This document shows, in pieces, positions 1 through 64,000 of a stretch of DNA of 64,000 nt; the first letter of the stretch is position 1, and every line of letters begins with the position of its first letter. A program made the translations under genes and the position numbers. Source of the DNA: a virus. The stretch is from positions 83,434 through 147,433 of the IMG/VR virus record IMGVR_UViG_3300005098_000017; one strand, given 5' to 3'. A model generated the notes under the pieces. It was not told where the DNA came from. It worked only from the letters and a program-made list of their open reading frames with translations, and did no database searches.

Positions 1-165
1 GGTAAGATATTGGAGGAATTTTTAGCAACGCGTCAGTCGAAGAAAAAATTTGGTGAGGGCGAGGATAGTGATCCCGCGCGTTACTTATCAGGTTTACCTA
101 TTGTTGATGCGGAGGTTGAGGATGTAGATACTGAGAAGAAGGATGATGATAAAAAAGCAGATTAA
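1..165 (+). CDS. C-terminal end of an acidic protein (partial)
   Basis: Frame 1 is open from the first base to a TAA at 163-165, giving the last 54 residues of a protein that begins before the window. The end is strongly charged: it has a QSKKKF stretch and finishes with a run of Asp, Glu and Lys (DTEKKDDDKKAD). The last 23 bases overlap the start of the next gene, as elsewhere in this operon. The fragment is too short to assign a function. Its low-complexity acidic end would suit a scaffold or a virion protein facing the basic proteins that follow, but that is inference. Confidence 0.6.
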   Translation, partial: GKILEEFLATRQSKKKFGEGEDSDPARYLSGLPIVDAEVEDVDTEKKDDDKKAD

Positions 166-670
166 AATATTAGAGGGACTTGCTAAGTCAGGTAAAGAAT
201 TCGTGAGGCATTTTGGACAGTTCTTGCGTGGTTCACATAATTTAGAGCCGCTGATTGAGTTACCCGCGAAGACATTTAGGAAGCCGCCGCCTCTCCTTCT
301 GTTCAAGAGATCAGCGGGTTTAATAGAAACAAACATCGTTAAACCTAAGTTGGTAAGATCTACGGTAAGGCGGTTGGAATATGCTATGACACAAGATGTA
401 ATTAAGCGGATGCGGCAGAAGCTTAATTATAAGTTTTTGAAGAATAAGGTCGTACCGTTGACCAAAAATGTAAGAAGGGCGCGGCTTCGTACATCTTATA
501 AGCTTATGAGACCCAAACCGACAGGCAGGCATATACGTGATGTGATGTCTATACAAGGTGCAGGTATTGCTTGGGAGAATTTACATAAGCAGTCTTTAAA
601 TAAATTAGAGGTAACAAGGATAGGTTTTAGACCGAGGGTCAGGAAGCAATGGATAGGTTCGATCAGTTAA
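143..670 (+). CDS. Small very basic protein, unknown function
   Basis: This encodes 175 residues from ATG 143; ATG 146 is equally possible, and both follow the purine-rich AGAAGAAGG. It overlaps the preceding gene by 23 bases and the next by 22. Arg and Lys are abundant throughout (for example VRRARLRTSYK and RIGFRPRVRKQW near the C-terminus), with little acidic residue. No enzyme motif is visible. It is the first of four consecutive basic proteins just upstream of the terminase. Similar basic, helical stretches occur at the N-terminus of the giant protein at 26450, so a DNA-associated or virion-internal role is possible but unproven. Confidence 0.65.
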   Translation: MMIKKQIKILEGLAKSGKEFVRHFGQFLRGSHNLEPLIELPAKTFRKPPPLLLFKRSAGLIETNIVKPKLVRSTVRRLEYAMTQDVIKRMRQKLNYKFLKNKVVPLTKNVRRARLRTSYKLMRPKPTGRHIRDVMSIQGAGIAWENLHKQSLNKLEVTRIGFRPRVRKQWIGSIS

Positions 671-1431
671 ATTTATATGCGCAGCAGACTGATGAGTATT
701 TCCTTCCCGAAGATAAATATAGACCATTGCCATGGAGGGTTGCTGCTAGTTATGTAGGTCTTATCAAATCACCTTTTACGGCAAGTATTGGTATTGGTAA
801 GGCCTATGCTACCTTAGCAGGCACATCAATCTTATATCATTATGTGTATCGTCCCAAGATATGGCGTACTGCTGTTAAGACAGGAGAACTTAAGTGGGTT
901 GGTTTCCCGGGCTTCAGAGGATTTGCGCAGGGTCCACGTGGTGGGGTGATGCGCAAGACAGGTCACTGGTTGTTTGGGCAGATGTTGAGACCTGTATTGA
1001 AGACGCAGGCTTATGATCTGTATAGGAAGCGCGGCTTAATGGGTGTTGCCATGTATATGAAGCAGGCTGGTAAGCCGGGTCTAGCGAGAAAGATTTATAA
1101 GGTTGCTCGTGTTTTGGGTGGTGGCAGCATCAAGGTTGGACGTGTTGCTGCAAGCTTGGGTCGTACTGCTGCTTGGGGTATGCTTGCGTATGATGTTGTT
1201 CGTGGTGGTATAGCACTAGCAGGGGCGGCTATGAACCGCGGGCTTCGCATTCTGGATAGAGTGCATACTACATTAGTGCGTCTCAGGAGAAATCAATTAC
1301 CGGAGGCCTATAGGATGCCTCAAGCGGCAACACTAAGGTCGTTGGCATTACAAGAGATTCATACATCACGTACTAATGTAAGAAGTGTTTTACTGGGTAA
1401 TGAGGCAGCTTATATGCATAGGGCATTATGA
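649..1431 (+). CDS. Basic protein with Gly/Ala-rich hydrophobic segments, unknown function
   Basis: This encodes 260 residues from ATG 649, preceded by AGGAAGCA. The start overlaps the previous stop by 22 bases and the end overlaps the next ATG (ATGA). It is basic overall with several Gly/Ala-rich, weakly hydrophobic stretches (around residues 45-65 and 175-205) that could be short amphipathic or membrane-associated helices. No known family was recognised. The composition resembles the N-terminal part of the giant protein encoded at 26450. In large phages, groups of basic proteins like this are sometimes virion-internal, but nothing here proves it. Confidence 0.65.
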   Translation: MDRFDQLNLYAQQTDEYFLPEDKYRPLPWRVAASYVGLIKSPFTASIGIGKAYATLAGTSILYHYVYRPKIWRTAVKTGELKWVGFPGFRGFAQGPRGGVMRKTGHWLFGQMLRPVLKTQAYDLYRKRGLMGVAMYMKQAGKPGLARKIYKVARVLGGGSIKVGRVAASLGRTAAWGMLAYDVVRGGIALAGAAMNRGLRILDRVHTTLVRLRRNQLPEAYRMPQAATLRSLALQEIHTSRTNVRSVLLGNEAAYMHRAL

Positions 1432-1775
1432 GAGCATTACGTAGATTAAGGGAAATATATAATAGGCCGCAGATAGCACCACGGAATGTTTACCATTTTG
1501 TTGATCCTTTAGCTCGTGTCAAACGGTTACGGTTGTGGAGGGGTCGATTAGTTAACAGTCAAGGCAAAAAGGTTGTTAACAAGATTTTGCCGTCTATAAA
1601 GCGCAGGAGGCCGCGGGCTTCAATGGCATTGAGTCGTAAATTACTAAAATTAACCAAACGCAGCTGGATTGGATCGCGGCTTAGTCATTTTATGGTCTCA
1701 AAGGGGCGGCTTCGTAAGTGGGTTGGTGTATTAAATATATTGAAGGATGCTATAAGAATTAGGATGGTAGCATGA
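1428..1775 (+). CDS. Small highly basic protein, unknown function
   Basis: This encodes 115 residues starting at an ATGA junction with the previous gene and ending in an ATGA junction with the next, so translation is probably coupled on both sides. It is extremely rich in Arg and Lys (for example KRRRPRASMALSRKLLKLTK near the middle) and has no acidic clusters or Cys motif. Composition alone suggests nucleic acid contact or a structural role inside the virion. It could also be a small head protein. No family was recognised. Confidence 0.6.
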   Translation: MRALRRLREIYNRPQIAPRNVYHFVDPLARVKRLRLWRGRLVNSQGKKVVNKILPSIKRRRPRASMALSRKLLKLTKRSWIGSRLSHFMVSKGRLRKWVGVLNILKDAIRIRMVA

Positions 1776-2497
1776 CAACTCAGATAATAAAAAGTTTACG
1801 CTCCCAAGTTTTTATACCGCCGTCGTTGCAGGAAATGGAGCATATTGCTACACGTATGCGACATTTTACACAGTTGAAGCAGGCACGTAGCGCGTTCCAG
1901 CGGGCGTGGAGTTTCGCACGCAAGACTGGTTTAGGAGCTGAGTATATTGCATCAGCGCGTCCATATATTTTAGGTAAGTATTGGAAAGCTGTAACTGGAA
2001 TATCAGGTGGTTATAAAGGTAAGGTATGGGCTGAAGAGGTTTTTAAAACGCTGAGTACGCACTATGCTAGGTTTACAAGGGCGCCGTTGACTACAACTGT
2101 GGGTGTGCGTCAGGGACTGCGTACACCATTACTTGTATCGGAGTCGATTTTAGGTAAGCGAGTTATATCATTGAAATCTGTTGCTGGTGCTGCAGCGGCT
2201 TCCCGTGCTGCTGCACAGGCTGGTGCTACAGGTGCTGCGAAGGGAGTAACAAATAGGATAATGAGGAATCGTTTATTGAAGCGTATTGCTCAGGGAACGT
2301 TTAAATTTGCACAGAGCAAAACGGGTGCTTTTACAGCTGCTGTGCTCGGCGGGCTTATAGCATTAACAATTGCTGGTGCAAGTTATGTAAGAAGGAATCC
2401 ATCAGAGGTTGCTTTGGCCCAGCTTAGGCAGCGTAGGGCCACACGTTATCCAAGGGCGCCTTCTGGTTTGGTCTTTGCACTACATGCAACAAGATAA
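1772..2497 (+). CDS. Basic protein with a C-terminal hydrophobic helix, unknown function
   Basis: This encodes 241 residues from an ATGA junction. The first 120 residues are basic and probably helical. An Ala-rich stretch (about 125-155) follows, then a hydrophobic segment near residues 195-215 (FTAAVLGGLIALTIAGASYV) that could span a membrane, with a short basic tail. The basic, helical and single-hydrophobic-segment pattern recurs at the ends of the giant proteins at 26450 and 32281. It stops just before the terminase start. The function is unknown. Confidence 0.65.
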   Translation: MTTQIIKSLRSQVFIPPSLQEMEHIATRMRHFTQLKQARSAFQRAWSFARKTGLGAEYIASARPYILGKYWKAVTGISGGYKGKVWAEEVFKTLSTHYARFTRAPLTTTVGVRQGLRTPLLVSESILGKRVISLKSVAGAAAASRAAAQAGATGAAKGVTNRIMRNRLLKRIAQGTFKFAQSKTGAFTAAVLGGLIALTIAGASYVRRNPSEVALAQLRQRRATRYPRAPSGLVFALHATR

Positions 2498-2498
2498 T

Positions 2499-4955
2499 AT
2501 GGAAGGGAAAAGGTTATCATTAAAAGAGCTGAGTGCTGATGAACTTTTGCGCATACGCAAATCCGCTTCTTACTTTGTTGAATTATTCCTGCGTGATCCA
2601 ACCGATCCGCGCCGGCCTCTAAAACTCTACGATTACCAGCGTGAGGTTTTGGATTATCCCGGTAAGAAGGTTGTTATAAGAGGCGGCCGTGGTGTCAGCA
2701 AAACAACAATGATGGCATGGAAGGCATTACACCGTGCCTTCACAATACCAAGGCATGTTATTATTTATTTAGCACAATCGGAGACGATGCTGCTCAGATT
2801 TTTTACTGATTACCTTGACCGCTTCATTACAGATTCACCTCTAAGTAAATCGAAGGTTGCCTACCGCAAGCAGCCTCAGTATGAGATTGTATTGAGTAAT
2901 GAGTCAAAAATTTTGGGGTTTGTTGGTAATTCTACGCAGACAATCAGAGGCCCGCGGGCTGGTACCATTCTTATTGATGAATGTTTTCACGGTATGACGA
3001 AGGTCTTAACACAGCGCGGGCTTATTCCCATCAGTCGTGTTAGGGATGGTGATTATGTTCTTGATGCTGATAGCAAATGGGTGCGTGTTATCCGCGCTGC
3101 GATGACGGGTGTTAAAGAAATGTGGGTTATTGAGCTACCTATATCAGATGAAAAATTGGTTGTTACACCTGATCACCCTGTTTTAACAAAGGATTCAGGG
3201 TTTCAGCCTCTTAATACGGTTGATGAGATACCGATTAGCTGTCGTTATTATGAGCCTTTTGAGTATCCTAAGGAAGCGGCGCTGGCGCTTATTTATGCAC
3301 GATATATAAGCGAGCGTGAATCACTTGTATTTAATAATGAAGGTGTGCGGCTTATTATGTCTGGTTATCCCAGATTCCGCACATTTTATGAGCGTTTCAC
3401 GGCGGGCAGACATATTAATCCTGTGCTTATTGAGAAGGATTTTATAGACGGAAAAATTGATCAGCGTCTTTTTGTATATTATCTAGCTGCATTTGTTAAT
3501 AGATTTCCTAAGATTGTCATCGATTATCTGACGGGGTTGGGTTATAAGGTTATAGCGGGTTCGCTGGCTAGTGATGATGTACCTAGATATGAAAAGGAGA
3601 TAGGTTTTCCATTTTTTGAGTCAGGATGGTCAACGATTGTAAAATTAGCTGATAAGTTGAACCGTGATCCTGTTGAGTTATATAAGGAGATGAATTGGTA
3701 CAATACAGGCATATTTGTTCCTTATAAGAAGAAATCTACCATTAAGGCGGCGGCTTATAACCTTACTACCGAATCGGGGACTTATTGTGTCTTTATTGGT
3801 GGATTCCGCATTCCTGTTCACAATTGTGATTATATACCTGAGCGTAAGTTTGTAGAGGTATTTGGTACAACAATGTCAATGGAGGATGTTGTTATATGGT
3901 TATCATCCACACCCAGTCCTAAGAGAGGTTACTTTTGGCGTGCATGTAATGATGAACGCATGGGATTCAAGGAGTTTCATTTACCAAGTTGGTTGCATCC
4001 GACATGGACGTGGATGAAGGATGCTGAGAGATTGGGCATACCTATCGAAGAGACAACAGAGTATCAAACTCGTGTTGAGTTTCCTAATCAAGCTGACTGG
4101 TTGCGTGAAATAGCCGCTGAGTTTGTTGATCTTGAGGAGAGCGCTATACCATCAAAATATATAGATGAAGCATTCCAGCATTATGACGGTGAGGTGAGCA
4201 GGAAGCGCGGCTTCCGCATCCTTGGTATCGATTGGAATGCGATGGCAGCAGGGGTTGTTATGGTGTTAGTAGAATACGATAATAAAAATAATGTATTTAG
4301 GGTTATCCATTCAGAAACGATTTCTAATGTTGAATATCATCACCAGAAGGCATTGCAACGTATTGTTGAGATGGTTAAACAATATCGCATTGATGCTATT
4401 GCAGCTGATTGGGGTTATGGAGAAAGTGATATACAGCAGCTCCAGCTTATTGGTAGAGCTAAAGGGATTCGCGCGCTTACTGACATTATGGCCGTAAAGT
4501 TTAATGAGAAGATAAAAATACCGCTTTTCTCTGGTGGTTATGATGAATGTTATGCTAAGGAATACCTTATGCGGTTGGTCAGGAAGTTATTTGAGATGGG
4601 TGCTATCATGCTGCCTCCATCGGAGGATGAAAGGTTGCCTGAAAATTACGCTGATGCTACGAATATGTTGGGATACCAGTTGCGTAATTTGCGTGCTAAG
4701 GTAACAGGGACTGGTCACCTTACCTATGTTGTTGAACCAGACCATAAATTTGCTGCATTTTTAGCTGCTGTCTATGGGTTTTATAGAACATTCCAACCAC
4801 GTATAGACCCGGTGCAGGGGCTTATTATTTATAATGATTTAGAACGGCAAGAACAGAAGTTGGATCATGTTCCTAGTATAACATTACAGCCGAAGAAGAC
4901 ACAGCGGTTTGTCCATAGAGTTACAAATAGGTATAAGCCAATAAGAACTGTATGA
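2499..4955 (+). CDS. terL: Terminase large subunit (DNA packaging ATPase/nuclease), interrupted by an intein
   Basis: This is the motor that cuts and pumps phage DNA into the prohead. With the start at ATG 2499, directly after the previous TAA, Walker A is GGRGVSKT with Lys68 and Walker B is TILIDE ending at Glu161. An intein occupies residues 162-442, and the ATPase resumes at CDYIPER with the coupling motif WLSSTPSP soon after. The RNase H-like nuclease has GIDWN (Asp578), AADWGYGE (Asp637) and a late Asp748 before KFAAFLAAVYGF, the usual three-acid pattern. The extein is about 537 residues, normal for TerL. An in-frame ATG at 2484 and an open frame back to 2409 exist, but neither has a better ribosome site. 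No small terminase was recognised in the window. Confidence 0.93.
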   Translation: MEGKRLSLKELSADELLRIRKSASYFVELFLRDPTDPRRPLKLYDYQREVLDYPGKKVVIRGGRGVSKTTMMAWKALHRAFTIPRHVIIYLAQSETMLLRFFTDYLDRFITDSPLSKSKVAYRKQPQYEIVLSNESKILGFVGNSTQTIRGPRAGTILIDECFHGMTKVLTQRGLIPISRVRDGDYVLDADSKWVRVIRAAMTGVKEMWVIELPISDEKLVVTPDHPVLTKDSGFQPLNTVDEIPISCRYYEPFEYPKEAALALIYARYISERESLVFNNEGVRLIMSGYPRFRTFYERFTAGRHINPVLIEKDFIDGKIDQRLFVYYLAAFVNRFPKIVIDYLTGLGYKVIAGSLASDDVPRYEKEIGFPFFESGWSTIVKLADKLNRDPVELYKEMNWYNTGIFVPYKKKSTIKAAAYNLTTESGTYCVFIGGFRIPVHNCDYIPERKFVEVFGTTMSMEDVVIWLSSTPSPKRGYFWRACNDERMGFKEFHLPSWLHPTWTWMKDAERLGIPIEETTEYQTRVEFPNQADWLREIAAEFVDLEESAIPSKYIDEAFQHYDGEVSRKRGFRILGIDWNAMAAGVVMVLVEYDNKNNVFRVIHSETISNVEYHHQKALQRIVEMVKQYRIDAIAADWGYGESDIQQLQLIGRAKGIRALTDIMAVKFNEKIKIPLFSGGYDECYAKEYLMRLVRKLFEMGAIMLPPSEDERLPENYADATNMLGYQLRNLRAKVTGTGHLTYVVEPDHKFAAFLAAVYGFYRTFQPRIDPVQGLIIYNDLERQEQKLDHVPSITLQPKKTQRFVHRVTNRYKPIRTV
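2982..3824 (+). mobile_element. Intein in the terminase Walker B motif
   Basis: The 281-residue insert begins with Cys (CFHGMTKVLT), follows with the block A-like GLIPISRVRDGDYVLD, has block B as VVTPDHPVLT, and ends with block F/G GTYCVFIGGFRIPVHN followed by a +1 Cys. All residues needed for class 1 splicing (Cys1, TxxH, His-Asn, Cys+1) are visible. Removing it joins LIDE to CDYIPER, restoring Walker B. The middle of about 150 residues is where a homing endonuclease would sit. It contains only LAGLIDADG-like remnants (AALALIYARYIS; FVYYLAAFVNRF) without the catalytic acids, so splicing is likely but homing is probably lost. Confidence 0.9.
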
Positions 4956-6343
4956 AAATATATGTAAGTAACATAAGTGAGGATGATGTTATATCTTATG
5001 AGGGGCGGCGCAACCGTGTGCTTGTAGTTTATGAAGGTGGCCGCAAGGATGTTGTCTATGCTGAGTGTGGTAATGGATTCATTGATGTTGATACTGATAG
5101 GCGTGATATAAAGAAGATCAAGGGTGTGTTAAAGGGCGGGCGCTTAATTGACATTGATGTCCATGCAGACATGTTTGATTTTATACCTGATGTTGTAGAA
5201 AAACCCACCAGAGAGCGCAGACCTGCTGAACCCTTAAGGGTTGAGACACCAGAAACGCTGACGCCCGAGAAGGAGGAAGAACTAAAATTAGAAATGTTGG
5301 GGATTCTTACCAGCATTATCACTGGTTTACAGTATGCGCATAATTTGAAGACGTTAAATGAGGTTGAAAAAGTATTGGATGAGAAGCTTGCCAATTTATG
5401 CGTTAAATTTGACCCATCAGAGCGTCCTATGCTAGTTAAATCGTTGGCTTTTGTTCGCGGGTGTAAGGAAAATCAGGTTGGTAATTGCGCTTATGTTGAG
5501 GATTTTAATAGAGCAATGAATATTATTAATGCCGCGCCTATATTATTAACAGGTACGAACCCTTTATTAATACCTGCTAGTGAAAAGGTTCCTCGTTATA
5601 AACTACCGGCGGGGCTTCCTCCGAACATCATAGCACGTAAGGATTTTTATAGGCAGTTAACAGTTGACAGAGATGTATCGACGAGTGCTATTGAGGATTT
5701 AAGGAGCGTTCAGCTTATTGATGTATGGCGTATTATGATCCTTAAGGCTAGTATTGAGTTTTTGAAATTATTGCGTAGCATATTTAGTGTTCTAAGCAAG
5801 GTACCGGGGTTAAAAGCGATTCCTCGTACGCTTGATCGATGGATTGAGGATTTAGGTAAACAGTTATCGCATTATGTGGATCCTCAAGGTAATGTGTATG
5901 TAGGTAATGAAGGATATACCCCGCCATTATCTGTAATACTGGATGAAGAAACTGATTATAGTGATGAGGATATAGACGATGCAGTAAGTGAATATGAACA
6001 ATTTAAGGGTGAGCTTAACAAGGGTGTTGCGGGTATAGGTGGTGTTGAATCTTCTAATGCCTTAACATATGCTAATACCATTATTAAATTTTTTGCAGCT
6101 GAGTTCCCCAAGCAGTATCCTGATAAGATGCATTTGTTAACAGCAAAGTATTATTTACCGCAAGCCAAGGATAAGGTTATGGCGGCAATTGGTACTGATT
6201 GGATGCACTTATGTACCCCTGAGAGGAAGGCTATAATGCGTGAGATTGAAGCGGATCCGCGGCTTAACTTTTACTGGGGTACTCTTATTAACCGTTTGGA
6301 ATCCGAGGAAGGTGTTCATTGGGTGATGGGAGAGAATGGCTAA
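4952..6343 (+). CDS. Unknown phage protein between terminase and portal
   Basis: This encodes 463 residues from an ATGA junction with terL. The N-terminal 75 residues look like a small beta-rich domain (KIYVSNISEDDVISYEGR onward). A charged, Pro-containing linker (about 75-105) follows, then a mainly helical region. The segment near residues 330-350 is very acidic (DEETDYSDEDIDDAVSEYE). No catalytic motif was recognised. Its place between terminase and portal is usual for head-packaging genes, so a portal-associated or head-filling role is possible. The end overlaps the next gene by 8 bases. Confidence 0.75.
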   Translation: MKIYVSNISEDDVISYEGRRNRVLVVYEGGRKDVVYAECGNGFIDVDTDRRDIKKIKGVLKGGRLIDIDVHADMFDFIPDVVEKPTRERRPAEPLRVETPETLTPEKEEELKLEMLGILTSIITGLQYAHNLKTLNEVEKVLDEKLANLCVKFDPSERPMLVKSLAFVRGCKENQVGNCAYVEDFNRAMNIINAAPILLTGTNPLLIPASEKVPRYKLPAGLPPNIIARKDFYRQLTVDRDVSTSAIEDLRSVQLIDVWRIMILKASIEFLKLLRSIFSVLSKVPGLKAIPRTLDRWIEDLGKQLSHYVDPQGNVYVGNEGYTPPLSVILDEETDYSDEDIDDAVSEYEQFKGELNKGVAGIGGVESSNALTYANTIIKFFAAEFPKQYPDKMHLLTAKYYLPQAKDKVMAAIGTDWMHLCTPERKAIMREIEADPRLNFYWGTLINRLESEEGVHWVMGENG

Positions 6344-8189
6344 ACTTAGTGAAATATTAGCGGATGTTGAGGGCTATGTTTCGTCTCATTACCCTGAATA
6401 CATGAATTTTATAAATGATAGATCTGTTGAATATGCTAGGGTATCTGAGTCTGAAAGAGATCGTTGGTGGAATTTTTGGTATAGTGCGATACGTTCATCT
6501 ACTGAGTATGTATGCGAGAGTATTTGGCGGGATGCTGAAAATGATGTAGGGTTAACGTATGTTATTTTTGTACGGGATGTTGTTGTAGATTTATTAGAGG
6601 AACGATTTAGGGGTAATGATGTGTATATAAACTCGATAATAACCGATATAGCTGGTGAATCATCATATATTTATGCTGTGAGGGAGGGTACGGCTGGTGA
6701 AGATGAGCGTGGTAGCGAGGATGAGGCAGAAGAAGGTGATATACAATCTAAGATTTTAAATCTGATTGAGTCAGTAGATTGGCGGGCGCTTAGCGTTGCT
6801 TATGAAGAGGATAAAGGATTTCATCTACGTGCGTTGGGTACTTATCATCTTGAGATGTTATCCCGTCCTGATACATTTATAAATCAAGTGTGGAAAGAAT
6901 ACCGTTCATGGGCAAGAGAGAATGGTTTATCACTAGATGTTACGCATACCAATATTAGGGCATTTTTGGCGGCTAGGTGGGGGCTTCATTATCCAACAGA
7001 TGCAGATGTAAAGGTTGATGAAGGGCGTATGGTTACGGTTACGGTTGCCCGTCCCGGTGAACCTTTTGCAATAGGTCTTGGGTTTGATGATTCATGGAAT
7101 ATTATAAAGGAGGATATGCAGCACATATGGAATTCGTTTGTTAGACGTTATGATGTCCTCAAATCATTTGATTGGAAAACCTATTTTATGAAGCAAGTGC
7201 AGGATATCGTTGATCATTTTGTTCATATAATTGATGTTGATCCTATTTATATGGCATGTTGTCTTTTGGATACGGGTTTAACATTGGAGAGATATCTGAA
7301 TCCAAGGCTTCTAGGAGCTATAGGACGTATTCTTGAGATCTTGACATACTCGCCTTATATAGGATTGTCATTTGGGTTTGATTTCATGAAGGCAATAAAT
7401 GCTACATTAAGTTTCATGATACGATCCGGTTGGATAATATTTTTGAAATTTACTGTTTTTAATGCTGTTTCCAGCATTTGGTATAAGATTGATAGATTTT
7501 TGTATGAGTTGGGGACTTGTATTACAGGGCCGGGCATAAATAGGGATTGGTGTAAGGGTTGGATGGCTTTTTTGAGGTGTGTCCCGCTTATGGATTTTTT
7601 GTATTTCCTATATAATAAGCTTACAGGTATAAAGAATAGTATACTAGCATTTTATTTTAACTTATTAGATGATTTGAAATTTCGGGAATGGCATTTTTTG
7701 GAACATTTAAGGGGTATAACACGCAATGCTATTAATATTAACATAATTAATAATTGGCGTACTTATTTTAATAAATTATTAACAATAGCTGATGCATTAG
7801 CATTGTGTATATCATCAGCTGATGTGCAGGATTACAAGGGTCGGTTCAGACAATATAGAGAGCCTATTATACCACCGCCGGGTGGTATACCGGAGGATGA
7901 AGAGCATATCCATACGTCGGGACGTATACCTAGTGAGCACCATGATGTTGCCAGACAGAGGAGTCGGCGTTCATCATTTTATTATAGTCCTGTTGGTATA
8001 AGCGCTGATGATATGGTAAATATGCCTGTAGACAGCGTTATTGCTACAGTTGTACCAAATGAATTGTATAGAAGACTTGTGGAATGGTATAATTTTGTGC
8101 AAGAACACGTTCATACAGAAAGTAAGGATGAATGTGATCGCCGGTTGATAACCGGCTTGTTTAAGCTAATGGAGGACTTGTATGAATAG
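6336..8189 (+). CDS. Unknown phage protein upstream of portal
   Basis: This encodes 617 residues from ATG 6336, with GGGAGAG as a reasonable ribosome site. The first half is soluble and charged with an acidic patch near residues 120-140 (EDERGSEDEAEEGD). The middle (about 330-450) is rich in Phe, Trp, Tyr and Leu and could include membrane-associated or buried helices. It contains several Cys (GTCITGPGINRDWCKGW). The C-terminal part has a Pro/His-rich linker (IIPPPGGIPEDEEHIH). No family was recognised. It overlaps the portal gene by 8 bases and is probably co-translated with it, suggesting a portal or neck-related structural role. Confidence 0.75.
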   Translation: MAKLSEILADVEGYVSSHYPEYMNFINDRSVEYARVSESERDRWWNFWYSAIRSSTEYVCESIWRDAENDVGLTYVIFVRDVVVDLLEERFRGNDVYINSIITDIAGESSYIYAVREGTAGEDERGSEDEAEEGDIQSKILNLIESVDWRALSVAYEEDKGFHLRALGTYHLEMLSRPDTFINQVWKEYRSWARENGLSLDVTHTNIRAFLAARWGLHYPTDADVKVDEGRMVTVTVARPGEPFAIGLGFDDSWNIIKEDMQHIWNSFVRRYDVLKSFDWKTYFMKQVQDIVDHFVHIIDVDPIYMACCLLDTGLTLERYLNPRLLGAIGRILEILTYSPYIGLSFGFDFMKAINATLSFMIRSGWIIFLKFTVFNAVSSIWYKIDRFLYELGTCITGPGINRDWCKGWMAFLRCVPLMDFLYFLYNKLTGIKNSILAFYFNLLDDLKFREWHFLEHLRGITRNAININIINNWRTYFNKLLTIADALALCISSADVQDYKGRFRQYREPIIPPPGGIPEDEEHIHTSGRIPSEHHDVARQRSRRSSFYYSPVGISADDMVNMPVDSVIATVVPNELYRRLVEWYNFVQEHVHTESKDECDRRLITGLFKLMEDLYE

Positions 8190-10602
8190 ATTGCTTAAGC
8201 AGTTATTGCAGCGTCTTGCAGGTAGGGACTTGAATGCGGAAGCGTTATCTAGTATCACTGCTGAGCTGCCTCGTGCGGCAGTACATACGGTTAAGTATAT
8301 GGATCCAAACAGAAGTATTATTTATGACGAACCGCCGCGGCCTCGCAATGCTGTTATGATCCATCCGCATTTTGATATGCACCAGTTAGCACAAATCTAT
8401 GATTCTGTAGCGGGCGACCGGCCTATAATAGTTAAATTCAGAGATGATATAACTATAACAACACATGCTTTTTTATTTTCATGGATGGGTAGCCTGTTTG
8501 GTATAAGGAATGAACATCCATATGAGGTTGTTTATCCTGATGATCTGGAAACAATCGTACCTGTATCAAGTGATGGGTTTGTGTTTACAGGGACCTTTAG
8601 GCCTGTAAAAAAGCTTATCCGTCATGCTGTTGATAAGGATTTGGTTATGTTCCGTAGCACATTAGGTGAAACGGTGGTAACAAAAGATCATTCTTTAGTA
8701 TTTATAGATGGAAGCACTGGCACTGTAGATGATGTTGAAAAGAAGGTGCCTGGTATTATTGCATATGTAAAGGATGTATCATTTTCTAAGGCGATAACAT
8801 ATAAACATTCGACGAGCACGTTTTTGGGATTCGCACGCAATAGAGTTGTTGTACATGCACCATCTCTAGCTGAATTTGTGAAATTCATGATTGTATTATT
8901 TGAGCATGGTGATTATGGTGTTTTTAATGATCAGTTAGGGTGGCGGCTTCCCGTCTGCCCATTTTTAATAAGGTTAATTGATGATAATAATTATCAGGTT
9001 ACATATGATGACGAGTATGTTTTTGTACCGAATGATAGTGCATTAGGAGAGGTTCTTTCCTACTTGTTACCATATGGGTTGGATGCATTGCCAAAGTGGT
9101 TCTTTGATGAAAAGTTTATTAATATTGCTATATCAGTCTTTTATAATGAATGGGAAGGGTATTTAAGGAGTCATATACCATTAATTGCATCGTATATATC
9201 ATTTTTATTAAGGCATAAAGGTGTACAATTTGCGTTAAATTATGATGAGAACGGTTATAAATTCATGGATATACGCAATTTTGAGATTCCTATTATTTAT
9301 TCGGATATACAGGTGTTGCCATATATGAGTGATGATCCATATGTTTATGATATATCAGTTGAGGGTGAGGTTTTTGTAGATCCTGTTGGATTTTTGACAT
9401 TACATAATACAGAGGCCATTGTCCGCCGCGGGATTGAGGAATATGTTATTCGTATTCCATGGCATGAGGTTGAGGTTATTAGTGATAGCATAAAGGCTAA
9501 AAATCACTTATTGCGGCGGCTTCAAATTATGAGGCGCCGCTTCAACTGTGACCTATTAGGTGAATTTTCGCAGTCATTTATAAGACAATTATTATTATTT
9601 GGTAATGTTTTTATCAGAATTGTATATTCACGTGAAACCTATGAAGGCCGCAAGCTGCCACTCTATCCTGAATTGCTCTATCCACCTGATGTAGCTATAA
9701 TGTATGATATAAAGAGAGATAAGATTATTGGGTATACATATGATCGTTATGTATTTAAACCTGAACGCATTATTCATGTGACCTTAGCAAAGTTTCCCGG
9801 GTATTTTTATGGAAATTCTATCCTATCTGCAACTGTGGAGGATGTTAAGGTTCTCAGGTTATTGGAACAGCAAGCAGAGATTATGTCTGTTTTATATTCG
9901 TCACCACAGATATTTTTGAAGGTTGGTACGCCAACGATACCAGCTGGGCGGCCTCCTAATGATCTTTTAGATAGACCGATGATGATTGATGCATTAACAG
10001 AGGAGGATTTAGCGCGTGAAGGGCGCCGGCTTGAAGGTTCGGAGCCTCATTCACTAAAAATTATTCCATATTATGATGAACCTGTGGCTATATCACCGGA
10101 GGCACCGATTGATTTGGAACCGTTCTTGAAGCATTTTAAGAATCGTGTCTATCAAGCGCTTGGGATCGATCCTGTTATATTGGGTGATCCCCAGGGGTCA
10201 AATAGAGATACATCTGTTATTGGTGAGTCAGCAACGAATAAACGCATTGAATATATAGCACGTCTTTGGCAGAGACATATTAATTTCATTATAAATGATA
10301 TATTTATGAGTGAGGTGCCTTATACAGAGCCTGTTTATGTGCATTTACCGAAGATTGATACAACAGATTACATGGCACGCATAAGATTAGGGCTGAACTT
10401 GTATCAAAATGGTATAATTACCAATGACGAAATGCGTCGTTTGTATCTTGGTTATGATCCATTAAGTGATGATGGACTTGCGAGGACCATTTTTGGTTTA
10501 ACGGGGCGCTTAGTAATTAACACAAATGAAATTGAGTCTCAGTTAAGCCCCGAGAATCAATATGGGAGGCAGATGGCGCCTCCTAAGGTGAAGAGGAGGT
10601 GA
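8182..10602 (+). CDS. Portal protein, interrupted by an intein
   Basis: This is the dodecameric ring protein through which DNA enters and leaves the head. ATG 8182 follows GGAGG with good spacing. After removal of the intein (residues 75-409) the extein is about 471 residues, normal for a portal. The joined sequence reads AQIYD/TEAIVRRGIEEYV, the usual portal start in which the first helices follow a 'region of interest then Arg-Arg' pattern. Further on come LLLFGNVFIRIVY, the clip and stem segment around YVFKPERIIHVTL, the GNSIL turn and a helical C-terminal crown starting near DLEPFLKHFKNRVYQALGI. The DPQGSNRDTSVI loop is typical of the family. It lies between terminase and the maturation protease, as in most tailed phages. 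Confidence 0.9.
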   Translation: MNRLLKQLLQRLAGRDLNAEALSSITAELPRAAVHTVKYMDPNRSIIYDEPPRPRNAVMIHPHFDMHQLAQIYDSVAGDRPIIVKFRDDITITTHAFLFSWMGSLFGIRNEHPYEVVYPDDLETIVPVSSDGFVFTGTFRPVKKLIRHAVDKDLVMFRSTLGETVVTKDHSLVFIDGSTGTVDDVEKKVPGIIAYVKDVSFSKAITYKHSTSTFLGFARNRVVVHAPSLAEFVKFMIVLFEHGDYGVFNDQLGWRLPVCPFLIRLIDDNNYQVTYDDEYVFVPNDSALGEVLSYLLPYGLDALPKWFFDEKFINIAISVFYNEWEGYLRSHIPLIASYISFLLRHKGVQFALNYDENGYKFMDIRNFEIPIIYSDIQVLPYMSDDPYVYDISVEGEVFVDPVGFLTLHNTEAIVRRGIEEYVIRIPWHEVEVISDSIKAKNHLLRRLQIMRRRFNCDLLGEFSQSFIRQLLLFGNVFIRIVYSRETYEGRKLPLYPELLYPPDVAIMYDIKRDKIIGYTYDRYVFKPERIIHVTLAKFPGYFYGNSILSATVEDVKVLRLLEQQAEIMSVLYSSPQIFLKVGTPTIPAGRPPNDLLDRPMMIDALTEEDLAREGRRLEGSEPHSLKIIPYYDEPVAISPEAPIDLEPFLKHFKNRVYQALGIDPVILGDPQGSNRDTSVIGESATNKRIEYIARLWQRHINFIINDIFMSEVPYTEPVYVHLPKIDTTDYMARIRLGLNLYQNGIITNDEMRRLYLGYDPLSDDGLARTIFGLTGRLVINTNEIESQLSPENQYGRQMAPPKVKRR
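8404..9408 (+). mobile_element. Intein in the portal protein, polymerase-type
   Basis: The 335-residue insert begins with Ser75 (SVAGDRPIIVKF), has block B GETVVTKDHSLVF and ends VYDISVEGEVFVDPVGFLTLHN before a +1 Thr. The start SVxGDxxIIV and the end VYDxSVExxxFV...HN with Thr+1 closely match inteins known from archaeal family B DNA polymerases, which also sit at a Tyr-x-Asp/Thr site. A degenerate LAGLIDADG region is recognisable around FINIAISVFYNEWEG followed by ASYISFLLRHKGVQF. The expected acidic DG motif is changed, so the endonuclease is probably inactive. Splicing residues appear intact. Confidence 0.88.
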
Positions 10603-10603
10603 T
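10594..10603 (+). promoter_or_regulatory. Near-perfect Shine-Dalgarno AGGAGGTGAT
   Basis: The ten bases directly before ATG 10604 match the full anti-SD complement AGGAGGTGAT and overlap the portal stop codon. This fixes the protease start. It also shows that the host ribosome uses the common bacterial 16S 3' end. Confidence 0.85.
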
Positions 10604-11950
10604 ATGGCTATAAAATATAGGGATGAAGATGGTAATCTTATTATAGAGGGTGTTGAAATATCACATCCCAATGTAGTTAATGATAATTTTAGGTTCTATG
10701 TTAATGCAGCTGAAAAAATAAATACTCTTTTGGAGCCGGCTCCTGTGCCAGTGCTTTTATATCATCAGGATCATGTAGATCCGATAGGAGAGGTGAAGGA
10801 TGCTAAGTTTACTGACTCGGAGTATGTTGAGGGTGCAAAAGCTATTAGTGCTACGCTTGTAATAAAGGATGAGGAGGCGGCTAAAAAGTTTGAAAAAGGT
10901 TTATATAAGAGGTTTTCTATTGGGACAAAACCGAAGAAGGTTGTCTGCAGCATATGTGGCAAGGAGCGTGGTGAATGTGAACATATAGTAGGCAAAATTT
11001 ATGATGGCAAGCTTTGTTATGATAAGGTTTTCGTTGATAGGTTTCTGGAGGTATCTGTTGTTAATATTGCAGCTGATAAATTTGCTGTATTACATGAGAA
11101 GGATGATTTGAAAGATGCCCTTTTTGACGAAATAAATTTAGAATTAGACACGGAGGAAGATATGGCAGATAAGGACAAAACGATTGATACAGATTTCGTT
11201 GAATATGCTGAGAGTATTTTAGGGGAGGATCTTAGTGAGGAGGAATTGAATGATCTTGAAACGATTATAGCGGGGCTTGATGAATGTGATGAGTGTGGTG
11301 ATGAGGATGTTGAAGATAGCGAGACAGAGGATAGGAAGCTTCCTCCTGCGGGATCAAAAGCACGTAAGAAAATGAAGACCACATTCTGCGGTCCTAATAA
11401 GACATTTCCTGTTCCTGATTGTAAACATGGTGCTGTCGCGTTGGCGATGCTTAATTGGCCGCGTGTCAAAGCAAAGTATAAAGGCCAGATTTCGAAGATA
11501 CGCGCTTGCATAATGAGAGTTGGCCGCAAGCTTGGCTGCGCATATGCGAAGAAGAAAAAGGATGAGCTTCAGGCAGCTCTTGATGATCTCAAGCAGATTG
11601 TTGATTCTATGAACCAGGCGCCGGCTTCACTCGATATAGATTTCACCCCCATTAATGAGCGTTTTGACCGTATTGAGGAAACGCTGGCTGAATTGGTGGC
11701 ACTTATGAAGGATCTTATAAAAGGTATAACGGATAAGATGACAGTACCTGTGCCTGTTAAGGAATATGCTGCTGGTGGCAAGCTTCTTGATGAGATTAAG
11801 GCGTCGCTTAGTGAAGCCGTGAAGGAAAACACTGATAAAATATTGGAGTTTTTATCCAAAGCTACATCGGAAACCGATGATACGAAGACCGATGATGAGG
11901 TACCTAATAAGGTACTCGATGGAAGTGTGTTTGGGAAAATAAAATCGTAA
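10604..11950 (+). CDS. Capsid maturation protease fused to scaffold region
   Basis: This encodes 448 residues. The N-terminal 170 residues match a prohead serine protease fold: a conserved His in LLYHQDHVDPIGEV (His54/His57) and a nucleophile-like Ser105 in KRFSIGTKP, followed by EVSVVNIAADKFAVL. An insert with a small Cys cluster (VVCSICGKERGECEH) lies between these and may bind a metal. From about residue 187 the protein is acidic, then has a domain with FCGPNKTFPVPDCKHGAVAL and a Lys/Cys-rich helix seen in many phage protease-scaffold proteins. It ends in a coiled-coil-like helix and a short tail. The protease probably trims the scaffold and the capsid N-terminus. A likely internal start produces the scaffold alone. 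Confidence 0.85.
   Translation: MAIKYRDEDGNLIIEGVEISHPNVVNDNFRFYVNAAEKINTLLEPAPVPVLLYHQDHVDPIGEVKDAKFTDSEYVEGAKAISATLVIKDEEAAKKFEKGLYKRFSIGTKPKKVVCSICGKERGECEHIVGKIYDGKLCYDKVFVDRFLEVSVVNIAADKFAVLHEKDDLKDALFDEINLELDTEEDMADKDKTIDTDFVEYAESILGEDLSEEELNDLETIIAGLDECDECGDEDVEDSETEDRKLPPAGSKARKKMKTTFCGPNKTFPVPDCKHGAVALAMLNWPRVKAKYKGQISKIRACIMRVGRKLGCAYAKKKKDELQAALDDLKQIVDSMNQAPASLDIDFTPINERFDRIEETLAELVALMKDLIKGITDKMTVPVPVKEYAAGGKLLDEIKASLSEAVKENTDKILEFLSKATSETDDTKTDDEVPNKVLDGSVFGKIKS
11152..11156 (+). promoter_or_regulatory. Internal Shine-Dalgarno for nested scaffold
   Basis: GGAGG lies five bases before an in-frame ATG at 11162, inside the protease gene and exactly where the protease domain ends. 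The fit is as good as that of stand-alone structural genes here. Confidence 0.65.
11162..11950 (+). CDS. Nested scaffold protein (internal in-frame start)
   Basis: Translation from ATG 11162 would give 262 residues (MADKDKTIDTDFVEYAE onward) identical to the C-terminal part of the protease gene. The start has GGAGG with 5-base spacing and begins just after the protease fold. The product is acidic at the N-terminus, has the FCGPNKTFP domain in the middle and a helical coiled-coil end, as expected of an assembly scaffold. This is the same arrangement as lambda C/Nu3, where a separate start makes extra scaffold. Seen: the SD, the ATG and the domain boundary. Inferred: that the start is used. Confidence 0.6.
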   Translation: MADKDKTIDTDFVEYAESILGEDLSEEELNDLETIIAGLDECDECGDEDVEDSETEDRKLPPAGSKARKKMKTTFCGPNKTFPVPDCKHGAVALAMLNWPRVKAKYKGQISKIRACIMRVGRKLGCAYAKKKKDELQAALDDLKQIVDSMNQAPASLDIDFTPINERFDRIEETLAELVALMKDLIKGITDKMTVPVPVKEYAAGGKLLDEIKASLSEAVKENTDKILEFLSKATSETDDTKTDDEVPNKVLDGSVFGKIKS

Positions 11951-11976
11951 ACTAAGTAATATTATAGGAGGAAATT

Positions 11977-13176
11977 ATGGCAACACTTAGGCCTGAAGGT
12001 TATTACCGTAATATGGCGCTTCGTGACATTCCGTGGAAGCATAAGCGGAATGTCGTTCCTTCAATAGGTGTTATAGCGGATATAAGAGCGGTTGGTCCGT
12101 TTGCACCACATCCTGCCCTGCCAACAGCGTGGATTAATAAGGTTGATGAGAGACCATTTGTCATACCTGTTGGTAAGATTGTATGTGTGGTGCCTATAGA
12201 TTATTCAACAGCGAAGACACTTGGCAGAACAGATCTTTATACAGAGATGATATATCGTTCTGGGGAGAAATCTACTTATAAATGGACGATACCTGAATCG
12301 GAGCTGGGTTCAACCACATATGCTGATCCCTATTATGGTTATGGTGGAATACTGGGATTTATGATACCTTTTGGTAGAGGTACCGGAGGTGCTCATTATA
12401 GTCTTACGCCTGGTTATAAAATATCTGGAGAGGATGCTATGCCTTATTTTGTTGAAGGTGAATATGACTATGAAGGTTGGGTCCCATTTGGATTTGTAAT
12501 ACATGATGTGGAGAGGTTTGTTGCAGGGGATGATCTCAACTATAGGACGCGCCAAGCATATCCCATATGGAAGGAAGGGCTTCTTACTCTTCCATTCATG
12601 AATATATTGGGCCTTGTGCATGAACTGGAAGGTGATGATAATATTGAGAGAATAAATGCATGGATTAGGCATGATTTGACATCAACGGAGTCTGAGCCTA
12701 CTAGTTCGAATGTGTATATGACTTATAAATATCTATCTAGATATTATACAGCTGCTGTTGGGAGTGAGTGTTCATCGGATTATGCAGGAATAACCGTATA
12801 TACTGGATATGAATTTAATGTAAGGGTTATGAAATCTGGATATGTTGGTGTGACTTGTCATGGGGATTATCTTCTTACATCAGCATTTTCGGGTACAGAA
12901 ATGTGGTGTGTTGGTACGATTGTTAATGTTGATTATGAATTCCCGAAGAGCTTTATGGAGATGGTTGACGCACCACCTGCTTCAGGAATAGGTACAGCTA
13001 ATGGTGGGATACCTGAAATTGTATATCAGTACATGCATGATTTTGTGGTGATATATAATGAGCTAGCGGGAACAGATACATTGAGTTTGAAACCAGCAGA
13101 TCTGATAAGTTATATAGATAAAGGTTATTTCGGTGCTGCTTATATTTTGGCTGACTTTAACCCTCTTGGTAAATAA
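11977..13176 (+). CDS. Probable head decoration or minor capsid protein
   Basis: This encodes 399 residues after a 26-base gap with an excellent ribosome site (ATAGGAGGAAATT then ATG). It is rich in Gly, Tyr and aromatic residues with little helix, suggesting a beta-sandwich. No enzyme motif was seen. It lies between the protease-scaffold and the major capsid gene, the usual place of a decoration protein. The strong, independent ribosome site suggests high copy number. The N-terminus (ATLRPEGYYRNMALRDIPWKHK) is not a signal peptide. A second capsid-type protein cannot be excluded. Confidence 0.7.
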   Translation: MATLRPEGYYRNMALRDIPWKHKRNVVPSIGVIADIRAVGPFAPHPALPTAWINKVDERPFVIPVGKIVCVVPIDYSTAKTLGRTDLYTEMIYRSGEKSTYKWTIPESELGSTTYADPYYGYGGILGFMIPFGRGTGGAHYSLTPGYKISGEDAMPYFVEGEYDYEGWVPFGFVIHDVERFVAGDDLNYRTRQAYPIWKEGLLTLPFMNILGLVHELEGDDNIERINAWIRHDLTSTESEPTSSNVYMTYKYLSRYYTAAVGSECSSDYAGITVYTGYEFNVRVMKSGYVGVTCHGDYLLTSAFSGTEMWCVGTIVNVDYEFPKSFMEMVDAPPASGIGTANGGIPEIVYQYMHDFVVIYNELAGTDTLSLKPADLISYIDKGYFGAAYILADFNPLGK

Positions 13177-13218
13177 GATCGTAATAATTTAAGTTTAAAA
13201 TAAATTTGGAGGAGGAAA

Positions 13219-14703
13219 ATGGAAATTTTGAAGGATACACTATATGAGGCGCTTTTGCACAATGGACGCGTTCAGGTAACTGATAAGCTCCGTGAGGAGT
13301 TTAAGTCCGAGATACCAGAGATTGCTGAGGCGAGTGAGATACGGTTTACACTTCGGGATGTACTTACTAATAGCATGCTTGCGCCTCTCTTCCCTGAGGT
13401 TATAACGGTTATTGTTGAGGACACGATGGAGCCGCTGCTTCTTATAACCAAGCTATATGATGTTGTCAGGGGTATACCCAATGCTCTTACAGTAAGAATC
13501 CTGCTGCCGACACCGATGCCTGTAGTTAAGCTTTCACCTAATGCTCCCACACCGAATCTTGGAAATCCATCGCTTCATGAGATAGGTGGTACCGTATCCA
13601 TAACTGCGGAGAAATGGGGTGTTATATGGAGTGTTGATGAGCATGTTATTAAGAACAACCAGTGGGATATCCTTAAGATGTCTCTTAGGAATGCTGCTCG
13701 AGCGCTTGCTAGACATAAGGAGAAGCAGGCCTATGAGCACATAAGGCATGGTGGGATAATACTATTCTCGAACTGGAGAAAGAATCATGCTGTTTTCAAG
13801 AACTTCCTCAGGGGGCGTGATATAAAGTTAAGGCAGAACGGTAGCCTTTCACCGAGAGACTTTTTCCAGGGTTATGCGTACTTCCTGCAGAATGAATTTA
13901 TCCCTGATGTTGTTATTATGAACTCATGGTCGTGGCTTGTATTTCTGTACTCACCTCTTACCAGAGAGATTGTTATGAATGGTAATACCATTGCGCCTGA
14001 CTTTACCAACTTTAACATGAGAGTCCGCAGCAGATGGCGTGAGGTATGGAACTCTCTTGGTAAGAAGGGTATTCTTGGTGGCAACAGCCCTGATGATATA
14101 TTTGGTAAGATAGGTCTGAGCATTTTTGAGCCGACGAATGCTCCTTGGAGCTGGAATCCGCTTGGTGTTGAGGTTTATCATAAGCCTTCTTGGATGCCGG
14201 CTGGTATAACATTCCTTATTTCACCATATGCTGATTGGTCGGCCAATGCAACTGATTACATGAATAAATACTTTAGTGGTTGGGACTTTACAGGTGCTCA
14301 GTCTTGGGCAGATACGGCAACCCCGAAGGACCCGCTTAATATATTTGCGCACAACGACGCCGCGAATAAGAATGATCCTACGAAGACGACAGGTTTCAAA
14401 GAAGATGGTACTGTGGCAACATCACCTAGTGATGCACGTACTTATGCAGATCCGACGCTTAATCTAACCGATATAATCATGGTTGATAGTTCAGAGGTCG
14501 GAATTCTTTATCAGTATTCAGATCCGACGACTACTAAGTGGTCTGATGCAATGCTGGATATACAGAATAATAAGATTGCTGAGGAATACGGTTTCGCTGT
14601 TAAGTGGGGTGGACGTGCAATTGGTATCTTTGAGGCTGTTGTCATTGATGAGCAGTATACCGCTGAGCTTGTAGCACAGAATGAGATAGCAAAACCGCTC
14701 TAA
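13219..14703 (+). CDS. Major capsid protein, HK97 fold
   Basis: This encodes 494 residues after GGAGGAGG with 5-base spacing. The order of features matches HK97-fold capsid proteins: an N-terminal helical region that the protease may trim, a beta-rich stretch (TVIVEDTMEPLLLITKLYD), a GGTVSITAEKWGVIWSVDEH strand pair, then the long spine helix (DILKMSLRNAARALARHKEK). An A-domain follows, including FIPDVVIMNSWSWLVFLYSP. Codons end in C more often than in neighbouring genes, as expected for the most abundant protein. The gene follows the protease-scaffold and precedes neck genes. A long hairpin lies directly after its stop. Confidence 0.88.
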   Translation: MEILKDTLYEALLHNGRVQVTDKLREEFKSEIPEIAEASEIRFTLRDVLTNSMLAPLFPEVITVIVEDTMEPLLLITKLYDVVRGIPNALTVRILLPTPMPVVKLSPNAPTPNLGNPSLHEIGGTVSITAEKWGVIWSVDEHVIKNNQWDILKMSLRNAARALARHKEKQAYEHIRHGGIILFSNWRKNHAVFKNFLRGRDIKLRQNGSLSPRDFFQGYAYFLQNEFIPDVVIMNSWSWLVFLYSPLTREIVMNGNTIAPDFTNFNMRVRSRWREVWNSLGKKGILGGNSPDDIFGKIGLSIFEPTNAPWSWNPLGVEVYHKPSWMPAGITFLISPYADWSANATDYMNKYFSGWDFTGAQSWADTATPKDPLNIFAHNDAANKNDPTKTTGFKEDGTVATSPSDARTYADPTLNLTDIIMVDSSEVGILYQYSDPTTTKWSDAMLDIQNNKIAEEYGFAVKWGGRAIGIFEAVVIDEQYTAELVAQNEIAKPL

Positions 14704-14712
14704 TATAGATTA

Positions 14713-14768
14713 GGCCCGGTCTTCTAGCTCGTTAGACATTGTGATTCTTGTGGCTAGAAGGCCGGGCT
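14713..14768 (+). terminator. Long hairpin after the major capsid gene, no U-tract
   Basis: Ten bases after the capsid stop, GGCCCGGTCTTCTAGC (14713-14728) pairs with GCTAGAAGGCCGGGCT (14753-14768). There are 14 Watson-Crick pairs and two G-T pairs, with a 24-base loop. There is no T-run after it; instead CTTCCTATAGGAGG leads into the next ribosome site. It may protect the 3' end of the capsid message, act as an RNase III site, or slow transcription, rather than being a classical terminator. Confidence 0.6.
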
Positions 14769-14786
14769 TCCTATAGGAGGACTATT

Positions 14787-15290
14787 GTGTATTGGGTAAA
14801 GCTATCAGGGCGCGCACCTGTAGCTACGATAACTTGTGGGCATCGTGTTGCACAGGTATCAGTCCGGTGCCCTATTTTTCCTCTTAAGGATTTTACGCCT
14901 CATTGTATAGCTCAGTTTCAAAGACATGTTGATGTATATATCATAGAGGAGAATTTTCCTATTGATGAGGACCGGAAGGTAGAAATTTTCTCTACGCTTA
15001 TGGATGGTGATATTGATATCGAACCTTCTGAGGAGGAATTCGTTATGTGGTTAATCTCCAATGGGTTCCAGCCTAAGGGTACCTATCATAAGGTTGTAGT
15101 GAAGGAAACGGAGTCAGAAGAGGAAAATATTGTGTCTCCTGAAGTAAGTGAAGAGGATGGTAAGGTTGATGATGTTTCTGTACAGGAGTCTGATACAGTT
15201 AATGAGGTAACTAGTGATGAAAAACCTAAATCGGTAGGGAAGAAGAAAGGTGCGCGTCGAGGTAGAACAAACAAGCGTAAACGTAAATGA
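14787..15290 (+). CDS. Probable head-completion protein, unknown family
   Basis: The start is taken as GTG 14787, six bases after AGGAGG (14775-14780); the open frame continues upstream only into the hairpin. The product has 167 residues. The N-terminal half is compact with several Cys and His (ITCGHRVAQVSVRC; TPHCIAQF), which could bind a metal. The second half is an acidic linker rich in Ser, Glu and Val that ends in a Lys/Arg-rich tail (KKKGARRGRTNKRKRK). It lies between the capsid gene and neck genes. No family was recognised; a head-vertex or connector role is inference from position. Confidence 0.65.
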   Translation: MYWVKLSGRAPVATITCGHRVAQVSVRCPIFPLKDFTPHCIAQFQRHVDVYIIEENFPIDEDRKVEIFSTLMDGDIDIEPSEEEFVMWLISNGFQPKGTYHKVVVKETESEEENIVSPEVSEEDGKVDDVSVQESDTVNEVTSDEKPKSVGKKKGARRGRTNKRKRK

Positions 15291-16500
15291 TACGATTATA
15301 ATTTCATGTGATCAGACACCTGATAGTAGTACTGTAGATGAAACGACCATCCGTCTTTATTATAAAGATTATCCCCTGCCGCCTTCCTATGATTGCAGGG
15401 TCAATGGAAATAATATTGAGGTAATACCAGTTGAACCGTGGTTGGCTGGTTATACAATAATTTTAACAGTAGTTGGTGAACAGTATGGTGTTAAATCTGT
15501 TGAAGGGGAGTCACTTGAGGAACCGGTTTATACATTTACAATAGCTGTATTACCTGCAGAGGAACCCGGCACGGCGCCTTCATATGAGCATGCATTAATT
15601 GTAACGGCGACAATACCAGAGGATTATTATACAAATTATACGGATAATCATATTAAATTTTTCTTCAATGTTCCTATTGATCCGAGTATTGAGGATGCAT
15701 ATGAGGAACATGTTTTTATACATGTTAAGCCCGTAATAGTCCTGCCTCCTAATAGTCATCTGCCGGTGCCGCCTCAAGGCTATCTTGCGCCCGAGGCTTA
15801 TTCTGTTGATGTTGATGGTACTACAATGACTGTAACAATAGGTGTGCCTATCTATAATGCAGAAATAAATGTCAAGATTGTTGATATCCATGCATTGAAT
15901 ATAAGTTATGTTCCTATATCAAGTTATGAAATAGTATTTACATATAGATATTCACCTCTTCTTTATACACCTGATTATTTTGAGGTTGATCTACCAGATG
16001 ATGTTATCTATCGGTACATTTTAAGGGCGGAGGCAATAGCTGACACACTTTATCCGGGTGTTCTTGATTGGAATGACCCTGAGTGGTGTGTTGTTATGTT
16101 TGTTTATTATATGACGCAGCGGCTTATTTTAGAGCGTCTTTATGGCATATTAGCAATAATGGGTGGTTCATTTAGCAAGAGATTGGGCGATTTGCAGATA
16201 TCGTATAACATTAGGCCTGATAATGATTTGAATAAGTTGCTAGGTCCTCTTTCTGCATTGGTGCGTAATAGGTGTGCTAAGGTAGCTTTACATGGTGTCA
16301 TACCGGGCCGTCTTGTCTATCCAATACCATATCACCGTCCTGATGTAGCATGGCGCCGCTTCCCTATATTAAAGGATTATTTTATTGAGGAGCCTACGGT
16401 ATTTATGGGTGATCGGGCATGGGATTATGGTGTGTTTTTCAGGAAGCATATGGATCAATTGGAGACAGGTAGAGAGGTGCTTGGTGAAGAGAATGTATGA
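15250..16500 (+). CDS. Neck/structural protein with bacterial Ig-like domains
   Basis: This encodes 416 residues from GTG 15250, overlapping the previous gene by 41 bases, more than usual here. The first 100 residues fit a Big_5-type Ig-like domain (VEVEQTSVNVNDTIIISCDQ, then TPDSSTVDETTIRLYYKD). A second similar domain covers about 115-240. The remainder (about 250-416) is mixed alpha and beta and ends close to the sheath-proximal neck genes. Ig-like domains in phage head and tail proteins often bind cell-surface sugars weakly. Function as a neck or head-surface protein is inferred from position. A later start would remove part of the first domain's first strand. Confidence 0.7.
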   Translation: MRVEVEQTSVNVNDTIIISCDQTPDSSTVDETTIRLYYKDYPLPPSYDCRVNGNNIEVIPVEPWLAGYTIILTVVGEQYGVKSVEGESLEEPVYTFTIAVLPAEEPGTAPSYEHALIVTATIPEDYYTNYTDNHIKFFFNVPIDPSIEDAYEEHVFIHVKPVIVLPPNSHLPVPPQGYLAPEAYSVDVDGTTMTVTIGVPIYNAEINVKIVDIHALNISYVPISSYEIVFTYRYSPLLYTPDYFEVDLPDDVIYRYILRAEAIADTLYPGVLDWNDPEWCVVMFVYYMTQRLILERLYGILAIMGGSFSKRLGDLQISYNIRPDNDLNKLLGPLSALVRNRCAKVALHGVIPGRLVYPIPYHRPDVAWRRFPILKDYFIEEPTVFMGDRAWDYGVFFRKHMDQLETGREVLGEENV

Positions 16501-17032
16501 GAAAACTACCTTTACTGATCCGATAAATCTGCGTGTTGAGATGGATTTTTTTATGGATGGTGGAGGTGGTATAGGCCCCAAGGGACATTATGTTATTTTA
16601 CGGCATTATTTAGTTGATCAGAAGTCTGATTATTACTCGCACATAACAGGAGAAGGGCATGGCGGGCCGGCTTACAAATTTGAGGAAGCTTGTATAAAGA
16701 CACGGCGAGTGCCATTTAGATCGATGCAACAGGAAGCTGACATGACTCAGATTGGTGAGGTACAGAATTATGATTATATTTACTATTTTAGATACGATGA
16801 TGTGCCGTTTGATTTACTTCCGGGTGATCATATTTATGAATTACAACCTCCTTATGATTTAGATGGTAGTGCGGATGACGAGGAATTACTCAGAGTTCCG
16901 CGTTATGCGCGTTATCGTATAGGATTTGTGCATCATTATAGAGAGCGTTCAGGGCGTGTTGAATATGTTGCGGCATTAGTAACTTATGACAGTATAGGTG
17001 GTGAAGCCCCGCTTATGAAACAAAATGGCTAA
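16493..17032 (+). CDS. Probable neck or tail-completion protein
   Basis: The start is placed at ATG 16493 (MYEKTTFTDPINLRVEMDFF), overlapping the previous stop by 8 bases. GTG 16484, six bases after AGAGAGG, is an equally possible start. The frame stays open to 16385, but that would overlap 116 bases of the Ig-like gene. The product has about 179 residues, beta-rich with many Tyr and Asp, including YIYYFRYDDVPFDLLPGDHIYE. It precedes another small gene and the sheath, the usual place of neck and tail-terminator proteins. No specific family was recognised. Confidence 0.65.
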   Translation: MYEKTTFTDPINLRVEMDFFMDGGGGIGPKGHYVILRHYLVDQKSDYYSHITGEGHGGPAYKFEEACIKTRRVPFRSMQQEADMTQIGEVQNYDYIYYFRYDDVPFDLLPGDHIYELQPPYDLDGSADDEELLRVPRYARYRIGFVHHYRERSGRVEYVAALVTYDSIGGEAPLMKQNG

Positions 17033-17723
17033 TAGTAATAGTACAGCACAATTTGTAGATCTTATTTTTGATCCGCGGTTTCTTGATGCGTTAAAGTCTA
17101 ATGTTATACCGAGGCCGATAAGATATGGCGAGATCTTATCCTTGTCGCAGTTATTTGGTGTTATAAAGCAGGTTATTGAGCATCTGAGGCCGCAGTGCAA
17201 AGTTTATCCGGCATATGGAAAGCATTTTTTGTATGCTTATGGTCTTGTTGATGATGAGCCTGAGGCGGGCTTCAAAATTCCAGATGAGATTATCGGTTAT
17301 GTACTATATAGTGCGGAGCCTGCGACGATGGGTGGTTCACAACCTGGTTCAAGTCCACAGGTGCGGCGGCCTCGTCCGGTACATAATGCTTTAACCGTAG
17401 ATGTGGATTATGCTGCGCAGTTATATTACTATGCACTTGATGCGTACATTGATTTTTTCTTTTTTGCAAAGGATACACAGAGCATATATGAGTTGATGGA
17501 TTGGTTTCAGGAGTTGATGTTTTCGACGCTGTCGCCTTTGTTAAAATATTTGGGTGTAGAGCAGGTTCATTTTGATTCGGCGGGCTTCGATGAATACATG
17601 CGTTCTGTTCGACCAGAGATTGTAATTCCGATAATGAGGTATTATTTTAGGATACAGCGTCTGTATGTTTCGTATCAGAAGATTATCAAAGCAATTTTGT
17701 TTAGTCTTATAGAGGAACAATAA
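17025..17723 (+). CDS. Probable tail-completion or neck protein
   Basis: This encodes 232 residues from ATG 17025, overlapping the previous gene by 8 bases. It is mainly helical with a Pro/Gly/Ser linker around residues 100-120 (GGSQPGSSPQVRRPRP). The second half is rich in Tyr and Phe (AAQLYYYALDAYIDFFFFAK). It lies directly upstream of the sheath, where tail terminator or connector proteins occur in many myoviruses. The sequence gives no recognised motif, so the role is inferred from order only. Confidence 0.65.
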   Translation: MANSNSTAQFVDLIFDPRFLDALKSNVIPRPIRYGEILSLSQLFGVIKQVIEHLRPQCKVYPAYGKHFLYAYGLVDDEPEAGFKIPDEIIGYVLYSAEPATMGGSQPGSSPQVRRPRPVHNALTVDVDYAAQLYYYALDAYIDFFFFAKDTQSIYELMDWFQELMFSTLSPLLKYLGVEQVHFDSAGFDEYMRSVRPEIVIPIMRYYFRIQRLYVSYQKIIKAILFSLIEEQ

Positions 17724-17742
17724 AACATAGGAGTGGGGAAAA

Positions 17743-20700
17743 ATGCCAAGGGATATAAGAGTAAGATTCAGGCCTACGTTGGTTACCCCTCAGATAAGAG
17801 GGGGGTTTCCCACGCTGGGTGTTTTGATTATTGGTACGGCTACTGATGGCCCGACAAATGAGCCGGTTATTGTAAGGGGTCTTGAGGAAGCACAGGAGAT
17901 TTTTGGCAACTTAGGTGAGGGGACTCTGCTGGAGGGTTATCATGAATTTATCACAGGTGCTTCACGTGGTGCAGACCTGCGTACTGTTGTGGGGCTTATG
18001 AGACTGGATTTCGGTGAGTATGCTAGTGTGGAGCTACCAGAGCCATCGACGGGTACAGGGCTAAGCGAGCCAATGGGTGCAACGGCGCTTACTATTAGAG
18101 CAAGATATAAAGGTGAAATATACAATATGTTTACCATATCATATAAGGCAGTAGCTGGCGGGTTTGCTGTATCTATAGTTGTGCCAGCTGAGAAAGATCC
18201 ATCAGGAAAAAGCCAAGAATATGTGCTTCTTTGTGACCCATCAGGTAGTAATACAGAGCTTATAAATAATCTTACGGAGCTGGCTAATGCTATTAATCAT
18301 CATCCAGTGCTGGCACGTTGGTTGTATGCGGAGGTAAACCTTCTTGATAGTAGATATTCAACGTATATATCCAATGGATTTTATTCGGGAGCTGGTGAGT
18401 CATTTAATGCGTGGGGTGTAGGATATAATGATACTGATAAGGTTATAGATTTTGTGAGCCGATTTAGTGGTTCGCCTAGTAGTGATGTTTTGGATTCAGG
18501 TGGTGACGATACATTAGGACAGTATCATCCTTATACGATATTTGGGACGACTCCTGTCAATGTTAGGGCCACATCACTTGACAACATACAAAATATAAGG
18601 AATTTTGGAAAACTGGCATTGTATGATGTGTCTGTAGATGCGAATACAAAGATTGCCAATTTAGGTGTCTATCCTCTTATACAGACCAAAGCCGGTGCAA
18701 CAAAATTTTATCCCATAAGCGCATATAATGATTATGATGATGATGGTATGTATATTGATGTACCTAATTATCTAAGGAATTGGGACACCCCCGCGACAGC
18801 TAAATATCTTATACCGGGTAGATTTCCTGTATCGGAGGCTGTCTTCTATATGGATGTGATTCTGAACCCCAGCGGGGCTTCAGGGGATGTGAATTATGTC
18901 GAAACTAATATGTTCCTGCCTGTGGATGTTTATGGTGATGTATCACTAGCTAATCTTATTAATGCATCAAGTGTTAGTGATACAAGACGGTTTAGTTATA
19001 AATGGATAATACAGACAGAAGCCGGGACGGTTTATGATAGTGGGGCATCTACTTATACAGGTTGGATGTTGCCTCTTTTCCATTCTCCAATGTCATCTAT
19101 CGGTGGATTAATATTATTCCATCAGAAAGATGGATCGCCGGTTGATGAGTTGGATACGATATTTGGTTCATGGAAATATCTCTATTTAGGTGTGCCTTCA
19201 CAGGTAGGTGGATCAGCGCCTGATTGGTATTCTACGACACCGGATGCAGCTACATTAAAACTTATTGATACAGGGGATAGTGAGAAGGTCCATATAGGTT
19301 TGGGTCCTGCATCAGCATTTTTCACGAAGACTGATGTAACGAGCCATTATGGTAATGAGACATCACCGGATGAGAATTATACTAATGCCATAAATACGGA
19401 TGTAAAAGATTTTGATGGTTCATATTCAGGTAATGAGTTCAAGCTCTATTATTCAACGGATGGTTCATCTTGGCATGAGATCCCTTTGTATTATGAATAT
19501 GATGGCAAATATTGTTCTGGCCTTACATTAGAGTGGACATTTAATGGTCAAACAGATCTGGCCGCCTTAACTGATTTGAATACATTCAAGATCAAATTCT
19601 TTGATGGGATCACATGGTCCTCGGAGGATGATCCCGAGATCAAAGAAATCCAGTCGAAGTATCCATTCCTTGAGGTTGCGAAGGATACCAGCACTGGTGA
19701 ATATTATCTCGTAATAGCTGCTGGAACAAGAATAAGACTAACGGGTTATACACCGAAGGTTATGTTGAAGTACCTGCCTTCGAGAGCGGCGCTTAATGAC
19801 TGGTATGAGTATACTGTCTATCAGGATAGGATTGAGTTTGGTACACCTTATCCATACACAATTAAATTCAAGGTTCATTATCTCAAGGAGTTTGTTGAGA
19901 ATGTTGATTACATATATGATTCCGCACAAGGTACATTCCAGATGCTTGACTCTGAATTGATACCACCTGATAAGCTAACATTGCTGTATATGGATTATCA
20001 GTTTGAGCCTGAGTGGTTTGATACATCTCGTATCTATACATTATCAGGTGGTTCATCTGGGTTTGAGAGGGCGCGGCCTCTTGAATACTATGCAAAGTTC
20101 CGTACGGCTTTGCAAGCTATAAGCACAGATGATAGATTTGACATTATAGTGCCGAAGGGTGCTTATATAGACACAGTTGATGAGGTATATGATGCATCTA
20201 TATCTTCGACGACATATGTTAATGTAGGCTATGTGGATCTCTTTGATGAGTTTACGCAGAAACGTGCTGATGATGGCAACCCAACGATTGTTATCCTAGC
20301 AGCGGAACCTTATAAACCTGAGACAGCTATTGTAGGTTATACCCGTGAGGGTATAGCTAATTGGGTAACAAGGATGACCGATACTACATCAATTGATCCC
20401 CGTTCGCCGGCGGGCTTAATTGCCTCTGTGACTGACAATCCAATGATGTGTGTTACTGTTGTACCGATAGCACTTATAGCACCGGGCGGCGCTTATTACA
20501 TATCGGATGGAGCTGCATTCCTTGCGGGTCTTGCTGCAAGATTCCATTATGTGCCCCGCACTGCAGCTAATGAGAGTCTTTACAACCTTGCACTTCCTAA
20601 TGGTGTCAGACCTGCGTTTAGATTATCGGAGTCGCAGGTTGATGCATTGCTCAACATGCGTTACATAGTGTTCCACATGGGTCAGGATGGAGCGCCGCGG

Positions 20701-21027
20701 CTTATGAGAGATACAACACTTGCCCAGCCATTTAGTTCATTGAGTGCGCTAACCCACCTAGCTGTGTTGCTGCGTATTAAGCAGGGATTTATAAGAAGGC
20801 TGCGGCCTCATATCGGTAAGATCGTTAACGCTCAGACGAAGATGGAGGTTGATGCAGCTATAACATCCGAGTTGGCACTATGGCAGAAGAGTGGGATTAT
20901 ACAGCAGGCTATAGTTGATATTGATTGGGCAAGTCTTGAAGGTACATTGGGAGTATTACCAGTGCATATTACGATTGTGAGATCACCCATTCTGAAGGGT
21001 GTTGAAATAGATATTGTTGTGCGGTAA
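17743..21027 (+). CDS. Tail sheath protein, unusually long
   Basis: Contractile sheath subunit of 1094 residues, with a strong ribosome site (ATAGGAGTGGGG). The N-terminus has the usual sheath opening: FPTLGVLIIGTATDGPTNEP followed by IVRGLEEAQEIFG and a helix ending in GASRGADLRTVVGLM. The conserved C-terminal sheath domain is also clear (FIRRLRPHIGKIVNAQTKME, then LGVLPVHITIVRSPILKGVE and a beta end). The central 600 or so residues are beta-rich and exceed T4-type sheaths (about 660 residues in total), so several extra domains face outward. It is followed by a terminator, so its transcript can be made in excess. Confidence 0.92.
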   Translation: MPRDIRVRFRPTLVTPQIRGGFPTLGVLIIGTATDGPTNEPVIVRGLEEAQEIFGNLGEGTLLEGYHEFITGASRGADLRTVVGLMRLDFGEYASVELPEPSTGTGLSEPMGATALTIRARYKGEIYNMFTISYKAVAGGFAVSIVVPAEKDPSGKSQEYVLLCDPSGSNTELINNLTELANAINHHPVLARWLYAEVNLLDSRYSTYISNGFYSGAGESFNAWGVGYNDTDKVIDFVSRFSGSPSSDVLDSGGDDTLGQYHPYTIFGTTPVNVRATSLDNIQNIRNFGKLALYDVSVDANTKIANLGVYPLIQTKAGATKFYPISAYNDYDDDGMYIDVPNYLRNWDTPATAKYLIPGRFPVSEAVFYMDVILNPSGASGDVNYVETNMFLPVDVYGDVSLANLINASSVSDTRRFSYKWIIQTEAGTVYDSGASTYTGWMLPLFHSPMSSIGGLILFHQKDGSPVDELDTIFGSWKYLYLGVPSQVGGSAPDWYSTTPDAATLKLIDTGDSEKVHIGLGPASAFFTKTDVTSHYGNETSPDENYTNAINTDVKDFDGSYSGNEFKLYYSTDGSSWHEIPLYYEYDGKYCSGLTLEWTFNGQTDLAALTDLNTFKIKFFDGITWSSEDDPEIKEIQSKYPFLEVAKDTSTGEYYLVIAAGTRIRLTGYTPKVMLKYLPSRAALNDWYEYTVYQDRIEFGTPYPYTIKFKVHYLKEFVENVDYIYDSAQGTFQMLDSELIPPDKLTLLYMDYQFEPEWFDTSRIYTLSGGSSGFERARPLEYYAKFRTALQAISTDDRFDIIVPKGAYIDTVDEVYDASISSTTYVNVGYVDLFDEFTQKRADDGNPTIVILAAEPYKPETAIVGYTREGIANWVTRMTDTTSIDPRSPAGLIASVTDNPMMCVTVVPIALIAPGGAYYISDGAAFLAGLAARFHYVPRTAANESLYNLALPNGVRPAFRLSESQVDALLNMRYIVFHMGQDGAPRLMRDTTLAQPFSSLSALTHLAVLLRIKQGFIRRLRPHIGKIVNAQTKMEVDAAITSELALWQKSGIIQQAIVDIDWASLEGTLGVLPVHITIVRSPILKGVEIDIVVR

Positions 21028-21054
21028 GATTGGTGGAAGGAATATCAAGTAGAA

Positions 21055-21089
21055 GGCCCTCCGTATGAAGCGGGGGGCCTTTTTGTTTT
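21055..21089 (+). terminator. Intrinsic terminator after the tail sheath gene
   Basis: GGCCCTCCG (21055-21063) pairs with CGGGGGGCC (21071-21079), nine pairs including one G-T, around a 7-base loop. It is followed directly by TTTTTGTTTT. This is the clearest rho-independent terminator in the window and lies 28 bases after the sheath stop. Confidence 0.88.
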
Positions 21090-21105
21090 GGTATGTTGTC
21101 TTGAG

Positions 21106-21339
21106 ATGAAAGATGTGAAGATATACATTGATGATGGTATTTTATATGTGGAATTTCATGAGTTCTACGATCGGGCCGATATATTGATTTATGATGTGAA
21201 GGGCCGGCTTATTCATGAAGGGACTGCGGCCGGCTTAAGCGTCTATACATATGACATGTCTCGTTATGCAAGTGGTCCTTACATTGTTGTTATTTTGGTT
21301 AGTGGTAGAAAATATAGTAAGGTAGTCACATTGCATTAG
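21106..21339 (+). CDS. Small stand-alone beta-sandwich protein resembling a T9SS sorting / FlgD-Ig domain
   Basis: The product is 77 residues from ATG 21106 (upstream TTG 21088 lies in the terminator's T-run). The sequence ADILIYDVKGRLIHEG, then YTYDMSRYASGPYIVVIL and a Lys-Val-Val-Thr-Leu end follows the pattern of the C-terminal T9SS sorting domain and the related FlgD Ig-like fold: 'V.IYD..GR', 'D.S.y..G.Y.v', then a final strand. Here the domain is the whole protein with no passenger. It follows a terminator, with only a weak ribosome site (TTGAG), so expression is expected to be low or read-through. It could be a small tail decoration or a host-mimicking piece. Confidence 0.65.
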   Translation: MKDVKIYIDDGILYVEFHEFYDRADILIYDVKGRLIHEGTAAGLSVYTYDMSRYASGPYIVVILVSGRKYSKVVTLH

Positions 21340-21354
21340 TATTAGGAGGTTATT

Positions 21355-22212
21355 ATGGGACTGACATTAAGTTCTAATAAATATGCTAAGACATTTAATT
21401 CCTTTTCAGGTGCTGATATATTCATAATCTTTGAAAATGCTACTGTTGGGACAATAACCCAGCTATCTTGGAATATAACGAGGGAGAAGGCCCCTCTTTA
21501 TGTTCTTGGCCATGTTGATGCTGTGGGTACATCACGTGGTAAGAGAAGCATTGCTGGTTCACTTACAGGTCTAATCTTTGACCGTTGGACACTCTTTGAT
21601 CTGGCATGGGGATCTGACATTACAGGTGAAGGTGGCCGTACCGGTGAGTATGCTGAGTATGCAAGGAAGACGGGTGATATCTTGGTGCCGGGTGATTTGA
21701 TGTTTGTGGATTATGCTGATATATATGGCACTGATGTAGCACCGGGTACTAGAGCATGGCCTGTAGGTGGTGGCGGGTCTGCTGAGGAAGCATGGAAGAA
21801 GATGCTTGGTTGGGAGCCTAGTAGGGTTGTATATGCTGACCAAATGCTACCATGTGATGTAACGATTGTTGGTATTAATGAGGCAGGTAATTTTATGGTT
21901 TCGAGGATTTTTGGTATAGATTTGCTATCAACAGGTGCTGGTATATCAATTGATGATGTAACTATGGAGGAGCAGTATACATGGTTTGCTATGTCAATGC
22001 TACCATTTTTACCGAGGTATACAGGCGGTGAAGGTACTGGCTTAGAACTTTATAATCTCCTTAAGGAGTATTGGGGACTACCGGGTTCAGAGATGGCGTC
22101 GTTAAAGTCAGCTATGGAGACAATAGCTAGAGCAAGTCGTTCTGGTTTAGGTACTGGTAGCACTACTGGTGGAACAGGTACTGGAGGAACTGGTACTGGT
22201 GGAGGAGGTTGA
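21355..22212 (+). CDS. Tail tube protein
   Basis: This encodes 285 residues with AGGAGG eight bases before ATG. The opening FSGADIFIIFENATVGTITQ, then APLYVLGHVDAVGTSRGKR and IAGSLTGLIF follows the tube proteins of large SPO1/A511-like myoviruses: 'FSGaDi', 'P.y.lG', 'sRGkR.IAGsl'. Later LPCDVTIVGINEAGNFMVSR and ISIDDVTMEEQYTW complete the pattern. The last 20 residues are a Gly/Thr repeat tail whose GGAGGAGG codons double as the ribosome site of the next gene. It lies between sheath and chaperone genes, as expected for the tube. Confidence 0.8.
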   Translation: MGLTLSSNKYAKTFNSFSGADIFIIFENATVGTITQLSWNITREKAPLYVLGHVDAVGTSRGKRSIAGSLTGLIFDRWTLFDLAWGSDITGEGGRTGEYAEYARKTGDILVPGDLMFVDYADIYGTDVAPGTRAWPVGGGGSAEEAWKKMLGWEPSRVVYADQMLPCDVTIVGINEAGNFMVSRIFGIDLLSTGAGISIDDVTMEEQYTWFAMSMLPFLPRYTGGEGTGLELYNLLKEYWGLPGSEMASLKSAMETIARASRSGLGTGSTTGGTGTGGTGTGGGG

Positions 22213-23387
22213 TGAGATTAGAGGATGCTGAAAGCAAGCAGTATGTATTTAGTTTTAGTGGTGCTGATTATATACCATTTGCTTTTGTGGGGGGGCGGCT
22301 TCGTGCGCTCCCCCTTGTTATGACGATAACGGCTTCTTTCGTTGCTGACCAAGCGCCGGCCTTAACCCTTGGTAGTAAGGTACCATTAACGATACGACCT
22401 GGTCATGTTACTGTCGCGGGCTCCATTATAGGAGCTGTCAGTGATGTACACCCTCTCTTTCCATTGACATCATTGTTTGTTAGGGATGTGCGCTTCGGTA
22501 CTGATGTTGCGCTAAGGACATATGAATTACCCCTTTTTGATATTATTATTGTTGGTATTAATGAGGTAGGTAGGACAACTGTTGCGAAGGTTTATGGTGC
22601 GCGTATTCAGCAGGGAGGATATACATATTCAATCCAGGATCTTTACACAGAGACAACATTTCAATATAGGGCGTTGGATATGGATGAACCTCAGGTAGCA
22701 CCTGTTATGGAAGGTGAGATGATGCATTATATCAATCCAGCCATATTTTTTGACCGGCTTAATAGGATTCCTATCTTAGCGAAGAATAAAGCGGAGGTTG
22801 GTGCTGTATTGGGTGTTATATTATCATTGCGTGCGAAACTTATTGACATCTATGACAAGATTGCTAATGCAAAGAGCATAGAAGAGCGTGAGCATTGGTT
22901 GCAGGAAGCTAAAAATGTGCAGGAAGAAATCCGCAGGTATGAGGATGCGCTTAATACGACATTGAGGTTATATTCGAGGACTGTTATATCAGGTAATCAA
23001 TTTGCGGATGCTGTATTTGGGGATTTGGTTTGGCCGCGGGATTTGAAGTATGTTGAAGTGGAGAAATCTTATGTATATCCGCAGCGTTATTATGCATCTG
23101 TTGGGGATACACAGAAGATTGGTACCTATCAGTGGCGTTCTGAACATGAGACTGATATGTGGAATATATATACCTATTTCCAACAGATTTATATAATGTT
23201 ACGAGATTCGTATCGAAAAGGAGATGTACCTATGCATGATTTATATAGGAGGTGCTTAGATTTCCGTGCGAAGTTAATAAGTGCTATGTCAACCTTTAAG
23301 GAGGATAAATATTTACATCCATATTATGGTGAAGCTTTATTGAAGCGTTATGATGAGTTAATTAAGCAGATAAGAGAGAGACTATGA
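22212..23387 (+). CDS. Second tail-tube-like protein with a helical extension
   Basis: The start is ATG 22212 (TGATG with the tube stop); TTG 22209 is in frame but less likely. The product has 391 residues. Residues 5-165 repeat the tube pattern (YVFSFSGADYIPFAFVGGRL, ALTLGSKVPLTIRPGHV, VAGSIIGAVSDV, LPLFDIIIVGINEVGR, YSIQDLYTETTFQY). The remainder is charged and helical. A tube paralogue with an extension could form the tube initiator or a ring at one end. A strong hairpin lies about 80 bases into the gene. Confidence 0.72.
   Translation: MRLEDAESKQYVFSFSGADYIPFAFVGGRLRALPLVMTITASFVADQAPALTLGSKVPLTIRPGHVTVAGSIIGAVSDVHPLFPLTSLFVRDVRFGTDVALRTYELPLFDIIIVGINEVGRTTVAKVYGARIQQGGYTYSIQDLYTETTFQYRALDMDEPQVAPVMEGEMMHYINPAIFFDRLNRIPILAKNKAEVGAVLGVILSLRAKLIDIYDKIANAKSIEEREHWLQEAKNVQEEIRRYEDALNTTLRLYSRTVISGNQFADAVFGDLVWPRDLKYVEVEKSYVYPQRYYASVGDTQKIGTYQWRSEHETDMWNIYTYFQQIYIMLRDSYRKGDVPMHDLYRRCLDFRAKLISAMSTFKEDKYLHPYYGEALLKRYDELIKQIRERL
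22289..22314 (+). other. Strong RNA hairpin inside the second tube-like gene
   Basis: GGGGGGGCG (22289-22297) pairs with CGCTCCCCC (22306-22314), nine pairs with one G-T, around an 8-base loop GCTTCGTG. It is followed by TTGTTA. It lies about 80 bases into the coding region. It could lower transcription or translation of the second tube-like gene relative to the abundant tube. Confidence 0.45.
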
Positions 23388-25390
23388 TAGTCCGCCGTTT
23401 TGTAAACACTAACATATATAAGAATCTACAGGAGAAGCAGGGCATAACAGACAATGATGGTACTGTTTCCTATAAGCCGGCTGAGGAAACGACTTTTGAT
23501 ATACCTTATTTAGAGGATTTTTATACCCCTGCGCTTATTACGCTTTACTTTGATGGCATAAGGATAGCTGAGGCTGTTTTTGTGGAATATGTTTATAATG
23601 ATCAGAAGATACCTGTTTATGGTTATGGGGATCGTTATGTTCGTGCATTTGAGGAGGGGCATCATTTAATAAGCGGGCGCATGGGGTTTTTATTTAAGGA
23701 GACGGCTTATTTATCGAGTGTTATTGATTTGGTATCAGGAAGCCGGCTTATTACCACACCCGGAGGTGAAAGTGCTGTATATGCATTGCTGCAGAGAGTA
23801 CTGAGCGATCCTGAGGTTAATGAAAAAGTTGAATATATGAGGCAGATTTTGACATCGGTATTTGGGTTGGAGCCCTTCAAGGTTGGGCAGCTTAATGCTA
23901 ATCAGATGATTAATTTATTAAAGATTTATAAGTCTGTTATTTATATGACTGTGAATCCCCGCTATGGCGCCACAGGTCCTTTGGTGACAGAGGCAATGAA
24001 CAGTAGCGAAGCGCTTAGTTCTCCCTCATCGCCACTGGTATGGAAGATCGGCTCGCCTCATGTTATATCGGCAATGTTAGATATGGAGGATGTCTTTGGT
24101 GAGGTGGCTATTGAAGGATTGTGGGAATCAGTGGAAGATGCATTATGGAGTAAGGAGGTGCCGGGCTTAGACATTGCACCCATCGTAGAGCATGATTTAG
24201 GTTATACAGGTTATGGGTATGTAATATCTGACAAAACATTTGATGTTTTTATAAGGTATGGTGCTGATGGATCAAGCATTACAGACCATACAGTTGAGGT
24301 TATCAATGATGTCCATCTTGTATCAAGTGGCAAGAGCATCAATGTTGGCTCGCCTGATCTTGTTGTTGAGGTTTTGGAGTTCATAGCGCGCACTAACAAT
24401 CGGCGGCTTAATATCTACCAGCATAAACAGGTATCGGAGACGGATGAGCTTATTCCACCGCAAATGGATAGTGGTATGAGCGAGGGGAAGAAGTATTTTA
24501 GTTATAAGAAAGAAGAAATGGAGAATGCGAGGGTCGGGGATCAGGAAAAGGAGAAATATAGAAAGCTTTCAGAAGAGGAATTGAAAGAAATGCGGGCTAC
24601 CTTGTGCGGTCGTTGTATTGATGAAAGATGTAGTATCAAGGTGGGTAGTTTTGGGTTTAACACGTTGAAAGATAGCTTGTTTGAACATACAGGTATAACA
24701 TTAGATATTAGCTATCGAGGTGAGACTCATTTTGGTCCTTTGGTCATATATGAAAAACCGACATTTACTTTGAGTGTGGAGAAGACAGTTGATAATTTGT
24801 TGGCTAATATTGCAAAATTATCGCAGGCTGCTACAAGGGGATCATTGGGTGGATTTGTAGTAGAGAAAGGTTTGTTGGAAGTTGTGTGGGGGCAGCATCC
24901 TAAACTTGAGCAGCAGGGCCCTCATAAAGTAAGGACAGTTGGTTGTCCTTTTGCGTTTGCGGAGGCGGTTGTAGAAAATTTGAAGCCATCATTTTGTTTA
25001 CGCTACTTGAATGCTCTTTTAAGGTATAGTGCCCCACCGAGTGCTATTATTGATGATTTGCGTGCTATTTTAGATTATGTTACTTCGCATTCAGGTATCG
25101 CAAGTTTGAAGTTTCCTATAGCTATTGCTATGGCTGGTCATGGTGATGAGTTTAATAAAAACATTTCGCAATATATGAAAGGGGTTCATGTGCCACAATT
25201 TGATGTATATGATGGATTAAAGATAAGTGTAAAAAAAGCACTACTACAAATAAATGAAGGGGAAAATACTCCTTATAAATTGGCTGTTTTGCCGTTGTAC
25301 ATAATTATGATTGATTTAGCTGACCGTGAATCGGTATTGAATTTTAAAAATAAGCTTGACACATGGACATTCCATCATTATTATTACTGA
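23384..25390 (+). CDS. Third tube-like/tail protein with a Cys cluster
   Basis: This encodes 668 residues from an ATGA junction. Residues 35-115 again resemble the tube domain: TFDIPYLEDFYTPALITLYF, then QKIPVYGYGDRYVRAF and HHLISGRMGFLF. A short Cys motif LCGRCIDERCSIK occurs near residues 406-418 (Cys-x2-Cys-x4-Cys), possibly with later Cys and His residues as metal ligands. The rest is mixed with helices. It ends just before the chaperone genes. It may be a tube-associated baseplate or tail-terminator protein. The call is based on weak sequence similarity and gene order. Confidence 0.65.
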   Translation: MIVRRFVNTNIYKNLQEKQGITDNDGTVSYKPAEETTFDIPYLEDFYTPALITLYFDGIRIAEAVFVEYVYNDQKIPVYGYGDRYVRAFEEGHHLISGRMGFLFKETAYLSSVIDLVSGSRLITTPGGESAVYALLQRVLSDPEVNEKVEYMRQILTSVFGLEPFKVGQLNANQMINLLKIYKSVIYMTVNPRYGATGPLVTEAMNSSEALSSPSSPLVWKIGSPHVISAMLDMEDVFGEVAIEGLWESVEDALWSKEVPGLDIAPIVEHDLGYTGYGYVISDKTFDVFIRYGADGSSITDHTVEVINDVHLVSSGKSINVGSPDLVVEVLEFIARTNNRRLNIYQHKQVSETDELIPPQMDSGMSEGKKYFSYKKEEMENARVGDQEKEKYRKLSEEELKEMRATLCGRCIDERCSIKVGSFGFNTLKDSLFEHTGITLDISYRGETHFGPLVIYEKPTFTLSVEKTVDNLLANIAKLSQAATRGSLGGFVVEKGLLEVVWGQHPKLEQQGPHKVRTVGCPFAFAEAVVENLKPSFCLRYLNALLRYSAPPSAIIDDLRAILDYVTSHSGIASLKFPIAIAMAGHGDEFNKNISQYMKGVHVPQFDVYDGLKISVKKALLQINEGENTPYKLAVLPLYIIMIDLADRESVLNFKNKLDTWTFHHYYY

Positions 25391-25417
25391 TGTTAAATCT
25401 TAACAAAGGGGTGGTAT

Positions 25418-26095
25418 ATGGATCCCAAAGAGTATAAACAGCAGCATGGTGTTGATATTTTTGCGGTTGGTTGTAATGTTCTGAAAAATACTTATAAGGC
25501 ATATTTTCCTATTATGTCTGTTGCTGATCTTACGACTGATGTTATGTATAATGACCCTGCGCGGGTTCATCTATTAAATGTTGTCCGTAACCTTGTTGAA
25601 AAGATAAGTTTAGGAACGATGACTGATGATGATTTGGTTGCTGTCATGGGTGGTTGCATTCATCTCGAAAAGAATATGCAACCTATTGATCCGATGTCTG
25701 TAGAGAATGCTATAGCTAAGCTCTTAGCTGAACGGTGGATTACTGCGATGGGCTTCTTTGATACACCGCGGGTTTATGTTGCTGAGGTGGATGGGCAAAC
25801 ATGCGATGTTGTTGAAACTGTTTATGCAGGTAAGGTTTACAAAATTTATCTAAAGCCTATATCAGGTGACAATGATCCTCGTATTGAGCATGTGTTGAAG
25901 GTCTTGGGTAGAGAGTATACGATTGATCAGACATATGATGTATTTAGAAGCTCGGTTGTGAAGGTTGAAGCCGCGCCCTTTGGGCAGCTATCGTTTGAGG
26001 ATGTTGAACTTAATGATAAAGTGCTGTTTGCAAGTGCTGTTATGGCGTGGATTGAGAATACAGGTAGCATTGAATATGATTACGAAATTATATAA
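25418..26095 (+). CDS. Probable tail assembly chaperone
   Basis: This encodes 225 residues after a 27-base gap with the ribosome site AGGGGTGG. It is an ordinary soluble, slightly acidic protein with no recognised motif. Together with the next short gene (its stop overlaps that ATG, TAATG) it occupies the usual place of the paired tail assembly chaperones, between tail tube and the long tape-measure-type gene. No clear slippery sequence for a programmed frameshift was found at the junction, so the two are probably separate products. The call rests on order and size. Confidence 0.6.
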   Translation: MDPKEYKQQHGVDIFAVGCNVLKNTYKAYFPIMSVADLTTDVMYNDPARVHLLNVVRNLVEKISLGTMTDDDLVAVMGGCIHLEKNMQPIDPMSVENAIAKLLAERWITAMGFFDTPRVYVAEVDGQTCDVVETVYAGKVYKIYLKPISGDNDPRIEHVLKVLGREYTIDQTYDVFRSSVVKVEAAPFGQLSFEDVELNDKVLFASAVMAWIENTGSIEYDYEII

Positions 26096-26472
26096 TGAAT
26101 CTTATACGTATTAAGTATGAGGATACCACCTATGAATTTAATTATCCCACCCTATTTGATTACTACTTGTTTATTGATGGTCAAAAAGTTCGGGTATTTG
26201 ATCGCCTCGCATTAAAGGATTATAGTATTCCATCAATTAAGAAGGTGCGCATTATAACCATCCTCTTTCGTCACTTCCCCGCCTTTGCTACAGAGGATGA
26301 GGTATTTTCCAATATACCGGATGCTGGTGGTTTAATTTATTTAATACGGGTGTTTGGATATAAACCTCACGAATTATTGCAGTTAAATCCTTATGAGCTT
26401 GATTTTGCGGTAAGGTTGGCGGAATATATAAACAATCCAAAACTAGAGAATGACAGTAGTCCGCAGGAATAA
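26095..26472 (+). CDS. Probable second tail assembly chaperone
   Basis: This encodes 125 residues from an ATG overlapping the previous stop. It looks like a small alpha/beta protein (IRIKYEDTTYEFNYPTLFDY at the start and a helical end, HELLQLNPYELDFAVRLAEY). Its final 23 bases overlap the start of the giant gene. Size and position match chaperones that wrap the tape measure during assembly, such as those of SPO1- and XkdN-type tails. Sequence evidence alone is weak. Confidence 0.58.
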   Translation: MNLIRIKYEDTTYEFNYPTLFDYYLFIDGQKVRVFDRLALKDYSIPSIKKVRIITILFRHFPAFATEDEVFSNIPDAGGLIYLIRVFGYKPHELLQLNPYELDFAVRLAEYINNPKLENDSSPQE

Positions 26473-29400
26473 GCCCTTTCTTTTCCAGAGTGATTTAGCA
26501 CGCATACGCACAGATGAGACATTGCGCAGCCGTTATGGGTGGGGTCGTACACTTTTGCGTTTTGGAGTGGCGATGGCTTCCTTTGCTGTTTTGTCTTATG
26601 GTGCGCGTTCCTTATCGCGTGCATGGCGTGCATTGGCCACATCTGGAGCATTATCACGGAAGTTTGTTGAAGGCGTTAAGGTAGTAAAGAAGTTAGGGCT
26701 TGAGCAGGGTAACTTACTTGATGTAATATTATCAGTATCTAGGCGTGCGCGTCGAGTTGCTTATAAATATGTTAAGTGGTCGCAAGATTATAGGGATGCG
26801 TCGCGGCTTCTGCATTTTGGTAAGGCATTAAGGAAAATATGGAGCGGTGGTAAAGCATCATTAAAGGGTTTTAGGAAGGCGCGTGAGGCTTATCGACGGG
26901 TTGGATTACGAGGTGCATTGTTTGGTGCCTTTTTGCGTGGTGCAGAAAGAGGTGTTGGATTTGCGATTTTATCTTCGGCTGCTGATGCATTAACACATTC
27001 ATTTATAACACCTGCGGATAGAGAGAAGACAAGAAAGTATGGTCCTGTTGCTCGTGTGAAGCGTTTTTTCACTGATGCTGTCCTATTTAGTGGATTACAA
27101 GGACTTTGGGGTGTATCAAAAGTTGCCTTTCCTACCTATATACATAGGTATAGCCCACAAATACAGCGTTTTCTTACCCGCATTGGAGCGCCTACTTATG
27201 TGGCTAAGTTTTATGGATGGAGGCGTCGCTTCTATGATTATCTAATTCGTGCTATAGAATATAAGCAGAAGTTTACTCAGAAATTGCAAGGTGCTAATAT
27301 ATGGCAGCACATAAAGCAGCAGATGAAGGAGCATCCCGGGTTAGGTGCTATTGCAACCTATTTGCGGGAGCAGATAAGGGAAGCTCATCTACATGCTAAG
27401 AAATCGTTTAGGAGGCCGGGTGGATTTCCACCAAGGAGTGGTTATGATACAGTTATAACAATGATGAATTATGCGAAAGAGGTTAATGTTAAGGATCCTA
27501 AGTTTGCAGCGGAGATTGCAGCTCAAGCTGTTGGACGTTATAAAGGTGTGAGTAAGTGGCGGCGGCTTCTTAATATCGAACGTGAAAGGTTGACCAAGAA
27601 GCAGGCTGTTGCTTTCAGGGAGATGCTTGAGAAAATGGGGTTTAGCAAGTCATGGATCGAGACATTAAAGGGGGAGGAACGCAAGTTTTATGAGAATCTG
27701 TATTACCGTGTGATGAGGGGACCATTGTTCCATGGTCCCGGATGGTTTGAAGTAGCCGGGCAAAAGTTTTCACAGTATGAGACGCGTTATTTTGTAAAAA
27801 GAATTCTCCAGAATCTATATGCTGGTCGATGGAGGGGGGTTACACGCATTTTGGCTTCTGCGGCGGGCTTAGACCTCTATGCCAACCGCAGACCTGTATT
27901 TATCTTCCATCCTACCATGGATATTCCGATGAGCGTTCCTATACCGACTGATGAGGGTGTTCGTATGCTACGCTTGGTAACCGAACGTGGTAATGATCGG
28001 GTTCGTCATGGGATTGTATTCTTACAGAATAAATTGTACAGATTATCGCCAACGGAGGAGGGTGGTGAATACTTTGTGGATAGGGTTATAGAGAATGTTA
28101 AATTATATGAGAGCCCGGCTTATAACATATTAAAGAGGGAGTTAACGCAGTATTATATCAAGCAGAGGCGGCGCACGGATGAGATAGGTTTGCGTCCACC
28201 AGGTGAATATGTTAGGGATATAATCAGGAAATTATCGCGGGGTGTTGATAAGGCTAGCTTAGAGGAATTGGTTAATGTATATAAGTCAACCCGTTCGACG
28301 GCCCATATTATCTTTGGTAAATTGTTATCAAAGAAGGAGGTCCGTGAGGTTGCATCGCAGATCTTGGAGCAATTAGGCGCGAGTAGAGCGCAAAGGATCT
28401 TGCAGATGGATGAGGCATCATTAATCAGGGAACTTGAGAAGGTTATAGAAAAGCCTGCACAAGTAACAGAGCGGCTTCGTAACAAGTTTATCTATCTTAT
28501 AAACGCATCACGGAGTAGGATGAGGACTATGAAGGATCTTTTGAATCAGGAGTTTATAGGTTCTGGATATGCAGAAGCACGGGCTAGGCATGTTATTGAG
28601 TCGTTCTTAATTGAGCAGCATTTGACACCAGAAATAAGGGCGAAATTCTTTAGCAGGCTTGCTGAGGAGCAGTTGATCGGGAAGTGGATAAGGAAGCCGG
28701 CTTATACACATTTCTTCAAAGCATTAGCAGAGCTAGCACCTGTTGAGATGGATGCAGAAGCTCTAAGGTCTACTATAAAGGGCGCGCTTAATGATATTGT
28801 AGTCGGTTGGAAAAAATTACCTACAGTTGATCCATTTAGGCCGATATCTGCCTTATTCCAGTATGGTGGATTGGGTATCCACAGGTTATTTGAACCTACC
28901 ATAGAAGGTATACGGGTAATGGGTACTACAGTACCATTTACTGTTGTTAGAGAAGGTATGAGTCCATTTAAACGGTATACGGTAACAAGTTTATTGTTTT
29001 CCCATCACTTACGGCGCATATGGGGATTTATGGATTATGTAAGCAAAGCTCCTCGCAAGTTTCCTATTATCAGGCATTTATTAAGGCGATTAGACCCTAG
29101 ATTGGCTGATACGGCGCATATCTTTCCATTTGAGACTAATACTACTGGTTGGACGGCTTCAGATATGATAAAGAATTTATGGAAGCCGGCGGCTACATTA
29201 TTGGCATTAGGTGTAGGATATAAGGCTGTTGATACATTCTTTGATGAAAGTGGTTTATTTGAAGGGACTGCATTAGGAGAGGGGTTGACACCTGCTATAC
29301 TGGATGCATATGCATTAGGTCGTCTTTCTTTGGCAAGAGTATTGGATATTGCAGGTGTAACTGATGCAGCGCGGTATTTAGAGGGATTAATGCCGGGGTC

Positions 29401-32281
29401 TATGACATGGTTACCAGGTGCACTATATGGCGTATGGAAGTTTGCACCTGCGGGGCCGGCGGCTTCCGCTATGGGTGCATTAATAATGGGTGCTGTTAAT
29501 AAAATGTTAGCGCCATTTTTGCCTGATTTAACAAAGAGTTACGATCAGCTGAAGAGGATATATAGAGGTGAGGAGTATGTGCCTGTAAGGAGAGCAAGGT
29601 ATTGGCCTTTATCTTTAACCCCTTGGGAGGGTTATGATATTGAATATTGGCGGCCTTCTCTATGGTTCATTGTAAGACAGCAGGCAAAATATACTCCTGA
29701 TATAAGTGGTAGCAAGATACAATCCTTATTACAGGGTGATTGGTTATTTGGATTTAATCCATTGCGTGCATTTGATCCATATGCTAAAGAGAGGCAACAT
29801 TATTTCTCTAGGCCGGCGCCTCTCACACAGTTGCCATTTTGGGATGTGCCAGTTATAGGGCCGTTTTTAGCTTTAACTGTTGGGCAGGTATTGAAACCAC
29901 AGCAGATGATGCATACAGCCTTTTTGAAGGAGATGTATCCCGGTGAGTATGGTGTGCCGAAGGGTGAAGTTGTCACACCGGAGGATTTATCTAATCCTGA
30001 TCAATATGTATCAGCTATGCAATCCAATCAAGCTGTTGCAATGTTAATGAATAGATATGCGGGGCGGGCTTACAGGCATGTCACAGGAGATATGCTTAAT
30101 AGAGGTATAACAGAAACTCTGTATAGATCGATGGAGATGGCGGGCTTAAGAGGTTACCTAACATCGTTATTATTAGGAACACAGACACCGCTTAATTTCA
30201 GTAGGTACCTAGAAATGTATGGTGAGAACGAAGGGTTTTTATCTGAATACTGGAACATGGAACTTAATGATGTAGCTGGTGGGTTATCTGAGATGATAAG
30301 AAGATTCCGGCCTGACAAGCGGATAAATACAGTTAACCCTATCCCCAACCTTATGGCACAATTTTTACCCGAAGGAGAGTATGGTGGTAGCGATTTTCTA
30401 CATGGTGATCCTTATACTAAAATTCCTATGGGTTTCATAAGATTGCCGGGGACTGGATATGAGGCAACACATAATGTAATGCATACATTTCCTGCATCGT
30501 TAAGAATGTTGGGTAAGACAGTAACAGAGATAAGGGACATTATGGCCGGGTGGGAGGATATTATTGAGGAGAGAACGGAGCGGGAGCTAAATAGATTTTA
30601 TGATGCTAAGAAGATTGTGCAGGGATTGCTTGAGATATCAGGACAGAATGTTGAGATGGATGTGCAGATTTACGATCCATATAACAACATTGTTGGTACC
30701 GTTGATGCAGTTGTGAGGAGAGGGCGATTTAGGCAACCTATTATTATACGTCCTGTTAGTGAGGAGGAATTTAGGGAGCTTGTTGCCCCGAAGGAGGAGC
30801 ATGCGAGTCAGGTAAATTTTGCTATGAAGTTTTTTGGTGCGAAGACGGGTAAGTTGATTTATGTGAATGTAAGATCGCCTGAACAGATTAAGACATATAC
30901 CATCTTTTTTGATCCATCAAGGTTAAGAGAGGATATAAGTGCATTAAAGAGGGCGAGGGAACAGGCTGGTGAGTTGTTAAGGGCAGGAGCTGTTTTTGAT
31001 TATGGTCGTAGTTATAGCTGGTTTGATAGATATAGAATTTTAGCTGATGTTGCTCCTTTATCTGATCAATATAAGCAGGCGCGTGCTATTATATTGAAGC
31101 AATTGCAACAGGGATTTTTGCCACCTGAGTTATGGGATGAGGTGCATGAGATTGAGCGAAGGCGGCGGCTTCAGCTTTTAAAATATCCTATGTATGTGCG
31201 TCGTTTTACTGGTGAAAATGTTGTTGAAACGGTGCAGAAGCTTTTGCATCCGCCCAGGCTTTCCGGCAGGGAGTTATCGCTATCTTTGAATCCATATTTA
31301 AGGTCGCCTGATGAATACAGTTTACCAGAAAGGATCGTAGGTAGTATCTGGGAGACATTTACACATTTACCAACACCTTATAATAGGAAATTCTTTTTCC
31401 AGTACTCACCGTCAGAGATTTATAAGTATTTCCATTTATATGATCGGGAGTATAAAGCATGGACGCGGCCTATTGAGGATTGGGTTAAGCCGCAGGTTAG
31501 GACGATGCTTGCTTCACAAGGCGTAATGGAGGGCGTGGCTTCATGGGCTACAGCAGGTTATGCTGTTGGTAGGTTATACGGCGGGCTTATAGGTGCAGTG
31601 GCTGGATCCATATATGGGTTGATACCTAAGCCGCCGATGATACCGGAGGATGTGGAGAAGGCGCGCGAGGCTTATTCGTATTATGATAAATTGAAATATG
31701 CACGTAACATGCAGTTTTATGTTATGACAGGTAATAGAATATATGAGGAGCGTGCTGAGCGGACCTTATTGGGTGCGAAGAACTTACGTGATTATGTAAG
31801 AGCATTACCACGTTTTGAGCGCCCATTTACTGTAGCGTTTATGAACATAACTGATGAGAGTGAAAGAGAAAGGATAAGGCAGATTATATCACCTGAGGCG
31901 CGTCGTGCCTTGGATGCAGCATGGGCGAGACGTGAATTGCGGTATAGTGTTGAAGAAGGTGGTTATGAAGAGGTACCGAGAACACCAGCTAATTGGGCTG
32001 GTTGGATTTTTGCGATACCTGATGAGGATATTTATGTGAAGGAGCTTGAGCAGCGGGGTGTTGATCCTCTAGATTTTGGTTATGGTTATCATGGTCAGGC
32101 AGCTGCTGTACGCCGTCTATCTGAAGATTTTGCTATACCTGATCAGACGGTAGATGTAGTCAATATTATGGATGTACAGGAAACAATAGTCAGGTCATTG
32201 CAGGCGCAGGGTATTAGTGCTTCTGTATCCATCATGGGATTTGATAATAGTAGAAGAGTTGATGTCGTTATTTATAAATAA
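26450..32281 (+). CDS. Giant basic protein in tape-measure position with a PD-(D/E)XK-like region
   Basis: This encodes 1943 residues. The N-terminus is Arg-rich and then has a short hydrophobic segment (LLRFGVAMASFAVLSYGA). Further Gly/Ala-rich hydrophobic stretches occur near 1010-1030 and 1695-1720 (YAVGRLYGGLIGAVAGSIYG). Long basic helical regions dominate. Around residues 1410-1475, IVGTVDAVV (Asp1419), then QPIIIRPV (1431-1436) and HASQVNFAMKFFGAKTGKLIYVN resemble a PD-(D/E)XK nuclease core of the RecB/Cas4 type, but the usual Asp/Glu-x-Lys is replaced by IIRPV, so it is probably inactive. The place after the chaperones is that of a tape measure. With the next protein it may fill the tube and enter the cell with DNA. 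Confidence 0.7.
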   Translation: MTVVRRNKPFLFQSDLARIRTDETLRSRYGWGRTLLRFGVAMASFAVLSYGARSLSRAWRALATSGALSRKFVEGVKVVKKLGLEQGNLLDVILSVSRRARRVAYKYVKWSQDYRDASRLLHFGKALRKIWSGGKASLKGFRKAREAYRRVGLRGALFGAFLRGAERGVGFAILSSAADALTHSFITPADREKTRKYGPVARVKRFFTDAVLFSGLQGLWGVSKVAFPTYIHRYSPQIQRFLTRIGAPTYVAKFYGWRRRFYDYLIRAIEYKQKFTQKLQGANIWQHIKQQMKEHPGLGAIATYLREQIREAHLHAKKSFRRPGGFPPRSGYDTVITMMNYAKEVNVKDPKFAAEIAAQAVGRYKGVSKWRRLLNIERERLTKKQAVAFREMLEKMGFSKSWIETLKGEERKFYENLYYRVMRGPLFHGPGWFEVAGQKFSQYETRYFVKRILQNLYAGRWRGVTRILASAAGLDLYANRRPVFIFHPTMDIPMSVPIPTDEGVRMLRLVTERGNDRVRHGIVFLQNKLYRLSPTEEGGEYFVDRVIENVKLYESPAYNILKRELTQYYIKQRRRTDEIGLRPPGEYVRDIIRKLSRGVDKASLEELVNVYKSTRSTAHIIFGKLLSKKEVREVASQILEQLGASRAQRILQMDEASLIRELEKVIEKPAQVTERLRNKFIYLINASRSRMRTMKDLLNQEFIGSGYAEARARHVIESFLIEQHLTPEIRAKFFSRLAEEQLIGKWIRKPAYTHFFKALAELAPVEMDAEALRSTIKGALNDIVVGWKKLPTVDPFRPISALFQYGGLGIHRLFEPTIEGIRVMGTTVPFTVVREGMSPFKRYTVTSLLFSHHLRRIWGFMDYVSKAPRKFPIIRHLLRRLDPRLADTAHIFPFETNTTGWTASDMIKNLWKPAATLLALGVGYKAVDTFFDESGLFEGTALGEGLTPAILDAYALGRLSLARVLDIAGVTDAARYLEGLMPGSMTWLPGALYGVWKFAPAGPAASAMGALIMGAVNKMLAPFLPDLTKSYDQLKRIYRGEEYVPVRRARYWPLSLTPWEGYDIEYWRPSLWFIVRQQAKYTPDISGSKIQSLLQGDWLFGFNPLRAFDPYAKERQHYFSRPAPLTQLPFWDVPVIGPFLALTVGQVLKPQQMMHTAFLKEMYPGEYGVPKGEVVTPEDLSNPDQYVSAMQSNQAVAMLMNRYAGRAYRHVTGDMLNRGITETLYRSMEMAGLRGYLTSLLLGTQTPLNFSRYLEMYGENEGFLSEYWNMELNDVAGGLSEMIRRFRPDKRINTVNPIPNLMAQFLPEGEYGGSDFLHGDPYTKIPMGFIRLPGTGYEATHNVMHTFPASLRMLGKTVTEIRDIMAGWEDIIEERTERELNRFYDAKKIVQGLLEISGQNVEMDVQIYDPYNNIVGTVDAVVRRGRFRQPIIIRPVSEEEFRELVAPKEEHASQVNFAMKFFGAKTGKLIYVNVRSPEQIKTYTIFFDPSRLREDISALKRAREQAGELLRAGAVFDYGRSYSWFDRYRILADVAPLSDQYKQARAIILKQLQQGFLPPELWDEVHEIERRRRLQLLKYPMYVRRFTGENVVETVQKLLHPPRLSGRELSLSLNPYLRSPDEYSLPERIVGSIWETFTHLPTPYNRKFFFQYSPSEIYKYFHLYDREYKAWTRPIEDWVKPQVRTMLASQGVMEGVASWATAGYAVGRLYGGLIGAVAGSIYGLIPKPPMIPEDVEKAREAYSYYDKLKYARNMQFYVMTGNRIYEERAERTLLGAKNLRDYVRALPRFERPFTVAFMNITDESERERIRQIISPEARRALDAAWARRELRYSVEEGGYEEVPRTPANWAGWIFAIPDEDIYVKELEQRGVDPLDFGYGYHGQAAAVRRLSEDFAIPDQTVDVVNIMDVQETIVRSLQAQGISASVSIMGFDNSRRVDVVIYK

Positions 32282-35200
32282 TGGCAGTTATAAGGAAAAA
32301 ACATACATATTTGCGTACTTTTACACGCAGGAAGGAACGGGAGAAGGGCAACCGTTTTGCGAAGTTTGGACTGGGGGTTGCTGCTCTTGTGCCTATTGTT
32401 TATTTGGTCAGGGGGCGCGGCTTCGAAAGGCTACATGATTTTCTTAAGACCTTTGCTGAGGCTTCATATAAGAAAGAGGCGCGGGCTTCAGAAGCATCTC
32501 TATGGGCGTATGGGCCTCTTGATAGGATAAAAAAGGCATTCATGGATAATCCATTTTTGTCAGTACTGGGTAATGTTACCAAAAAAGAGGCACAGGGGAG
32601 ATCTGTAAGGGAGGTATTGAATAAGTTAAAAGATATTGTTGAGCTTCTGCGTGAATATTATTCAGTAGCTGAAATAAGAAAATTATTTAATGAGGATATT
32701 ATTCCTTATGCTGATAAAGCGTCTAAGCTTATTGTTGAGGAGGAGAAGCAATTAGTATATAAGTATCAGTTAATGTTTGAGCGGGCGCTTAAGATTCTCA
32801 CGAGGAAGATTAATGAAAAAGGGTGGCTTCCGCGAGACCCATTTCATTTTCGTCTCCTAAGTAAGTATTTACCACATAGCTACAAATTTGGATTGTTTTA
32901 TGGTACGATGCCGAGTTTTTCGGCGCCTCTATTTGAGATTTCTACAGCTAGTGGGCAGTTTGCACAGATTTTCCAAAGGGAGGTAAAGAATCTATCAGAA
33001 AGTGAGGTTTTACTTGGTCAACATGTTGAGCAGGTTATAAAAGATTATGTAAAAAAGCATGTGGTTGTGAATCCTGAGTGGGAGCTTGCTGCTAGTGAGG
33101 TGTTTAAGCATCTATCAGCTGAGGAGCATTTACAGGTCCGAAATCTTGTTACAAGAATTACAGAGCAGGTAGCTAAGTGGTTGCATCGTCATGCCGGTAT
33201 TGATGCAACAGATTTGCCTGATGTGCATGTTGTTATAAAGGCGCAGCGTTATTATGATGTTCCTATGCTAGTTGCTCAGCTGTCGGTTGTTGATCTGCGT
33301 GGGGTCAAAAGGAGTATAGAGATCAAGCTTGGTGTTCCCCAGAAAAGTGGATTGATGGCAGCTATAGGAAATTATCCAACAGCAAATGTCAGATTTGCTC
33401 AAGGTAACAGGGTAAGGTCGATCTTTTCCTTGAAGCTGGAGCGCTTAGGCGAGATGTTTGAGCATGCCTTGAACGATTTATACGAAGGGAAGTCAGAGGA
33501 TTATGTTACCAGACGCATTCATAGAATCATTGGACGATATGATTTATATGGAACTGGGCGTAATGATAAAGCATTCCAGTTGGTGCATTCCATTGTTGAT
33601 AAGGACTTTAAGGATTATGCGGCTTATAATGCTAAAAAGAGATTTTTGAAGCGCGCCGCTGAGTTGGTGCTTGGTGTGAGAAAAGGTAAGTATCGGGTGT
33701 TTATGGATGCTGAGTGGGTTATGGCTGGTATATCGAGTACTGGGACTCAATATGCAGTGACTGAATCCCGCCGGCGCTTGATATGGAGTTTTGCCATACA
33801 AGTTTTTGATGATCTTGGTAATGAGGTTGATAAGTTGGTTGTATTTATAGATCCGAAGACGATAAGCGATGAGTTCTTCATGTCGCAGGTGCGTCGTTTT
33901 GGATTATCAAAGGCAGCTGCTGAGGAGGCATTAAAAGCGGTTAGAGGTCGTGTTGCGATGCCTGCTGGATATGTCAGAGTTGATAGTGAGATGGAGGCCA
34001 GCCGGCTTATATGCAAGAAAATAAAAGACATAATTAATAAATATGGTAAGGATGATCTACTTGTTATGGGTAAGAACTTCTGGAGCTCAGAGGTTGCATT
34101 GTTGGAGCGGGCCTTTAAAGCTGACAGTAATATATTAAATTATATCAAAAGAAAGTTAGTTGATATAGAGGATATATATAGGTTGGTATATGGTGCTAAG
34201 GCTATTAACAGGTCATTAAGTGTTGAGGCTATTCTCGATTATGTAAAGGTATCGGATGAAGGATCGAAGCTATTGGGCCGGCTTCTTAATTATGAACCGA
34301 GGGTTGAGGTCCAAGCGTTTGCTAATTTAGTTAGGTCGCTACATTTTGGTGAGCAAGATAACAGGATTGCATACATCCTATCAAAAATTGCGGAGAGCAT
34401 GGTTAATAATGATCCTGAGTTGCGTGAGAGAGTACTAAGGATTTATGATATTGTAGCGAAGTCACAGGGAGCTGTTTTATCATTTACAACGCAGCAGGAG
34501 TTCATGCAGCGGGCTTATAATTATGTAAAGGAGCAATTGAAATCTGTTGGTGTTGGTTCGCCTAATGCTGCGCGTAAGTGGCGTTTTGAATATCCGTTTA
34601 ATCCAGCTGATTGGGTTCCGCTATTTGTTCCCACCTTGGAGAAACAGAGGTATCAGTTAGGCCGCGGCTTACCTTTATCGGAGGCATCGAAAAGATTGCT
34701 TGAAACTCTTAAGAAGGAATATGCTAGGCGCGTATTAGGGTTGGGTGAGGCTGATATCAATTATCTAGGACCGGCGCTTATTTCTATGCCATTTAAGAGA
34801 TTCCTAGAACAGCAGATGTTATATAATGTCCGTAGTGTATTTACGATACCTGTCTTCTCAACATTTTTCCCATTTGCTGGCGAAGGACATATGTTTATAC
34901 ACAGGAGACTTACTGAGCTATCGACAGTAGTGCAGGAGGTGATTAGTCAGAAAATTCCGATAAGTAGGTTGGAGAATATGGATGCTCGTATGCAGTTGTG
35001 GGCGAAGCTTTTTGAATCTGCCATGGAGGCTGTTAAGACATCTCCGAAGCTGGGTGAGTTAATTAAGAGCAAATTTAATAATGATATTGTTAAGTTTTTG
35101 AGAGCTGTAGATTTGTCGATTGTTATTGGTAGATATCGTGGATGGATAAAGGATTCTGAGCGGTTGGCTAATGTTTTAGCGCAGTTGTTTCCGGGGTTTC

Positions 35201-38200
35201 CTATCAAGCGTTTTGTTGGTCATGCTATTGGTAGGAATCTAAGAGGTCTTACTATAAAACAGTATATGGCATTGCGCCGCGGTGTGCGTGCACCAAAAAT
35301 AAATTTGGGGGATATATGGAAGGAGATATTTAGCGACAAAGCAGCTGCTCATCCGTTATACGACATGTTGAGTAATGATAATATGTTGAAACTTGGATTG
35401 ATGGATGAGTCTGCTCAGGCAGGTTATGCACAATGTGCATTAATAAGGGAGATCTTTAATAGATTGGTAGAATCGGGGCTTCATCTTACCAACCCAGAGC
35501 AGTACATCAAGTATGGTACTTTCGTAATGACGGACCGGCTTCAGCTTGGTGATAAGGTTGTAAAAATTGGTTATAATGGTAAATTGGTTTTTAATAAGGT
35601 AATTACATCTTATGATCTTACAGGTATACCTTCATTAGATTTTTCACTTACCTATGAGATAGTTTTGCCAACCCCCTTAAAGTGGGTTACATATTATCAA
35701 AAAGGTATGGGGACAGCACAGCGCTGGTCCTTAAGTCAATTTCCGTATTATCTTATAGAGCCGGCACGTTTTATGGAGCGTGGTGAATTGGGCATCTTTA
35801 TAGAGACAGAGATGACCCGGCTAAAGGAGGCATTAATTAAAAAATATGGTGTGCGGGAAGCCGCCAATGTTATGTCAAAGATGACAAAGGACCTCAATGA
35901 TTATATGAATAGAGTGGTTAATTACGCTATTAAGGAGCACGGGCTTCCCATCAAACTTACCAGTCCGTTGTTTATATTCAATCCCAAAATGATGGCAATA
36001 GAGGGCAATTATGATTTGTTTAACACATTGACAACAGAACAAAAGGGATTATTGTGGACAGTATTTTTGGAGGGTTTACCTGAGAAGGTGGGAAAGATTG
36101 GTGGATATCCAAGCTTGTTTGATTATCTTGAGGCTAAATTCAAGGAGCATGGTATTGTTGTAACTCCCCAAGAAAGGAGGATATTCAGAAGATATGTACA
36201 GAAACAATATGCGTTGTATAAGAACAAAAAGATAAGCGAAAAGGAATTTTTTGAAACAGTCTTGCTGAAGGACATAGCTGATGAGAGGATACGAAACTGG
36301 TTTAGCAGATTATATTATGGAGATGATAGGGAGCAGCTGGCGCGCTTATTCGATATATATCAGATAAAATTAGGTAAAAGGGTTGTTGAACTTATTGGTT
36401 TGGGCCGTCATAGCCCCTTTGGGTTGGGTGATACGGCTCTAACTAGTACCTACAAAAGTTTTGTTCGTATACCAATGCAGATGTATTGGGATATCCATCG
36501 CTGGCCTCATTTGGAGGGTATGGCTCAATTTATTGATGCCTTCCAAGCTCAGAATCTACCTATTTATGAGACACTTCTTAAGATGGCTGATATGCTAAAA
36601 ATGAGTCAGTCATCTATTGATGAGTTGGTGAAGGCAGGGGGTATCTATGCTGTACCGGTGCGGCGCTTCTTTGACTTTGTGCGCAAACATATGAATCTTC
36701 TTAGGTCAATAAGGGAGGATATATATGTACCAGAAAAGATATTAGAGGAGGCTCATGGTGATATGGTTCGTGCTGTCCAAATGATGCTTGATCTGGGTGT
36801 ATCGTTAACGGATTTTAAGGAGAATGCTATAAAGTTTGAAGGCGCGCAGGTCCGTGCGCAGGTTGCCAAGGAGGTGCAGGATTTCCTCAGACAGATATTT
36901 GAGGAGGCGCAAGGGAAGCGCGTTGTTATCGATGTAGGCAGGGCAATGTCTGTTTCCTATAAGAACCTTGAGTCGATGATTGGTCAGAATGATGCTATTA
37001 TTAGGGATCTTATAAAATATTTAGAGAGAATGGGTTACAACAAGCTGAAGTATATACCATTGGGGACAAGGGAATTTTGGGATCTGTCATTTCACCAGAT
37101 TGGTAGAGACCAAGTTATTGTTGAGCCTCAGGTTAAGAAGTTGCTGCAATTAATGGCATCGATTGCATCAATTAAGGGTAAGGTGCAAGCAACTGGTGTG
37201 CCATCGGCGCAGGTTAAATTTGAAGAGAGAAATGTATTTTATAAGCAGTTTGTTAATTATCTTGGTTCTATAGCTAGTAGCTTTATAGGCCGGCAATCCT
37301 TATGGGCACGCACTGCTGTAACACATCTTCCTGGTGTTGAGGGTGTTGGACTTCCGTCCTTCTTGCTTTTTAATAAGTCGCGGCTTCTTGACACAGTTGT
37401 ATGGGAGCCATTTACGACCTATGTTGATGCTTCTGTTATTGAGAATCTCAGAGGTATGTTGGAAGCCGCCGGCTTCTCCAAAGAATTTATCGATGCTTTT
37501 TACAAGGGTAGTCCTAATGTAGCATTTTTAGGTATGCCCGGACGTATGCCATTCCACCCCGGTATGGGATTGATAGGATTTATAAAGAGTTTAACCAAGC
37601 AGCAGAAGAAACATGTTTCATCTGTAAGCGATGCTGTTAAAATATATATGGATCCTTTATTGATAACGAAGGTTCTATTGGGTGACTGGGATACAGATAG
37701 ATTGATGGCGTTACTAACAATGACATCTCCGAAGGGTGCTGAGGATATAACAAGGATATGGAAGTGGGTCTATGGTTTATCAGATCAGGATGTTGCATTT
37801 CTTATGTCGTATGGTAAGTTTAGAGCTGGTGACAGGAAGGCTATAGGTGAATTGCAGACATTTTTTACGTCTGTTTTTGAGAAGATGACAAAAGAGCAGA
37901 AGGAGGCATATATACAGAGCAAAGAGTTTGAGGATATGCTCCACAAAAGATTATCAGCCATTGTTGCAAGAATGAAGGAAGGATATTTGAGCTGGTTTGG
38001 TAAGTCTGAGGCAGAAGAGTTAAGCGAGCGGGTCGAGTTTTTAGTGACAGGTGATGTGACGAAGATACCGACAACGGAGGGTAAGGTTATTTATTTACCG
38101 ACTATATTAGCGCAGATGCGTGGTTATACGATGAAGATTGAAAAAATGTGGCCGTTTATACAGGAGGCTAAAGAGATTGCGAGGAAGGAAGGAATTCCAT

Positions 38201-39342
38201 TCAAGGAGGCGTTAGCTAAGCATATGGCTGACGTTTTTGCTAATAGGGAGCTTAGGAATGTACTGGGTACATCGATGGCTGGTAAAGCTGATGTGATAAG
38301 AACAGGGTATGCATTAGCATTGCAGCATATATATAAATTAAGAGCTGAAGGGCTTTCATATCAGGATATAAGTAAGATCATGGGATTAAGCATTCCAGAA
38401 GCATTTGGTCAAGTATTTGATAAATGGATGGCGGCGGGTTCTGAAAGACAGAAGATGATTCTCACATTTGAAAGGGAAATACTCGATAAGGTATTAAAGA
38501 TGAAGCGTGGTGGTTCTCCAGAGGCGATGGCTGAAGCAATAAATAATCTTGCTAATGAGTTGCTGGAGTATAGTAAGGTTTCATCATCTGTTGCGAAGAA
38601 AGGACATGAGTTAATAGATAAATTTGTTGCAGAAATTGATTGGGAGAAGATGGGATTGAAGCCGCGTGATGCTTTATACATGATGGGGTGGTTATTAAGA
38701 AACACGCAATGGACTATCCGTAATTCCAGTTATCTTGTTACGAGACAATCGATAAATAGAGGTCTTATTGAAGCATATGCGATGTTTGCATCCCGTTTGC
38801 TGAGTCAACCGACGGGTCCTACGGTAAGCCCGACATTGTTAGATGCATTGTCGGGTGAGGTATTAAGGGGCATGGCAAAGGAGCCGAAGCCATTGAATGA
38901 ATTACTTGGCGAGCAAACAGCAAATATGAGGTTTAGGGAGGCATTGGCGGGCTTCCTTACAAAAACATTTGAGAATTTATCTAAATCAAGAAAACATAGA
39001 TTGCTATTAGCAGGTGCATTGGCTGGGATAGCGGGATATATATTAAGCGGGCCGAAATTAAGAGGAGATATATTTTCATTTGGTATCGATATAGGCACAG
39101 TGCATGGATTGGAGCCGAGCTTCTTTGATGGTAGATGGACATACCCTGAGTTGCCCCGAGGGGAGGATATAAGGGGTTTGGAGAATCCATATCATAAAAG
39201 GAAAATTTATATTCTACGTAATATAAGGCGCAGGAACCCTGCATTATTTAATGAGTTAAGGAGGCGCGGTATAATTCAAGAGTGGGAAATGTCGGCGCCT
39301 TATGATTACCCACGCAGAGAAAGGAAGGTGATCTATGTATGA
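32281..39342 (+). CDS. Giant protein with exonuclease-like and PD-(D/E)XK-like regions
   Basis: This encodes 2353 residues, with its ATG overlapping the previous stop (TAATG). The N-terminus repeats the pattern of the preceding protein: Arg/Lys-rich, then a short hydrophobic segment (FAKFGLGVAALVPIVYLV). At 325-350, QLSVVDLRGVKRSIEIKLG (Asp338, Glu347, Lys349) fits a PD-(D/E)XK nuclease. At 470-715, VFMDAEW (Asp476, Glu478), LLVMGKNFWSSEVALLERAF and VDIEDIYRLVYG follow the DnaQ exonuclease order; the later catalytic Asp and His are not clear. A hydrophobic segment near 2250-2270 precedes the tail. It is probably a virion protein that enters the cell, or part of the tape-measure complex. Confidence 0.7.
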   Translation: MAVIRKKHTYLRTFTRRKEREKGNRFAKFGLGVAALVPIVYLVRGRGFERLHDFLKTFAEASYKKEARASEASLWAYGPLDRIKKAFMDNPFLSVLGNVTKKEAQGRSVREVLNKLKDIVELLREYYSVAEIRKLFNEDIIPYADKASKLIVEEEKQLVYKYQLMFERALKILTRKINEKGWLPRDPFHFRLLSKYLPHSYKFGLFYGTMPSFSAPLFEISTASGQFAQIFQREVKNLSESEVLLGQHVEQVIKDYVKKHVVVNPEWELAASEVFKHLSAEEHLQVRNLVTRITEQVAKWLHRHAGIDATDLPDVHVVIKAQRYYDVPMLVAQLSVVDLRGVKRSIEIKLGVPQKSGLMAAIGNYPTANVRFAQGNRVRSIFSLKLERLGEMFEHALNDLYEGKSEDYVTRRIHRIIGRYDLYGTGRNDKAFQLVHSIVDKDFKDYAAYNAKKRFLKRAAELVLGVRKGKYRVFMDAEWVMAGISSTGTQYAVTESRRRLIWSFAIQVFDDLGNEVDKLVVFIDPKTISDEFFMSQVRRFGLSKAAAEEALKAVRGRVAMPAGYVRVDSEMEASRLICKKIKDIINKYGKDDLLVMGKNFWSSEVALLERAFKADSNILNYIKRKLVDIEDIYRLVYGAKAINRSLSVEAILDYVKVSDEGSKLLGRLLNYEPRVEVQAFANLVRSLHFGEQDNRIAYILSKIAESMVNNDPELRERVLRIYDIVAKSQGAVLSFTTQQEFMQRAYNYVKEQLKSVGVGSPNAARKWRFEYPFNPADWVPLFVPTLEKQRYQLGRGLPLSEASKRLLETLKKEYARRVLGLGEADINYLGPALISMPFKRFLEQQMLYNVRSVFTIPVFSTFFPFAGEGHMFIHRRLTELSTVVQEVISQKIPISRLENMDARMQLWAKLFESAMEAVKTSPKLGELIKSKFNNDIVKFLRAVDLSIVIGRYRGWIKDSERLANVLAQLFPGFPIKRFVGHAIGRNLRGLTIKQYMALRRGVRAPKINLGDIWKEIFSDKAAAHPLYDMLSNDNMLKLGLMDESAQAGYAQCALIREIFNRLVESGLHLTNPEQYIKYGTFVMTDRLQLGDKVVKIGYNGKLVFNKVITSYDLTGIPSLDFSLTYEIVLPTPLKWVTYYQKGMGTAQRWSLSQFPYYLIEPARFMERGELGIFIETEMTRLKEALIKKYGVREAANVMSKMTKDLNDYMNRVVNYAIKEHGLPIKLTSPLFIFNPKMMAIEGNYDLFNTLTTEQKGLLWTVFLEGLPEKVGKIGGYPSLFDYLEAKFKEHGIVVTPQERRIFRRYVQKQYALYKNKKISEKEFFETVLLKDIADERIRNWFSRLYYGDDREQLARLFDIYQIKLGKRVVELIGLGRHSPFGLGDTALTSTYKSFVRIPMQMYWDIHRWPHLEGMAQFIDAFQAQNLPIYETLLKMADMLKMSQSSIDELVKAGGIYAVPVRRFFDFVRKHMNLLRSIREDIYVPEKILEEAHGDMVRAVQMMLDLGVSLTDFKENAIKFEGAQVRAQVAKEVQDFLRQIFEEAQGKRVVIDVGRAMSVSYKNLESMIGQNDAIIRDLIKYLERMGYNKLKYIPLGTREFWDLSFHQIGRDQVIVEPQVKKLLQLMASIASIKGKVQATGVPSAQVKFEERNVFYKQFVNYLGSIASSFIGRQSLWARTAVTHLPGVEGVGLPSFLLFNKSRLLDTVVWEPFTTYVDASVIENLRGMLEAAGFSKEFIDAFYKGSPNVAFLGMPGRMPFHPGMGLIGFIKSLTKQQKKHVSSVSDAVKIYMDPLLITKVLLGDWDTDRLMALLTMTSPKGAEDITRIWKWVYGLSDQDVAFLMSYGKFRAGDRKAIGELQTFFTSVFEKMTKEQKEAYIQSKEFEDMLHKRLSAIVARMKEGYLSWFGKSEAEELSERVEFLVTGDVTKIPTTEGKVIYLPTILAQMRGYTMKIEKMWPFIQEAKEIARKEGIPFKEALAKHMADVFANRELRNVLGTSMAGKADVIRTGYALALQHIYKLRAEGLSYQDISKIMGLSIPEAFGQVFDKWMAAGSERQKMILTFEREILDKVLKMKRGGSPEAMAEAINNLANELLEYSKVSSSVAKKGHELIDKFVAEIDWEKMGLKPRDALYMMGWLLRNTQWTIRNSSYLVTRQSINRGLIEAYAMFASRLLSQPTGPTVSPTLLDALSGEVLRGMAKEPKPLNELLGEQTANMRFREALAGFLTKTFENLSKSRKHRLLLAGALAGIAGYILSGPKLRGDIFSFGIDIGTVHGLEPSFFDGRWTYPELPRGEDIRGLENPYHKRKIYILRNIRRRNPALFNELRRRGIIQEWEMSAPYDYPRRERKVIYV

Positions 39343-39506
39343 AAATTATAGTTAGAGTATCACCAAATGCAGATATTGTTCGTGTTGAAGCGGCAATACG
39401 TAATGCTTTGATGGCGTATGATTTAGATGTACGGTCGATACAAGTGGTAACAACAGCTTTCGGACAGGAGGAGTATGCCAGAGGACCCGAAAAAACCGAG
39501 GCTTGA
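39339..39506 (+). CDS. Small overlapping ORF of 55 residues
   Basis: ATG 39339 overlaps the stop of the giant gene (ATGA) and the frame runs to TGA at 39504-39506, so it overlaps the next gene by 32 bases. The sequence MKIIVRVSPNADIVRVEAAI, then AMAYDLDVRSIQVVTT-like strands, looks like a small alpha/beta unit with alternating hydrophobic residues. It fills the 132-base gap between the two giant genes, and the ribosome site GGAGG for the following ATG 39475 lies within it. It is short enough to be missed by usual length cut-offs. No family was recognised. Confidence 0.6.
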   Translation: MKIIVRVSPNADIVRVEAAIRNALMAYDLDVRSIQVVTTAFGQEEYARGPEKTEA

Positions 39507-42500
39507 TTACAGGACAGCTATTATAGGTACTGTTCCTGTGATTGTTACAGATTTTAGAGTTGTTGAGAATTTTTCCTACCAGCAGATACAGACGCTACGT
39601 ATGGATAATAATGTTATTTACCAGATACCCGGAAGGAATTTGTATGTTATTATTGGATTAGAATTTCCTGATGGTTATTCCATTAATACAGGACTGCGTG
39701 AGCTCCATGCCATGATGTTTCTTGCTTCCATTGTACCTATTTATAGTCCGTGGCTTAATGACATGGTTATTGCATCGTTTGATCAATATAGAGGGCTTGC
39801 TGAATTAATGGGTGTTAATACAGATGTAAACATTTATGCATTGCGTCGTTTAACGATGAGATCTGTTGAGTCGCCTTATGCTATTGGTGTTGAGATGGAG
39901 ATTGCTCCCATGGATTTAGATGCGGCGCGGCTTAAACCCCAATTCCTTGTGGATGAAGAGGCAGCGCGGGCTAAATCTGAATTTATAGCGAGGTTGTTTG
40001 AGTTATATGAAACGATGAAGAGAAGTGAGGACCCGCTGGCTTATTTGGATGGCTTTACATCTATCTACAATGATTACAAGAGGGCTGTTGCTAATAAGGT
40101 TGTCGACTTCCTATGGCAGTCAGAATTATTTAAAAGGTGGATAAGCATAATATATCCTGAGGGTGATAAGTCACTTTTACCAGTTCAAGGGGTGCGGCTT
40201 AAACGGCAGCTTGGTATATGGAGACAAACGCCATTTGCTAATATTGTTATTCATTATCTTCATATGGCTGATGATATCGTATCGTTGCGAGATGAAATCC
40301 ATAAGTATGTTTCAGATGTGGCTAGTAGTACAGCGAAAATGATCCGTGATTATGTAGCTGATTACGAACAAATTCAGCAGGTTGGCGCGCCTCGACGATT
40401 TTTTCAAGTATTACAGACATTATATAATAGCATTAAAGGTGGCATACGCACCCGTGTTGATAGTTCATTAATGGGTACTATAGCATTTGGCAATCAGATA
40501 AGAGAGATGTTACTTGAGGTTGCATTACGTATGGATAATGGGCAGAGAGGTAAGTTTACTAACTATGTGCAAAGGATTCTATCTCTGACGGCGGGGCCTA
40601 ATCTAGTAGTCCCTGAGATGATGATGGAAGGTGAATCAGCTATTGTTACAATGTCTGATTTTCTTACTAGATTTTTTGCGGAATTAGGTAAGAAGTTGGA
40701 TACGGATTCATACAAAATTTTTGTTGATTTATTTGCTGATGTTATGTCTGAACGTATTGCGTATTGGGAGTTGTTTTCAAAGGTGATGAAATATGAGACA
40801 TTTGATTTTGGTAAGTATCGTGCTACTCCAACCAGATGGGAATACACTGTGACTAATAAATTTGTACCTCTGAGGATTGGTGATGCAGTAGCTCCCTTGT
40901 TGCAACATCTTGGTACTGACAGTCCTATATTTAGGGTGCAGTATGCATGTGGTGATGGTCTGGCCATAAGGCAGCTAAAACAGTTAAGAGATGATGTTGA
41001 TAAGGCTGTGCAACAGATAAATGAAATAGGGTCATATTTCCCTTGGATTACGAGATATATAGAGCCTATAATATTATCCTCAACGGACGGCTTAATTGAA
41101 TTTCTGGGCATGCAGCATGCGGTTTTAGATTCAGTAAGTATTAATCCGATGGAAGAAGCCGCGATGGTTGCTGAGGCTACATGTACATTTGTTGCCTCTG
41201 ATATAACGATTTTTGATTACGAGCAGTTTGAGTTTGCCGATACTGTTGGTGCCAATAATTTATCATGTCTATTATTATTCTATGCATTGCGTAAATGGTA
41301 CCAGGAAATTTTTGGCAAAGACCTTCCTCCGAGTGGTACTGTTGCAGAGACGGTGCAGCCATTAAAGGAAGGTGAAGATATTTCGAAGCTAAGGATTCCG
41401 TTTAAATTGTTTGATGTTATGGATTCACAGAATGTAACGAAGCGTGCATTTCAGTATGCGATGACATTATCCAAAGCTGAGAATCAGAATTATTATAACT
41501 TCACTATCTATAATTCAGATAAAAAGGCTGTATATGCATTAAATGAGGGTGTGGTTACTAACGTAACTAATAATCTGGTTGATGGTTATATAGTTCGTGT
41601 GAAAAACGGTGATTTTGTAACGGAGTATAGGAATCTGGGGAAATTGGCAGAGGATATTAAGCCGGGCGAAAAGGTGTTGGGTGGACAATATTTAGGGGAG
41701 GCGCGCTTCTTTGCTAGTGGAACATATCCAACCGAAGTACAGGAAAAAGAAGTTAAAATGCTACCTAACCTATTAGGATTAGGGGTGCCTGAGGTTGTTC
41801 AAGAATACAAGAAGAAAGTAAAAACATCTGGTCCTGCGCCTTATGGGGTGTTTATATTATTTATGTATAAAAATATTCCATTGGACCTAGAAATTTATAA
41901 AGGTAAGGAGGTTTTTGAAAAAGCAGCTAATATATCTGCGCCCACAGATATATATGCATATTTTTGGACCCATACTAAGGATGATAAAATAACATGGGCT
42001 GGGCATACCTATGATGTGAAAAATAATCCTTATGTCCAAGGATATGTAAATAGTGTCTTAGGTGGGATACCTATTTTAGAATCAATTTCGAATCGTGTTT
42101 TTGATGAGAAGACATTTTTTGATGTCCTTATTCGATTACTGATGGAGAAATGTATGACATGTGTATCGTCATTTGATATTGCTGGCTTGGAGCAGAAACT
42201 TGCAAATGAATTGGGTATGGAGCCGGCTTCTGCAACTGATAAAGCTGTTCCAACACAGGAGGAATATGTGCCCGTTCTTGGCCGTCCATACTTTACCCAC
42301 CCATCATTGGAAGAGATGAAACTACCAGAGCCACAATTACCTCCTAAGGTAACTCCGGCACCAGAGGAAGGAAAAATGGAAGTACCTGAGGAGAAAGTAG
42401 AGAAACCGCAGCTTTCTGCACCAAAAGAATTACCTGAGGAGGCCCCGCCAGTAGAGGTGCCGCCTAGTGAACCACCAATGATAGAAGAAGGTGAAAAAGA

Positions 42501-44868
42501 GGAGGGTGATCTTTTAAATAGACTCATAGCACGTTACATGGCGCTTGTATCGCAAGATATGAAATATTTACAGCAGTTACCACCTACCCCTATAGTTGAT
42601 ATGGAAGCGGTGCCTACTGATGATGAACTTATACATAGGAGAAATAGTGGTTTATGGGAGCATTTAAAGCAGCATTACACAGAGTTTGTAAAATTGGAAG
42701 CTGTATTGTCACAGAAATTTGGTGATGAATTCTTTAAGGATTTTGATGAACGGGTAAAAGCTGAGCGTGAGGAATTACGGAAACTAGAAGGTGGTGGATT
42801 ATACCGTTGGGTTGTTGCAGATCGTTACCGTGAAATAATTAATGATGAATATGTGACATATGGTATACCGTGGCAAAGTTTGAAGGATCAGGCACCCTTT
42901 GATGAATTGTTGCCATTGATAAAACAGAGACATGCTGTTGTTGTCAGTCTTATGAGGAATTTATTTGAACTGGGGAAAAATTCTTCTGAACGTGATTTCT
43001 GGGCCGTGGCTTCTTCAAGATTTGAAAATAGGCTGTCCTTCTTTAACAATGGTCTTGATCAGATTGCTGCTGAATACGGTGATAATTCAATGGAGATAAT
43101 TGAATTTTATGATAATGCTTTGGTGAAGGAGCAGGATTATTTATCAGCTCTCGAAGAGGCTTATGAGAGTCAGTTGGTTAGAGAGGAAAAGAAAGAATCT
43201 ATAGAGAAAAAGGATATGCCATCCAGTACTATACCACCAGCTGGTACTCCAAATCGTCTGCCTGAGTTAGAAGCAAAATATAAGGAGATCATAGGATATG
43301 AACGAGATCTATTGGAAGCGGCACAGGATTTAAAAGATCCTTATTGGAAGAATGCATTGGAGGAGTTTAACAAGCGTGTGGCTAATTATGAGAGGGATAT
43401 TGAGGAGGCCGCGGGCCCAGATTTAGAAAAAATTTATGAGAATGCTATAGCTTATGAGACAATGATGCTTGATAATTATAAGACCAAATATCAGAAGCAG
43501 AGGGCTATTGGAGATTATACGAAGCCGCCAATGCCCCAGCATGTGGCGCCGGTGACGGTTCCGAGGGCTAAACCAGTAAAACCACCTACGGAAATTGTTA
43601 TTCCACCAGATGAGGTAGAGATGTGGCGTGAACTGTTAGATTTTATGGCTGATAGCTATATTAGGGGTAATTTGTTTAAAGATGTTGATTTGGTAAGTAA
43701 GATAGATGCAAATGATATAGATGGGTCATTTAATGCTATTTTATCACAGATAGCATCTTCTCATATGGAATTAGATAGTGTAGATGCTGTTGCTGTGCAT
43801 ATAACAGCTAGTGGTCCAGCAAGTGATAATTTTATTGGAGGTTGGGAAAGATTAGCTAGAAGTTTTGATTTACAGGGTGGTGTTGAGAAAGCTCGACGTA
43901 AGCATAAAGGAGCATATAGTATTTATCATATATTAATTGGTAATGGTTTTATAAAACATTATCGTGATAAAATTCGGGGATTTGATTCTAAATATGATGG
44001 TTTGATTATGGTATGCCGTCCATTGACACAGATGGCGAATCATATTGGGGGATTGAATCGTCAATCTATTAGTGTTGCATGGGTTGGTATGCCATTTATG
44101 CAAGTTCTTAGGAATAGTCGTGCATGTAAATATCCTATACAGACAGCTACTCCATTTCCTCATATAGGTTTTTGGGAATATGTGATCGAGCCGGCATATC
44201 AGTCGTTGCTAAGAGAGCATAAGCCGCCGACTTATACTGCTTTAAGACAGAGGGCATTTGAAATATTGGATGATAATGGTTGGATAGAGCCTCCTGATAA
44301 AAGTATAAATAGTCAGGTTGTGGCATTTACAAATGAGTTTTACGATAAAGTGCCGGCTTATGACTTTACTCATTATATAGCGAATGGTGGGGTTATAACA
44401 TGGCCGAGTTGGGGAGATTTGCTACAGGGTGGTAAGATGAAAATAGATGCACATGCAATACCGGGGATAGGAGAGCGTAAGAGTGGTATATGTGTAAGCA
44501 AGATAGGGGGTAAATTTGCTCTTAAATATATTTATGGTATGAGTCCGCGTGCTTGGGATAGATTAGTCAAAGTTGTTGGCGTATTGCGTATGTTATATTC
44601 TAAAGCATTTAATAAGGTTGTTACTGTTGGTGGACATTCGGAATTGTACACATTATTAGATACATCCCATCGTGCAACAGGTAAGGTATGTCCCGGGTTT
44701 AATCTGCGTGGGAAAAGTAGAGGAAATTATGATTTGATACTAGAGATAAGGAGAGGTGCTAATGCGTATTTACCAGATTTGGGTTATGAGTTGTGGTTGT
44801 CGCCGACTGCGGAGAAATATTGGGAGAAATATTTTAAAGCCGTTATTAAGGCTATAGGAGAATCATAA
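39475..44868 (+). CDS. Giant tail-tip protein with C-terminal amidase and M23-like fold
   Basis: This encodes 1797 residues after GGAGG. Residues 672-745 look like a M23/lysostaphin beta fold (KKAVYALNEGVVTNVTNN, VKNGDFVTEYRNLGKLAEDI, IKPGEKVLGGQYLGEA), but the zinc-binding His pair is absent. A Pro/Glu-rich linker covers about 940-1040. The C-terminal 360 residues look like an N-acetylmuramoyl-L-alanine amidase (amidase_2/PGRP): VAVHITASG (His1442), YHILIGNG, MANHIGGLNRQSISVAWVG, then a roughly 200-residue insertion, then HSELY and HRATGKVCPGF (His1732, Cys1739). It probably cleaves peptidoglycan during infection. Coiled-coil-like Glu/Lys-rich helices lie between linker and amidase. Confidence 0.75.
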   Translation: MPEDPKKPRLDYRTAIIGTVPVIVTDFRVVENFSYQQIQTLRMDNNVIYQIPGRNLYVIIGLEFPDGYSINTGLRELHAMMFLASIVPIYSPWLNDMVIASFDQYRGLAELMGVNTDVNIYALRRLTMRSVESPYAIGVEMEIAPMDLDAARLKPQFLVDEEAARAKSEFIARLFELYETMKRSEDPLAYLDGFTSIYNDYKRAVANKVVDFLWQSELFKRWISIIYPEGDKSLLPVQGVRLKRQLGIWRQTPFANIVIHYLHMADDIVSLRDEIHKYVSDVASSTAKMIRDYVADYEQIQQVGAPRRFFQVLQTLYNSIKGGIRTRVDSSLMGTIAFGNQIREMLLEVALRMDNGQRGKFTNYVQRILSLTAGPNLVVPEMMMEGESAIVTMSDFLTRFFAELGKKLDTDSYKIFVDLFADVMSERIAYWELFSKVMKYETFDFGKYRATPTRWEYTVTNKFVPLRIGDAVAPLLQHLGTDSPIFRVQYACGDGLAIRQLKQLRDDVDKAVQQINEIGSYFPWITRYIEPIILSSTDGLIEFLGMQHAVLDSVSINPMEEAAMVAEATCTFVASDITIFDYEQFEFADTVGANNLSCLLLFYALRKWYQEIFGKDLPPSGTVAETVQPLKEGEDISKLRIPFKLFDVMDSQNVTKRAFQYAMTLSKAENQNYYNFTIYNSDKKAVYALNEGVVTNVTNNLVDGYIVRVKNGDFVTEYRNLGKLAEDIKPGEKVLGGQYLGEARFFASGTYPTEVQEKEVKMLPNLLGLGVPEVVQEYKKKVKTSGPAPYGVFILFMYKNIPLDLEIYKGKEVFEKAANISAPTDIYAYFWTHTKDDKITWAGHTYDVKNNPYVQGYVNSVLGGIPILESISNRVFDEKTFFDVLIRLLMEKCMTCVSSFDIAGLEQKLANELGMEPASATDKAVPTQEEYVPVLGRPYFTHPSLEEMKLPEPQLPPKVTPAPEEGKMEVPEEKVEKPQLSAPKELPEEAPPVEVPPSEPPMIEEGEKEEGDLLNRLIARYMALVSQDMKYLQQLPPTPIVDMEAVPTDDELIHRRNSGLWEHLKQHYTEFVKLEAVLSQKFGDEFFKDFDERVKAEREELRKLEGGGLYRWVVADRYREIINDEYVTYGIPWQSLKDQAPFDELLPLIKQRHAVVVSLMRNLFELGKNSSERDFWAVASSRFENRLSFFNNGLDQIAAEYGDNSMEIIEFYDNALVKEQDYLSALEEAYESQLVREEKKESIEKKDMPSSTIPPAGTPNRLPELEAKYKEIIGYERDLLEAAQDLKDPYWKNALEEFNKRVANYERDIEEAAGPDLEKIYENAIAYETMMLDNYKTKYQKQRAIGDYTKPPMPQHVAPVTVPRAKPVKPPTEIVIPPDEVEMWRELLDFMADSYIRGNLFKDVDLVSKIDANDIDGSFNAILSQIASSHMELDSVDAVAVHITASGPASDNFIGGWERLARSFDLQGGVEKARRKHKGAYSIYHILIGNGFIKHYRDKIRGFDSKYDGLIMVCRPLTQMANHIGGLNRQSISVAWVGMPFMQVLRNSRACKYPIQTATPFPHIGFWEYVIEPAYQSLLREHKPPTYTALRQRAFEILDDNGWIEPPDKSINSQVVAFTNEFYDKVPAYDFTHYIANGGVITWPSWGDLLQGGKMKIDAHAIPGIGERKSGICVSKIGGKFALKYIYGMSPRAWDRLVKVVGVLRMLYSKAFNKVVTVGGHSELYTLLDTSHRATGKVCPGFNLRGKSRGNYDLILEIRRGANAYLPDLGYELWLSPTAEKYWEKYFKAVIKAIGES

Positions 44869-47800
44869 TGCCAGAGGATAGAACAAATATTGTCTCCGAT
44901 CCAAGCTCTAAGCCTACTGGAGATGGGAAGACTAAAGATAAGGGTTATGGGATGTTGCCTCTAACGGCTAATTTATTTTTAGATGATATGCTTCAATTTA
45001 CGAATGAAGCATTTCCTCTTGCATCTGCGATGTCTATATTGAGTGGTGATTATCATTTTATTGTGCGTAATTGGACGACGGCTTACCCAGATAGGTATAT
45101 ACCTGACAGGATTTTAAATAAGAGGGGGTCGACGCCTCTATTCTACTATGATAGTGATATAGGAATTAACAATAAAGTTATACGTGCTCTTGTTAATGAG
45201 ACTCGGTATCAGGCTAATATGATTCTTAATCAGTTGGCGGCGTTTACTAATATGCCGGAGGATCTTATTGAATCTATTAAGCAGCAATTAAAGAAATTTT
45301 ATGGACCTGAGGCCGCCAATAAGTTTGAAAATGAAATTAAAAAACATACTTACGGGAAGAAGTTAGATTTAAAGGAATACAGGAAGTTTCTTGAACAATT
45401 TAAAGAGCTTTATTTAGATGATTCGCGGCTTCAATACCTGCTTGATTCATCGGATAAGCAGACAAGCAAGTTGTTAGGTGGCTTGGATGCGCGGCTTGGT
45501 CTATTATCATGGTTAAATGTCCGCAATTACGCGCGCTTATATATTAAGCTTTTGGAGCTCAAGGAGATATTGGAGCAGATTGGAAAGGGAGAGGGAGCCG
45601 TGCCTCCTGATGCTGATGCGCTTAATCTTATAAAGGCGATGATAATAGCTAAGTACAAGGTTGATAATCCAAAGGCATCAGAAGCAGATATATCAGCTAA
45701 GGCTGCTGAGATAGATGCTGCTTTTGGTGATGAAGCAAAGTTAGCACAAGTGTTGACAAAATATGGTAAGGAGCTCGCTGACATATATAGTTCATATGAT
45801 AAATTAAGTAAGTTTGTTGATAAGCTTATTAATGTTTGGACAAAGGATCCATTTTTTAGCGGGTTGTTATCGGCGTATAGGGCAGAGAATAGAAGTATCA
45901 CTGAAATTTTATGGTTGGCAAGGGATATTGCCCATGTTGATGCCGTGTTTGCGGCTAAAAATGTAGAAGATGCTGTGAATACCTATTTCCAGCATTCCCT
46001 TATGGTGGGTCCTAAAGAATTTGAAACACAGTTAGATATTTTATACCGCATTCTGGTTACGTATCCTCTAGAGGTTGCCTATAAAGTGAACCGAATTTAT
46101 CCAACATTCAGGATTTTCCTTGTTCATCCGGGTACGGGGCTTATTTACTCATTCAGAGACTTTTATTCACCAAAGGCTGTTGAGAGTATTGATATTTATA
46201 GAGACAAGTTAGGCACGGCAGATGTATGTCGTATAACGGTTTCCAATCGGGGTGGTCAGTTTGTAACAGATCTTCCAGCATTTCTTGAGCCACATGATAT
46301 TATTGATGCAGGGGGTGCAAGGACACCTCTTATGTTAAAGCCCGGCATGTATCTTATTGTGAAATTAGGCTATGCTAATTTGGAAAATGATCTTAGGACT
46401 AGGTTTATAGGGCGCATAACAGATGTACAGATGCAGGAAGGGCGCATTGTTGTTATGGCACAAGGTCTCGGTACTCAGTTGTTGATGGTACCCGGGCAGG
46501 ATGAGGATCATAAGGGTGAGATTAAAGTCAAAGATGGCGGAATATTAAGGTTATTGGGGTTTGGTTCTATTATAAGTAGTTATGGGGCGCTTATTGCTCA
46601 TTTATTATTACAGACGCGCGGGCTTGGTGATCTAGGTCGCCGTGTGAGTTTGTTCCGTAGGTGGGAGCTAGGGTATCGTGGTGCTGTTTATAAAACGCAT
46701 CGTGGTCCTGTTATGTTTGCATTATCTAATGTATTGAATCGTTTTCTACATAATACAGCACACCTTTTACCATCTTTTGCCAAGAAGGTCGTTGGTGTCT
46801 TTAAATATTCGCCATTATATTATCTGTTGCCTAAGCGGACGCGTGATAATATAGACAAAATGGTTGATGCCTTACCTTTATTGCCCACGATCATGGATTC
46901 ATATCGCCATTACCGGGATGTGACACATAATATTGGTGCGCTTATGGAAAATATTTATATCGATGCTGGTGTTGGTGGAGCTAGTACATACACGGGGCTA
47001 GGAAAATATGCATGGGATATACTAGCTCAATATTTTAGAAGCATATTTGGTGGTATTGGACGTGGGCGTTCGGCTGAAGACATTCAATCGCAGCAGAGAC
47101 CTATTAATAGTGAGGTTGTTCCATGGGGTATTGAATACTATACTCGTGCAAAGTCCTTGTATGATTGCTTGAAGGAAGTAGCATGGTTCTTCCCCGGATA
47201 TATTTTATATACACCGTTTTATAATGAGGATTTTGTGTATAGTGCGCGGGCCACTATATTTATAGGTCAGAAGACATTTTATTACAGATACAGAGATGAT
47301 TTATATTCAAGGGTTGAGGATGGTCCTGTTATTAAGAAAGCATTATTGGAAATCATTGATGATGCGATACAGAATATAGGTAAATTAAAGAAAGTTGACT
47401 GGGTTTATCGTTATGGGCAATTGTTTTATCTATTTCCTGATATAAATTCCATCTTGGGCAAGTACAGCTCTTCACGTATGAGGTCATCGCCGACAACACA
47501 GCCAGGGAAACTTCCCGGTTATTTAGATTTAGTTTCTGGCGGTCGTGCACATGCTGTTCCACAAACAGTAACAGAAAATAAAGGTGATATAACTGGGGAG
47601 GAGTTTAGGGTTCAATTGCAGGATCTTAGGACTCTTATCGAAACAGAGGGTGAATCATTACATAAAACGGGGAAGAACATCTTCCACTTAAAGTTCTTGT
47701 TTAGACCTGAAAATTATTCTCCCGATGTTTATAACTATGTATTATCGATGAAGCCAGAGATTGCGTTGCATATGGTATCAGCGCGCCCGCTTCAAAAAAC

Positions 47801-48881
47801 CCACTTTATTAATAGTGAAGAGGATATTATAGCCAACAATCTTGCCGCCAATGCAACTGATATGCATAATGCGGTGGCTTATTATTTCCCCCACGATCCA
47901 TTTATGTGGGCTCCGGGGATAGCAGTGCCGGGGCCTGATGAAAATAAATTTGATAACTTCTTTATGTATGTGTTGGATGATTCGATTCCTGATGATATAT
48001 TAACACCTGTTGAATTTTATGAGCCAAACTCCGATCCCAATGTATGGTTTGACTGGCGTCGCAGTTTGGCATTCAAGAAGCGTGTAAAGAAAAAAATTCT
48101 GGAGCCAAAAGATCTATTAGAAGCATTCCAATTTTTGCCGGCTTACATGATGCAGCCGCTTAACAAACTTATGGAAGAGATTGCTAAGATGTATGCGGGT
48201 GAAGTCATTATTGTTGGTATGCCCACAATCGATCCATGGGATATAGTTTACATGATGGATCTAACTAATGATATGGTTGGTTTACTAGAAGTAGAAGGGG
48301 TTACTGAGCATTTTAGTGTTGAGACTGGTTATGTTACCGTCATACATCCATCACTTTATACTACTATTGATATGCTTGATAAATATAGAGCAAGTGTTTT
48401 GCACCGTGTGTTCCATACAGTTTATGCGTCGACATTAAAAGGTGCTATTTTGAAGGCGGTATTGACGGCTTTTGGATTAGCCATATTTGGACCATTCATA
48501 GGTGCGGCGGCCGCCTTCATAGGTATATCAGCTGGTTGGTTGCTGATACCATTAATCATATATAAAGTAACCACAGGTGTTTATAAGACTTTGAAGGAAC
48601 ATACAAGTCTGATGGTATTTAATGCAGCTAGGGTTATGTTAAGGAATGCTTTATCATTTATACCTGTATGGTATAAGGGATTCCCATATGTGGCAGGGAT
48701 ACAGGGTTACAGAAGAGATACCATAGAGGTTATGATGTTGGATAAGTATCGTAATAATCCTGTGATACGGACGTTCATTGGCATAGATCCGTATCGGCTG
48801 TGGTATAATCAGGGGAAAATAGATAATTGGTATATATTTGGGACATTCTTTAAATCTTTAATTGGATTTTATCCATTCTGA
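44868..48881 (+). CDS. Baseplate hub protein, very large
   Basis: This encodes 1337 residues from a TAATG junction. The middle, residues about 420-545, resembles the hub/late control D family: FLVHPGTGLIYSF, then ADVCRITVSNRGGQF, a KPGMYLIVKLGYANLENDLR strand and FIGRITDVQMQEGRIVVMAQ. The N-terminal 400 residues are mostly helical. The C-terminal part has a strongly hydrophobic stretch at about 1190-1235 (VLTAFGLAIFGPFIGAAAAF onward) that could enter a membrane. It precedes small baseplate genes, as expected for a hub carrying the spike. The family assignment rests on the middle segment. Confidence 0.72.
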   Translation: MPEDRTNIVSDPSSKPTGDGKTKDKGYGMLPLTANLFLDDMLQFTNEAFPLASAMSILSGDYHFIVRNWTTAYPDRYIPDRILNKRGSTPLFYYDSDIGINNKVIRALVNETRYQANMILNQLAAFTNMPEDLIESIKQQLKKFYGPEAANKFENEIKKHTYGKKLDLKEYRKFLEQFKELYLDDSRLQYLLDSSDKQTSKLLGGLDARLGLLSWLNVRNYARLYIKLLELKEILEQIGKGEGAVPPDADALNLIKAMIIAKYKVDNPKASEADISAKAAEIDAAFGDEAKLAQVLTKYGKELADIYSSYDKLSKFVDKLINVWTKDPFFSGLLSAYRAENRSITEILWLARDIAHVDAVFAAKNVEDAVNTYFQHSLMVGPKEFETQLDILYRILVTYPLEVAYKVNRIYPTFRIFLVHPGTGLIYSFRDFYSPKAVESIDIYRDKLGTADVCRITVSNRGGQFVTDLPAFLEPHDIIDAGGARTPLMLKPGMYLIVKLGYANLENDLRTRFIGRITDVQMQEGRIVVMAQGLGTQLLMVPGQDEDHKGEIKVKDGGILRLLGFGSIISSYGALIAHLLLQTRGLGDLGRRVSLFRRWELGYRGAVYKTHRGPVMFALSNVLNRFLHNTAHLLPSFAKKVVGVFKYSPLYYLLPKRTRDNIDKMVDALPLLPTIMDSYRHYRDVTHNIGALMENIYIDAGVGGASTYTGLGKYAWDILAQYFRSIFGGIGRGRSAEDIQSQQRPINSEVVPWGIEYYTRAKSLYDCLKEVAWFFPGYILYTPFYNEDFVYSARATIFIGQKTFYYRYRDDLYSRVEDGPVIKKALLEIIDDAIQNIGKLKKVDWVYRYGQLFYLFPDINSILGKYSSSRMRSSPTTQPGKLPGYLDLVSGGRAHAVPQTVTENKGDITGEEFRVQLQDLRTLIETEGESLHKTGKNIFHLKFLFRPENYSPDVYNYVLSMKPEIALHMVSARPLQKTHFINSEEDIIANNLAANATDMHNAVAYYFPHDPFMWAPGIAVPGPDENKFDNFFMYVLDDSIPDDILTPVEFYEPNSDPNVWFDWRRSLAFKKRVKKKILEPKDLLEAFQFLPAYMMQPLNKLMEEIAKMYAGEVIIVGMPTIDPWDIVYMMDLTNDMVGLLEVEGVTEHFSVETGYVTVIHPSLYTTIDMLDKYRASVLHRVFHTVYASTLKGAILKAVLTAFGLAIFGPFIGAAAAFIGISAGWLLIPLIIYKVTTGVYKTLKEHTSLMVFNAARVMLRNALSFIPVWYKGFPYVAGIQGYRRDTIEVMMLDKYRNNPVIRTFIGIDPYRLWYNQGKIDNWYIFGTFFKSLIGFYPF

Positions 48882-49471
48882 TGGTTGTCGATTATGTAAA
48901 TAAGTTAGAGTTTTATGATGCTGATCGGATGCTCGGGCTCTTTAGGGTAAGGCAAGGGCTTTATGTTGGTTATGTGATCAATTTACGCCTTGGTCAAAAG
49001 TTTGATGATGCTGATTTATTTTTATGGTTTCATTCGGAGAATCCCAGTCCTTATGATGGTAATAAACCTGTTGATGAGACAGATCATTTAGATCCCCCCC
49101 ATTACATAAGTTTACTTTTACCTGTTTTTACTCATGGTATAAAGGGGACGACTGTTTCACCATTAGAGGCATCGATTGTTAGTGCGCCTTCTGCATATGG
49201 TTCAAAGGATAGTGCATCGGTGACTGATGGTGAGGGCCACGGCTTATTCGTAAGTAATAATACAGTAACAATCAATGCAGAGGATGCTGGCATTACACTT
49301 GGGCGTGATGGCATTTATATAAAAGGTAGAGTATTGTTTGAGGAGCCATCCAATACTTATGGATGGTTCAGGAAAAACCCTATGGCAATAATACCTTCTA
49401 CTGTTGTTACTCCGTTTCCTGATTTATCGATTGATGTTGAGATGTTAAGCAAGCTAATACCGGGCTTATAA
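48881..49471 (+). CDS. Small baseplate protein, unknown family
   Basis: This encodes 196 residues from a TGATG junction with the hub and ends in a TAATG junction with the gp25-like gene. It is beta-rich with Gly/Asp turns (ITLGRDGIYIKGRVLFEEPS near the end) and a Ser/Asp linker (SAYGSKDSASVTDGEGHG). Position between hub and wedge proteins suggests a baseplate or spike-associated protein. No conserved spike repeat was recognised. Confidence 0.6.
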   Translation: MVVDYVNKLEFYDADRMLGLFRVRQGLYVGYVINLRLGQKFDDADLFLWFHSENPSPYDGNKPVDETDHLDPPHYISLLLPVFTHGIKGTTVSPLEASIVSAPSAYGSKDSASVTDGEGHGLFVSNNTVTINAEDAGITLGRDGIYIKGRVLFEEPSNTYGWFRKNPMAIIPSTVVTPFPDLSIDVEMLSKLIPGL

Positions 49472-49950
49472 TGGTGGATTTGCACATAAATCATTTAGGA
49501 TTGCTCGGTGATGATGTTTTTATCGATACTGATAAGAACGAGTATCTTGCTGATTTTATCGCATTTTTGTTGCGCACTACTCCCGGAAGTATTGATATTT
49601 ATCCAGAGCTGGGTGTAGGTGTTTATGATATGATCGGTGAATTCTGGTCCAAGGAGAAGAAAAAGCACATTACATTGGCTATAAAAAGGAAGCTTAATGA
49701 TCTACCTCAGATAGGAAACAGAGTCGCTCGTATTACTGTGTCAAGGGTTGTGGAAAAGGGTGATACCTATTTATTCATTGGTATAACGCTTATTACTGGC
49801 GAACGATATTTTTACACATTAGTTATGAATGAACATGGGTTAAGGTTATCGAAAGGAGGTAGGGATGAGGTGTATGATGAATATGTAGAAATGTTGGCAA
49901 AGGTAGAGTTTAAGGATGAAGATTTCAATAGTATTATGGAGCTATTATGA
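49471..49950 (+). CDS. Baseplate wedge protein, gp25-like
   Basis: This encodes 159 residues. LADFIAFLLRTTPGSIDIYP, then ELGVGVYDMIGEFW and KKHITLAIKRKLNDLPQIGN resemble the GPW/gp25 family: 'L.tTpGe....P.fG', a helix, then strands ending in LFIGITLITGERYFYTLVM. In T4 this protein forms part of the wedge near the sheath. It precedes the J-like gene, the usual order. Its stop overlaps the next ATG. The length is typical. Confidence 0.82.
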   Translation: MVDLHINHLGLLGDDVFIDTDKNEYLADFIAFLLRTTPGSIDIYPELGVGVYDMIGEFWSKEKKKHITLAIKRKLNDLPQIGNRVARITVSRVVEKGDTYLFIGITLITGERYFYTLVMNEHGLRLSKGGRDEVYDEYVEMLAKVEFKDEDFNSIMELL

Positions 49951-51041
49951 TTACCAAAACAGCAATCAAAAATATATTAGCTGATGCTGGCTTTGACACA
50001 ACAGATGGTTCACATCTGGATAGGCTGGTTGATGCTATGTATGATGTTACGCAGCAACTATTTTCTTCATGGGATATAAATCTTGATGCTTTTAATGTTG
50101 ATGCTCTTTCTGGTGGTGATCTTGATCGAGTTGGTGATTTCTTTGGTATAACACGGTTACCTGCATTGAGAGCAAGTGATCCATTGGGTGTGATTTTAAA
50201 GGTAACCAATGAAACTGATGATCCTATTACATTGCCAACGGGGGTATTAGTTAGGTCAGCTGATTGTAATTATGTTTTAACAAATGAAGCCGCCATTACT
50301 ATCGAACCACATGATTCAGTGTTTGTTCCATTTGAGGCATTAGTTGAGGGGACAGTAGGTAATGCTGCTGTTAGTGAGGTTAATAGCATTGATTATGTAG
50401 GTTTATCCGTAACTAATGTATTACCTATTTTGACTGGCCGTGATGAAGAACCTGATGATTCATACCGTTATCGTCTATCGTTAGTGCGTCATATGCGCAT
50501 GGGTGTTACTGCTACGGCATTAGAGGCGCTTGCATATACATTTCCATATGTGGCTAATGCTAGTGTTGATACAGTGGGCGCGGGCTTAATAACCGTTTTT
50601 GTTGAACCTGTTATAGGTTATTATGATTCAGCATTATCCTATTATGTTAAACTATATTTGCAGCGTTTTACGGCAGCTGGCGATTTATTAACGGTTCTTA
50701 TGCCATCTGTAAAGGTTGTTGAATTAGATATAGCATACAAATCACGGACTGATTATACTGCAGAAATCTATAACATTGTTGTTGATTATTTATTGAATCA
50801 AACATGGTCATTTTCAATTACTGAGATAATAGAAAGAATTTATGATTCCGTCGGGCCTATTGATCTATATATAAGGTCTTGTTATGTTGGTGATTTGGAT
50901 CTTAAGACAATGACTGTTTACAACAGGATACCTATTATTGATGAGTATTTACCTGAACGACGGGAGGAACCTGAGGTGCCTGTTTTCTCATCTGTGCGGT
51001 TTTATACCAATTCAGATTTTATTAAGATAACTAGATTATGA
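49947..51041 (+). CDS. Baseplate J-like wedge protein
   Basis: This encodes 364 residues. The N-terminal helical region (GSHLDRLVDAMYDVTQQLFS) is followed by a strong J/gp47 signature: ALSGGDLDRVGDFFGITRLP, then DDPITLPTGVLVRSADCNYV, VPFEALVEGTVGNAAVSEVN and TGRDEEPDDSYRYRLSLVRH. The end has the usual alpha/beta domain with VGAGLITVFVEP. It joins wedges in the baseplate ring. The order with gp25 is as in many myoviruses. ATGA junctions couple it to both neighbours. Confidence 0.9.
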   Translation: MITKTAIKNILADAGFDTTDGSHLDRLVDAMYDVTQQLFSSWDINLDAFNVDALSGGDLDRVGDFFGITRLPALRASDPLGVILKVTNETDDPITLPTGVLVRSADCNYVLTNEAAITIEPHDSVFVPFEALVEGTVGNAAVSEVNSIDYVGLSVTNVLPILTGRDEEPDDSYRYRLSLVRHMRMGVTATALEALAYTFPYVANASVDTVGAGLITVFVEPVIGYYDSALSYYVKLYLQRFTAAGDLLTVLMPSVKVVELDIAYKSRTDYTAEIYNIVVDYLLNQTWSFSITEIIERIYDSVGPIDLYIRSCYVGDLDLKTMTVYNRIPIIDEYLPERREEPEVPVFSSVRFYTNSDFIKITRL

Positions 51042-53398
51042 GAGCTGTAATTTCTAAGTATAGAGGTTTAGTATCTGATAGCGTAATGCGCAGAGCATTT
51101 CCGCCGTGGGTATATGTCGAACCCGGCGGGCCTCTCTACACGCTTATTGGCACACTATTATCCCTTGCTGAATCATATGCAAGGTATGCCCGCTATTTAC
51201 GTCGTAATGATCCATTAAAATCATCATTGCAAGATTTAGTTAATTTGTATTATAAAGCAGTACCTGAAAAGCCTGAATTCTGTAATGTTCGTGTTGGTGA
51301 CAATGTATTTAAGATAGCTGTTACGGATGACCACATAGAATTTCTGGGAGCTGATGTAGGATATATTGCACCTGTGGGTGTAATAAGGGTACCGGAAGGG
51401 GTACAAGATTTTATTATTTACAGAAAGGATATGGAGCTTTACCTTGATGTTGTGACATCAAGTGAGCATTATTCGACTAAGTATCCCTTTGAGGTATTTA
51501 AGAAAATGTCTCCGTTTATAGCGGGGACTGTGGTGAAGCGCGGGCTTATCATCACTCCTAAATACACAACCTATACCAAACTTGATACCTTTGAGGAATC
51601 AAAGTCCGATCCTTATTTTACTATCACAAAGAAGATTAAAGTTATTGACCCGTTTCATAAAAGAGATGGAATTTCATTATCATGGGTTCTTAATGATGGT
51701 GAGGTTATAGAGCATAATTTAGTTGACCCAGCAACATATGAAGCCGCGCCGCTTACTGTTTCTAACTTTATGTTTCCTTATACAGATGACATTACTCCTT
51801 ACAAGTTCCGCATTGAATTTGATAATGGTATAGTCCAGTTGTATAATCCTGTTTCACCGTTTTATATAATTTATGAATATGGATCACCAACACCATATAT
51901 ATCGTTTAATCAGTCATATGATTACATCCAAGAGGAAATGGTAACAGATTATCCTGATGAGGTTATTTCTGATGGTACTACGGGGGACATGCATCTTGAG
52001 GGAAATCATATGGTTGTTGATGTTACATTGAATAATATGGTATCGAGTTGTGATCTCTTAGTAGCGCGGCTTATTTCCCATGCTTATCTGGGTGACCCCG
52101 ATGGAATAGAACCAAATGAATCTGATGATGAAGGTCACTATTATAAATTTACTTTCAATCCAGAGCCTTCCGATCCTTATGAATATGGTAATGGGGAAAA
52201 CGATAGAGGCCTATTACTTGAGGTTATTTTACAGCGTGCAGAAGCAAGAGTTGATCTGCATGATGCATCGATGACTGATGTAGTTACGTTTCCTGCTGGT
52301 ACTGATTTAAAGGATTATTTTACGGTCTCACATGAAGGGTTAGCTATATCCATAAAGCCTAACGGGGCACTACTTGAGACAGCTGAGTATGGAACCAGCG
52401 ACTTTAAGTTTGCATTTACATTTAAGTATGTATTAATATATACAGTAGAAGGTAGTGTGCCGACTGTGGGGCGCTTGCAGTACCTTGATGAGGTTATAAA
52501 TTGGGAGGATCCTAATGCATGGGTGATTGGTCCTATGACAGCATATATTGATCATGTTCCTGAGGGTTATGGCGAGCGCTTCATTTTCACTGGTGGGTTA
52601 ACGGACTATAAGGTTGTATTGCAAGCGGATGTGCATGAGTATGATCCATCGCATCCCGATATACCTGGACCTGTATTATATGCGAGTGGTACTGATATAA
52701 CAGACCTTGTTGAACTGGAGGTATGCGAGGATTATATGCGGTTTGTGCCCAAGATAGAGTTATCATTTAATGGTTTTGAATTCCGAAACTTAAGTGCAAC
52801 AGTACCACCTATAAGGGTGCAGGGTACATTGCGTATTGAAACTTTGAACTTTTATACACTTACACCAACTCCAGAGAACACAGTATACATGTCATTATCA
52901 TTATATCCATTTGCAGACAGGACAAAGAATGCGATTTTAAGTAAATATAGTAGATTTACATCGAATGTAAAGATTACGAGTGTAAGGGTTTATAACTTTC
53001 TTGAATATATTGATAATGTTCTTATTGAGGACGATATTACAGTTCAGGCATTGGGGCCGGTGCGGGCTTATGTGTTAAAGGCATATCCGACGCGCCTGTT
53101 TTTATATTACATGGGGACCAATGATGTAGAATATAGAGATTTTGATAGTAGCATTAGTAGTATTACCCACTTTGATGGATATATTTTTATTGCACTTGAT
53201 GATGGTATTTATGCATATGATTTATATGCTGCTGAGGTAACAAAACTGAGTGATGTTGTAGCTGATAGGATACGTATCGGTCCTGATAACAAGTTATATA
53301 TTCTTAAGGGTTCAAGAATCACAGTATGTGAGTTAGTAAGAAATAGAGCTTTTTATAATGGTGCAGAGATAGTATCATTTTATCCTATTGTAGAATAA
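51038..53398 (+). CDS. Large baseplate/tail protein (wedge or fibre attachment)
   Basis: This encodes 786 residues from an ATGA junction with J. The N-terminal 130 residues contain a helical segment (YTLIGTLLSLAESYARYARY) followed by beta structure. The rest is mostly beta-rich with many Asp, Tyr and Pro residues, as in fibre-attachment proteins. The last 100 residues look like a small beta-propeller-like blade pair (FDGYIFIALDDGIYAYDLYA, then PDNKLYILKGSRITVCEL). In other phages the protein after J is often a tail protein I-type wedge. No sure family is visible. Confidence 0.65.
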   Translation: MRAVISKYRGLVSDSVMRRAFPPWVYVEPGGPLYTLIGTLLSLAESYARYARYLRRNDPLKSSLQDLVNLYYKAVPEKPEFCNVRVGDNVFKIAVTDDHIEFLGADVGYIAPVGVIRVPEGVQDFIIYRKDMELYLDVVTSSEHYSTKYPFEVFKKMSPFIAGTVVKRGLIITPKYTTYTKLDTFEESKSDPYFTITKKIKVIDPFHKRDGISLSWVLNDGEVIEHNLVDPATYEAAPLTVSNFMFPYTDDITPYKFRIEFDNGIVQLYNPVSPFYIIYEYGSPTPYISFNQSYDYIQEEMVTDYPDEVISDGTTGDMHLEGNHMVVDVTLNNMVSSCDLLVARLISHAYLGDPDGIEPNESDDEGHYYKFTFNPEPSDPYEYGNGENDRGLLLEVILQRAEARVDLHDASMTDVVTFPAGTDLKDYFTVSHEGLAISIKPNGALLETAEYGTSDFKFAFTFKYVLIYTVEGSVPTVGRLQYLDEVINWEDPNAWVIGPMTAYIDHVPEGYGERFIFTGGLTDYKVVLQADVHEYDPSHPDIPGPVLYASGTDITDLVELEVCEDYMRFVPKIELSFNGFEFRNLSATVPPIRVQGTLRIETLNFYTLTPTPENTVYMSLSLYPFADRTKNAILSKYSRFTSNVKITSVRVYNFLEYIDNVLIEDDITVQALGPVRAYVLKAYPTRLFLYYMGTNDVEYRDFDSSISSITHFDGYIFIALDDGIYAYDLYAAEVTKLSDVVADRIRIGPDNKLYILKGSRITVCELVRNRAFYNGAEIVSFYPIVE

Positions 53399-53399
53399 T

Positions 53400-55025
53400 A
53401 TGAGAAGTGCTGGTTATTTAAATATAGCGGCTTATTTTGATGCGGTACCAAATAGGGAGCTACAACAAGCAGAGATATCATACTTGTGGAGGCGTATTGG
53501 TGGTGCGCCTCTGACGCTTCATTATATGTCGCTGAATCGCATATTAATGGCGTTCTTGATGAAGGATTTTGATGTTATTAATTACCGTTTTCCATTTAGA
53601 GTTGATAGATTATCATTATTTGCTTATAGGAAAAGGGGTAAAGATTGGAAATATAAAGTATATGAGGATATTGAAGCCGCCGCCTCCCTTATAGATAAAT
53701 ATGAAGAGGGCGATGACTATCCATTCTTTCCCGTAAGGACCGAGAATTCATACATGATTGTACCTTATCCGGGGTATGAGATCCTTTATATCGGTGATAA
53801 TGGTCAAGAACTTTTTGAAGCGCCGGCTCCATCGACGAATAGGTTGGTTTATTCAGCATTGTATTGGGCCTTGTTATATGCTGATGATTATGGGTATTTA
53901 CCTAAATCAATTGAGGAGCATATTATTAATTGTTTGTTAAAGAGACCAACGACGATGGCGGGCTTCGAACCTTATGCTTATGACGTGGCTGAATATGATG
54001 TTAATATGGGTTCCTATCCTCTTATGACTGGAGCCCGTGTTGCGTATCCTGATAAGGATTTTAATATTGATACATCTAAGCCGGCGCCCGGCTTATGCTT
54101 CGGTCTGGAGGTGGATGACATAGAGGTTGATGCTGAGGATTATCGTTTTGTTATGACCGACGGCGGCTTCATCATAGGCGGCCGCTTCCTACACACAGGA
54201 TTATATGATGTTTATGTTTATGATATTTCTAAATATGAATGGGACGATGGAGAAGGTACATGGATACCAGTCGGGCCATATGAGGAGCCAATAGATCTGA
54301 AATTATCAGTCCCTCTTTCGTTTCCTCATCTTATTTTTGCTTTTGAGAAACCATATATGTTTTCTCACCACTATGTTCGTATTGATCCGGCGCCCGGTGA
54401 TAGCTTTGAAGTGCCATTTATGGATCCTCCGTTGCCTTATTCGTTGGAGGGGGCTTATACGCCTTATTCCGGATCATATCACGATGCCATGTACGGTAAT
54501 CCAACTGTTTTAGATGAGCATCTTTTGAAGTGTGTCGATCTGGATCATCCTAAGCGTTATAGTTATTCGATCCTTGATGTAGATCTTATTAGGATTCATC
54601 ATTGTGGATACAGGACATACATTTATATATTTATTCTGCGGCATGATGAGCTACAAAAGTTAAATAAAAGCGTTGATAGTGTTAAATATGATGTTTTGGA
54701 TGGATTAACATTAGGGGTTGTTGGTATTGATGATGACTTTTCAGATACTACCATAGAGATTAAAGGTAATCCTGATCCGTTATATTTGTCGTCTAGTTAT
54801 GAGTGGTTGACATTAAAGGTAAAGAAGGATGGTGTGTTTTTAGATGCTGTTGTTGTTAAAGCATATGATGATTCAGATAGCCGTATTGTAATGCATCATG
54901 CCAATCTTGCTCCTGATTACGGTGCATCTGATGTCTATCCTATTATGACAACATGGTTTGGGTATGCTTTAGTAGGTGTTGAGGATAGTTCACGTATTGA
55001 TCATTTTGTGGTTGAAAAGATTTAA
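53400..55025 (+). CDS. Tail fibre or baseplate-associated protein
   Basis: This encodes 541 residues starting one base after the previous TAA. It is rich in Tyr, Asp and Pro with mostly beta character and few helices. Little resembles an enzyme. Position after baseplate wedge genes and before the 1039-residue fibre-like gene suggests an adaptor or fibre segment. No repeats were recognised. Confidence 0.62.
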   Translation: MRSAGYLNIAAYFDAVPNRELQQAEISYLWRRIGGAPLTLHYMSLNRILMAFLMKDFDVINYRFPFRVDRLSLFAYRKRGKDWKYKVYEDIEAAASLIDKYEEGDDYPFFPVRTENSYMIVPYPGYEILYIGDNGQELFEAPAPSTNRLVYSALYWALLYADDYGYLPKSIEEHIINCLLKRPTTMAGFEPYAYDVAEYDVNMGSYPLMTGARVAYPDKDFNIDTSKPAPGLCFGLEVDDIEVDAEDYRFVMTDGGFIIGGRFLHTGLYDVYVYDISKYEWDDGEGTWIPVGPYEEPIDLKLSVPLSFPHLIFAFEKPYMFSHHYVRIDPAPGDSFEVPFMDPPLPYSLEGAYTPYSGSYHDAMYGNPTVLDEHLLKCVDLDHPKRYSYSILDVDLIRIHHCGYRTYIYIFILRHDELQKLNKSVDSVKYDVLDGLTLGVVGIDDDFSDTTIEIKGNPDPLYLSSSYEWLTLKVKKDGVFLDAVVVKAYDDSDSRIVMHHANLAPDYGASDVYPIMTTWFGYALVGVEDSSRIDHFVVEKI

Positions 55026-55039
55026 ATTTTATGTATAAT
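55012..55039 (+). promoter_or_regulatory. Candidate sigma-70-like promoter before the fibre gene
   Basis: TTGAAA (55012-55017) and TATAAT (55034-55039) are separated by 16 bases. The region ends inside the 31-base gap before ATG 55057. A start near 55046 would leave only a short leader with GGAGG at its beginning. AT-rich sequence makes chance matches likely. Confidence 0.35.
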
Positions 55040-55056
55040 AATATTGGAGGATTAAC

Positions 55057-58000
55057 ATGGGTTTCTCAATAATACCATCGGATCATTATATAAAGCCCGG
55101 TCGGATAACAGCGGCAGATATTAACCGGGCGTTTGATGATATAAATAATAGGCTTGGTGGCTCAAATTATGTTTTACCGCTTCTTGTTGCTGATACCAAT
55201 ATTATTTATCTTTCGCGCATTAGTGAATGGGGTCCTGATGATGTTGAGGTGCATGTAAGGGATGTCACACCTTATTCTGTTGATCCAGCAACAAGAACAG
55301 GTACACTTAAGATATTACCAAGCATCCCTACCGGTAGTTGTGTAAAGGATACCTCCACATGGGAGGTTACTATTGAAGGTACAACGATCGGATCCGGGAC
55401 ATTCGATGGAGCAACACATGAGTTTAGTGGTATAGCTTTATATGGTAAGACAATAACAGTACATTTTCATTTTGATTTTGATGATACAGTTGGATTTTTA
55501 GACGTAAGGGAGAAGGTTTTATTTAATTTCCAGCTTGCTGTAGAAGCGTTGACTGATGCTACTGATAAGCCTTGGAGTTATTATACAATTGTTGGACGTG
55601 CCGAACCGCTGCCTTCATTTGCGTCTTCATATCCCCATGTGCTTGTCAGATTTGATTCGAGGGTTGTTGAGACAGATGCTACAGGAACGGCTATGGTTAC
55701 CGGTACTGTATATTTTTCATGGGGTAGTGATACGACAGGTACACATTGGGAAATTTATAAGGTTATTGATGGCGCAGAGACACTAATATCATCGGGAACT
55801 GATGCCATATCAGAAAAAGATTTTAGTTTTAATGTTACTCTTACGGATGAGCGGGAGAAGGAGGTTATTTTAAAGGTTATTCTTGGTAATAGTACATTCC
55901 CTAATGTGACCTTTACTGATAAATGTTGGGTGATAACTGATGTATCTGATGCCTTACCTTTAATTGAACAGATACCTTCATGTGTTGTTATGCCTCCATT
56001 GTGGGAATCATTCTATACTGTCGGTTCAAATACTTATGTCTATACATTCTATCTAACTACATCAGCTACCCATTGGGTTGGTATCGATGATGATAAGCGC
56101 GCGCTTAAATTAAATATAGAAAACGACGATTACGAAATCAAGAAGACTGATGGTACATGGGCAACAATTGCTGATGCCGTTGAGAAGGTAATAGCTATTG
56201 CACATACGCGTAATACAAGTGGTGGCGAGAGTGTTTATGTATATGATCCTTATACATTAGATAGCTATATTTATGCGGGTGATGGTACCATACCTTCTGG
56301 GGAAACTCTACTATATGTTGATTTCCTTGTAATGTTATCGAAGCAATATGATTACAGTTATATCAAATCACCCAGTGGTACTTATACTTATAACGATAGC
56401 CCTATAGAATTTTTATATACAATCGCTGAGCATGATACCAGCTTCATGGTTATTGGTAGTAGATCGCATACAACACATGTTCATTATTATCCCATTTTAT
56501 CATCTTGTATTGCATTTTTCGATCCTACTAATGTGAGTATGGAAAGTGGTAGTGCCACCAGTACCCTTAGGGCTATTATTCTAAATGCTCCACTACAAGA
56601 AGCTGATCTTGTGCGATATGGGTTTATTAGTGGATCTGCATCACCAACATCGAAAATTGAGTATCAATATGTTATATCATGTTTGGAGGCTCCTGCAGGG
56701 GTTACTGTTGAAATATATGATGATAGTGATGATAATTGGCACCCTATTACATCAAGTAGTTATACTATTAGTATAGGCGAACTTGATGCCGTGCCGGCTT
56801 ATTATAGTTTTCCTGTACGAGTTATTGGTAGTGCTACGGCTAATATTCTGTTCAATGTTGAATTAGTTGCAAAGTATCATGATGCATCAGGTACCGAATC
56901 GACTGTGCTAATAGAGCGCAGGCATATTGCATTGGCTACATTTTTGTCTGGAGGCGCGGCGGCTTATGCAACCTCCCTTTCATTACCCCGTACCAATTTT
57001 ATGGTTTATGTTGGTGGATATGGTATGGGAATACCAACAATCTCAAAGCCTGATGTTAGTGATGTCTATTTAGATAGTAGTACTCACTTATATTATCTTG
57101 GGTTAATTGCACGAGAACCATTAAAGATCATTTATGGAGACACTACAGGAGACATTATAGGAGGCGAATCGAGGCTTGGTGGTGTGACACTAGAAGATAT
57201 ATCAGCATCCATGCTTGGATATCGTCTTGATACAGATATTCTATTACCGGCAGGAGTATTAAAAAGTGAGATCTATATTGCTTATGATCCATCATCAAAG
57301 CATATCATAATAAGTAGCGAATTTACAGGTGGCTGTATTCCGGTAGGCGTACTGATAATTGAGCGTTATGCTGAAAATCTGTATCCATCATTGAAATTTA
57401 TTCCCTATGTACATACATATGTATATGAGGCAACGCGTGGTTTAGCAGTCGGCCGCTTCGGCTTAGTAGACAAGGTTGGAGTAGAGAGCCCTGTTATTGT
57501 TGCGACGACGCATTTTGAAAATGCTGATGATTTAACGAATTTGCTTGCGCTTATGGGAATTGGTGATAGCTGTTTACTTATTGGTGAAAATGATGCAAGT
57601 AGTGATTCCATGAGATTCCCCTATGTAATGGGTGTGAAGAAGCTTGCTGAAGATAAGGTGAAGCTTACGATGCTTACTGATGTAGGTATGGCAACTGTTT
57701 TAATGGAGAGTGCAAGCAGATATGTTTATCCAGTTCTTGATGTCTTTAGAATTTATTATGTAGATGCCAGCGGTAATTTTAGTGCCACGCCGCCACCGCC
57801 GACAGCGGTCTATCATGCTGTAGGCCCTCCAGGGAGTACAATTAGTACCAGTGTGCTAGGAGATGATGCAAAGATTTTTGAGAATATTGGCAATCAACTT
57901 ATTATTCTAGTAGAGCCATACATTTATGTTGATAAAACATTACTTCCTGATCCCAGTGTTAATATAGTAGGCATGCAAGTTGTTGGTGGTGGTCAATATA

Positions 58001-58176
58001 TGGGAGGATTCTTAATGCTTTCCCATTATATATTATTAACAGATGATCATGGGAGTGGTTATTTCCTGTCAGTACCAGCGAGGATAATAGTATTTGGATC
58101 AATGTATCATGCCCTTGGTGGTTGGGGCGCACCAACTACACCTGGTAGTCCATTTACACCACCAGCACATAGTTAA
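55057..58176 (+). CDS. Large tail fibre protein with Ig-like domains
   Basis: This encodes 1039 residues with its own ribosome site (TTGGAGG). A short N-terminal helix (ITAADINRAFDDINNRLGG) may be the attachment part. It is followed by repeated beta domains, such as one of about 90 residues ending near DKCWVITDVSD (about 210-300) and later Ser/Thr/Gly-rich stretches. The C-terminal part is beta-rich and ends with a Gly/Pro linker (GGWGAPTTPGSPFTPP). Such sequences usually form adhesive fibres. No lyase or hydrolase motif was recognised. Confidence 0.68.
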   Translation: MGFSIIPSDHYIKPGRITAADINRAFDDINNRLGGSNYVLPLLVADTNIIYLSRISEWGPDDVEVHVRDVTPYSVDPATRTGTLKILPSIPTGSCVKDTSTWEVTIEGTTIGSGTFDGATHEFSGIALYGKTITVHFHFDFDDTVGFLDVREKVLFNFQLAVEALTDATDKPWSYYTIVGRAEPLPSFASSYPHVLVRFDSRVVETDATGTAMVTGTVYFSWGSDTTGTHWEIYKVIDGAETLISSGTDAISEKDFSFNVTLTDEREKEVILKVILGNSTFPNVTFTDKCWVITDVSDALPLIEQIPSCVVMPPLWESFYTVGSNTYVYTFYLTTSATHWVGIDDDKRALKLNIENDDYEIKKTDGTWATIADAVEKVIAIAHTRNTSGGESVYVYDPYTLDSYIYAGDGTIPSGETLLYVDFLVMLSKQYDYSYIKSPSGTYTYNDSPIEFLYTIAEHDTSFMVIGSRSHTTHVHYYPILSSCIAFFDPTNVSMESGSATSTLRAIILNAPLQEADLVRYGFISGSASPTSKIEYQYVISCLEAPAGVTVEIYDDSDDNWHPITSSSYTISIGELDAVPAYYSFPVRVIGSATANILFNVELVAKYHDASGTESTVLIERRHIALATFLSGGAAAYATSLSLPRTNFMVYVGGYGMGIPTISKPDVSDVYLDSSTHLYYLGLIAREPLKIIYGDTTGDIIGGESRLGGVTLEDISASMLGYRLDTDILLPAGVLKSEIYIAYDPSSKHIIISSEFTGGCIPVGVLIIERYAENLYPSLKFIPYVHTYVYEATRGLAVGRFGLVDKVGVESPVIVATTHFENADDLTNLLALMGIGDSCLLIGENDASSDSMRFPYVMGVKKLAEDKVKLTMLTDVGMATVLMESASRYVYPVLDVFRIYYVDASGNFSATPPPPTAVYHAVGPPGSTISTSVLGDDAKIFENIGNQLIILVEPYIYVDKTLLPDPSVNIVGMQVVGGGQYMGGFLMLSHYILLTDDHGSGYFLSVPARIIVFGSMYHALGGWGAPTTPGSPFTPPAHS

Positions 58177-59225
58177 TGTATAAGTATATTGACATAGAGG
58201 AAGTTGATAGCAATGTTATCCCCCTGTTTACGATGCATGGGCATATTATGCCGTGGGTTGTGCATAATGTTTTCGCTAGCGAGGAAGGTTATGCTGCAAC
58301 GGGTTATTACCTCCATCCATTCGATGTCAGCGGTATTAAATATTACTTTTACCACGAGCTTCCATCGATGCCATCTACATTAAGTGTTTATAGAATTGAT
58401 GGGGTGCCATTGATTGAGCATGTTGATTATGACTTAGTTGGCAATAGAGTTTATCTTGATTGGTATTGGAGGTATGAGTCTATTATTATTGAAGCTGACG
58501 GCGTGAAGTTGGCTGCTGATTGGATACCATATGAATTGTCAACGGAGCCGGTAGCTGATGCTAAGCGACACCATTTTCTTGTTCCTGTTGGAGATATAAT
58601 TGAATTTGATGGTTCGGAAGCGGGGCTTCACTATTACTATCCGCGTCTTATCCCTAGGAAGGTTTTGATGCCGCCTGTTTATTATGATAAGTTTGATTTA
58701 GTCTGGACGCCGCCTTCTGGTACTACGTTATATGTTAAAGCAAAGCGGAAGAGATTCATAATTTATCAAACGGTGCCATATGTGACGCTAGATTTGGCAC
58801 ACTATTATACATGGGATGGTTCTACATATGTTGAGCATGATGTTAGTGATGTGTTGTATTTTAGAAACACAGGAGAAATAAAATTTGATGATTATGTACC
58901 TTACGATGAAATAAGTTTCAAGGTTGTGTCTATTGATGGGATTGTTATGAATTTAAATATAAATCCTTCAAATCTTGAGTTATTGTCGAGGACTGAATTC
59001 ATGCCATCGTTTTTAGTTGGTTATACCATGGCATCTGATGCGTTTGTTGTGTCAGTTAGAGGATTTGACCACCGCATTCATTACTATGATTTTGGAGATA
59101 TCAAGTCTGAGTTACATGGTATTACTGATGTTTTTTGGTTATGTGAATATAGACTATTAGATCCTCTGAAACGGTTAATGATGGTAAGGCATGATGTCCA
59201 TCGAAGGAGAGGAGGGTATGTATAG
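58176..59225 (+). CDS. Fibre-associated protein, unknown family
   Basis: This encodes 349 residues. Its ATG overlaps the stop of the large fibre gene (TAATG), so it is probably co-translated. It is beta-rich and Tyr-rich, for example HFLVPVGDIIEFDGSEAGLH, then YDKFDLVWTPPSGTTLYVKA. No helix-rich domain is seen. Position between large fibre and small beta-sandwich genes suggests a fibre tip or adaptor. The function is unknown. Confidence 0.58.
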   Translation: MYKYIDIEEVDSNVIPLFTMHGHIMPWVVHNVFASEEGYAATGYYLHPFDVSGIKYYFYHELPSMPSTLSVYRIDGVPLIEHVDYDLVGNRVYLDWYWRYESIIIEADGVKLAADWIPYELSTEPVADAKRHHFLVPVGDIIEFDGSEAGLHYYYPRLIPRKVLMPPVYYDKFDLVWTPPSGTTLYVKAKRKRFIIYQTVPYVTLDLAHYYTWDGSTYVEHDVSDVLYFRNTGEIKFDDYVPYDEISFKVVSIDGIVMNLNINPSNLELLSRTEFMPSFLVGYTMASDAFVVSVRGFDHRIHYYDFGDIKSELHGITDVFWLCEYRLLDPLKRLMMVRHDVHRRRGGYV

Positions 59226-59637
59226 TATTGGCGAAACAGCCATTATACCGGTTTTATTTTTTGATGAATCATATAGTTTGATGGATCCTGTTGAATTGGA
59301 AGGGGAGTATGTTACCCTTACAGTATATCGTCTTGATGCGGCACCGTCTGTAGCAAAGTTCATTGATGATTTTAAATGGATACATACAGGAGCTGTGGGC
59401 TTATATGATCTGGAGGTTGTTGTTGAAGAAAATATATTAAGTGGTGGAGACTATTATATCGGAGCAACGAGATATGATGTGGGTATTTATGCATTGAAGG
59501 TTAAGCCGCGGCTTCCCGGTACTTATTATATCGTTGTAGAGGCTCATGCATCTGGCCTTGCTAGTGAATGTGTTTTACAAACCTTTACTGTAAGATTCAT
59601 AGAGAAGAGAGATCCATCATTATTATCAATGGAATGA
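59218..59637 (+). CDS. Small beta-sandwich protein (first of a tandem set)
   Basis: The start is set at ATG 59218, directly after GGAGAGGAGGG; an upstream ATG 59191 in the same frame has no comparable site. The product has 139 residues and overlaps the previous stop by 8 bases. The pattern SIGETAIIPVLFFDESYSLM, then EYVTLTVYRLDA and LPGTYYIVVEAHASG with a final strand is typical of Ig/macroglobulin-type domains in surface and fibre proteins. It begins three short genes of similar size. A fibre-chain adaptor is likely, but this is inference. Confidence 0.62.
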   Translation: MYSIGETAIIPVLFFDESYSLMDPVELEGEYVTLTVYRLDAAPSVAKFIDDFKWIHTGAVGLYDLEVVVEENILSGGDYYIGATRYDVGIYALKVKPRLPGTYYIVVEAHASGLASECVLQTFTVRFIEKRDPSLLSME

Positions 59638-60038
59638 GTGAGCTATCAACAGCGCGCGGGCTTTACCGTATAGTAATATCATTACCTGATGATAAGTATA
59701 CGGCAACCATAAAACGATTTAAGGATTCGTTATTGTATGAGGAGTCAGTTAATCTTGAGAAGCTTGATACAGAAAAATATCTTCTAGAATTCGTTGATAA
59801 ATCGAGTGGTGACGGCTTGATATTTATCCAAGTTGTTAATTCTGTTGGTGATGTAGTGGCTTTTGAGGCTATTGGGGTGAGTGAGGTAAAAACGGATGTG
59901 TTGTGGTTAGTTGGTTATGCAGATACCCATGGTGTGCGTTATCCATTAGCAAAGGATGCATTTGTTATATTAAATCATAGTGATATACATTATCTGATAA
60001 GGAAGAAATTAAAAGGTAACAGGTTTGGGAGGTCATAA
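59634..60038 (+). CDS. Small beta-rich protein (second of a tandem set)
   Basis: The start is ATG 59634 (ATGA junction). The frame is open to 59568, but that would overlap much of the previous gene. The product has 134 residues with alternating strands (GLYRIVISLPDDKYTATIKR, then KYLLEFVDKSSGDGLIFIQV) and a basic C-terminal tail (IRKKLKGNRFGRS). It is coupled to its neighbours by ATGA and TAATG junctions. No family was recognised. Confidence 0.6.
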   Translation: MSELSTARGLYRIVISLPDDKYTATIKRFKDSLLYEESVNLEKLDTEKYLLEFVDKSSGDGLIFIQVVNSVGDVVAFEAIGVSEVKTDVLWLVGYADTHGVRYPLAKDAFVILNHSDIHYLIRKKLKGNRFGRS

Positions 60039-60535
60039 TGAATGTTGCAGTTGATAGATTCGTTGTATTGCCTATAACATTTAGGACTGGTAGTGGGTAT
60101 GCTACATTAGACCCATCTGCAAATATAGATGTGGATATCACATATCTTCCGAGTTTCGATAGTGATGATGGATCAATAGCTGTTAGTACATATAATATTT
60201 TTAACCCCCTGAGTGATCCGAATGTTTGCATTTTATCCTTCCAATCGTCGAAGAGAGGCATCTATATGGTAAGGGTAACATATACGGGAGCTGAAACATT
60301 GTCAGAGCCTACGACCAAGTATTTTGTTGTAACATGTGGTAATGATTATGATCCACCACTAAAACATACATATGTATATAATCCTCTAACTGGTAATGTG
60401 TCTGAGGTTCATACAGATTATTACAAAGATAGTGAGAGTACTGAAACCATTTTCGAGAAGAAGGTTGTTGGCTTCGTTTATGAAGAGGATGGTGGTGAAG
60501 CGCGGCTTACTGAAGTAACAGATAAGAATGAATGA
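60038..60535 (+). CDS. Small beta-sandwich protein (third of a tandem set)
   Basis: This encodes 165 residues after GGAGG. The pattern DRFVVLPITFRTGSGYATLD, then SANIDVDITYLP, ILSFQSSKRGIYMVRVTYTG and KYFVVTC resembles the first protein of this set: 'dP...idvditylp' strands, then 'GiYmVrv' and a final strand. The C-terminal 40 residues are charged and may be extended. The three proteins may be repeated units of the same adaptor. Similarity is by eye and modest. Confidence 0.6.
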   Translation: MNVAVDRFVVLPITFRTGSGYATLDPSANIDVDITYLPSFDSDDGSIAVSTYNIFNPLSDPNVCILSFQSSKRGIYMVRVTYTGAETLSEPTTKYFVVTCGNDYDPPLKHTYVYNPLTGNVSEVHTDYYKDSESTETIFEKKVVGFVYEEDGGEARLTEVTDKNE

Positions 60536-60765
60536 TACGTAGGGAGAGAGAGACATATGCTGGGACTGTCTATGTAACTGGTATACCGCTGCCCCTGACA
60601 CCAAGAGCATTTGATGGATTATACATCGGGGGGCTTCTTTTGCCTTACTATGTCCCTAATGAGTTCTATGATCGATTGCAGACAAATGCTGTTAACTTTA
60701 TAAATTCTGTCTTTGACTTCTGGAGGCCGGCGGGCTTATGTCGCTACGTCTATTTGAAAGATTAG
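60532..60765 (+). CDS. Short protein, unknown function
   Basis: This encodes 77 residues from an ATGA junction. Sequence features are few: a strand-rich start (TYAGTVYVTGIPLPLTPR) and a helical end (LQTNAVNFINSVFDF). It overlaps the next gene by 28 bases, while ribosome site GGAGG for that gene lies within its last codons. No family was recognised. Confidence 0.55.
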   Translation: MIRRERETYAGTVYVTGIPLPLTPRAFDGLYIGGLLLPYYVPNEFYDRLQTNAVNFINSVFDFWRPAGLCRYVYLKD

Positions 60766-61949
60766 GTCTAGGAACAACTGATATAGATCGGACGATCGAT
60801 ATCCTATTAGAGTTGCGTGATGCGCTTCAACAGCTATCTAAGTGTGAGAAGCGCAAGCTATTAGAATCATATACTGATTTTGGTGGTTATCCATCTGATT
60901 TCAAGGAGCTTGTTGCCTTATTAACAAAAGTCGAGGCGTATGTTGAACTAATTGAGCAACGTTATCCTGCATTTAAACAGTTCATCGATGATGTTCTTCG
61001 GTCACTTTATGATGTAAGACATCTTACATCTAGTGCTGTTTTTTCCTATATAGATGGTATTAATATTGACTATTACCCAGCACCTCATCTATCATCTGTA
61101 ACTGAAGAGGTTGATGTTAATGACATAGATATTAATGTTGTACCTTATACAGAGGATATCGAAGTTGGTGAGCATTTTATTGCATGTAGTCTTGAGCGTC
61201 AGGATAACATACAGAAGATTATATTATCTTTTAAATCTCCTATAAAGGCAACACGGATATGGATGCCGATTTTTGGTGCTAAGGTTAAGAGGTTACTTAT
61301 TAATACAGTAAGCGCGGGCTTCGATTACTGGTATGGATACATTGTGCCAATCCATAGGGTTATTAATGCTGATGATAAGGTGACTATTATTGTTGAGATG
61401 ATGATGAAGCCGCGCTTTGAGGCTGTTAAAAAGCCGGCTGATGTGTGGAAACTATATAAAAAGCCTACTTGGATTGGAGACACGGTTATCTTGAAGCCGC
61501 GCTTGGTATTAGATATATCATCAGGCGCGGGGCTTCTTGAAACGACAACATTACCAATGGTATTCGGCGACAATGGTAGTATCGTGCCGTTTGTCAAGGT
61601 GAATGGAATTTATTTCCCTGCGATTGGTCGTGAATATAGTGGATTACCATTTCCATTTCACTATGATGGGCGGTATTATTATTTCCCTATTTATACATCT
61701 GGTGATTTCACATCTAGTACGCCTCTTATGGGATATCGTACTGAGTACAGGTTATTTAAATCATCATCGCTTCCGGAGTTATCATATGAGGTCGATTTTT
61801 CAGGTTTTACACACTGGGTTTTTTGGAATCCTTGGAAAAATAAAATTGAGGCATATCCTTCGGAGGGATTGTTTGCTATACCTCATCTTGAGAGCGAGCT
61901 GATTATGATGCCGCCTCCTCCGACGGAATTGCCAGAGGAGCATGAATAG
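60738..61949 (+). CDS. Probable fibre-attachment protein
   Basis: This encodes 403 residues from ATG 60738, with GGAGG eleven bases upstream. The N-terminal 95 residues are helical (TIDILLELRDALQQLSKCEK, then VEAYVELIEQRYPAFKQF) and could form a coiled coil for oligomerisation. The rest is beta-rich, with aromatic residues. Helical start and beta remainder is common in fibre proteins that trimerise. No enzyme motif was seen. Confidence 0.6.
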   Translation: MSLRLFERLGLGTTDIDRTIDILLELRDALQQLSKCEKRKLLESYTDFGGYPSDFKELVALLTKVEAYVELIEQRYPAFKQFIDDVLRSLYDVRHLTSSAVFSYIDGINIDYYPAPHLSSVTEEVDVNDIDINVVPYTEDIEVGEHFIACSLERQDNIQKIILSFKSPIKATRIWMPIFGAKVKRLLINTVSAGFDYWYGYIVPIHRVINADDKVTIIVEMMMKPRFEAVKKPADVWKLYKKPTWIGDTVILKPRLVLDISSGAGLLETTTLPMVFGDNGSIVPFVKVNGIYFPAIGREYSGLPFPFHYDGRYYYFPIYTSGDFTSSTPLMGYRTEYRLFKSSSLPELSYEVDFSGFTHWVFWNPWKNKIEAYPSEGLFAIPHLESELIMMPPPPTELPEEHE

Positions 61950-61957
61950 AGGCTAAA

Positions 61958-62359
61958 ATGGCAATAGATATTGAATATAGAACATATGAACCACATGAGA
62001 TACCACGTGATATCAGTCCTATATGGGTCGCGCCCCATATTGGCGACTTCGATGCTTATAGTATTTATAACTATTATTTATCCTATGTTGTTGAGAAGGT
62101 TTTGAGGCTACCATATATTGATATTAAGGATGAGGTAGTACAACAGGGGCCGGGCTTATTCATCCCCGGTAAATATATCTTCCGTATCAAGCGTTTTATT
62201 GCTGATGATGCGGTGCCAATTTACAGATTAAGAAAGGGCATTATTTATGTTTATGAGGAGATTAATAATATTCAAGTTTTAGAGGCTATTGTTTTGGATG
62301 AGCTTAAGTATGCGGCGGGCTTAATCAATGATGGAACATTTGGACCTTATATAAAATGA
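61958..62359 (+). CDS. Small fibre/baseplate-region protein, unknown function
   Basis: This encodes 133 residues starting eight bases after the previous stop. It is a compact alpha/beta protein with many Tyr and Ile (PGLFIPGKYIFRIKRFIADD). An ATGA junction couples it to the next gene. No family was recognised. Position in the fibre region suggests a structural role. Confidence 0.58.
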   Translation: MAIDIEYRTYEPHEIPRDISPIWVAPHIGDFDAYSIYNYYLSYVVEKVLRLPYIDIKDEVVQQGPGLFIPGKYIFRIKRFIADDAVPIYRLRKGIIYVYEEINNIQVLEAIVLDELKYAAGLINDGTFGPYIK

Positions 62360-63081
62360 AGGTTTACAGAAAAATAGATGCGTTTCCCGTAGGTGATGTT
62401 TTAACAGAGCTTTCTTCGATGATGTACAATGTAGACCAGACTGTTGGCCGTTTATCTCATGTTGTAGACCGCATTGATGGTATTTCTGATTTATTTGATG
62501 AATATATAAAATTATTACAGATAGTAGCGATTTATACAGAGGATCTTATAGGATTTGGGACATTTGAGAATATTCCCTTGGATGCTGTTGAAACGAATGG
62601 TACTGTGATAAATGGCAAACTCTATCCCTATGTTCCTGTTGATAGTAAGTGGATTGTTAAGACGACTGTTGAAGGTCATTTATATATGGATGGTAGTGAG
62701 GTACCGATACCAAGTGAGTGTGTTGCCGAGGGGCACATAGTGTTTTATGAGGGTGGTACAACAGAGGTATTAAATCCAACAAATGTTGGGATGCTATTTG
62801 ATCGTGATATAAGCAAAGCATATCATTTGGAGGTTGCTGTTCCTGTAAATTATGAAGGAAGGATGGCACGTATTGCTGATGCATTGTTTAAGATTAATTT
62901 GCAGCCAAGGGATGGCATGGTCTTCATTGGCGAGCTAAGGATTTATGTTAAAAGTGGTAGGATTAATGATATTTTAATTAATGGAGTATCAAGGATGGTT
63001 GATTTAAAGTTTAAGGAACCATACATGGTGTTAGAGGTTTTTGATGAGGTGGGAGATATATGGGTGCACCTAGTTACATAA
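62356..63081 (+). CDS. Probable fibre protein with N-terminal coiled coil
   Basis: This encodes 241 residues. The first 65 residues resemble a coiled coil (LSSMMYNVDQTVGRLSHVVD, then GISDLFDEYIKLLQIVAIY). The rest is beta-rich with Gly/Asn turns. Such an arrangement would trimerise and present a small head. It overlaps the next gene by 22 bases. No adhesin family was recognised. Confidence 0.58.
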   Translation: MKVYRKIDAFPVGDVLTELSSMMYNVDQTVGRLSHVVDRIDGISDLFDEYIKLLQIVAIYTEDLIGFGTFENIPLDAVETNGTVINGKLYPYVPVDSKWIVKTTVEGHLYMDGSEVPIPSECVAEGHIVFYEGGTTEVLNPTNVGMLFDRDISKAYHLEVAVPVNYEGRMARIADALFKINLQPRDGMVFIGELRIYVKSGRINDILINGVSRMVDLKFKEPYMVLEVFDEVGDIWVHLVT

Positions 63082-64000
63082 GACGCATGCTGGCGCCGGC
63101 TCCGTATGCTCCTGTTCCATTAGTTAAGCTTGATAGATCTATACAGGATAAGTTATGGAGTAATTTTTTTAATGATTATATAACAAAGGGGCATGATGAT
63201 TGGCGTTTAGCATTTTGCATATGTGAGGTAGTAGAAGGGCGGATTTATGGATTCCAATATTATGATTTTGGTGATGAAGGAGATTGGTGGGGGCCTCATA
63301 AAATATTGCAGGATTATAGCGATGATATCTATGCAAGCATATGGAAATATCTTGAAAAAAGCATTAGATTAGTGTATGTCTTGTTTGATCTAATACCTCA
63401 TAACGATGCTCGGTATGTTGGCAATTTTCAAGGCTCGGGAAGATTGGGTGGTATTCCAAGATTTTTTTATCTAGATGAAGATTCAACTTTTTTCCCATCT
63501 TCATTTAAGTTATTTTCTCCTACTAGATTTGCCGTAAGAGGTGGACGGTTTGGTTATGAGTCTCTATCGGATCCTTATTGGGTGTACTCTACTGATACAT
63601 TGTATGTGCATGGGGATGTCGTCTATAATCTCGATATACCTATTGGTAGTACACTGCAATATTTCTTACCATTTGTGCCATTATTGGGGAAAATTACAGG
63701 GGGAAAGTTGTGTGATGTTGATAACCAGAAGCTAATATGTCTTGATGACCAAAGGGGCGGGTTAAATCGTGGTGTTGGATGTATAAGGTCCGGTGTTGAG
63801 GACATAAGTGATGAAAGGGAGCCACTGAAGTTGTATGCATTCGATCTTATGAATGATATATCATGGGAGGATTTGTTATTTGAGGGAGGTTTGCCTTGTG
63901 TGGTACCAAGTAAGGTAAGAGTTGAATTTGTAAATGAGCCCCGGCCTATCAGTTGGGGTGAATTAGAGGGTACCACATGGTGGTATACGACAGCTCATCA
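63060..64000 (+). CDS. Partial fibre-region protein, runs off the window
   Basis: ATG 63060 overlaps the previous gene by 22 bases, and the frame stays open to the window end, giving at least 313 residues. The N-terminus is MGAPSYIRRMLAPAPYAPVP, followed by an aromatic-rich region (GFQYYDFGDEGDWWGPHK) and mostly beta sequence with Cys residues near GKLCDVDNQKLICLDDQRGG. No recognised motif. It may be a fibre or adhesion protein. Length and end are unknown. Confidence 0.6.
   Translation, partial: MGAPSYIRRMLAPAPYAPVPLVKLDRSIQDKLWSNFFNDYITKGHDDWRLAFCICEVVEGRIYGFQYYDFGDEGDWWGPHKILQDYSDDIYASIWKYLEKSIRLVYVLFDLIPHNDARYVGNFQGSGRLGGIPRFFYLDEDSTFFPSSFKLFSPTRFAVRGGRFGYESLSDPYWVYSTDTLYVHGDVVYNLDIPIGSTLQYFLPFVPLLGKITGGKLCDVDNQKLICLDDQRGGLNRGVGCIRSGVEDISDEREPLKLYAFDLMNDISWEDLLFEGGLPCVVPSKVRVEFVNEPRPISWGELEGTTWWYTTAH

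Follow-up and report, generated by a model that had tools for sequence, protein, structure and literature searches.

A dispersed symmetric DNA site with a G/C core and suppressed silent change in the genome of a large contractile-tailed phage

The short G/C-rich words that recur along the genome of a large phage are instances of a dispersed, symmetric, double-stranded DNA site of the form RAR-S(7-8)-YTY (S = G or C). The window analysed here is a stretch of 64,000 nucleotides corresponding to bases 83,434-147,433, the last 64 kb, of the 147,433-base virus record IMGVR_UViG_3300005098_000017. Boxes were scored with a symmetric matrix, in bits; 107 of them reached 9 bits or more and 55 reached 12 bits or more, and they were spread over the whole window, between positions 277 and 63,951. 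A first-pass annotation of the same DNA had described a directional word family at 485-62,330; the feature is present there but actually spans the whole virus record. It is suggested that the boxes probably mark the phage DNA for some putative protein. The preferred joint reading, to which a probability of about 0.48 is given, is that they are binding sites of a dimeric or two-armed protein, phage- or host-made, which would have a genome-organising role.

The source virus is a little-known, large contractile-tailed phage. The window carries genes for terminase, portal, head, sheath and baseplate proteins, and the remaining record encodes a family-B DNA polymerase, a RecA/UvsX-like protein, ribonucleotide reductase, ThyX, PhoH, a ligase and a TnpB-type transposase; a Holliday-junction resolvase and a match to a DNA methyltransferase family (phrog_3816) are also present in the phage. 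Matches to endolysin and GroES suggest that the host is a bacterium. The window is AT-rich (40.5% G+C) with a strong G skew. Close relatives are IMG/VR contigs, the longest of 175,796 bases, which share 92-99% identity across most aligned blocks and less in variable parts, and one of them originates from sample 3300014911, a metagenome of hydrothermal sediment from the Guaymas Basin (PMC6478937). No near relative of the phage was found in INPHARED, and queries with the capsid and TnpB proteins found no relative in the 84,980 species genomes of GTDB.

The first clue to symmetry came from CGCGGCTTC, many matches of which overlap as opposite-strand pairs to give the palindrome GAAGCCGCGGCTTC (flank-flipped counterpart, TTCGCCGCGGCGAA). 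The words GCGGGCTTA and GGCGGCTTC are the halves of a symmetric degenerate site composed of 2-3 purines, 7-8 G/C letters and 2-3 pyrimidines, 13-16 bp in total, with KGAAG-SSSSSS-CTTCM as its best form. Expectation-maximisation gave a similar matrix whether left free or forced to be symmetric, consisting of R-R-R, six or seven S positions (0.91-0.95 G+C) and Y-Y-Y, and hardly distinguishing G from C at the core positions. Counts of KAAG-Sn-CTTM for n from 3 to 9 were 0, 4, 12, 24, 6, 6 and 3, respectively, whereas the control pairs AAC..GTT, TTC..GAA and ATC..GAT totalled 0, 1 and 1 over the same lengths. The preferred KAAG-S6-CTTM places AA and TT about 10 bp apart, i.e. one helical turn, and 7-10 G/C letters are tolerated between them. 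The orientation of the flanks is decisive: G/C runs of 7-11 letters with A on the 5' and T on the 3' side (A-S7..11-T) occurred 203 times against 45 expected, whereas those with flipped flanks (T-S7..11-A) showed no excess (34 against 42 expected), and all-G/C cores were found 44 times in AA-N8-TT, never in TT-N8-AA and three times in AA-N8-AA. The centre of the core prefers an alternating C-G or G-C step, apart from which no mirroring of the core letters was found.

The first-pass annotation held that a codon preference cannot explain the family, and both types of null model placed the counts far above what composition and codon use would give. The strand counts that it proposed were, in the window, 41 on the plus and 9 on the minus strand for GCSSGCTTM and 115 and 37 for GGCTTM, with GCGGGCTT occurring 23 times on the plus strand and never on the minus strand. 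For both strands of the whole record, an order-3 Markov model predicts 1.7 copies of CGCGGCTTC, 1.3 of GCGGGCTTA and 1.3 of GGCGGGCTT, whereas 48, 29 and 33, respectively, were counted, and the top words of the record reached 12-30 times the expectation of this model; GCGGGCTTA read backwards had no occurrence in the record. Synonymous codons were also shuffled in a way that preserved the proteins, the codon counts and the dinucleotides at codon junctions. Against this codon null, GCSSGCTTM was observed 85 times in sense (3.5 ± 1.7 in the shuffles) and 34 times in antisense (4.5 ± 2.1), and KAAG-S4..9-CTTM 53 times (1.2 ± 1.0), the strong-flank forms being 15-45 times above expectation. Site centres fall in all three codon phases (88/75/81), as had been claimed, and the sites are found inside genes, in sense and antisense, and in intergenic DNA. 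Composition and codon use as the cause were rejected by these Markov and synonymous, junction-preserving nulls.

When the score threshold was lowered from 7 to 4 bits, the excess over the codon null reached a plateau at 320-333 sites, whereas a matrix with A and T swapped gave little excess. About 330 excess sites in the 175,796-base relative amount to one per ~530 bases. Spacing is near-random, with a coefficient of variation of ~0.93-1.0, and sites are uniform along genes; gene starts were not enriched in sites (9.6 vs 15.3 per 10 kb). Strain-specific segments also carry sites, at a somewhat lower density (15 in 10.4 kb, compared with 262 in 131 kb). A nucleosome or histone pattern, in which AA/TT would recur every ~10 bp over several turns, was rejected: neither the sequence outside the box nor the autocorrelation showed a 10-bp periodicity, and any 10-bp phasing from site to site was not clear of chance. 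The density in this lineage is 21.2 sites per 10 kb vs 2.8 for the swapped control, whereas it equalled the swapped-control density (3.6 vs 3.4 per 10 kb) in 21 other viral loci below 47% G+C, most of them chosen for containing a single site word. Two 14-base scans of viral contigs showed enrichment in this lineage only, among the matches listed, and the site was absent from two contigs with distant PhoH relatives; other lineages carrying it may exist.

Individual boxes illustrate this spread. Towards the start of the window, they include TAGGAAGCCGCCGCCTCTCC (277-296, 18.5 bits), AAGAAGGGCGCGGCTTCGTA (472-491, 16.4 bits), with which the range given in the first-pass annotation begins, TATGAACCGCGGGCTTCGCA (1,230-1,249, 15.0 bits), CAGGAGGCCGCGGGCTTCAA (1,604-1,623, 17.0 bits) and ATTAAGGCGGCGGCTTATAA (3,741-3,760, 14.3 bits), followed by CTAGAAGGCCGGGCTTCCTA (14,754-14,773, 16.6 bits), TGAGAGGGCGCGGCCTCTTG (20,064-20,083, 17.4 bits), TGTGAAGGGCCGGCTTATTC (21,195-21,214, 14.8 bits) and GTTGAAGCCGCGCCCTTTGG (25,964-25,983, 15.4 bits). 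The segment 26,450-39,342, for which over 30 words had been counted by eye, holds 32 copies of GGCTT[AC] on the plus and 10 on the minus strand, in agreement with that count, and the example words cited at 37,381, near 38,950 and at 29,462 were all located, the last of these in the box GCGGGGCCGGCGGCTTCCGC (29,450-29,469, 16.4 bits). Other boxes are ATGGAAGCCGGCGGCTACAT (29,179-29,198, 15.0 bits), GCGAAGGCGGCGGCTTCAGC (31,156-31,175, 16.5 bits), TCAGGGGGCGCGGCTTCGAA (32,408-32,427, 14.9 bits), AAAGAGGCGCGGGCTTCAGA (32,473-32,492, 16.8 bits), AGTTAGGCCGCGGCTTACCT (34,655-34,674, 15.4 bits) and TTGGAAGCCGCCGGCTTCTC (37,459-37,478, 16.6 bits), which has two full half-sites. Further along are GAGGAGGCCGCGGGCCCAGA (43,402-43,421, 17.3 bits), GGTGAAGCGCGGGCTTATCA (51,532-51,551, 15.3 bits), ATTGAAGCCGCCGCCTCCCT (53,670-53,689, 17.9 bits), TTTGAAGCGCCGGCTCCATC (53,814-53,833, 16.8 bits), GGTTAAGCCGCGGCTTCCCG (59,499-59,518, 16.7 bits), again with two full half-sites, and CAGTAAGCGCGGGCTTCGAT (61,306-61,325, 14.5 bits).

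The DNA-level conservation check called for in the first-pass annotation showed that change at third codon positions is suppressed in the sites. Between the two longest strains, 37 of 606 third positions in sites differed (6.1%), compared with 107 of 592 (18.1%) in control G/C runs of six or more letters that scored low as sites (p = 1.3e-10). The divergence of shorter low-score G/C runs was ~17-24%. Sites were counted if found in either strain, so that any bias would oppose the low divergence. Two further strains gave 10/159 (6.3%) in sites vs 34/131 (26.0%) in controls (p = 5e-6) and 11/163 (6.7%) vs 23/141 (16.3%) (p = 0.01), respectively. Boxes vary between strains by substitution and almost never by insertion or deletion, on which ground the insertion of mobile GC elements was rejected; generic slow evolution of G/C runs was likewise rejected, equal-length runs with a low score evolving at the normal rate. 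Purifying selection, even at silent positions, is the preferred reading of this conservation but not the only one, since a repair process that specifically protects the sites would look identical.

Protein binding was among the roles initially put forward, and it is still the best of them. A symmetric protein, dimeric or two-armed, would read the local DNA shape and hardly the exact core letters, contacting two flanks, the purines rich in A and the pyrimidines rich in T, that lie about one turn of the helix apart on either side of the G/C block. Loaded at hundreds of places, such a protein could coat, loop, condense or partition the phage DNA; the number of the sites, their random spacing and their distribution across genes favour an architectural role over the control of single genes. 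Against this explanation speak the negative Pfam and PHROG scans described below, the core length of 7-10, which is unusual for one rigid dimer, the partial coding-strand bias, which a purely symmetric site leaves unexplained, and the possibility of a mutational or repair bias by which the sites would be both created and protected. A bolder version, in which hundreds of degenerate, shape-read sites written over the genes form a virus-wide 'architectural code' that, at a cost in codon choice, loads a phage-encoded chromatin-like protein to organise, shield or package the DNA, is rather doubtful.

The main rival of the genome-organising reading is that the boxes resemble HIP1, a phage or host methyltransferase or repair enzyme biasing substitutions such that flanked G/C blocks are kept, with no architectural role. 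Biased repair could equally give low divergence in sites, the phage has the phrog_3816 methyltransferase match, and HIP1 is a similarly dense palindrome tied to methyltransferases (PMC6604393). This reading is nevertheless considered unlikely, as equal-length G/C runs without the flanks are unprotected. Moreover, methyltransferases usually recognise fixed letters, whereas the core of the site accepts any G/C letters over a length of 7-10.

The first-pass annotation described the family as directional, and direction bears on a second alternative, that of Chi-like or replication sites acting as an orientation-dependent, one-strand signal for a RecBCD/AddAB-type, primase or terminase enzyme. The reverse complement had been judged rarer, which is correct for half-sites in the window, but across the genome the half-site bias is just ~1.7:1 towards the coding strand (GCTTM, 234:137). 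Regional polarity exists: GCTTM favours the forward direction in the right arm (126:51) and the backward one at 50-78 kb of the record (22:55). Genes for a RecA/UvsX-like protein and a Holliday-junction resolvase are also present in the phage. However, polarity is absent at 6.5-50 kb, most genes at 50-78 kb also run backward, and polarity switches near 78 kb, about where gene direction does, so that polarity linked to an origin is inseparable from gene direction and the proposed comparison of orientation with replication and transcription is confounded. The unit is two-sided, GGCTT[AC] being one half of it, and full sites are weakly polar, the stronger half lying on the coding-strand 3' side in 57% of them vs 46% in the shuffled null (p = 0.001). 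The apparent direction is mostly a half-site effect, which arose from counting one half-site in a region whose genes nearly all share one orientation. Symmetry, a degenerate core and weak polarity weaken both the Chi-like and the packaging-polarity roles that had been envisaged, and a signal of this kind is quite unlikely.

A signal at the RNA level, in which the sites would act in transcripts as short hairpins or pausing elements, is improbable. The modest coding-strand bias agrees with it, a near-palindrome could fold, and native sites are slightly more stable than a core-shuffled control (mean z -0.5), but K and M at the outer positions show no covariation (p = 1.0), positions 2 and 7 of the 8-base core pair no more than expected, and sites occur in sense, antisense and intergenic DNA. 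As the core is not mirrored beyond its centre and the outer letters lack covariation, the site is not a hairpin; an RNA or DNA hairpin was rejected on these grounds, which leaves the RNA-level role of the first-pass annotation unsupported in that form. A compositional by-product, i.e. G/C patches derived from codon use, recent gene exchange or strand skew, would be made conspicuous by the AT-rich, G-skewed background but is highly improbable given the shortfall of strong forms in the codon shuffles, the lack of enrichment of the T..A-flanked control, the absence of the excess from the other AT-rich viral contigs examined and the lower third-position divergence in sites.

To our knowledge, no phage has a selected dispersed DNA site at such density, and a literature search of incomplete coverage did not find a report of such a box family in a phage. 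Chi of RecBCD/AddAB resembles the phage words in being short, over-represented and somewhat strand-biased, but it is asymmetric, polar and of fixed letters, unlike the phage site with its symmetry, degeneracy and weak polarity. The GC clusters of yeast mitochondrial DNA, also short G/C-rich elements within AT-rich DNA, are longer mobile elements, whereas the phage sites measure 13-16 bp and occupy aligned positions in both strains with almost no indels. SlmA, MatP and the KorB operator, together with the NBS sites of the ParB/Noc systems, provide symmetric sites of ~13-16 bp scattered over a replicon, as in the phage, but with fixed letters and far sparser than the phage boxes. In Bacillus subtilis, the NBS sites bound by Noc are dispersed around the chromosome (PMC4331003, PMC8429893). 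The closest known system is HIP1 (highly iterated palindrome 1, GCGATCGC) of cyanobacteria, which occurs about once per 1131 bp in Synechocystis 6803 and is held to be under selection, its function being unsettled (PMC6604393). Like HIP1, the phage site is palindromic and dispersed, exceeds by far the counts predicted from composition and codon use, and is apparently kept by selection, with biased repair as the alternative. HIP1 is a fixed octamer around a methylated GATC in cellular genomes, whereas the phage site is RAR-S7-YTY in both the matrix and the top words and has a core of any G/C letters, length tolerance, required flanks and about twice the density of HIP1.

The virus would pay a coding cost, seen in the suppressed third-position change, to retain a genome-wide non-coding signal. 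Why highly iterated palindromes exist has been an open question since HIP1, and the phage offers a small genome in which to test it. Should a host protein read the sites, the site list would aid identification of the host; should a phage protein do so, this would be a chromatin-like or genome-organising phage system with a readable list of sites. No candidate binder stood out, and two small, very basic phage proteins (record positions 45,725-45,934 and 18,462-18,803) are no more than tentative leads. Among the families listed in Pfam and PHROG scans of the phage, none was of the histone, HU, Alba or ParB type.

The symmetric degenerate boxes (RAR-S(7-8)-YTY, where S is G or C) reach their highest density in the gene for an ATP-dependent DNA ligase, which lies outside the window at 41727-43703 of the complete 147,433-base virus record, G000 (L011:1727-3703, L011 being a stretch of G000), and carries 11 boxes in 2 kb. 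A TnpB/Cas12f1-like transposase gene (L011:18512-19756) contains 5 boxes in 1.2 kb; the patterns applied in searching GTDB species genomes retrieved no relative. Genes of the head region at record positions 95410-96609 and 106817-108823 hold 0 and 1 boxes, respectively. The AGGAGGT family of strong ribosome-binding words is likewise over-represented across the whole of G000, and near 78 kb of the record GC skew and gene direction switch together.

One candidate DNA binder, likewise encoded beyond the window (record 45725-45934; L011:5725-5934), is a tiny and extremely basic protein in which a short middle separates two basic arms; these arms are also retained by the relative in G002. A row of very basic proteins of 175, 260, 115, and 241 aa is encoded at window 143-2497 (record 83576-85930), with the terminase gene directly downstream. 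The 175- and 260-aa members matched no PHROG families, and the 115-aa protein is 95-97% identical between strains. The ORF preceding the portal gene (window 6336-8189) is strongly variable between strains, both in length (617 versus about 704 aa) and in identity (54-69%), and its adjoining genes are 95-99% identical. Four very large consecutive ORFs of 1943, 2353, 1797, and 1337 aa (window 26450-48881) possibly encode giant proteins that are virion-borne or tail-associated; a PHROG search with the first of them gave no match.
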